Shown one piece after another: positions 1 through 27,429 of a DNA stretch of 27,429 nucleotides. This DNA comes from a virus: positions 1 through 27,429 of the IMG/VR virus record IMGVR_UViG_3300007609_000076, one strand, 5' to 3'. Within the stretch, counting starts at the first letter, position 1. Each line of letters begins with the position of its first letter. Made by a program: the position numbers and the translations under genes. Below the pieces are notes generated by a model. It ran no database searches, was not told the origin of the DNA, and saw only the letters and a list, made by a program, of their open reading frames with translations.

Positions 1-1229
1 CCCTGCGACTTGTGCGAGGTGATCGCGAACGGGTGAGCGAAATCGAGCACGGTCTGATCCTTGTGCTCGAAAAACGCGGTCCATGCCGCGCGCCGCGCTT
101 TGTCGACGCTGCGATCGGACTTGTAAGCCTTCTGCAGGTCCATAGCCTGCCCCCGGAGCTGCTCGAGCCGGACGTTCCACGGGTTATTGCGATCGTTCTG
201 ATCCCGGCCGCTCAGATACTCGACGAGAACTTTCCGCCCGGCGAGGTTACGGACGAGAGCCGTCTCGCCCCAGACCCCTTTACCTGTGACCTCGAGGATC
301 TCGAGTTGATCCTGATTTGCGACGACCATCCCTTGCCGGTGAACATGGAACGCGCTTTGTGCAATCACGACCTCGCCGGCCTCGAACGTCTCCGCGTCGT
401 GCCCGTAGACCTTCTGACAGGCGGCCTCCTGTACGGCGTCGACGGTGCGGTTCCGGTAGCCGACAAAGACGTCGCGCTCCTCCTCGTTCGCGCTGGGGAC
501 GCCGACCTCGCCGAGGAACGCGTCGACGGCTTTCGTCACCTTGCGGAGCCCCGGGCCGGTCATGTCGTGCCACGCGCCGCCCTCGATCACGGTCCGGCCG
601 AAATGCGGGATCGCACTGTCGCCGCTCTGGCGCATGATCTGGGTCAGCTCGTAGCGGTTCGACAAGCGATCCCATTTGATTTCTTGCGCGTTGACCGGGG
701 GGAGCTGGTTCGGGTCGCCAATGATCAGGACCTTACCCCCGAATGATTTGACGGCCGCAACAATGTCTTTCAGGTGTTGCCACGACAACATAGAGACCTC
801 GTCGATCACGACGAACGCCGGGCGGAGCTTCTGGATCACGCCCCTGTCCAGCTTGCCGAACTTTACCTTGCGATCGTCCTGCTCCTCCTCGCCGATCATG
901 GGACGGATCCCGAGCGCCTGTTGCGTCGTCGTCAGGATCAGACGCCCCGGGCGATGGAAATAGTAATCATATCCGACCTCATAATTCGTAAGGCCGTTAT
1001 CGGACAGGAACCGGCCGGCGACGCGGACGGCTTTCCATGTCGGAGCGAGCCAGAGGATCTCGTCGAGCGGCCCCCTGTTCTCGTTTATCACGTCGAGAAA
1101 ACGGCCCGACGTGAAACTCTTGCCGGTCCCGGCCGCGCCGAACAGACAGAACAAGGAGCTCTCCGGGTTCGCGTTGAACTGGGTGAAAGCGTTGTACGCA
1201 TCTAATTGTTGGGGGTTCATAGTCGACAT
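1..1229 (-). CDS. RecD/Dda-like SF1B DNA helicase, C-terminus cut by window edge
   Basis: The visible 409 codons read as a superfamily 1B (RecD2/Dda/Pif1-type) ATP-dependent helicase, a family that moves 5'-3' on single-stranded DNA. Seen directly: Walker A GAAGTGKS at residues 31-38, Walker B VVIDEVSM around 140-147, motif III GDPNQLPPV at 171-179, a motif IV-like ELTQIMRQ at 194-201, and ITSHKSQ at the window edge, which matches the C-terminal UvrD-like motif. The stop codon lies outside the window, and most of the fold is present. The start is ATG at 1229, with GAGGA seven bases upstream; a second in-frame ATG at 1220 is possible. It is transcribed divergently from the replication operon and probably serves phage replication or recombination. 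The helicase class is secure; the exact role is inferred. Confidence 0.9.
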   Translation of the reverse strand, partial: MSTMNPQQLDAYNAFTQFNANPESSLFCLFGAAGTGKSFTSGRFLDVINENRGPLDEILWLAPTWKAVRVAGRFLSDNGLTNYEVGYDYYFHRPGRLILTTTQQALGIRPMIGEEEQDDRKVKFGKLDRGVIQKLRPAFVVIDEVSMLSWQHLKDIVAAVKSFGGKVLIIGDPNQLPPVNAQEIKWDRLSNRYELTQIMRQSGDSAIPHFGRTVIEGGAWHDMTGPGLRKVTKAVDAFLGEVGVPSANEEERDVFVGYRNRTVDAVQEAACQKVYGHDAETFEAGEVVIAQSAFHVHRQGMVVANQDQLEILEVTGKGVWGETALVRNLAGRKVLVEYLSGRDQNDRNNPWNVRLEQLRGQAMDLQKAYKSDRSVDKARRAAWTAFFEHKDQTVLDFAHPFAITSHKSQ

Positions 1230-1318
1230 TTGGTTTTCCTCATTTCTAGCTTGCGCTGTTGCGCCCCTCTTTGTAGTCTCAAAATTCCGACAAGGTCAAC
1301 ACACAAGGAGACATGACC
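1230..1318. promoter_or_regulatory. Divergent intergenic region, likely promoters for helicase and replication operon
   Basis: This short gap separates the minus-strand helicase from the plus-strand replication operon, so promoters in both directions should lie here. It holds a 19-bp motif (1271-1289) that recurs at 3081-3099, and the plus-strand Shine-Dalgarno AAGGAG at 1305-1310. A possible weak sigma70-like pair is TTGCGC (1259-1264), 16 bases, AAAATT (1281-1286). No clear consensus promoter is visible, so assignment rests mostly on gene orientation. Confidence 0.45.
1271..1289 (+). repeat. 19-bp motif, copy 1 (TTGTAGTCTC[A/T]AAATTCCG)
   Basis: The sequence TTGTAGTCTCAAAATTCCG is present here and, with one A/T difference, at 3081-3099. 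Both copies lie 48-86 bases upstream of a replication gene start on the plus strand. Both are followed at different distances by GTCAACAC (1295-1302 and 3127-3134). A shared promoter or protein-binding site is the simplest reading, but function is unproven. Confidence 0.6.
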
Positions 1319-1972
1319 ATGAAAATCAAGATTGAGATCGACACGTCGAAAGGCGAGCACAAGACGAAAGAGGCGATCGCGCTGCTCGGCGGTTCCGTCC
1401 TTCTGGCCCTTCTCGACGACGATATGAAAGCCGTCCAGACGGCGCGCGCAAAAGGTTCCGACGATGCGCCGGCAAATGTACCGAGCCCCGGCACGATCCC
1501 CCCGTCGGATAATGTCGAGGAGGATCAGCCGGACGATTACGATCCGGCAAACCGCATATACGGCGAGAAGGGGCAAAAGAGCCGCCGGACGAAAGCCGAG
1601 ATCGCCGAGGACGAGGATCTCGAGACCCGCTGGTCGGCCCTGTGGCCGTCTAAGGATATCCCGACCGACAAGACCGTCGGCGAGCTCGAGTATATTATCG
1701 CCCAAGTCGAGAAGGCCGCCGAGGAGGCGGACGCGGAGGAGGCCGCGGACGAGGACGACGACGGGTTCGAGCTCGACGACGACGACGACAACGGCGACGA
1801 GGAGCCCATGACCGAGGACGCTTTCCGCTCCATCCTTGTGAAAGGCTCCAAAGAGCTCGGCCCGGTTGCCATGAAAAAGATCATGGCGCCGCACAAAGGC
1901 GCGAAATCTGTCCCCGAGGAGGATCGCCGGGACTACGCGGCCGCGATCGAGAAGGCTCTGAAAGATGCCTGA
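1319..1972 (+). CDS. Acidic protein of unknown function, first gene of the replication operon
   Basis: I do not recognise a family. The protein is 217 residues from ATG 1319. An ATG six bases earlier (1313) is only two bases from the Shine-Dalgarno AAGGAG, whereas 1319 has a normal eight-base spacing and matches the AGGAGACAACGACCATG leader seen before three other genes here. The N-terminal part is mildly basic. The middle is extremely acidic, with runs of Asp and Glu (encoded around 1725-1805), and the last 50 or so residues (from MTEDAFRSIL) look like a small folded helical domain. It overlaps the next gene by eight bases, so the two are probably translationally coupled. Position immediately before DUF2800 and DUF2815 suggests a replication or recombination accessory role, which is inference only. 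Confidence 0.8.
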   Translation: MKIKIEIDTSKGEHKTKEAIALLGGSVLLALLDDDMKAVQTARAKGSDDAPANVPSPGTIPPSDNVEEDQPDDYDPANRIYGEKGQKSRRTKAEIAEDEDLETRWSALWPSKDIPTDKTVGELEYIIAQVEKAAEEADAEEAADEDDDGFELDDDDDNGDEEPMTEDAFRSILVKGSKELGPVAMKKIMAPHKGAKSVPEEDRRDYAAAIEKALKDA

Positions 1973-3086
1973 TCTACACGCAAAGATCAGCCCCTCGTCG
2001 TTTAAGCGGGTCCGGCTCTGCCCGGGCTCGCTGAATTACGTCGAGGCGCTCCTCGCTACCGGCAAGGCCGTTGACGAGGATAGCCCGGCCGCCCGAGAGG
2101 GGACCGCACGTCATGAGGCCGTCGAGCGTATGCTCGACGGCGAACACCTCGAGGCGCCGTTTACGGCCGAGAACGGGATCGTCCTCGATCGTCTCGGTCT
2201 GGACGACGCCGAGGTCGTGTTCGATTGGATCGTCGAGCAAGAGTTCGATCGGATCTGGAACGAGGTCCGCGTCCCTGTCGGCGAGGCTCTCGGCCTGAAC
2301 GATCCCGATCTGTGCTGGGGGACCTCGGACGTCGTCGCGATCAAGGGGAGCTCGCTCTACGTGATCGACGCCAAGTTCGGCCGGGTGGACGTGAGCCCGA
2401 AAGGCAACGATCAGGCTCTCCTCTACGCGCTCGGCGTGATCCGGTATCTGCAGAACCAAGGGGAGCCGACCAAGTTCGACCTGATCCATAACGTGATTAT
2501 CCAGCCCAAAGCGGGAGGGGTCAAACAAGCCGAGGTGACGCCCGAGGAGCTCGAGGATTATCGCAAGCTCGCCCGGGCGGCCATAGAGACCGCCTCGGGG
2601 TCCGACGCCCCTCTCGTCCCCGGTGAGGAGCAATGCCGCTTCTGTCCGGCCTCTGGTGTCTGCACGGCCCAGCTGCACGACGAGTTCGAGGCTTTGACCG
2701 AGGATATCGACGTCGACGATATCTCTAACGAGCGTATGGCGGAGCTCCTAGATCAGAGCGACCATATCCTCGCGACGATCAAGTCTCTCAAAACCGCCGC
2801 CCTGCAGCGCCTCGCAGCCGGGCAGAAAATCCCCGGATGGGTCCGGGAGCAAGGCAACGGTCGGGCCAAGTGGATCGACGAGGACGACGTCGTTACCGAG
2901 ATCGAGGCCCATGGTCTCGAGCTGGACGACTACGCTCCGCGCAGACCGGCCACGCAAACCGACCTCAGAAAGGCGCTAGGCGACAAGATCGTCGAGAGCC
3001 TGATAACCCGGCCCCCGGGGGAGGTTAAGCTCGTCCGCGAGGAGGAGGCGAAAAACCCGCTAGACAGTGAGTTCTCCCCCTTGTAG
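1965..3086 (+). CDS. DUF2800 family Cas4/RecB-like PD-(D/E)XK nuclease with probable Fe-S cluster
   Basis: This 373-residue protein matches DUF2800, phage proteins related to the Cas4/AddB/RecB nuclease fold. Seen in sequence: a RecB-type motif I histidine (GTARHE, H50), GTSDVV with D122, VIDAKFG with D135 and K137, and Q150. These form the expected metal-dependent nuclease core. Four cysteines are placed as in Cas4/AddB iron-sulfur nucleases: C19 near the N-terminus and C224, C227, C233 in CRFCPASGVC. It overlaps the upstream acidic gene by eight bases and precedes DUF2815. In this context it probably trims or processes phage DNA ends during replication or recombination. Family assignment is strong; Fe-S binding and activity are inferred from residue placement. 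Confidence 0.88.
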   Translation: MPDLHAKISPSSFKRVRLCPGSLNYVEALLATGKAVDEDSPAAREGTARHEAVERMLDGEHLEAPFTAENGIVLDRLGLDDAEVVFDWIVEQEFDRIWNEVRVPVGEALGLNDPDLCWGTSDVVAIKGSSLYVIDAKFGRVDVSPKGNDQALLYALGVIRYLQNQGEPTKFDLIHNVIIQPKAGGVKQAEVTPEELEDYRKLARAAIETASGSDAPLVPGEEQCRFCPASGVCTAQLHDEFEALTEDIDVDDISNERMAELLDQSDHILATIKSLKTAALQRLAAGQKIPGWVREQGNGRAKWIDEDDVVTEIEAHGLELDDYAPRRPATQTDLRKALGDKIVESLITRPPGEVKLVREEEAKNPLDSEFSPL

Positions 3087-3099
3087 TCTCTAAATTCCG
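3081..3099 (+). repeat. 19-bp motif, copy 2, overlapping the DUF2800 stop codon
   Basis: TTGTAGTCTCTAAATTCCG repeats the motif at 1271-1289 with one difference. The TAG inside it is the stop codon of the DUF2800 gene. It opens the 80-base gap before DUF2815, consistent with a second promoter or regulator site that boosts expression of the ssDNA-binding-like protein. Confidence 0.6.
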
Positions 3100-3114
3100 G
3101 GCGCCCCGGAGACT
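3085..3114 (+). promoter_or_regulatory. Hairpin in the DUF2800-DUF2815 gap
   Basis: CCGGG (3097-3101) pairs with CCCGG (3105-3109) around a CGC loop. Flanking AGTCT (3085-3089) and AGACT (3110-3114) can extend pairing outside an internal bulge. No T run follows, so it is not a classical terminator. It could attenuate or protect mRNA between the two genes. Confidence 0.45.
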
Positions 3115-3166
3115 GCGGCGCATAACGTCAACACGTCAAACCGTTACCCTGAAAGGAACGATATCC

Positions 3167-3709
3167 ATGGCACAGAAAATGATCCTGAAAAACGTCCGTC
3201 TGAGCTACGCGAAATTCTTTGAGCCGGCCCCGGCCTCGAACGAGAAGGACGCGCCGTTGAAATACTCCTCGAGCCTGATCATTCCCAAGGATCACAAACA
3301 GATCAAGGAGCTCAAAAAACTGATCCTCGAGGCGGCGAAAGAGAAATTCGGCGACAAGGCCGAACGGATCCTCAAGAAAGGGAACCCCCTCCGTGACGGC
3401 GACGAGGATCGCGATGATCCGGCATACGAGGACGCCTATTTCCTGAACGCCTCGTCCAAGCGGAAGCCGCAAGTGGTCGATCAACAGGTTCAGCCGATTG
3501 TCGACGATAGCGAGATTTGGAGCGGCTGTTACGCGAACGTCTCGATCGCGGTCTACGGCTATGACAAGGACGTGAACAAAGGCGTCGGCGTCGGCCTGAA
3601 CAACGTCCAGCTTGTCAAGACCGGCGAGCGTCTGGGCGGCGCCCCGAACGCCGACGAGGAGTTCGGAGAGGTCGAGACCGACGACGACGACGGTTTCGAG
3701 ATCGACTGA
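3167..3709 (+). CDS. DUF2815 family, probable phage ssDNA-binding protein
   Basis: This 180-residue protein fits DUF2815, a phage family thought to act like T7 gp2.5-type single-stranded DNA-binding proteins. Seen: an N-terminal strand-rich start (MILKNVRLSYAKFF), a lysine-rich middle helix, a GCYANVSIAVYGYD beta segment around residues 119-132, and a strongly acidic tail ending DDDDGFEID. An acidic tail is typical of SSB and gp2.5 proteins, where it contacts polymerase and other partners. The start has AAAGGAA eight bases upstream. It is followed one base later by the DNA polymerase, so the two are likely co-expressed for replication. Family call is good; DNA binding is inferred. Confidence 0.85.
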   Translation: MAQKMILKNVRLSYAKFFEPAPASNEKDAPLKYSSSLIIPKDHKQIKELKKLILEAAKEKFGDKAERILKKGNPLRDGDEDRDDPAYEDAYFLNASSKRKPQVVDQQVQPIVDDSEIWSGCYANVSIAVYGYDKDVNKGVGVGLNNVQLVKTGERLGGAPNADEEFGEVETDDDDGFEID

Positions 3710-3710
3710 T

Positions 3711-5669
3711 ATGTCCTATCTGCAGGACCATATAGAGGCGGCCGCGCAATCGCGCGGCCGTCCATTTTCCGGGATCCTTGTCCTCGATCTCGAGACCCGC
3801 TCAGAGCTCGACGTGAAGCGGGTCGGAGCGGCCGCATACGCCGAGCACCACTCTACCGAGATCATGTGCGCCTCGTGGCGCCTCGACGGGGTTCCGGTGC
3901 AGCGATGGACCGAGACGGATCCAGATCCCCTCCTGTCCGTCCTCCCGGAGCTGACGGATCCGGATATCCTGTGCGTTTTCCATAACGCCGAGTTCGAGCC
4001 GTATATTCTCCGGGAGTGCGCCGGGATCGAGATCGAGGAAAGCCGGATCTATGATAGCGCGGCCGTTGCCCGTCTAGCCGGCCTCCCGGGCGCTCTCGAA
4101 CATCTGGGGGCGTATCTGGGTTTCCCCAAGGATACCGACGGCTCTCGGATCATGAAAAAACTCAGCAAGCCTCGCAAGGCGTCCAAGGCGAACCCCGATA
4201 AGTTCTGGCGCCCGGACACAAAGCCCGAGGATTTTGATCGGCTCTATGCGTATTGCGATCAGGACGTAGAGGTTACTCAGCACGCCCTCGAGCGGATCCC
4301 GGCCATGACCCAGACCGAGCTCCGGGCATACCGGGCAACGTACCGGATGAACGCCCGGGGGCTCCCTGTCGATATCAAATCAGCTCGCCGGCTCGATTGG
4401 CTCGTGAAAGAGACGCGCTCGGTCATGTCGGCCGAGATCGAGAGCGAGTTCGGGTTCACGCTCTCCCAGCCGGCCAAGATCGCCGAGTTCCTCGGGACGC
4501 TAGATTGCACGAAAGCGACGATCCGGGACCTCCTGAAAGATCCGTTCATTCCGGAAGATACCCGCCGGGTCGCCGAGGCGCGGCAATCGTTCGCGAAAAC
4601 CTCGGTCGACAAGATCGCCGCCCTGATCCGTAGGACGACCGAGGACGGGTGTTTGCACGGCGGGGTGATCTACGGGGGCTCGGAGCGGACGTTGCGGTTC
4701 TCCGGGGCTGGTTTCCAGCCTATGAACCTCCCCCGGGGCCTCGGGGAGAAACAGGATCTCGCGTTCGAGGCACTGGACGCCGGGATATTCGACTTTGTCT
4801 ATAGCGGGGAGATCATCGAAACGATCTCCGGGATCATTCGCGGGTTGATAGCTCGCAGATCCGGGCGGCGCCTGAACGTCGGGGACTACTCGCAGATCGA
4901 GGCCCGGCTCCTCGCGTGGCTCGTAGGGGATCGGAACCTCCTCGGGGCGTTCGCCCGCGGCGAGGACCCCTATCGCCTCATGGCGGCCAAGATCTACGAC
5001 AAGGCCGTCGAGCTCGTGACTGATAGCGAGCGGTTCATGGGAAAACAGACCGTCCTCGGCTGCGGCTACGGCCTCGGCCCTTGGGGGTTTATGGGCATGC
5101 TCGATACGACCTACGACGTCCAGATCGAGAAAGACGAGGCAAGCTCTATCGTGAGCGCATACCGGGCGAACGCCCCGGAGGTCCGCGAGTTCTGGGGCAA
5201 GCTCGATCGCGCCCTGAACGCCGCGCACAAGAAGCCCGGGAAAGAGCTCGCGATCATACCCGGGAAACTGTCGATCAAGTTTACCGACGAGGAGACGTTT
5301 TTCCTCCGCCTGCCATCAGGCCGCCGCCTCTGGTATTACCAAGTCGAGAAAAAGATCGCGGGGTATAGGATCAGCTGGACGTGCTACGGCCGCTTAAAGA
5401 GCGGCGCGGGCTGGGGCCGGGTCAAGATCTACGGGGGCGCCCTGACCGGCCATATCGTTCAGTCCACGGCCCGGGACGTGATCGTTAACGCTATGCTCGA
5501 GCTCGACGCCCGGGGGCACCCTCTGATCCTTACCGTCCACGACGAGCTTGTAGAGCTCGACGACGATCGGTTCGACGAGTTCAACGAGGTGATGAAAACG
5601 CCGCCCGAGTGGCTCACCGAGTTCCCCCTCGCCGTCGACACCTTCCAGACTGAGAGGTACAGAAAATGA
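3711..5669 (+). CDS. Family A DNA polymerase with 3'-5' exonuclease domain
   Basis: This is the replicative DNA polymerase of the phage, 652 residues from ATG 3711, one base after the DUF2815 stop. The reading frame stays open upstream to 3612, but that part overlaps DUF2815 and has no support. Exonuclease motifs: DLET (D26, E28), HNAEFE (N92, E96, where E. coli Pol I has Asp) and YCDQD (Y181, D185). Polymerase motifs: A in GDYSQIEARL (D392), B in GKQTVLGCGYG (K445), C in VHDE (H610, D611, E612). Both metal-binding aspartates are present, so both activities should be intact. There is no 5'-3' nuclease domain, as usual in phage enzymes. No strong Shine-Dalgarno is visible, so translation may be coupled to DUF2815. 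Confidence 0.97.
   Translation: MSYLQDHIEAAAQSRGRPFSGILVLDLETRSELDVKRVGAAAYAEHHSTEIMCASWRLDGVPVQRWTETDPDPLLSVLPELTDPDILCVFHNAEFEPYILRECAGIEIEESRIYDSAAVARLAGLPGALEHLGAYLGFPKDTDGSRIMKKLSKPRKASKANPDKFWRPDTKPEDFDRLYAYCDQDVEVTQHALERIPAMTQTELRAYRATYRMNARGLPVDIKSARRLDWLVKETRSVMSAEIESEFGFTLSQPAKIAEFLGTLDCTKATIRDLLKDPFIPEDTRRVAEARQSFAKTSVDKIAALIRRTTEDGCLHGGVIYGGSERTLRFSGAGFQPMNLPRGLGEKQDLAFEALDAGIFDFVYSGEIIETISGIIRGLIARRSGRRLNVGDYSQIEARLLAWLVGDRNLLGAFARGEDPYRLMAAKIYDKAVELVTDSERFMGKQTVLGCGYGLGPWGFMGMLDTTYDVQIEKDEASSIVSAYRANAPEVREFWGKLDRALNAAHKKPGKELAIIPGKLSIKFTDEETFFLRLPSGRRLWYYQVEKKIAGYRISWTCYGRLKSGAGWGRVKIYGGALTGHIVQSTARDVIVNAMLELDARGHPLILTVHDELVELDDDRFDEFNEVMKTPPEWLTEFPLAVDTFQTERYRK
3739..3760 (+). 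promoter_or_regulatory. Perfect 9-bp hairpin just inside the DNA polymerase gene
   Basis: CGGCCGCGC (3739-3747) pairs perfectly with GCGCGGCCG (3752-3760) across an AATC loop. It begins 28 bases after the polymerase start codon, where a very stable structure could slow ribosomes or damp polymerase expression. It also encodes amino acids (EAAAQSRGR), so it may be chance in GC-rich sequence. Confidence 0.4.
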
Positions 5670-5908
5670 GCAATTTTGCCGACGCTATGTTCGACCAATG
5701 GCTGCAACAAGAGGAGCCCTCCGACATGTACGACCGAAACGAATTTATTCCTGTGTCCGGCCGGATTATCCGGGAGACCCAGAAAGCCTATCTCCTGCTC
5801 GATCAGGATCTCGAGGAGATCTGGATCCCGAAAAGCGTATCCCAAGAGGACGGCGCCGGGGGGCTCGCTGTTCAATCGTGGTTCATAGAACGCGAGGGGC
5901 TCGGGTGA
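5666..5908 (+). CDS. Small protein of unknown function after the polymerase
   Basis: This 80-residue protein is unrecognised. Its ATG overlaps the polymerase stop as ATGA, so it is almost certainly translated. It is acidic with a short N-terminal helix (ADAMFDQWLQQEE), then a compact predicted beta-rich stretch (IPVSGRIIRETQKAYLLLDQ) and a C-terminal WIPKSV and WFIERE. The layout resembles a small SH3-like fold, but that is a guess. It sits between the polymerase and a VRR-NUC nuclease and overlaps the latter by four bases. A role linked to replication is inferred from position only. Confidence 0.8.
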   Translation: MSNFADAMFDQWLQQEEPSDMYDRNEFIPVSGRIIRETQKAYLLLDQDLEEIWIPKSVSQEDGAGGLAVQSWFIEREGLG

Positions 5909-6231
5909 CACTCGAGAAAACGATCGAGGACCGCGCCGTCCGGGAGCTCGCAAAGCTCGGGATCACGGCGATCAAGTTCGGCACTGACGGCTGGCCGGAC
6001 CGGGTCGTCCCCTATGCCCCCGGCCGGGTTATATGGCTCGAGTTCAAGACCCCAGAGGGGAACCTGAGACCGAACCAGAAGATCCGACACAAACAGCTGA
6101 ACAGGATGAAACAGGAGGTCGCCGTTGTCAGATCATGGAAAGAAGCCGTTGCGGCCGTTATTAAGGCTCGACGATCTCTCGCCCGAACAGACGAACGCCG
6201 TCGACGAGCTGATAAGCCGGCGCCAGAGTAG
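5905..6231 (+). CDS. VRR-NUC domain nuclease
   Basis: This 108-residue protein is a minimal VRR-NUC domain, a PD-(D/E)XK-type nuclease family common in phages and related to the FAN1 nuclease domain. Seen: GWPDRVV with D32, WLEFKTPEG with E46 and K48, and RPNQ with Q58. This is the conserved G-PD, E-F-K, Q pattern. The start is GTG 5905, overlapping the upstream stop as GTGA, with GAGGGGC just upstream. Its 3' end overlaps the SNF2-like helicase gene by 107 bases. Phage VRR-NUC proteins are often found beside such helicases and may cut branched DNA with them; that partnership is inferred. Confidence 0.9.
   Translation: MTLEKTIEDRAVRELAKLGITAIKFGTDGWPDRVVPYAPGRVIWLEFKTPEGNLRPNQKIRHKQLNRMKQEVAVVRSWKEAVAAVIKARRSLARTDERRRRADKPAPE
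6113..6119 (+). promoter_or_regulatory. Ribosome binding site AGGAGGT that fixes a TTG start
   Basis: A full Shine-Dalgarno AGGAGGT lies inside the VRR-NUC gene, five bases before TTG at 6125. It supports TTG as the start of the SNF2-like helicase despite the long overlap. Confidence 0.75.
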
Positions 6232-7471
6232 CTTGTGGGCGAAACCGGGCTCCGGAAAGACTGTGATCACCCTCACGGCCGCTGTGCAGCTCTACGCCTA
6301 CCCTATCCTCGTCGTGGCGACGAAACGGATCTGCGAGCTCGTCTGGCGCCAAGAGTGCAAGCGCTGGGAGCATCTGAAAGACCTCGAGGTCGTGCTCGTG
6401 TTCGGGACGCCGTCTCAGCGCCGCGCCAAGCTCGCCCAGCCGGCCGACGTGTACCTGATAAACTACGAGCTCGTCCCGTGGCTCGTGGTGGAGCTAGGGC
6501 GCTCTCTGGGTAAGTTCGGGGCCTTGATCTTTGACGAGATCAGCAAGATGAAATCCGCCAACACTCAGCGTTTCAAAGCGTTAAGGAAGCCGATCCTAGA
6601 CGTGCCCGTCCGGTTCGGTATGACCGGGACGCCCCGGGGAAACTCGATACTCGGCCTCTGGGGTCAAACGTACATAACGAACGGCCCCCAGTTCGCCCCG
6701 ACTATGACCCGTTTCAAAGCCCGTTGGTTTTTCCCTGTCGATCGGGAGCGCCGCATATGGCGGCCCCTGCCCGGGGCCGAGGAGGAGCTCCGCGAGGCGG
6801 CCAAACCCTACGCGTTCTCTGTCCCGCGCGCTACGGCCGCCCCGGAGGCTAAGATCGTCCCCGTCCCGGTCTCTCTACCCCCAAAGATCCGCAAGCTCTA
6901 TCACAAGCTCGAGGAGGATCTCGAGGTCGAGACTGACGGGATCGAGATCACGGCCGTAGAGCCCGGGGCGAACCGCGGTAAACGCCTGCAGATTTGCGGC
7001 GGCGCGGTCTATTACGGATCCGGCAAAAGCTGGCACGAGCTGCACAGAGAGCGAATAGACGCTCTCCGGGATATCGCCGAGGACATGCAAGGGGAGCCGC
7101 TCCTCGTGTTCTACCGATACCGGCACGAGCTCGAACGGATCCGCCGGGATATCCCGGGGGTCCTGCAGATCGACGAGGCGGACAAGTGGCTCTCCTCTGG
7201 GGGGACCCTAGCCGTACACCCGGTAAGCGCCGCGCACGGCCTGAACCTGCACGTCGGAGGCTGCTCTACCTCTGTCTGGTTCACCATGCCGGACAGTCAA
7301 GAGCTTTGGGAGCAAGGGAACCGCCGGCTCGCCCGGAGGGGCCAGACCGAGGAGGTCTCCGCCCTTGTGCTTTACACTCCCGGGACAGTAGAGGAGAAAC
7401 TCGCGGCCGATCTGGCGTCACACGGCCGATTGCAGGATAAACTTATAGACGCGGCGGAGGTGCAGATATGA
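6125..7471 (+). CDS. SNF2-like superfamily 2 helicase/ATPase
   Basis: This 448-residue protein is a superfamily 2 DNA-dependent ATPase of the phage SNF2-like type. In order: a Q-motif-like LSPEQTNAVD (18-27), Walker A PGSGKT (41-46), motif II DEIS (137-140), motif III TGTP (167-170), then the second RecA domain with QGNRRLARRGQ (397-407), a complete motif VI with arginine fingers. It starts at TTG 6125 behind a perfect Shine-Dalgarno and overlaps the VRR-NUC gene by 107 bases, which ties their expression together. Such enzymes translocate on or remodel DNA, and in phages commonly accompany VRR-NUC and the polymerase. It is shorter than cellular SNF2 proteins, which is normal for phages. The substrate is not known. 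Confidence 0.92.
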   Translation: MSDHGKKPLRPLLRLDDLSPEQTNAVDELISRRQSSLWAKPGSGKTVITLTAAVQLYAYPILVVATKRICELVWRQECKRWEHLKDLEVVLVFGTPSQRRAKLAQPADVYLINYELVPWLVVELGRSLGKFGALIFDEISKMKSANTQRFKALRKPILDVPVRFGMTGTPRGNSILGLWGQTYITNGPQFAPTMTRFKARWFFPVDRERRIWRPLPGAEEELREAAKPYAFSVPRATAAPEAKIVPVPVSLPPKIRKLYHKLEEDLEVETDGIEITAVEPGANRGKRLQICGGAVYYGSGKSWHELHRERIDALRDIAEDMQGEPLLVFYRYRHELERIRRDIPGVLQIDEADKWLSSGGTLAVHPVSAAHGLNLHVGGCSTSVWFTMPDSQELWEQGNRRLARRGQTEEVSALVLYTPGTVEEKLAADLASHGRLQDKLIDAAEVQI

Positions 7472-7653
7472 CCGACAAAAAGAACTCCAAAAAATCCCGG
7501 GGCCGGACACCGCTCCCCCCGGAGGATAAGTTACACCCTGTCACGCTCCGCTTGCGCCGGGATATCCTCGACCGTTTACCCCCTCCGGGAGACGGCCGCC
7601 GGGCGGATTTTATTCGCGGCGCAATCGAGGATAAACTCAGTAAAAAACAATAG
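7468..7653 (+). CDS. Ribbon-helix-helix-like DNA-binding protein
   Basis: This 61-residue basic protein looks like an Arc/CopG-type ribbon-helix-helix regulator. After a Lys/Arg-rich tail, HPVTLRLRRDILDRL (about residues 23-37) fits the beta strand and first helix, and RADFIRGAIEDKL (45-57) fits the second helix. Its ATG overlaps the helicase stop as ATGA. It is the last gene before a 38-bp palindrome at 7675-7712, 21 bases downstream, and a second copy lies at 9053-9090. RHH dimers bind palindromic operators, so it may control those sites and the small-gene blocks behind them. Fold assignment is moderate; the target is inferred. Confidence 0.72.
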   Translation: MTDKKNSKKSRGRTPLPPEDKLHPVTLRLRRDILDRLPPPGDGRRADFIRGAIEDKLSKKQ

Positions 7654-7665
7654 TTTTCATGTCTT

Positions 7666-7693
7666 TTGGACTTTTCTCGTGCCCCGATATAGT
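7666..7693 (+). promoter_or_regulatory. Candidate sigma70-type promoter overlapping palindrome 1
   Basis: TTGGAC (7666-7671) and TATAGT (7688-7693) are separated by 16 bases. The -10 hexamer lies in the centre of the 38-bp palindrome, a typical layout for an operator that blocks RNA polymerase. The second palindrome has CATAGT in the same place and only a weak -35 (GATTAC, 9044-9049). Confidence 0.5.
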
Positions 7694-7712
7694 GTAGTGT
7701 CGGGGCACGAGA
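7675..7712 (+). repeat. 38-bp palindrome, copy 1 (15-bp arms, TAGTGTAG centre)
   Basis: Arms 7675-7689 and 7698-7712 are inverted repeats with one mismatch (G-U in RNA), around TAGTGTAG. A copy with a perfect stem and identical centre lies at 9053-9090. In both, seven bases separate the palindrome from the leader AGGAGACAACGACCATGAC. It could be an operator at the DNA level or a 5' mRNA stem-loop. No T run follows, so it is not a typical terminator. Confidence 0.85.
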
Positions 7713-7733
7713 CAAACACAGGAGACAACGACC

Positions 7734-8003
7734 ATGACCAAACTCAGCCTCGCCCGCCTTGCCACGCTCAAGCGTAACGCCGGCATGTCCCGCTTTGTTG
7801 ACCGCCCGCGGCCCGGCCCCCGTGTCGATCGCAAATGGTGCATGACAGTCTGCGGCGACTGCGTGATCCTGTATCACCCAGAAAGCGACGAATGGGTCAT
7901 GCGTGTAAGCGGGCGCAAGATCGACCACCGGATCCCCGGGGACAGTGGCCCCGCCCAGATCAACGCCCAGTGGCGGAGCTTCTGCAAGACCCACAACGCC
8001 TGA
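7734..8003 (+). CDS. Small protein of unknown function behind palindrome 1
   Basis: This 89-residue protein is unrecognised. The start ATG 7734 sits behind AGGAGACAACGACC, the leader shared with two other genes. The N-terminus (about 1-33) is basic and rich in Arg, Gly and Pro, and the rest contains KWCMTVCGDCVILYHP with three closely spaced cysteines (C36, C40, C43), which may bind metal. A predicted beta hairpin follows (DEWVMRVSGRKIDHRI), and there is a C-terminal Cys/His (SFCKTHNA). It is the first gene after the probable promoter and operator, so it likely opens a small transcription unit. Zinc or DNA binding is possible but unproven. Confidence 0.75.
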   Translation: MTKLSLARLATLKRNAGMSRFVDRPRPGPRVDRKWCMTVCGDCVILYHPESDEWVMRVSGRKIDHRIPGDSGPAQINAQWRSFCKTHNA

Positions 8004-8026
8004 ACCTAACTGAGGAGACAACGACC

Positions 8027-8356
8027 ATGACCGACCATAAGACCGAGAATTTCAAGCGGATCAACGACCCCCGGGTCGAGAAGATCGTGAAGATGATCGA
8101 CGTAATCGCCAAGAGCGCGGCGTCTATGCGGATCCACGAGCTCGACGTCGCCCGGATGTTCCAGCCTGTCACAGACAAGATCCGCGAGACTGTGGACGAG
8201 GACGCCGTCGCCATGACCCAACCGGCCCCCAGCAAGCCCGTTGCCGCCTCCCCGTTCGTTGCACGGGAGATCGAGGTCCTCGAGCACCTGACCACGCAAC
8301 AGCTCGTCGATCGCATGATCGCGGCCGGCGCCATACTCGCAGATCGGAGAAAATGA
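8027..8356 (+). CDS. Helical protein of unknown function
   Basis: This 109-residue protein is unrecognised. The frame is open upstream into the previous gene, but ATG 8027 follows the exact leader AGGAGACAACGACC and is clearly the start. Residues 1-60 look mostly helical and amphipathic (VEKIVKMIDVIAKSAASM). A Pro/Ala-rich linker occupies about 64-75, and a second helical part (REIEVLEHLTTQQLVDRMIAAGAIL) ends the protein. It is followed two bases later by the next small gene. Confidence 0.75.
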   Translation: MTDHKTENFKRINDPRVEKIVKMIDVIAKSAASMRIHELDVARMFQPVTDKIRETVDEDAVAMTQPAPSKPVAASPFVAREIEVLEHLTTQQLVDRMIAAGAILADRRK

Positions 8357-8357
8357 T

Positions 8358-8606
8358 ATGCCTATGACCCAAACGACAAAGATCGTCACCACGACCTCGG
8401 TCCGGCGCGAGCTGGATCGAGAGGCCCTCCTCGAGCTCCTGTTCCCGGGGCATTTGAGCGAGAGCCTCGAGGCCGGCCGGTTCGGACCTATCCGGATCTT
8501 TATCGACGTCCCCGGGGGCGGTGACTACTCGAACGAGCGCCTCGACGTCGGGACAGACGTCCCGCTCGTCGTCGAGTTTCAGCTGATCAAAGAGGAGATT
8601 GAATAA
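8358..8606 (+). CDS. Small protein of unknown function
   Basis: This 82-residue protein is unrecognised. It starts at ATG 8358 (a second ATG at 8364 is possible) after AGATCGGAGAAAATGAT, where GGAG serves as ribosome site. It is acidic, with a helix (RELDREALLELLF) followed by predicted beta strands (IRIFIDVPGG, VPLVVEFQLI). The stop overlaps the next start as TAATG, so the genes are coupled. No membrane segment or motif is evident. Confidence 0.72.
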   Translation: MPMTQTTKIVTTTSVRRELDREALLELLFPGHLSESLEAGRFGPIRIFIDVPGGGDYSNERLDVGTDVPLVVEFQLIKEEIE

Positions 8607-9043
8607 TGCGCCTGATCACGAACACACATGTAGCCCTCCTGCGGTTCAATACCGGGACGCTCTGGTATTGCGCCAAAGGTACAGACGACGCCCTCGTCGG
8701 CGTCTGCAAAGAGTTCCGCCGAGCCATTGCAGCCGATCGGAACATAGACCGGCACGCCCTGAAAGACCGCGTGTTCGATCGGGTCTATGTTTACACCGTG
8801 CCCCCGGGGAGCTTTCTCTACTGGGACGACCACGGCTCCTTTATCGTCGACGAGGATAGCCGTCGCGTGACCGGAGCGGCCTCGGTCGCTATGGTGTACG
8901 ACAATGTCCACAATCGGCGCCCCCTGTCCACGTGCCGCATAAATGCGAAAGAGGCGGACCGCGTGAACAGCCGGGCGGCCGAGGCGACCCTCCGGGGGCT
9001 CCCCCCGATCGGATCCGTCCTCGTCGAACCGATCGTTCAATGA
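8606..9043 (+). CDS. Protein of unknown function
   Basis: This 145-residue protein is unrecognised. It starts at an ATG that overlaps the upstream stop as TAATG. The sequence alternates short strands and helices (VALLRFNTGTLWYC; LVGVCKEFRRAI; VYVYTVPPGSFLYWDDHGSFIVDED), suggesting a compact soluble alpha/beta fold. It has no signal peptide, membrane segment or familiar catalytic motif. It ends ten bases before palindrome 2, so it closes the small-gene unit that begins at 7734. Confidence 0.75.
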   Translation: MRLITNTHVALLRFNTGTLWYCAKGTDDALVGVCKEFRRAIAADRNIDRHALKDRVFDRVYVYTVPPGSFLYWDDHGSFIVDEDSRRVTGAASVAMVYDNVHNRRPLSTCRINAKEADRVNSRAAEATLRGLPPIGSVLVEPIVQ

Positions 9044-9052
9044 GATTACTTG

Positions 9053-9090
9053 TCTCGTGCCCCGACATAGTGTAGTGTCGGGGCACGAGA
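9053..9090 (+). repeat. 38-bp palindrome, copy 2 (perfect 15-bp arms)
   Basis: Arms 9053-9067 and 9076-9090 are perfectly complementary around TAGTGTAG. The element differs from copy 1 at a single base (C instead of T at 9066), and that change makes the stem perfect. The same seven-base spacer and 19-base leader follow, so the duplicated unit is 63 bp. Confidence 0.87.
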
Positions 9091-9111
9091 TTAACCAAGG
9101 AGACAACGACC

Positions 9112-9621
9112 ATGACTACCGCTTACCAGACCGCCCCGACCGCCGCCCCGGCCCCGCACGCCCCCAGCGAGGACGGCCGCCTCTTTGATGCAGATCAAAT
9201 CGCGGCGTTCATGACCGCCGGCAAGTCCACGTTTACGCTCGTATCCCAGCACACCGGAACGCGTTACACTTACCGGATCCGGGCGAACAAAACCTTTCCG
9301 ACTATGTTTTTTGTCGAGACGCTTGTCGGCTCGGACAACGAGAGCGATTTTCTCTATATCGGCTACATGCGGGTCGACGCCGGGGGGAACCTGATATCGC
9401 ATTTCCGGACCGGCTCGTGCCTGTACGCGGGGCAGAAAGGCCGACCGAACGACGTCCGGTTCAAGGCTCTCTCGTGGCTGACGACCGCTCTCTCCCGGGA
9501 TTACGTCCCCCGGACGGTCGAGTTCTGGCACGAGGGGCGCTGTGGGCGCTGTAACCGCAAGCTGACGGATCCCGAGAGCATCGCGTCCGGGTTCGGCCCT
9601 GAGTGCCGCAAGCGCGTATGA
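9112..9621 (+). CDS. DUF6011-type zinc-binding-like protein
   Basis: This 169-residue protein ends in CGRCNRKLTDPESIASGFGPEC, which matches the DUF6011 signature: paired cysteines (CGRC) followed by LTDPESI and GPEC, probably a small zinc-binding motif. The N-terminal 30 residues are Ala/Pro-rich and likely flexible. The middle (about 33-140) is a predicted beta-rich domain starting FMTAGKSTFTLVS. DUF6011 occurs widely in phages and actinobacteria, often as a C-terminal tag of unclear function. The start follows palindrome 2 and the shared leader. The stop overlaps an ATG at 9618. The domain call is good; function is unknown. Confidence 0.82.
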   Translation: MTTAYQTAPTAAPAPHAPSEDGRLFDADQIAAFMTAGKSTFTLVSQHTGTRYTYRIRANKTFPTMFFVETLVGSDNESDFLYIGYMRVDAGGNLISHFRTGSCLYAGQKGRPNDVRFKALSWLTTALSRDYVPRTVEFWHEGRCGRCNRKLTDPESIASGFGPECRKRV

Positions 9622-9779
9622 CCCCGCTCCCCCGCGCCATGGAGGCCGAGCTCGATCGGCTCGGCCTCGTAGCCCCCCGGCCGCCGGTGCCCGTTTACGC
9701 GCCCCCGTGGCTCCCGTCCTATCCCGGCGAGATACCGCCGTTCTCACACCACTCGAACCTAACTAAGGACACCAGAAAC
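9618..9779 (+). other. Open stretch in frame before the PP-loop gene: small-gene remnant or N-terminal extension
   Basis: ATG 9618 overlaps the DUF6011 stop as ATGA, the coupling style used through this operon, and opens 54 codons that run without a stop into the PP-loop gene. The peptide (MTPLPRAMEAELDRLGL onwards) is Pro-rich with base composition like the phage genes, unlike the gene after it. It has no good Shine-Dalgarno. It may be a real N-terminal extension, or the start of a small phage gene whose end was lost when the next gene arrived. Confidence 0.35.
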
Positions 9780-10757
9780 ATGAAAACCCAGCACATTGTT
9801 AACGTGTCAGGCGGTAAGGATAGCGGAGCCTGTCTCGAGCTCGCCCTTATGCGTGGCATAAAATTCCGTTCGGTTATGGCGGATACAGACAACGAGGCTC
9901 GCGTGACGCGCGATCACGTTGCCGCGCTGTCCGAGCGGTTGATCGCACACGGGCAAACGCCGGTTGAGCTCGTAAAAAGCGATTTTTCCGGGCGACTGAA
10001 AACTAAACGCGAGCACATACAGAAAAACTGGTCCCGCGCTGGGGTTCCGCAAGATCGCATAGATCGCGCCCTCGAAATCCTGCGCCCTAGCGGTAACGTC
10101 TTTCTTGATCTGTGCCTTTGGAAAGGACGTTTCCCATCTCGTCGCAGCCAATTTTGCACTGAGTTTCTAAAACAGGATGCAATTTTTCGCGGCGTTTTAG
10201 AGCCGGCGCTACGTCGCACGCCAGTTGTTCAGTGGCTCGGCGTCAGAAGGGACGAAAGTCCCGCTCGAGCGCGAGCTCCGATGTTTCGTAAGACCCGTAT
10301 CAATGGAATGTACCCGCTCATATCGTTTTCTCCTATTATCCACTGGTCTGGGGAAAACGCGGTGAATTTTGCGCAAAACCGAGGCGCCCCTGTCAACCCC
10401 CTCTATTACCAAGGCTTTACGCGTGTCGGCTGCTTTCCCTGCATAAACGCGTCAAAAAACGAAATAGCGCGGATTGGGATCCACCACCCGGAGGAAATAG
10501 CGATACGCGCAGAATGGGAGGATCTGGTCGCGGATGCGTCTAAGCGGGGAGCAGCAACTTTTTTCGCTGCAAAAACCACTCCTAGGGGCGCCGCGCTTGC
10601 GAAATCTGACGAGGCTGCAGCTTCGACCGATTATCCACGTATCCCCGAGGTCGTAGACTGGGCCAGAACAGCGCGAGGCGGTAAACGCCGAGACCCTGAA
10701 AGAGATGCGGAGCTCGAGAGTACGTTATGTTCCTCTGCGTATGGCCTTTGCGAATAA
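9780..10757 (+). CDS. PAPS reductase/DndC-like PP-loop ATP pyrophosphatase family protein
   Basis: This 325-residue protein belongs to the PAPS reductase-like N-type ATP pyrophosphatases. Seen: PP-loop SGGKDS (10-15), ADTDNE (34-39), the conserved FCTEFLK region with C126, and GCFPC (C218, C221) in a late domain. Extra cysteines (C317, C324) lie near the end. Such enzymes activate a substrate with ATP; relatives reduce PAPS or, as DndC, take part in DNA phosphorothioation. ATG 9780 follows AAGGA in a leader (GAACCTAACTAAGGA) resembling that before 8027; an upstream start at 9618 is possible. The gene is visibly more AT-rich than its neighbours (line 10141-10200 is 26/60 GC against 38/60 at 4021-4080) and poorer in GATC, so it was probably acquired recently. 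The substrate is unknown. Confidence 0.87.
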   Translation: MKTQHIVNVSGGKDSGACLELALMRGIKFRSVMADTDNEARVTRDHVAALSERLIAHGQTPVELVKSDFSGRLKTKREHIQKNWSRAGVPQDRIDRALEILRPSGNVFLDLCLWKGRFPSRRSQFCTEFLKQDAIFRGVLEPALRRTPVVQWLGVRRDESPARARAPMFRKTRINGMYPLISFSPIIHWSGENAVNFAQNRGAPVNPLYYQGFTRVGCFPCINASKNEIARIGIHHPEEIAIRAEWEDLVADASKRGAATFFAAKTTPRGAALAKSDEAAASTDYPRIPEVVDWARTARGGKRRDPERDAELESTLCSSAYGLCE

Positions 10758-10770
10758 GCAGATCCCCCAA

Positions 10771-10794
10771 GCGGCCCGGGGGACAGAGGGCCGC
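10771..10794 (+). promoter_or_regulatory. Hairpin after the PP-loop gene
   Basis: GCGGCCC (10771-10777) pairs with GGGCCGC (10788-10794) over a ten-base loop, 14 bases after the PP-loop stop. No T run follows. It may end or protect the upstream mRNA. The rest of the 156-base gap shows no convincing gene. Confidence 0.4.
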
Positions 10795-10862
10795 ACAAGA
10801 GAAAGGAGAGCCCCCATAGCAGACACCCACGCGGACTAGGCATGTCCCTGCCGATCCCGCAA

Positions 10863-10888
10863 GCTCCGGGGCGACCACGCCCCGGAGC
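10863..10888 (+). promoter_or_regulatory. Perfect 11-bp hairpin upstream of the membrane-protein gene
   Basis: GCTCCGGGGCG (10863-10873) pairs perfectly with CGCCCCGGAGC (10878-10888) across an ACCA loop, 25 bases before ATG 10914. The absence of a T run argues against a simple terminator. The place suggests a 5' leader structure or a factor-dependent terminator. Confidence 0.55.
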
Positions 10889-10913
10889 GACCTCACATCT
10901 AGGAGACTGACCA

Positions 10914-11309
10914 ATGAGCCAGAAAATCAAGAAATATGACCCCCTCGCCGACGTCGAGAACCTGATCGACGGGGACCAGATCGACGAGGAGCTGATCGTC
11001 GCCCAGAGGCTCCGCCGGGAGCACCGCTGGATCCTGATCGCGACTATCGTCGTCGCCGCCGCTGTTGTTTTTGCCAGTATAAACACCCGTGACGATCTCC
11101 GGGACGCACGCCTCGCCGAGTGCTCGCATTTTGTCCACGCCCAGACCGGCGCGCTCGACCGTGAGACGACCGGGACAAGCCGTCTTGTGACCCAGAACCC
11201 GCCCGTCCCGGACCGCATGCGCGCGGGGTACGAGCGCGGCTGGACCTCCGGGATCCCCGCGTCCTACTGGGCCGACCGCTACGTCGCTTGTATGGGAGAT
11301 CAGATCTGA
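10914..11309 (+). CDS. Single-pass membrane protein of unknown function
   Basis: This 131-residue protein has an acidic cytoplasmic-looking N-terminus, an RLRREHR stretch, then one hydrophobic segment WILIATIVVAAAVVFASI at about residues 39-56, and an approximately 75-residue remainder. By the positive-inside rule the N-terminus is inside and the C-terminal part outside the membrane, with two cysteines (C70, C127) that could pair in the periplasm. The start is preceded by AGGAGACTGACCA, a variant of the shared leader. The stop overlaps the next start as TGATG. It could act at the host envelope, for example in superinfection exclusion, but no motif shows this. Confidence 0.78.
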   Translation: MSQKIKKYDPLADVENLIDGDQIDEELIVAQRLRREHRWILIATIVVAAAVVFASINTRDDLRDARLAECSHFVHAQTGALDRETTGTSRLVTQNPPVPDRMRAGYERGWTSGIPASYWADRYVACMGDQI

Positions 11310-11599
11310 TGCCGTTCAAACACATAGAAGGCGAGACCGCCGTCGTAGCCCTTGGGGGCGTGTTTAAGGTTTGCGATCTCTACGAGCGGGACGGGAAACT
11401 CTTTGCGGCCGTGGCCGGCGGGTTCGTCCGGCTCTACGAGAACGGGAGCACGTCGAAACCTAAGCTCTTGATCGAGAGCATACAGATAGACGCCCCGCTC
11501 TATCGCGATCGGTTCGGTCGCCTCTGCACAGAACAAGGCGAGGGCCGGACCGCCTTGTCCTCTGAGCGAAACGAAACTCTCTTGCTAGGAAAGGATTAA
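11309..11599 (+). CDS. Small beta-rich protein of unknown function
   Basis: This 96-residue protein is unrecognised. It starts at ATG 11309, overlapping the stop of the membrane-protein gene as TGATG; the frame is open slightly further upstream, but the overlap start is preferred. The sequence is a run of short predicted strands (ETAVVALGGVFKVCDLYERDGKLFAAVAGGFVRLY), resembling a small SH3-like barrel, followed by a charged tail. No catalytic residues are evident. Confidence 0.72.
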   Translation: MPFKHIEGETAVVALGGVFKVCDLYERDGKLFAAVAGGFVRLYENGSTSKPKLLIESIQIDAPLYRDRFGRLCTEQGEGRTALSSERNETLLLGKD

Positions 11600-11602
11600 A
11601 CC

Positions 11603-11776
11603 ATGTCAGAGACGAAAAACAAAACCCGGGCCGAAATGGATAACACCTACCTCGAGAACCTCGAAAGGCGTGGCTTGACCTATGTCAAGGTCCTTGTCCC
11701 GCTCGAGGACGTCGACCGGATCAAAAATATCGCCCGGACCGCGCGCGCAGAAGCCGCAAAGGAGGCGGAGCTGTGA
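11603..11776 (+). CDS. Short protein, possible ribbon-helix-helix fold
   Basis: This 57-residue gene is easily missed because of its size. ATG 11603 is preceded by AGGAAAGGA. The charged N-terminus leads to LTYVKVLVPLEDVDRIKNIARTARAEAAKEAE: a possible strand (YVKVLVP, 27-33) followed by helices, which fits a short RHH-like DNA-binding protein, although the second helix is not typical. Its last codons hold the Shine-Dalgarno of the next gene, and its stop overlaps that GTG start. Reading frame and coupling make it likely real. Confidence 0.65.
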   Translation: MSETKNKTRAEMDNTYLENLERRGLTYVKVLVPLEDVDRIKNIARTARAEAAKEAEL

Positions 11777-11985
11777 GATTGTCCAGAGCGCAAAGCGACG
11801 CGGTTCGTATGGCCCGGGAGGCGCTGCACGCCTTGCCCCCCGAGGTCGCCTGTAGGGCCGCCATACAGGCCCTAGAAGAACACCCCCGGGCGACGCCCCT
11901 CCTGCTCGAGGACGCGGGGAACAAGCTCGGCCGCGCCGGGCACGAGAAAGGGAGGGGATACCCGTGCGCGACGTCTCCGATCTGA
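11773..11985 (+). CDS. Small helical protein of unknown function
   Basis: This 70-residue protein begins at GTG 11773, overlapping the upstream stop as GTGA, with AAAGGAGG seven bases upstream, the strongest ribosome site in this stretch. The first 50 residues are predicted helical (SRAQSDAVRMAREALHALP; CRAAIQALEEH), and the tail is Gly/Arg-rich. It overlaps the next gene by 22 bases. I see no motif that gives a function. Confidence 0.68.
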   Translation: MRLSRAQSDAVRMAREALHALPPEVACRAAIQALEEHPRATPLLLEDAGNKLGRAGHEKGRGYPCATSPI

Positions 11986-12191
11986 TTAAAACCCCTGTTC
12001 AGCTCAACGAGGACGAGAAAAAGTGGGTCCTGTTCACGGTCAATAGCTTGACCGAACTGCGCGGGGACGACGAAAACGCAAACACGATTATAGAGCTTTG
12101 CCCGACGACCCGGGATTTGTTGATCCTGCTATTGTCGGCTGGGGCTGTAGCGGTCGAGAAGGGGATAGTTTTTCCGCGCGATACAGAGTAA
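11964..12191 (+). CDS. Small protein of unknown function, last gene of the plus-strand block
   Basis: This 75-residue protein starts at GTG 11964, with GGGAGGGG six bases upstream. It is acidic and likely helical, with a C-terminal hydrophobic stretch DLLILLLSAGAVAV (about residues 51-64). That stretch is short for a membrane segment and could instead be a buried helix. It is the final plus-strand gene before the terminator at 12242. No family is recognised. Confidence 0.7.
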   Translation: MRDVSDLIKTPVQLNEDEKKWVLFTVNSLTELRGDDENANTIIELCPTTRDLLILLLSAGAVAVEKGIVFPRDTE

Positions 12192-12241
12192 GCTCAAGGT
12201 TCACTGTTCTGTTACCTGATGGGACATTGCCTCAAACACCT

Positions 12242-12268
12242 AGCCCCGGCCTCGGCCGGGGCTTTTTT
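12242..12268 (+). terminator. Rho-independent terminator for the plus-strand genes
   Basis: AGCCCCGGCC pairs with GGCCGGGGCT around a TC centre, followed directly by six T residues on the plus strand. On the minus strand no T run follows the stem, so it acts for plus-strand transcripts. It sits exactly at the meeting point with the minus-strand lysis genes. Confidence 0.93.
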
Positions 12269-12528
12269 CATGCTTTACAGCCGGCCTCGAACCCGTCGAG
12301 GAACCGATCCCAAGGGACAAGCGCGGATCCCTCCCCCTCGAGCGCCTCGTCGTCGGCCAGAACCCCGGCCGTAACGCTCCGGGCCGGCTCTCCCAGTAGC
12401 TCGGAGCACAACGCCGGGGGCTTACCCGCCAGAGAGGCGATCGAGCCGTTCTCGCAGCCTGCGGCGAGCGTTATCGCGATCAAGGCTATGGCTGTTGAGG
12501 GCCTTCTGAATATCTTCTCTCGTGTCAT
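12268..12528 (-). CDS. Probable outer-membrane spanin subunit (Rz1-like lipoprotein)
   Basis: This 86-residue protein begins with a classic lipoprotein signal: charged MTREKIFRRP, hydrophobic STAIALIAITLAAG, then C25 (LAAGC), the predicted lipidated cysteine. The mature part is about 62 residues. It overlaps the upstream coiled-coil membrane protein gene by 107 bases in another frame, as Rz1 overlaps Rz. Together with holin and endolysin next door this supports an o-spanin, which joins the i-spanin to disrupt the outer membrane in lysis. The mature part is not Pro-rich, unlike lambda Rz1, so the call is moderate. The start has GAGG six bases upstream. Confidence 0.68.
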   Translation of the reverse strand: MTREKIFRRPSTAIALIAITLAAGCENGSIASLAGKPPALCSELLGEPARSVTAGVLADDEALEGEGSALVPWDRFLDGFEAGCKA

Positions 12529-12691
12529 AGTCCGCCTCTGTTATCTCCCGGGCGATCCGGTCCGTCGCCCGCCTCTCCCCGTCTTTCCGAGCCGACCGGC
12601 GGCCCAGTGCGCCCCACACAAGCGCGGCGATCGTTGTCACGGCCCCGACGAGGAGCTCGACGGGGACGAGCTCGAGTAGCGCCCCTATCAT
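12422..12691 (-). CDS. Probable inner-membrane spanin subunit (Rz-like)
   Basis: This 89-residue protein has an N-terminal hydrophobic segment (about 10-30, VELLVGAVTTIAALVWGAL), then a highly charged region (RRSARKDGERRATDR onwards) likely to form a coiled coil. That is the i-spanin layout: anchored in the inner membrane, reaching across the periplasm. I chose ATG 12691, which overlaps the holin stop as ATGA; an in-frame ATG at 12703 would add four residues. Its 3' part carries the lipoprotein gene in another frame. Many phages have a similar short protein here without proven spanin activity, so function is inferred from architecture. Confidence 0.66.
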   Translation of the reverse strand: MIGALLELVPVELLVGAVTTIAALVWGALGRRSARKDGERRATDRIAREITEADYDTREDIQKALNSHSLDRDNARRRLRERLDRLSGG

Positions 12692-12873
12692 CCCGTGAAC
12701 CATGTCCGGAACGTGGCGATCAGAGCCGGCCCTAAGATCAGGGTGAGCTCGGTCAAAGGCTGTTGCGCGGCCGGCGGGATCAAGTCGAACGCGACGGCGA
12801 GGCCGATCGCGAGCATGACGACGGACGTCCAGTTGATTTTAGACCGCGCCGCCGGGTTGATTTGTGTCTGCAT
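12688..12873 (-). CDS. Holin-like small membrane protein
   Basis: This 61-residue protein has two hydrophobic segments (about residues 17-32 and 43-59) joined by a short Pro-containing turn (DLIPPAAQQPLTE). It lies between the endolysin and the spanin-like pair, which is the usual holin position. Such proteins form inner-membrane lesions that let the endolysin out or trigger lysis. AGGAGG seven bases before ATG 12873 lies inside the end of the endolysin gene. No holin family was confirmed by search. Confidence 0.78.
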   Translation of the reverse strand: MQTQINPAARSKINWTSVVMLAIGLAVAFDLIPPAAQQPLTELTLILGPALIATFRTWFTG

Positions 12874-12874
12874 A

Positions 12875-13591
12875 TTAAGACCTCCTGTTGAATAGTGACG
12901 TCAGAGCCCCGAGGAGCGCCGCGAGGAGCTTCCCCACACCTGACCCGCTCTTGCCCTCCGGGGCGTCGTCTGTGGCCCGCCCCGGGTTCGTAGAGACCGG
13001 CCCGAGGGGGTTCTGACCTTGGGCGAGCCGAACGGATCTGTCGATTACCCCGTGATCCCCCGCCTGAACCCCGACCTTGTCCCCCATGACGCGACGCGTC
13101 CACCCGGTTTTGAACGCCGGCCAATGGCGGAGACGTTTCATAAACGCCCAGCGATCGCGGTTGATCTGTTCGATCAGAGCAACGATCTTGCCCTGTCGGC
13201 CGAGCTGATCGAGCGCGGCGAGCGTCTCGTTCCCGATCGCGCCGTCGACCGAGATCCGGATCCCGTGTTTGACGATCGCGCGCTGTAGATACTCGCTCGC
13301 CCGGCGGACGCCCGAGTTCACGGCGAAATCGACGACCGTGTAATCGAGGCCCGGGGGTAGGCGATCGAATTTGACCGGCTCGAAATACTGCTCGAACAGG
13401 ATCGCCTCGGCCTCGTCTTGCGTGATATGATCCACGGCCTGAACCTTGCGATCCTGCATCCGGAGCCACGCGGTATAGACCCGCTGTGTGATCCCCTTGT
13501 TCGTCCGCCCTCCGGGGTCGTCCGGATGGTCGACAAGACCGCCCTCGGATAGGCCGATCCATTTCATAACTCGTGTACGGTTGCCTCTCAT
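12875..13591 (-). CDS. GH108 endolysin with C-terminal peptidoglycan-binding domain
   Basis: This 238-residue lysis enzyme is a glycoside hydrolase family 108 muramidase. The catalytic region shows LSEGGLVDHPDDPGGRTNKGIT (around residues 14-35) with E16 in the EGG motif. A PG_binding_3-type part follows, with VDFAVNSG, LQRAI and VDGAIGNETLAAL. ATG 13591 overlaps the upstream stop as ATGA, so I reject the longer frame that begins at 13660. After about residue 185 there is a linker rich in Gly, Ser and Pro, then GKLLAALLGALTSLFNRR, a hydrophobic or amphipathic end that may associate with membrane. It cleaves peptidoglycan glycan strands at the end of infection. Confidence 0.92.
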   Translation of the reverse strand: MRGNRTRVMKWIGLSEGGLVDHPDDPGGRTNKGITQRVYTAWLRMQDRKVQAVDHITQDEAEAILFEQYFEPVKFDRLPPGLDYTVVDFAVNSGVRRASEYLQRAIVKHGIRISVDGAIGNETLAALDQLGRQGKIVALIEQINRDRWAFMKRLRHWPAFKTGWTRRVMGDKVGVQAGDHGVIDRSVRLAQGQNPLGPVSTNPGRATDDAPEGKSGSGVGKLLAALLGALTSLFNRRS

Positions 13592-14268
13592 TGTCCTGTG
13601 TCCTCTCTGAATATGCGGAATTGAAGCGGCCCGGAGACGACCTCCTCGACCGCCGGGCACGTGTCCGGGTAGGTTATGGCGATAAAACCGCGTGCCCGGC
13701 CGGGACGGACGTTGTCGTCCCCGGGGATCTTTGCGGTATAGCTTACAGTCTGGATCCGCGACGGGGCGACCGGAAACGCCACGCCTCTATTATCGGCCGA
13801 GAGTAAGCTCGCCTCTGTGAACCTGTGATAGATCCCGCCGCCATTGATGAAATACAGGTCCACCCGGGGGACCCCGCACTCCCGGAGCTTATAGCCGGCC
13901 GCCGTTATCGTAACCCGGTCGCCGATCGTTCCGTCTGAAATCGAGGTATCCGGCATAGAGAAGCGCCACGACGGCATAGACGACCCGGACACGGCGTCCC
14001 CGAGGATTGTCACATTCTCCTCGAGCTTGGCGACAACGCGGTCGAGCCGTTCCAGATTTTGCGCTGTCCGCTCATGGTCCGAAATAAGATCCGCCGTAGC
14101 TCGCGCGACAATGTCCTCGCCCCACTCTACCACGCGGGGACTTACAAGATACCATAGGGCCGCCCAGACGACCGCGAGAGCTGCGGACAGAGCGGTCACG
14201 GTCGTTGCCGCTGTGCGGATCCATCTCATACCTACGTCGTCCTTTTCTACGCGCTCTTTGAGTGTCAC
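13588..14268 (-). CDS. Membrane-anchored protein of unknown function beside lysis genes
   Basis: This 226-residue protein has one hydrophobic segment at about residues 20-42 (ATTVTALSAALAVVWAALWYLV), a probable coiled coil at about 50-90 (HERTAQNLERLDRVVAKLEENV), and a C-terminal beta-rich domain from about 100. The last part includes RVDLYFINGGGIYHRF and RPGRARGFIAITYPDTCP. The C-terminal bulk should face the periplasm. The start is GTG 14268 with GGAGGG six bases upstream; an in-frame ATG (M14) is an alternative. I do not recognise the family. A link to lysis or envelope is suggested by position only. Confidence 0.76.
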   Translation of the reverse strand: MTLKERVEKDDVGMRWIRTAATTVTALSAALAVVWAALWYLVSPRVVEWGEDIVARATADLISDHERTAQNLERLDRVVAKLEENVTILGDAVSGSSMPSWRFSMPDTSISDGTIGDRVTITAAGYKLRECGVPRVDLYFINGGGIYHRFTEASLLSADNRGVAFPVAPSRIQTVSYTAKIPGDDNVRPGRARGFIAITYPDTCPAVEEVVSGPLQFRIFREDTGQ

Positions 14269-14270
14269 GA

Positions 14271-14618
14271 TCAGCCCTCCGGAAACAGCGATCCGATAAG
14301 CCCTCGGATCTGGGCGTCCGGAATACAGTTGTGTTTCGCGACATAGAACGAGATCTCGTCGGTCTCGATCTGGGCGAGCCGGGGTTCGATCGAGATCAAA
14401 TGGTCGACGAGGATCTCCCGGTAATCCGCGTCAATCGCCTTACCGTTCAGAAGGTAGAACAAGAGCGCGGATCCCTCGACGCCGCACGCGATCGCGTCCT
14501 CGAGCGTCACCTCGGTTTTATCCGCCTTGGGTTTCCCCATATGCAAGAGGATAGCCCGGAACCCCGGGCCGCACGCGCCCGCGTCTCTGAGCTCCTGTAG
14601 CGTGGTCTTGATGATCAT
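14271..14618 (-). CDS. Small protein of unknown function
   Basis: This 115-residue protein starts at ATG 14618, overlapping the upstream stop as ATGA; the frame is open further upstream, but that part overlaps the previous gene. The N-terminus has LQELRDAGACGPGFRAIL, a pattern (helix, then GAC-G) that I associate with small phage proteins of unknown role. The rest appears helical and acidic (LEDAIACGVEGSALLFYLL). It lies between the tail-fibre-associated gene and the membrane protein. No function can be given. Confidence 0.74.
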   Translation of the reverse strand: MIIKTTLQELRDAGACGPGFRAILLHMGKPKADKTEVTLEDAIACGVEGSALLFYLLNGKAIDADYREILVDHLISIEPRLAQIETDEISFYVAKHNCIPDAQIRGLIGSLFPEG

Positions 14619-15016
14619 CCGAATATCTCCCGTTGTGCGCGCTTGACGCTCCCCCAGAGAGCCCGGCGCGCGTCCTCGTCCAGCCCGGTTGCCCGGGTCC
14701 ATGTGTCAAAGTAAAGGACCCCGGGGCCGATCTCGCGGAGCGTTGCGACCTCGTCGGCGACCTGTTCGTCTTTGACCCACTTTTTCCAGCTCGTAAGGAG
14801 GCCCTGCTCCCGGAGCGCCCGCATAAACGCTGCCATAGGGACAGGGGCGCCTCTGAGGGGTTTTGCCGGGGGCTTGCACCCTCTGGCCTCGGCCTCGGCT
14901 TCTGTGATCGCCTGCAGCCCTTTCTTGGGCCGAAAAGGTCCGCGTTCCGGGTCCACTTTGACCCGGTTCACGATCTCCCCGGCGCTGTTCACGATAACCA
15001 TTTTATGCGCTGTCAT
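14615..15016 (-). CDS. Protein of unknown function after the tail fibre
   Basis: This 133-residue protein begins at ATG 15016, with GGAG nine bases upstream; the open frame extends to a TTG at 15031 that lacks support. It begins with a predicted strand pair (HKMVIVNSAGEIVNRVKVD), and the rest is largely helical and basic. Being directly after the glycine-rich fibre, it could be a fibre assembly helper, as found in this position in many siphophages. I see no motif that proves it. Confidence 0.72.
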   Translation of the reverse strand: MTAHKMVIVNSAGEIVNRVKVDPERGPFRPKKGLQAITEAEAEARGCKPPAKPLRGAPVPMAAFMRALREQGLLTSWKKWVKDEQVADEVATLREIGPGVLYFDTWTRATGLDEDARRALWGSVKRAQREIFG

Positions 15017-15020
15017 GTTC

Positions 15021-16316
15021 TTACACTCCAAGCCTGATCGTTGTTATCCGGGCGTAACCGTCGGCCCCGTCGCCGCCGTTCCCGCCGGCCCCGGCGCCGC
15101 CACCGCCTGCCGGGAAATCGCCGTTCGTGCCGGCGCCGCCATTGTTCCCCTGCCCGCCGTTCCCGGCGAAATTAGAGGACCCTCTCGCGGTCTCGTTCTT
15201 GGCCGCGCCGTTGTTCCCCCCGCCGCCGCCGCCGAACTGCGACGCACTTACATTCGACGCAAGCGCGCCCGACGAGTAGCTCCCCGGATCCTCGAGGCCG
15301 GCGCCTCTGTAGTACCCCCGAAATACAGGCTCGGACTTTGCGGCGTCTGTCAGTTGATCCTCCCAAGATTGCCCCGTCCAGCCGATCGTGACACCACCCC
15401 CAACGACGTCACCGCCGCCGACCGCGACCCCGGCGTCGCCGCCGACCGCTTGCGCGATGTTAAAATTGGCCGACGTATCTATCTCGGTCCACCCGCCGGC
15501 TGTCGCGGCCGCGCCACCGAACACGCCGCCGGATCCGCCCGCGCCGATAGTGACGTCGAGCGTTGCTGTGATCTCGGCGCCAGATTGCGAGGTGTTCCGG
15601 AGATCGAGCCATCCGATAAAACCGCCTCCTCCTGCCCCGCCGAGGCCGTCGTTCCCGGATCCGGCATGTCCGCCACCGCCGCCGCCGAATATCTCGAGAA
15701 ACAGAACGTCGGTATCGGCGTTCCAGTTTAACGGGCGGATCCATGTCCCGGAGGATGGAAACTCCTGCACGTCGTAAGGCGCCCCGATCGGACCCCATGC
15801 CGTCCCGTTGTAATACTCGACGAAATCGTCGTCGGTATTGTAGCGCATCATCCCGGCGACCGCTGTCGGACGCTGGCCCTCGGTCCCCTTGGGCAAGAGG
15901 AGAGCGTCGGTTTTATCCCGGAGATCGAGAGCACACGCGGCCGAGCTCGAGCCGAGGCGGAGACCTGTCGAGGTCAACCGGAGGCGCTCTGTCCCGGCAA
16001 GGACCGCGCTCATAATATCGTCACCGTTCCGGCCTGTGATCAGGTAGCTATCGAGATCCGCGTCCGGCGCGGTTCGGACGAGATTGTTCGTCGCGTCGAT
16101 CTGGAAAAGCGGGATATCGTCGGATCCGTCGTAGAGATAGGCGACATAATTCGAGCTCGAGGTGTCGAGCCATATCATACCGGCTACGACGTAACTCGGC
16201 CGCGAGCTCCCCGCATGGTTAGAGTTGACCGCGTCCCGGAACCCGTTCAGATCCGAGGCGAGCGCGGTCCCTGTTTTTGTGGAGGCGTTGATCGTGCCAA
16301 AATCGCTTTGCGTCAT
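15021..16316 (-). CDS. Glycine-rich tail fibre / receptor-binding adhesin
   Basis: This 431-residue protein follows the tail tip gene with an ATGA overlap. The N-terminal part (1-75) begins MTQSDFGTINAS and likely attaches to the tail. Residues about 140-178 (LLPKGTEGQRP, MMRYNTDDDFVEYYNG) match a repeat often seen in phage fibre shafts. From about 209 to the end it is extremely Gly-rich, with GGGGGG, GGAGGGG and similar runs mixed with Asn, Ala and Asp. Such regions form polyglycine type II bundles in T-even gp38-type adhesins, whose loops bind the host. I infer that this protein contacts the host surface. The final VRITT-like end (YARITTIRLG) may cap the domain. Confidence 0.83.
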   Translation of the reverse strand: MTQSDFGTINASTKTGTALASDLNGFRDAVNSNHAGSSRPSYVVAGMIWLDTSSSNYVAYLYDGSDDIPLFQIDATNNLVRTAPDADLDSYLITGRNGDDIMSAVLAGTERLRLTSTGLRLGSSSAACALDLRDKTDALLLPKGTEGQRPTAVAGMMRYNTDDDFVEYYNGTAWGPIGAPYDVQEFPSSGTWIRPLNWNADTDVLFLEIFGGGGGGHAGSGNDGLGGAGGGGFIGWLDLRNTSQSGAEITATLDVTIGAGGSGGVFGGAAATAGGWTEIDTSANFNIAQAVGGDAGVAVGGGDVVGGGVTIGWTGQSWEDQLTDAAKSEPVFRGYYRGAGLEDPGSYSSGALASNVSASQFGGGGGGNNGAAKNETARGSSNFAGNGGQGNNGGAGTNGDFPAGGGGAGAGGNGGDGADGYARITTIRLGV

Positions 16317-19300
16317 GTTCCGTTCTCCTGTCCGTAGCCGATCGCTACATAGTCAAAGACCCGCGAGACGTTCGTCCCTGCACTGTTGAAAAAGTCGATA
16401 TCGAACCCCGTCCGGGTTTTGTTCGATATCTGGTAGTAGTCCCCCGTTTGCATATTCTGGGCCGTGACTGATACACTCTCAAGTTGAAACAGATCCGGGG
16501 AAAAAGCAACCGAGTACGTAGCCGCGCCCGACGTTATATCCTCGCCCCGGCTCTCGGTCCGCAAGAGGTCGAGATCGACCGTCAGGTCGGTTACGGCCGG
16601 GGAGTAGGGGCTTAGCTCGCTAAGCGGGTCGACCGTCGTCTCGAGGACAAGGCGGAACTTGACCCAGCGCGCGGTATAATCACCGTAAACGACCCGTTGC
16701 CACGCGGAATAGACCTGTCCAGAGCCGACGTCGTCCCGGGAATAGGCGACCTCGAGGTAGACCTTGACCTCGTCCCCGGTGCTCTCCCCTGAGATCGGGT
16801 CGACGTCCGCCAAGCGGTCCCACGTGTCAAGCGTGTTGAGCGTGTTGATCACGGTCGTTTTGATCTTGGGCACGATCCGCAAGGTCGTGACCATGCCGAG
16901 ATCACTTTCGCCGAACTCGTAGGTCCCGCTCTCCTCGAACAGCCCGTCGGTATCCGCCGTAAGCTGCAGCTGATTAGACCCATTGACCGAGGTCCCGGTC
17001 TTGGTCTCCGCCCATCCGGGATTTTCTGTCGTAGTTGCGACGGTAAGGAAGTCGCGCACGGCCGCGGCGTCCGTCAGGGTCGCGTTGATGTAGAGCGCCG
17101 TCTCGGACAGACCCCCGAGGACGTCCCGAGTTTTGATCGCGTAGGACCCGGAGGCGGCCGGGACGGTAAACGATCGGGCGTTCGCCGGGATCTCGTCCGC
17201 GAGCGCCGCCATGGTCTGCCAATCGGTCACGTCCTGATCAGGGTGGAACCGGATCTCGTAGCCGACGACGTCAACAGCTGGGTTGATATGCGTCCACTCG
17301 AGATAGGCATAATCTCCGATCGTGTTCAGGAGGAACGTGTCCGGCGGGTTCGGCTTGGCCAGAGCCCCGAGGACCGTCACGTTCGCCTCTGTGGCCCACG
17401 CTGAGACCTCCCCGGCGGGTCCGATCGCCCGGAGCTGCACGTCGTAAGCCTCGCCTGTCAGGACGTTGTCGAGCGATATCCGGGGCGTGTCCGCTGGGTA
17501 AACCGGCGAGTAGGAGAACGCCTCCCCTGTGTCTGAGAGCCTGTAGCGCGCCTGCAGGCTCTCAGTACGTGTTACAGCCCCGTTGCTGCCCGAGCCCCGC
17601 CCGGGAGTAACAGATAGCACGATACGGGGTTCTAGGCCGCCTTGCGTGTTCCGGACGAGGACGTTCTCGCCGGTCTCGACCTGCAGGATCTCCGGGGTCG
17701 GCGGCCCGGTGAAAGATATGCTTTGCAGATCCGAGAGGTTCGTTTCGTAAGGCGGGATAGCGTTCGCACTGTTATAGATCGCGGGGGAGTAAGGCACGAG
17801 CGAGATCCGGGCGTCCAGATTGTCGAGATATTCGATCGACCGGACGAGGACCTCGATCGTCTCGATCCCGTTCTGCCCGAACATGAACATATCCCCGGCC
17901 GCGATCGAGCTCCCGGTCGTACTGACTACTACCGTCGAGACCGTCTCGGTCGCCGTCGCCGTGAACTCGAAAGTCTCAGTGTCACCGTCGGCCGTCCGGA
18001 CGCGCAAGGTGTACGCGGTCCCGTCGACCAGAGAGACCGGCTCGTCGAGCGTTATAGAGGAGCTCGTGAGCGATACGATCCGCCCCCACGCCTGACCTAT
18101 GATAGCGGCGTCATGCGTGAGCCTGCAGAGATCCCCCCGGGTTGCGACGAGGTGTTCGATATCCGTCTCGAGCGTAAAGTTCTCCGGGCGCAAGCGAACT
18201 GCGGCGAGGTAGTGCCGGGCGAGCCTGTAGACGTTATCCGGGTTCGTCTGCCCCGGGAGGTCGATCACCTCGAAAAGCGTCGTGTTACTCTCGTCGAACC
18301 CGTCGTCGTAGACGATCCGCTCGTCCTCCTGATAGTCGGCCTCCTCGTTCGCGAACCGGATCCGGAGAGCTTGAGGGATATCCGGGTAAATCAGAGCGCC
18401 GTCGAAATTGCGAGTGTTCCGGGGCGTGAAATGCTGCACGACCGTTGTCCGGGGTTTCTCCTCGATCACGCTCCATTTATCATCCACGTAGGCCGGGCTC
18501 GCTTTGCCGGCGTTCGCTACGTCCTGCAGAAGATCCCTTATAGGAGACCGGAACACGATCGGGAGGTCGAATTGATAACCCTCCGCCTCGCACGTCTCGA
18601 ACCACGCCCCGAGAGCGTCGTCGTCCACGTTCTCCCGGGGAACCGGCCGGGGGTTCGGAGCGCCTGTCAGGACGTAACGGTAGAACGCGGCCGGGTTGCT
18701 GGTCTTGCCCAGCTCGGCGGGTTCGTCCCCACCCGTGAGATCGTTCAGCTCGTCTTGTGTCAGGATCGAATTGAAGATCGCGACCCGCTTGATCCGGACT
18801 GTCCCGTCTTGAGCCTGCAACCGTTCCCCGAACGAAAACGCGCCGTTCCCGTTTGTGCGAAACCGTAAACTGTTCCCCGCCCCGGCGCCTGTATCTGTAC
18901 CCGAGGATCCGGCGATAGAGAGGAGCGTCGTCCCGGTGCCGGTTCCGTAATCGTAAGAGAGCGCAGCCCGGAAAAACTGGTCAACCGTAGGCTCCGCATA
19001 AGGTATCCCGATCTGCTCTTTTGCCCCAGTGAAAAGAGCAACGCGGCCGTCTCTGTCTGTATAGAACAGGGTCGGGTTGACGTCCGCGAGCCCCATGTAC
19101 CCCGTGCGTGCGAACTCGCCGTCCTTGGACGCCTCAATCAATACGGAATAGCTCTCCTCGTCGAGCGAGGCCGGCGGAGTATACTCCATAACGTCCGCCG
19201 CTCTCTCGACGATCGACGCGCTCGTATTCAGGATCGGCGAGCTCGGCCCCCGGGCGTCGGCCGAGCTCTCCTCCTCGATCTGCAAGTGAAACAGGCGGAG

Positions 19301-21478
19301 CCCCGAGGCGCCGTCCCCGGTGAAAGATAAGGCGTTAGTCCCGGGCTCTCGCAAAAGCAAAACAAGCCTGTTCGTGAGACCCGCCCCGGCTGTCGCTGTA
19401 ACCCATATCCGGAACACGCCGGGCGCGACCTCCTCGATCCCGCTGTCGACATGCGCCGAGCTCCCCGCGTCATATGTTAAAGTGGCCGTCGTATCGGCTA
19501 AACTATAGAGAACCCGGACCCCGTTCACTGCTGTCGAAAACGCCCGCATCTCTACTGTATCAGCTCCGAGCCGGGCGACAATCGCCGACATGGTATAGGT
19601 CCGTCCTGTCGTGACCGGCGAGGAGACCGCCTGTTTCTGCCAGACGTGGAAACCCGCGACCGCGTCGGCGGTAAGGTCGATCCAGTTGTTTATGCCGTCC
19701 GGTCCTATTACGCCGCTATCGCTCGTCGTGGTATTCGACGCGATCTCGCTGGTCGGGATCGCCGAATGTGAGGCGTAAGGCATGAGCTGCCGTCGGGCGT
19801 CCTCGAGCATGAGCCCCCGGGCGTTTCCGTCCTTGTCGTAATCGAACCGGGGGACGTTCGAGCCGGCGAAAGCGAGCTTACCGCTCGCGTCCCAGAAATA
19901 AGCGTCGCTCGCCCTCGAGAACGTGAACAGGTCGTCGAACAGTTTCGTCCGATTGTTCTCCTTATAGACCTGCTCGCCGAACTTGAGATCGACGAGCGGG
20001 GGATCCTCGGTTACACCCCAGCTCTGCCCGTTCCAGAGCGGGACGAGCGTCGAGGCGATCCCGTTCAGCTGGTCGACGACCCCGTTCAGCTGGTCCGTTG
20101 CCTGCAGCCGGTAATAGGTGATCGCGAACCCTTCTTTCTGGATCGGGGAGGTCGATGTGTCGATCGCCCGGAGCGCCACCCAGTTAACTTGCTCGCGCCA
20201 CCCGGCGATCCCGCTCTCCGGATTAACCCGACGGACGCGGACCTCGTAGAGCCCCGACGGGAGCCCTGTCACGCGGTAGCTGCACCGCAAAGGTTTTGCC
20301 GCATATGCTCGCAGAACCCTATATCCGTCGTTGCCGGTGATCGCGTTCGCGGCCGCGACCTCGTCGGCCGTGTAGCTCTGGATCAGAACCTCCTCGGGCG
20401 GAACGGCGCCTTGCACGGCTTGCACGAACTCGCCGACGTCCGGGTCGTAGTATGTCACCCACGGGTTGAGATCCAAGATCCCCGGGAGAGATCCTAGATT
20501 TGTCCCGAACCCCAAGATCCCGGGGCCGATCGAAAACGGCGTCCAGCTCGTCGATCCGACCTCCCGATATTCAAACTCGAGGATCGAGTTCAGCCATACC
20601 GGGCGGCCCTTGTTATCGGTCGTCCCGAGGCCGGCCGGGTAGAACAGATCTATTGCGAGCTCGTCCCCCTCGACCTCGCACGTCCTCGATACGAACGTCG
20701 TCTCGAGCCGGATATTCAACGCCTCCTCGCCGACGACCCCGGGGTAGAAACCGACGTCCTCGAGCGAGCCGTCGAGATCCTCGACGATCTCGATATTCCG
20801 AAAGTCCTCGATCGGCGTATTCCCGATCTTGACGTCCTCGAGCTGGATCGGAGCGTACCCCCAGACCATGCACAGGCGCAGATATTGCTTATCTCCTACG
20901 ACCTCGGTGTAAGGCTCAGCCCCATAGGTCGGGACATGCCTGTGCGTCCCTGCGACGACCGGGATCGCATCAAACGGCCGCGCATTGTTACGCGCCCCGG
21001 AGAGCGAGAACGCCGGGGCGACGTCGGGAGCCCTGTCCGGCCTCGAGGGACCGAAAAGCGCCTGACCCACCGCGAGGATCGCGAACGTAACCCCGGCCGC
21101 GACGAGAGCGTAGCTCAAAGTCCCGACCGCAAGCCCGAGGACGCTCCCGGCGACAAATTGCCCGGCCACTGGGGCGAGGAGAGCGATCAACGATACTGGA
21201 TCCTGCGGGACGGCTTTCATAAAGACCGAGGAGCCCGCTTTCGGGCGTACCGAGCCCCAGAGGTGAGGGGGAACGTAGTCCCCGCCCACGAACGCCGCCA
21301 CGTGCGCCCGCATAGTCTCGTCAGGGACGAACAGCTCGACGATCCCCTCGAGCGTGTCCCCGGCCGGGACGAGCGTCGACGGGGGGCGCTCCTCCTGAAA
21401 CGGGTTGACGATCACGGCGACCGAGACGTAGCCGGACGGCTCTGTCGTCGGGCGGACGGTTATCTCCTGATCTTGCAT
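16313..21478 (-). CDS. Tail tip attachment protein, gpJ-like, with inserted adhesin-like domain and FN3 repeats
   Basis: This 1721-residue protein is the central tail tip protein (lambda gpJ/GTA family). Residues 1-90 precede two hydrophobic stretches (about 95-143), followed by a conserved core (about 145-460: NARPFDAIPVVAGTHRHVP, YLRLCMVWGYAPIQL). The core resumes at TSNPAAFYRYVLTG (926-939) and runs to about 1235. Between, at about 500-915, lies a likely insertion with FTFSRASDAYFWDASG and PRFDYDKDGNARGLMLEDARRQL, a signature seen in phage carbohydrate-binding-like modules. Two fibronectin III-like domains follow (about 1258-1370 and 1372-1468), then a C-terminal domain of about 250 residues. 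It likely fixes host specificity. It overlaps the NlpC/P60 gene by 19 bases. Confidence 0.92.
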   Translation of the reverse strand: MQDQEITVRPTTEPSGYVSVAVIVNPFQEERPPSTLVPAGDTLEGIVELFVPDETMRAHVAAFVGGDYVPPHLWGSVRPKAGSSVFMKAVPQDPVSLIALLAPVAGQFVAGSVLGLAVGTLSYALVAAGVTFAILAVGQALFGPSRPDRAPDVAPAFSLSGARNNARPFDAIPVVAGTHRHVPTYGAEPYTEVVGDKQYLRLCMVWGYAPIQLEDVKIGNTPIEDFRNIEIVEDLDGSLEDVGFYPGVVGEEALNIRLETTFVSRTCEVEGDELAIDLFYPAGLGTTDNKGRPVWLNSILEFEYREVGSTSWTPFSIGPGILGFGTNLGSLPGILDLNPWVTYYDPDVGEFVQAVQGAVPPEEVLIQSYTADEVAAANAITGNDGYRVLRAYAAKPLRCSYRVTGLPSGLYEVRVRRVNPESGIAGWREQVNWVALRAIDTSTSPIQKEGFAITYYRLQATDQLNGVVDQLNGIASTLVPLWNGQSWGVTEDPPLVDLKFGEQVYKENNRTKLFDDLFTFSRASDAYFWDASGKLAFAGSNVPRFDYDKDGNARGLMLEDARRQLMPYASHSAIPTSEIASNTTTSDSGVIGPDGINNWIDLTADAVAGFHVWQKQAVSSPVTTGRTYTMSAIVARLGADTVEMRAFSTAVNGVRVLYSLADTTATLTYDAGSSAHVDSGIEEVAPGVFRIWVTATAGAGLTNRLVLLLREPGTNALSFTGDGASGLRLFHLQIEEESSADARGPSSPILNTSASIVERAADVMEYTPPASLDEESYSVLIEASKDGEFARTGYMGLADVNPTLFYTDRDGRVALFTGAKEQIGIPYAEPTVDQFFRAALSYDYGTGTGTTLLSIAGSSGTDTGAGAGNSLRFRTNGNGAFSFGERLQAQDGTVRIKRVAIFNSILTQDELNDLTGGDEPAELGKTSNPAAFYRYVLTGAPNPRPVPRENVDDDALGAWFETCEAEGYQFDLPIVFRSPIRDLLQDVANAGKASPAYVDDKWSVIEEKPRTTVVQHFTPRNTRNFDGALIYPDIPQALRIRFANEEADYQEDERIVYDDGFDESNTTLFEVIDLPGQTNPDNVYRLARHYLAAVRLRPENFTLETDIEHLVATRGDLCRLTHDAAIIGQAWGRIVSLTSSSITLDEPVSLVDGTAYTLRVRTADGDTETFEFTATATETVSTVVVSTTGSSIAAGDMFMFGQNGIETIEVLVRSIEYLDNLDARISLVPYSPAIYNSANAIPPYETNLSDLQSISFTGPPTPEILQVETGENVLVRNTQGGLEPRIVLSVTPGRGSGSNGAVTRTESLQARYRLSDTGEAFSYSPVYPADTPRISLDNVLTGEAYDVQLRAIGPAGEVSAWATEANVTVLGALAKPNPPDTFLLNTIGDYAYLEWTHINPAVDVVGYEIRFHPDQDVTDWQTMAALADEIPANARSFTVPAASGSYAIKTRDVLGGLSETALYINATLTDAAAVRDFLTVATTTENPGWAETKTGTSVNGSNQLQLTADTDGLFEESGTYEFGESDLGMVTTLRIVPKIKTTVINTLNTLDTWDRLADVDPISGESTGDEVKVYLEVAYSRDDVGSGQVYSAWQRVVYGDYTARWVKFRLVLETTVDPLSELSPYSPAVTDLTVDLDLLRTESRGEDITSGAATYSVAFSPDLFQLESVSVTAQNMQTGDYYQISNKTRTGFDIDFFNSAGTNVSRVFDYVAIGYGQENGT

Positions 21479-21912
21479 CTGTAAGCCCCTATAACTCGGT
21501 CGGCGAAACGGTTGTCGCCTTTATAGCGCGAAATGACCGACCCTGTCGCCTCCTCTGCATGTAGCACGCGCCCGGGCTCGGTTACGACCCCGCAATGAGT
21601 TTGCGTTCTATGGCTCCCGGATACGCCCCAGAGGTGCAGAATGTCCCCCGAGCGGTAAGGCTCCCGAACTAGCGAGAACCCCGGCGTATGGGTCCACCTG
21701 TCGGCCCTGCGCAGCCTCCCGGCCTCGACCATACCGACGGCGTCGTCGTACCGCGGCAAAGCGATCCCGAAAACCTCCGCATAGACAAGATGCACAAGCC
21801 CCCAGCACGAGACCGCATCCGGGCCGTACCCGTTCCACTGGAACGGGATCCCGACGTAGTCATTCCACCACGCCCTAGAATATCCCGGGGACTGTCGCGG
21901 GGTTAAACCCAT
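21460..21912 (-). CDS. NlpC/P60 tail tip peptidase
   Basis: This 150-residue protein is an NlpC/P60 cysteine peptidase of the kind encoded beside gpJ (lambda gpK-like). C36 in AVSCWGLVHLVY is the predicted nucleophile, H106 in THCGVV the catalytic histidine and H118 in RVLHAEE the third residue. It probably opens peptidoglycan cross-links during tail assembly or DNA entry. ATG 21912 lies within the preceding DUF1833 gene (38-base overlap). No in-frame alternative downstream fits. The ribosome site is weak, so coupling to the upstream gene is likely. Confidence 0.9.
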   Translation of the reverse strand: MGLTPRQSPGYSRAWWNDYVGIPFQWNGYGPDAVSCWGLVHLVYAEVFGIALPRYDDAVGMVEAGRLRRADRWTHTPGFSLVREPYRSGDILHLWGVSGSHRTQTHCGVVTEPGRVLHAEEATGSVISRYKGDNRFADRVIGAYRCKIRR

Positions 21913-22354
21913 CTTTGGGGAACGCCTCTGTCAGGAAATTATTGATTGAGATATCTAGGCTCAGCTCGCCGACACGGTAACGCGTATTGATCACCTCGAG
22001 CCCGGAGACGGACTGTAGGACGCTGTCCGGCGTGGCGGCCGCTATAACCTCGAGCTTGGCTGCTACCCGCTCCCGGGAGCCGGCCACAAGGCGGAGATTG
22101 TCGATCACCTCGCGCTCTGCGTCGTAGATCGTCAGAACGGCCCGGACCTGCAGCTCCTCGTCGTCCGGGGGTATGATCACCGCAAAAGGGAACGGGGAAA
22201 AGACTTGCCCGTTCGACGTGACCGCTTGCGTGTTATTGACGACCCGGATCGTCGAAAAGGTCGAGTGTGAGAGCGTCACAAGTACGAAATAGATCTGCGA
22301 GGACGTTTGCGCGTTTACAGCGTTGACGACCGCTAGGGGGATTGATCTAGCCAT
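21875..22354 (-). CDS. DUF1833 family tail protein
   Basis: This 159-residue protein fits DUF1833, which sits between the minor tail and NlpC/P60 genes in many siphophages and probably forms part of the distal tail hub (lambda gpL region). It starts RSIPLAVVNAVNAQTSS, followed by alternating strands (YFVLVTLSHSTFSTIRVV, FSPFPFAVIIP) and a helix (DNLRLVAG). The start overlaps the upstream stop as TAATG. Family recognition is by pattern and position. Confidence 0.83.
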   Translation of the reverse strand: MARSIPLAVVNAVNAQTSSQIYFVLVTLSHSTFSTIRVVNNTQAVTSNGQVFSPFPFAVIIPPDDEELQVRAVLTIYDAEREVIDNLRLVAGSRERVAAKLEVIAAATPDSVLQSVSGLEVINTRYRVGELSLDISINNFLTEAFPKDGFNPATVPGIF

Positions 22355-22716
22355 TAGGGTAGGATCTCCAAAGTAAACGACACGCGCCAGAGAGCGACAC
22401 CGGACGCGCCGCCGACGATACCCCTGTCCTCCGGGGCCGACGCAAAACGCGCCGACACGGTAGAGAAATCGACCGGATCCTCGAAATCGAACTCGTCGGC
22501 CCCCTCGTTAACGGTCGTCGTGTAGAAGGTTTCCAGCGTGGCACGCTGGGTCTCTGTCATGAGCATTGTCCCTGTGTAGAACCGGGAGACCGCCGTGTAG
22601 CGTTTCCGTTGTTTGAACGGCCCGGCGCTTACCGGAGATCTGACAAAACCTTGTTGCCGGGACACGCCGGCCCCGGCCTCGAATTGCTGTGGTAATGTGC
22701 TCGGCCATGTCGCCAT
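22354..22716 (-). CDS. Minor tail protein, lambda gpM-like position
   Basis: This 120-residue protein lies directly after the tape measure gene, where gpM-type distal minor tail proteins are found. The sequence is beta-rich, with the middle TETQRATLETFYTTTVNEGADEFDFEDP and a late strand ALWRVSFTLEIL. The pattern of a helix followed by FDFEDPVD is common to these proteins. It likely builds the hub between tube and tip. GAGGGGG six bases upstream marks ATG 22716. Confidence 0.78.
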   Translation of the reverse strand: MATWPSTLPQQFEAGAGVSRQQGFVRSPVSAGPFKQRKRYTAVSRFYTGTMLMTETQRATLETFYTTTVNEGADEFDFEDPVDFSTVSARFASAPEDRGIVGGASGVALWRVSFTLEILP

Positions 22717-22719
22717 GTG

Positions 22720-24615
22720 TTACCCCCTCCGCGCCGTGCGCTGTGTCTGCCCGAATGTTTTCTTGATCGCTTGGAACGTCGGACCCCCCGAGGCGATATC
22801 CTTGGCGATCAGACGGCCGACCGTGACCTCGATATTCCCGGAGGACGGATCCGTCGCGACGTCCACGTCCTCGGAGCTGTTATTGTTCACGGTCACATTA
22901 ACGACGGGTTTTTGCGCCTCGATCCCGAGGTTCCCGTCGCCGCCCCGGCGGAGCGGGACGATCGCCTCCGGTCCCGCCTCGCCCATCATTCCGGTTTTGT
23001 TGCCGCGCATGGGGAACAGCGTCGGCGCGGATACGACCCCGCCCCGGGCAAACGGAACGAGATCTCCGCCGGAAAAGGCGTTGCCTTTGGCGCTGAAATT
23101 TAACCCGCCGATAAAAGCGCCCAGCGCGTCCCCGAGCGGGTCGGCGATCTGCTCTTGTATGAGCTTGTCCGCGATCGTCATAAGGACGTTGTCCACGAAA
23201 TCGAGTAGCGCGTCCCCGGCGTCCTTTGTCCCGTCCCGGACAGATCTCAGCGCGTCCATGAACTCTCCGCTGATATCGTCGTTCAGCCCTTTGAGGGCCT
23301 CGGCGCTCTCGCCGAACTTGTCGGTCAGGTCCTCGACCGCCCGGCCGTAGGTGTCCTGTGTGATCAGGCCGGCCGCGAGAGCCTCGTCGAGCATGGTCAT
23401 ACCCTCGGCCATTTTCTCGGCGTTCGTGCGGGTCGTCTTGAACACCTGTTCCGCGAACCGCTCGAGCTCTTTCAGCTCTTTCTCGGCCTCAGTCTGTCCG
23501 CCGCTGCCGCCGCCTGAACGGCTTTTCCGCCGCGCCTTGACCTCGTTAACGATATCGGGCTCCTCCGGGAGCGGGACACCCCCGAAACGGTTCCCGATGA
23601 TCCCTCCGGGGCCGCCAAGCCCTCCGACCATACCTGCCCCCTGTCCGGCGACGATAGCCTCGGATCCGGATCCGCCGACGTCGACCCCGCCCAGCCTTGC
23701 GAGCGCGTTAACCGTCGCGGCCGCCTCCTCTCGAACGCCGCCCAGATACTCCCGGGCGCGATCAGCGAACAGCAAGAGCTGAGATATGATCGGATCGAAA
23801 TCCGGATCGTTCAGGCTCTCGAGCTCGAGCGCCGTAGCGAGCGCCTGATCGGCCGCCTGCTCGAGCTCGTCGATTGAAACGTCGCCGAAAGCCTCGATCG
23901 CTTTGGTGGCCGCCTGAACCTCTGGGGGGAGGTTTAGGAATGTGCGGCGCAGCTCCATAGACGCGAGCGCCGCCCCGGCGCCGCCTTCTTGCATCCTGTT
24001 AAGGAGATCTGTCCCTCTCTGGATCTCCGGGTTCATAGCCGTCAGAGCGGACTTTAACCCGTCGAACTGGGCCTCGAGGTTACGCTCCTCGAGGCGGAGT
24101 TGAGCGTCGAGGAGCTCCTGAATTTCCGCGCTGTTCGTCCCGTACTGTTCGGCGAGATCCACAGCCGAGGCTTGCGCCGCTTTCTGTGCTGCGATCACAC
24201 GATCGAAAGCGTCGGTAAGATTGTCGAGCTGCTCCTCGTTGTCTTTTGCGGATCCCGTGAACTCAAAGAACGCCCCGGCCGCGCCGATCGCCACGCCGCC
24301 GACGACCCCGAGGATCGCGGCAACGGGACCCATGAACGCGGTAAGCTGGGGGAGCTGTTGCGATAGGGCTCGGGTCGCCGGTACGCCCGCGCTGATCTGC
24401 ACGGCGAGGTCCGAGAACTGGTTCGCGGCGTTTGTGACCGCAAAAGAGTTGCGCTGTAAGGCTGGACCTATCGCCCGGAGCCCTCGGCGGCCGATCAAGC
24501 GATCGGTTGATTTTGCGGCCGCGTCCGTCTGGGTTCGGAGCTTATCCAGATCGAGGAGGACCGTCGGCGCCCCTGTCGATCTGAACCGGATCCCGAAATC
24601 TACTAAGTCCGCCAT
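22720..24615 (-). CDS. Tape measure protein
   Basis: This 631-residue protein sets tail length and helps DNA passage. The N-terminal part is Ala-rich helical, with a hydrophobic stretch at about 95-118 (FMGPVAAILGVVGGVAIGAAGAFFEF). Long helices follow (LEERNLEAQFDGLKSALTAM and others), and the C-terminal region has the familiar ARGGVV, GEAGPEAIVPLRRG and VNVTVNNNS motifs of lambda gpH-type proteins. At about 0.15 nm per residue the tail would be near 95 nm (a family rule, not a measurement). ATG 24615 has GAGGAG eight bases upstream and overlaps the end of the T frame by 13 bases. It is the usual partner of the G/GT chaperones. Confidence 0.93.
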   Translation of the reverse strand: MADLVDFGIRFRSTGAPTVLLDLDKLRTQTDAAAKSTDRLIGRRGLRAIGPALQRNSFAVTNAANQFSDLAVQISAGVPATRALSQQLPQLTAFMGPVAAILGVVGGVAIGAAGAFFEFTGSAKDNEEQLDNLTDAFDRVIAAQKAAQASAVDLAEQYGTNSAEIQELLDAQLRLEERNLEAQFDGLKSALTAMNPEIQRGTDLLNRMQEGGAGAALASMELRRTFLNLPPEVQAATKAIEAFGDVSIDELEQAADQALATALELESLNDPDFDPIISQLLLFADRAREYLGGVREEAAATVNALARLGGVDVGGSGSEAIVAGQGAGMVGGLGGPGGIIGNRFGGVPLPEEPDIVNEVKARRKSRSGGGSGGQTEAEKELKELERFAEQVFKTTRTNAEKMAEGMTMLDEALAAGLITQDTYGRAVEDLTDKFGESAEALKGLNDDISGEFMDALRSVRDGTKDAGDALLDFVDNVLMTIADKLIQEQIADPLGDALGAFIGGLNFSAKGNAFSGGDLVPFARGGVVSAPTLFPMRGNKTGMMGEAGPEAIVPLRRGGDGNLGIEAQKPVVNVTVNNNSSEDVDVATDPSSGNIEVTVGRLIAKDIASGGPTFQAIKKTFGQTQRTARRG

Positions 24616-25300
24616 GCGTTAAGCTCCTCTGCGTGTACCTGATCCAGATCACAGATCAGATCGACCTCGTCCGGGCTGAACTGGTGCCCCGTCAAGGTAC
24701 TATAGGCGACAATCGCCTCGAACGCTATCGGCTGTTGCGCTGAGCGCGATCGGTGCAGCCGTAGGAACGAGCGCCAGAAAGTTCGCATATCCGCGGGGAG
24801 CGGGGGGAGGTCGAGCTCCGGGGGCCTGATCCCGGTTGACGCCTCGACCTGCTCGTAGTGCTGGCCCAGCGTCACGCCGTTTTTGTCCGGGATAGACAAG
24901 CGGAACGCCGCGCGAGCGTGCTCGATTAACCGCTCGGCGGAACGTCGAAAAAACTCGCGCGATCGTGTACGGCGTTATCATACTGGGCGAGGAGCCATGA
25001 GAACGCGGGGTCCTCGAGGAGCTCCTTAAACTGCTCTTTCGTGACAGGCTCGCCGTCGTAGATCATATCAAGCTCGATAACGATCTCGCCGAGGAGCCCC
25101 CGAGCGAGATCCCCGGGCTCGACCCCTGAATAGGTTTTCCGGAGGTCGTCCCGGATCCCCCGGTACGCCCGGCTATCCATGGAATAGGCGGTAATCGTCA
25201 TGGGGTCGCCGTTATCCTTGCGGAGGATCTCTTTCGGTTTGGCAGGGTTCTTGAGCTCAATCGTGATCCGATCACGGGCTTTCAGGTTCTTGAGGTCCAT
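24603..25300 (-). CDS. Tail assembly chaperone G-T fusion made by -1 frameshift
   Basis: The G gene and the next open frame (ending 24603) overlap without a convincing start for the second. A slippery heptamer at 24953-24947 lets ribosomes move back one base after codon 118 of G and continue in the second frame without a stop: RRSAERLIEHARAAF onward. The predicted fusion is 118 plus 114, 232 residues. In lambda, gpG and gpGT, made by the same kind of slip, coat the tape measure protein and guide tail tube assembly. The T part could only start alone at a TTG (24899) without a good ribosome site. Frameshift efficiency cannot be read from sequence. Confidence 0.8.
24926..25300 (-). CDS. Tail assembly chaperone G-like protein
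   Basis: This 124-residue protein is the unslipped product. It lies between the tail tube and tape measure genes, the standard place of gpG. It has an N-terminal strand-rich part (DRITIELKNPAKPKEILRKDNG) and a helical remainder ending SFFDVPPSG. The codons for the two Phe near the end are the slippery site. ATG 25300 has AAAGGA nine bases upstream. It is expected to hold the tape measure protein in an assembly-ready state. Confidence 0.82.
   Translation of the reverse strand: MDLKNLKARDRITIELKNPAKPKEILRKDNGDPMTITAYSMDSRAYRGIRDDLRKTYSGVEPGDLARGLLGEIVIELDMIYDGEPVTKEQFKELLEDPAFSWLLAQYDNAVHDRASFFDVPPSG
24947..24953 (-). other. Slippery heptamer T TTT TTC for -1 frameshifting
   Basis: Read on the minus strand, codons 116-118 of G are AGT TTT TTC, giving T TTT TTC in the correct phase (X XXY YYZ) for a -1 slip. 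A short possible stem (CCGC-CGA-GCGG) follows within about 20 bases. The site lies just before the G stop codon, as in other tail chaperone genes. Confidence 0.82.
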
Positions 25301-25325
25301 GGGGCAGGGTCCTTTGAAGGTGAGA

Positions 25326-25348
25326 GGGGCGGACCAGAAGCCCGCCCC
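25326..25348 (-). promoter_or_regulatory. Hairpin between the tail tube and chaperone genes
   Basis: GGGGCGG and CCGCCCC (7 bp) enclose a nine-base loop ten bases after the tail tube stop. No T run follows on the minus strand. It may lower expression of downstream genes relative to the abundant tail tube protein, a common arrangement in phages. Confidence 0.5.
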
Positions 25349-25358
25349 CGGGTTTCGT

Positions 25359-26276
25359 TTAGGTCTTGGTGATCTGCAGCTGATAGCCGCTCGAGGCGTC
25401 TTTCAGCGCAATGAACGGGATCGTGATCAACCGGCTCTGAGGGCTCCCAACCGGGACGGCCGCGCCGTTGAGTTTGATCCGGGGGAAATCGAACGTGTAC
25501 GCGCCCCCGCTCGCCGGGTCGTCAAAAGTGACCTGCAGCGAGCTTTCGGTCTCGTTCAGGAACTTGTCGATCAACGTCGCGTCCTCGTAATAGGAGGTCA
25601 ACGTCCCGGAGATCTCCGAGCGGCCGAACTCGAGTTGCGGCGTCACGTCTGACCCGAGGACGAACGTCGGCGCGAACGAGTTCGACAAGGTAAAATCGAG
25701 CTGCGTCACGGTCGCGATCGCGTCGCCCGTCGCGGTCCCGCCCTCAAAGATCGAACCCGAGTAACTGTCAAACGGTTCGCCGCCGGACGGATCCGACGGG
25801 GCGGCGAGCTGTGATGTGCCCTGCACAAGGTTCTTTCCGACGACGCCGAACGTCGCCGCGATCATCGCGTTCCGCTGGGCGCTGATCGCCATGGTGTTGA
25901 CCGCGCAGCCCTGAAATTTCCGGTATTGCGGGGTCGAGAGGTCGAGCGCCGCGTCCTCGATCGTGAGGAACTTGGGGGTCGTCCCGTTTGCGATCACGCC
26001 CGAGGTGTCGAACGACGAGAACAAGGCGCTCTCGATCAAGAGGTCGAAATCAGTATCCCGGAGGTCAACAGAGATCGAGCCCCCGACCTGCCGGTTCCCG
26101 TGCCGATCGACCGTCGGCATGCGATCCCCGAGGAGCTCGTTACCTGCAACGCGCTCTTTCGTCAGATCGAGGTCGTGAGTGTTGAAAGGGAGGATCGCCA
26201 TAGCGGCGGCGTCCGTATCAAAATCCGCTTGCTCGCCGATCGCGAGCCGCGTCCTTGCTCCTTGTGCGAATGTCAT
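25359..26276 (-). CDS. Major tail tube protein
   Basis: This 305-residue protein is the likely tail tube subunit. The content is strand-rich with short repeated turns: GGSISVDLRDTDFDLLIESALFS, LTIEDAALDLSTPQYRKFQG and VTQLDFTLSNSFAPTFVLGSD are typical of phage tube proteins with the gpV/Hcp-like fold. AAGGAG eight bases upstream of ATG 26276 is the strongest ribosome site in the tail operon, fitting a highly made structural protein. It lies between the tail terminator and the chaperones, the normal order. Extra residues compared with lambda gpV may form a surface domain. Confidence 0.88.
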   Translation of the reverse strand: MTFAQGARTRLAIGEQADFDTDAAAMAILPFNTHDLDLTKERVAGNELLGDRMPTVDRHGNRQVGGSISVDLRDTDFDLLIESALFSSFDTSGVIANGTTPKFLTIEDAALDLSTPQYRKFQGCAVNTMAISAQRNAMIAATFGVVGKNLVQGTSQLAAPSDPSGGEPFDSYSGSIFEGGTATGDAIATVTQLDFTLSNSFAPTFVLGSDVTPQLEFGRSEISGTLTSYYEDATLIDKFLNETESSLQVTFDDPASGGAYTFDFPRIKLNGAAVPVGSPQSRLITIPFIALKDASSGYQLQITKT

Positions 26277-26288
26277 AGCTTTTTCTCC

Positions 26289-26708
26289 TTAGCTGCTCGC
26301 GTAGGTGTAGAACTTCACAGTCACCGTTACAACGTACCAAGGGGCATCGAGGAGCCCGTCGTTCCGCTCCGACCACTCGAACCGGACGTTTGTCGTCCCT
26401 ACCGTCAGAACGTCGTCGACTGTGAAGGCGGCGCGGACGGCGTCGGCGAGGCTATCCGCGTCCCCGGGGCCTGTGCCCTCGGGAAAGTGTAGCACGACGA
26501 GAAACGTCCCGTCGTGCCGGATCTGGGGGCTCGGACCCATGGCGGCCGGCCGAGAGGTATCAGGGACAAGGATCATTCGCGCCCATGTCGTTCCCTCGGT
26601 CGGATCAAACCGGACATTCTCCCAGTTCCGATTAGCGGCCCCGGGGAACCCGGAGATCGCCGAGAGCCTCGTCTCGAGGGCCTGCCGTATGTCCTGCGTT
26701 ACCGTCAT
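26289..26708 (-). CDS. Tail terminator, DUF4128-like
   Basis: This 139-residue protein fits DUF4128 tail terminators, which cap the tail tube and set its end. Seen: the helix start TQDIRQALETRLSAI, WENVRFDPTEGTTWARMILVP, then strands ending YVVTVTVKFYTYASS. It overlaps the upstream gp10-like gene as ATGA and has GAGG just upstream. Position between neck and tube genes agrees with the call. Confidence 0.85.
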   Translation of the reverse strand: MTVTQDIRQALETRLSAISGFPGAANRNWENVRFDPTEGTTWARMILVPDTSRPAAMGPSPQIRHDGTFLVVLHFPEGTGPGDADSLADAVRAAFTVDDVLTVGTTNVRFEWSERNDGLLDAPWYVVTVTVKFYTYASS

Positions 26709-27124
26709 TTGAACCTCGCCCGTAACCTTTTGACCCGAGCGATCGCCCGGCCCTCGATACCCTTAGCACGCCCGAGGACACGCCGCACGAACTGTGTCCG
26801 CGCCTCCACGTACTTGGCATAATTCGCGCCGTTCAGGAAATAGAGGGATCCGTCCATGAACGGGCCGGCTTGGCCCAGCCCGGCGAGCACGCTCGGGGGC
26901 GCCGACTGTGCCGCCGATATCCCGCTCGTAGGGACGGCCCGGGCGATCGCCGGGAACGTAGGGGACCAGAACCACGACGCCCGGAGCCGGCCGGTCTTGA
27001 CGGGGGTATTCTGGACGATCTCCCGGGCGGTCTGGTTCATGACCTCTTGGCGTGCAGCCTCGACCGAAAGCCCGGTCTGCTCCGCTACCCGGTCAAAATC
27101 GAGCATGATCTCTTTACGGCTCAT
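26705..27124 (-). CDS. HK97 gp10-like neck/tail completion protein
   Basis: This 139-residue basic protein has the HK97 gp10 pattern: an N-terminal helix (DFDRVAEQTGLSVEAARQEVMNQTAREIV), then TPVKTGRLRASW, a signature found in this family, and NGANYAKYVEAR followed by a basic helical tail. Such proteins are placed at the head-tail junction. ATG 27124 overlaps the upstream gene stop as ATGA. Family match is strong by motif. Confidence 0.86.
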   Translation of the reverse strand: MSRKEIMLDFDRVAEQTGLSVEAARQEVMNQTAREIVQNTPVKTGRLRASWFWSPTFPAIARAVPTSGISAAQSAPPSVLAGLGQAGPFMDGSLYFLNGANYAKYVEARTQFVRRVLGRAKGIEGRAIARVKRLRARFK

Positions 27125-27429
27125 TTGCGCACCTGCAGGAGGTAGCCGATCACGGTCGCGTTCCCTTTGACGATCTGGACGTCGATCACGGTCACGGGAT
27201 CCCCCTCTCCGATTATCTGGTCGCCCCTCTGCGGCGTCTTTGACAGGGCCGCGCCGTTGTAGCTTGCGGACATGGCGAACAGGCGGTCCCCGCGCTCGAT
27301 CAGGGATCCGTCGATCGCCCCGTTCCGATAGTTCAGGAATATCCCCCGGACAGTCTCGTTTTGGTTCCCGCCGCCCCCGGACAGGCTGCTCGTCGCGGGG
27401 TCGTAGGATCTACTCGAATTAGCCGGGCG
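27121..27429 (-). CDS. Head-tail connector/neck protein, N-terminus cut by window edge
   Basis: Only the last 102 codons are in the window; no start is visible. The sequence has NETVRGIFLNYR, IDGSLIERGDRLFAMSAS and GDPVTVIDVQIVKG, ending VIGYLLQVRK. This beta-rich content and the place before gp10-like and terminator genes fit a small head closure or connector protein. The stop overlaps the next start as ATGA. The exact family is uncertain. Confidence 0.72.
   Translation of the reverse strand, partial: RPANSSRSYDPATSSLSGGGGNQNETVRGIFLNYRNGAIDGSLIERGDRLFAMSASYNGAALSKTPQRGDQIIGEGDPVTVIDVQIVKGNATVIGYLLQVRK

Follow-up and report, generated by a model that had tools for sequence, protein, structure and literature searches.

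Complete absence of GANTC from a 27,429-bp phage fragment and its recurrence across a phage clade and in unrelated phages

The phage fragment and its genes

The window, that is the whole stretch of DNA analysed here, is a complete IMG/VR record, a linear contig of exactly 27,429 bp that represents a fragment of a phage. A replication module lies on the plus strand, and a siphovirus-type tail module together with an endolysin lies on the minus strand. Terminase, portal, and capsid genes are not among the genes identified in the window, and no near-identical phage was found in the annotated collection. The features are as follows.

1–27429, no strand: stretch without GANTC or CCWGG (script counts, codon shuffles, and palindrome comparison)
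3–1229, minus: RecD/Dda-like helicase fragment with Walker A motif GAAGTGKS, assigned from the translation only and running off the left end
1965–3086, plus: Cas4-type exonuclease, with homologues in phiM5 and L008/G022 (both GANTC-free)
3167–3709, plus: ssDNA-binding protein (Enc34_ssDNA-bd / Gp2.5-like)
3711–5669, plus: family A DNA polymerase, sharing 32% identity with the polymerase of Sinorhizobium phage phiM5
5698–6231, plus: member of phrog_93, an endonuclease / Holliday junction resolvase family, rather than a methyltransferase
6125–7471, plus: DNA helicase (phrog_62)
9603–10757, plus: PAPS-reductase-domain protein of the phage moron type
12875–13660, minus: endolysin (Glyco_hydro_108 and PG_binding_3)
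16313–21478, minus: gpJ-like tail tip/fibre protein
22720–24615, minus: tape measure protein
25359–26276, minus: tail tube/minor tail protein, used as the phylogeny marker; 68% identity to L064 and 44% to Roseobacter phage CRP-6
26289–26708, minus: small tail-module gene
26705–27124, minus: small tail-module gene, HK97-gp10-like tail completion

The plus-strand open reading frames at 12–746 and 774–1205 were rejected as genes, being antisense to the minus-strand helicase gene. No methyltransferase gene was found in the window: the fragment has no match to PF05869 and nothing above the cut-off for PF01555. A sub-threshold PF01555 match at 3239–3475 was rejected as a methylase, as it falls inside the ssDNA-binding gene.

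Loss of GANTC and selection at the codon level

An earlier note, made by eye, had described an apparent complete absence of GANTC at about 61 percent GC, where roughly 90–100 sites would be expected. A script count bears this out, with zero GANTC in 27,429 bp (GAATC, GATTC, GAGTC, and GACTC each 0), and the estimates were accurate, the GC content being 61.9%. Models based on base composition predict 45–184 sites, namely 95 (mononucleotide), 184 (dinucleotide), 102 (trinucleotide Markov), and 45 (maximal order Markov). When synonymous codons are shuffled with all proteins and the codon usage left unchanged, 63 +/- 6 sites are expected, and the lowest of 500 shuffles has 45. Among the 16 palindromes of the form XYNY'X', only GANTC has a count of zero, and the remaining 15 lie at 0.7–1.4 of expectation. 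Non-coding stretches of the window are also free of GANTC, whereas regulation through CcrM/GcrA would predict sites kept or enriched in promoters or intergenic DNA. The complete absence is a property of the 27,429-bp fragment and is not proven for the whole genome.

GANTC is not the only word affected. CCWGG is absent against 65 expected from the codon shuffle, CCSGG is over-represented (332 vs 213), and GGGCCC and ATCGAT are both missing. GATG/CATC and GAAG/CTTC are about four-fold depleted, and GATC and CCGG are enriched. A type III signature was considered for the GATG/GAAG depletion but is not supported, as GATG remains in equal measure in its two orientations (29 and 28).

The codons record how the word was removed. 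Serine following Asp or Glu is informative because a TCN codon behind GAN would create GANTC; in the window genes it is encoded by AGC or AGT in 42 of 42 cases, against 360 TCN and 117 AGY elsewhere (Fisher p = 4e-24). Similarly, all 141 ANY codons with a G before and a C after them have C as their last base and none has T, compared with 755 C-ending and 175 T-ending codons not flanked in this way. By codon phase, 28, 22, and 14 sites are expected and none is observed in any phase. The loss was thus achieved by synonymous changes, independently of frame and strand. Moreover, the one-base neighbours GANCC/GGNTC are 1.39-fold enriched, which fits GANTC sites having been mutated away. The window's proteins have been kept and the word has been removed from the DNA by purifying selection. 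The strong selection proposed earlier is supported by serine codons, ANY codons, neighbour enrichment, and shuffles alike.

A compositional or mutational bias, in which GANTC would be missing through codon usage or through mutation that depends on sequence context, draws some support from the unusual signature of the window (GATC and CCGG up, GATG/CATC and GAAG/CTTC down), which points to some context bias. However, codon-preserving shuffles never fall below 45, the effect on GANTC is absolute, palindrome-specific, and present in every codon phase, and the non-avoiding relatives L094, L095, and L111 hold near-expected GANTC at similar GC (0.61–0.63). As the sole cause, such a bias is refuted by the codon data, and as an account of the loss it is extremely improbable.

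Recurrence among phages and the probable host

In a tail-tube tree of 88 phages built by a quick method, the window falls in a group of 21 members, all 21 of which avoid GANTC (SH-aLRT of the branch 91, not starred). A second avoiding group, the pair L031/L032, is placed elsewhere, and two changes suffice to explain avoidance on the tree. Whole records in the 21-member group have observed/expected GANTC counts of 0/134, 1/142, 1/197, 2/133, 3/136, and 4/138, and one further whole record, which carries a Dam-type methylase, has 17/147. The records of this group have the tail module of the window, with most tail genes at roughly 40–65% protein identity, and almost none of its replication genes.

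Relatives of the replication module also lack the word. L008/G022 have 0/71 over 40 kb, and Sinorhizobium phage phiM5 has none against 152 expected over 44,005 bp. In two exonuclease relatives GAWTC is hit far harder than GASTC, with GAWTC at 4/51 vs GASTC at 15/26 in L004, and GAWTC at 4/33 vs GASTC at 22/27 in L009. TfiI-type enzyme specificity matches GAWTC, unlike the GANTC of CcrM, and the depletion in these two phages resembles the former and not the latter, a restriction-like pattern that speaks for restriction.

Outside these groups the depletion is graded. Most other tail relatives (GC 42–50%) have GANTC observed/expected ratios of about 0.3–0.6 with CCWGG near zero, and the ratio is 0.76 in a Pseudomonas phage and 0.87 in a Rhodoferax phage. 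The betaproteobacterial comparison, Burkholderia phage DC1 (JN662425), has a ratio of 0.43, so a two-fold depletion is not specific and only near-zero counts form a meaningful class. Rhodovulum phage RhkS_P1 (1/45 over 16 kb) and Pelagibaca phage PeaS-P1 (4/53 over 16 kb) also fall into this near-zero class. GANTC loss is conserved across one phage clade and recurrent in unrelated phages.

The host of the window phage is likely an alphaproteobacterium. The best annotated matches of the gpJ-like protein are mostly phages of Rhizobium, Bradyrhizobium, Rhodobacter, and Rhodovulum, and that of the tail tube is the Roseobacter phage CRP-6; identities of the tail proteins to annotated phages are low and informative at family level only. 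It is because of these tail-protein matches, not GANTC loss alone, that such a host is likely. The alphaproteobacterial host suggested in the earlier note is thereby independently supported, whereas the GANTC loss from which it was drawn is not itself diagnostic. Most alphaproteobacterial phages sampled still contain some GANTC. A prophage search of genome contigs returned only two small contigs from MAGs of other or unknown taxa, which had no RAMA/CcrM match and were not informative on the host.

Restriction avoidance, its rivals, and known systems

The best explanation of the loss, with a probability of about 0.62, is avoidance of restriction of HinfI specificity in hosts that shield their chromosomes with a GANTC methylase. 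Unmodified GANTC in incoming phage DNA would be cut, or would until recently have been cut, by such an activity of the hosts, and the host's own sites would be shielded by an adenine methylase, either CcrM or a cognate enzyme. The CCWGG purge may reflect a further, parallel layer of avoidance, with EcoRII/Dcm-type specificity. We infer the nuclease as the agent, its HinfI specificity, and the alphaproteobacterial CcrM host. Restriction is favoured because removal from coding DNA is near complete, several restriction-type palindromes are lost together, and avoidance is gained and lost by lineage; moreover, GANTC is under-represented beyond both composition and codon usage (0 vs 63), as expected under restriction avoidance. 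The nuclease target should be unmethylated GANTC, because methyl-dependent cutting would hit the chromosome of a CcrM host. GANTC sites of CcrM hosts are methylated, which makes methyl-directed cutting implausible there (PMC3973325).

Some observations count against restriction. In the papers covered, alphaproteobacterial GANTC methylases are orphans (PMC3925955), and Pelagibacterales genomes have no R-M systems, yet pelagiphages are GANTC-depleted (PMC9516812). Alphaproteobacterial chromosomes are themselves at least 2-fold depleted in GANTC, which sets the background (PMC3973325), and part of the pressure may therefore not be restriction.

The main rival to restriction is a CcrM-linked cost, in which methylated or hemimethylated phage GANTC recruits the CcrM/GcrA cell-cycle machinery of the host or disturbs phage transcription or replication. 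GANTC is under-used in the coding DNA of CcrM hosts themselves (PMC3973325), Rhodobacterales GTA clusters are GANTC-poor (PMC9836097), and GANTC methylases are sometimes encoded by phages (PMC5537653; PMC7139368). In contrast, regulation would act mainly at promoters, and mid-coding sites far from promoters are missing too. Such an explanation alone also misses part of the pattern because CCWGG, which is equally purged, is not a CcrM site, and the GAWTC-biased depletion in L004 and L009 misfits an enzyme that methylates all four variants. This reading is considered unlikely. The two causes named in the earlier note thus fare differently: HinfI-like restriction fits best, given the loss in all codon phases and of CCWGG, and regulatory effects of CcrM fit less well.

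Self-avoidance is far less probable still. Here the phage would encode, or would once have encoded, a GANTC-cutting nuclease directed against host DNA and would keep its own genome free of sites. Nuclease-family proteins are indeed encoded at 1965–3086 and 5698–6231, but they belong to exonuclease and resolvase families, CcrM-methylated host DNA would withstand such a nuclease, and the tail-module clade shows the loss without these genes.

A broader extension of restriction avoidance, put forward tentatively and rather doubtful at present, is that a widespread, unrecognised alphaproteobacterial defence attacks and destroys any DNA in which GANTC is unmethylated, with the 'orphan' CcrM serving as its self-marker. 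If true, it would explain the convergent total loss in the window's clade and in phiM5, and it concerns hosts for which no partner restriction enzyme is described. Although descriptions of CcrM present it as an orphan methylase with a regulatory role, its target word is wholly erased in unrelated phages. The cultured pair of phiM5 and S. meliloti makes the question of GANTC as a self/non-self mark directly testable, and the codon-level purge offers a clear mark in the sequence by which the likely hosts of uncultivated phages, or the defences they face, could be flagged.

Two parts of this picture are already known, namely GANTC depletion in pelagiphages (PMC9516812) and avoidance of restriction sites by phages (PMC6286503). 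About half of pelagiphages are depleted, and a provirus of Ca. Pelagibacter giovannonii NP1 is GANTC-poor (PMC9516812). Like the window phage with its likely host, pelagiphages infect CcrM-type alphaproteobacteria and show the depletion by lineage; they are marine SAR11 phages in which the contrast is clearest in the Autographivirinae (PMC9516812). The case described here differs in its siphovirus-type tails, GC of 60–65%, total loss, and additional loss of CCWGG. Restriction-site avoidance is widespread in phages (Rusinov et al. 2018, PMC6286503), and the viruses in that study have, like the window, removed palindromic type II recognition words. There, avoidance was linked to known host enzymes, whereas the window has no known cognate enzyme or host, and the text of the study makes no mention of GANTC (PMC6286503). 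The present analysis adds total or near-total GANTC loss in a clade outside the SAR11 phages, the co-loss of CCWGG, codon-level evidence for selection, and a cultured phage with the same property.

That cultured phage, phiM5 (MF074189), is GANTC-free and shares the polymerase and exonuclease families of the window. It differs in being a podovirus, in infecting S. meliloti as its known host, and in its structural genes, and it keeps 12 CCWGG of 91 expected where the window has none. No published report of its lack of GANTC was found in the open-licence literature, the matches there being partly checked.

Other alphaproteobacterial phages modify the same motif, as phiLM21 (PMC5537653) and vB_OspM_OC (PMC7139368) encode GANTC methylases, unlike the window, in which none was found. 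A 'methylate or avoid' rule, by which methylase-carrying phages keep GANTC, was first hinted at by L136, L080, L094, and L109. In this simple form it is not supported, as loci with an NPPF methylase also avoid GANTC: those with the L109-type NPPF Dam-type enzyme, whose specificity is not established, have a median observed/expected ratio of 0.28 (n=47), exact zeros included. This avoidance by methylase-carrying phages also counts against restriction. The PF01555 domain of L094 was rejected as a CcrM, as it lies downstream of a helicase in a frame broken by one TGA. A single same-host pair does fit the rule: Ochrobactrum phage OC, with its proven GANTC methylase, has 81/85 sites (observed/expected), and Ochrobactrum phage OH has 13/84.

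GANTC absence in a cultured relative

The Sinorhizobium phage phiM5 (MF074189.1) has polymerase and exonuclease families in common with the window, and its whole genome of 44,005 bp contains no GANTC against 152 expected. As a cultured phage of S. meliloti, phiM5 offers a ready laboratory model of GANTC absence.

Further words avoided by the window and its relatives

Two further words are depleted on both strands of window positions 1-27429: GATG/CATC occurs 57 times where 262 are expected, and GAAG/CTTC occurs 44 times where 183 are expected. Both depletions are also seen in the informative codon phases. GATC and GAAC are over-represented alongside them. The GATG depletion is shared in part by the sister phage L064 (25 of 58 expected), and that of GAAG was found in none of the window's relatives listed. 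To our knowledge, no recognition site would account for this pair of depletions.

CCWGG is wholly missing from positions 1-27429 while CCSGG is in excess. L064 contains neither word, as though the specificity being avoided had become broader or narrower. Among the tail-tube relatives (L025-L141), CCWGG has almost gone from most CRP-6-like phages (1 of 87 expected in CRP-6 itself, for example). Of the 106 eligible loci, 64 hold no more than 10% of the CCWGG expected, and no other palindrome scanned is this scarce in as many loci.

Site loss and a methylase in other relatives

GATC is absent from two polymerase relatives, L060 (0 of 78 expected) and L061 (0 of 19), and this is another total restriction-type purge. 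The exonuclease relatives L004 and L009 are strongly depleted of GAWTC and far less of GASTC, a bias hinting at a TfiI-like rather than a HinfI-like pressure.

A PAPS-reductase gene is present in the 27,429-bp window, and no methylase was found there. On L147, the contig of phage locus L109, lies the following pair of genes:

515-1851: NPPF Dam-type methylase gene and a PAPS-reductase-like gene

The two are immediate neighbours, the PAPS-reductase-like gene being assigned from a reading of its translation.
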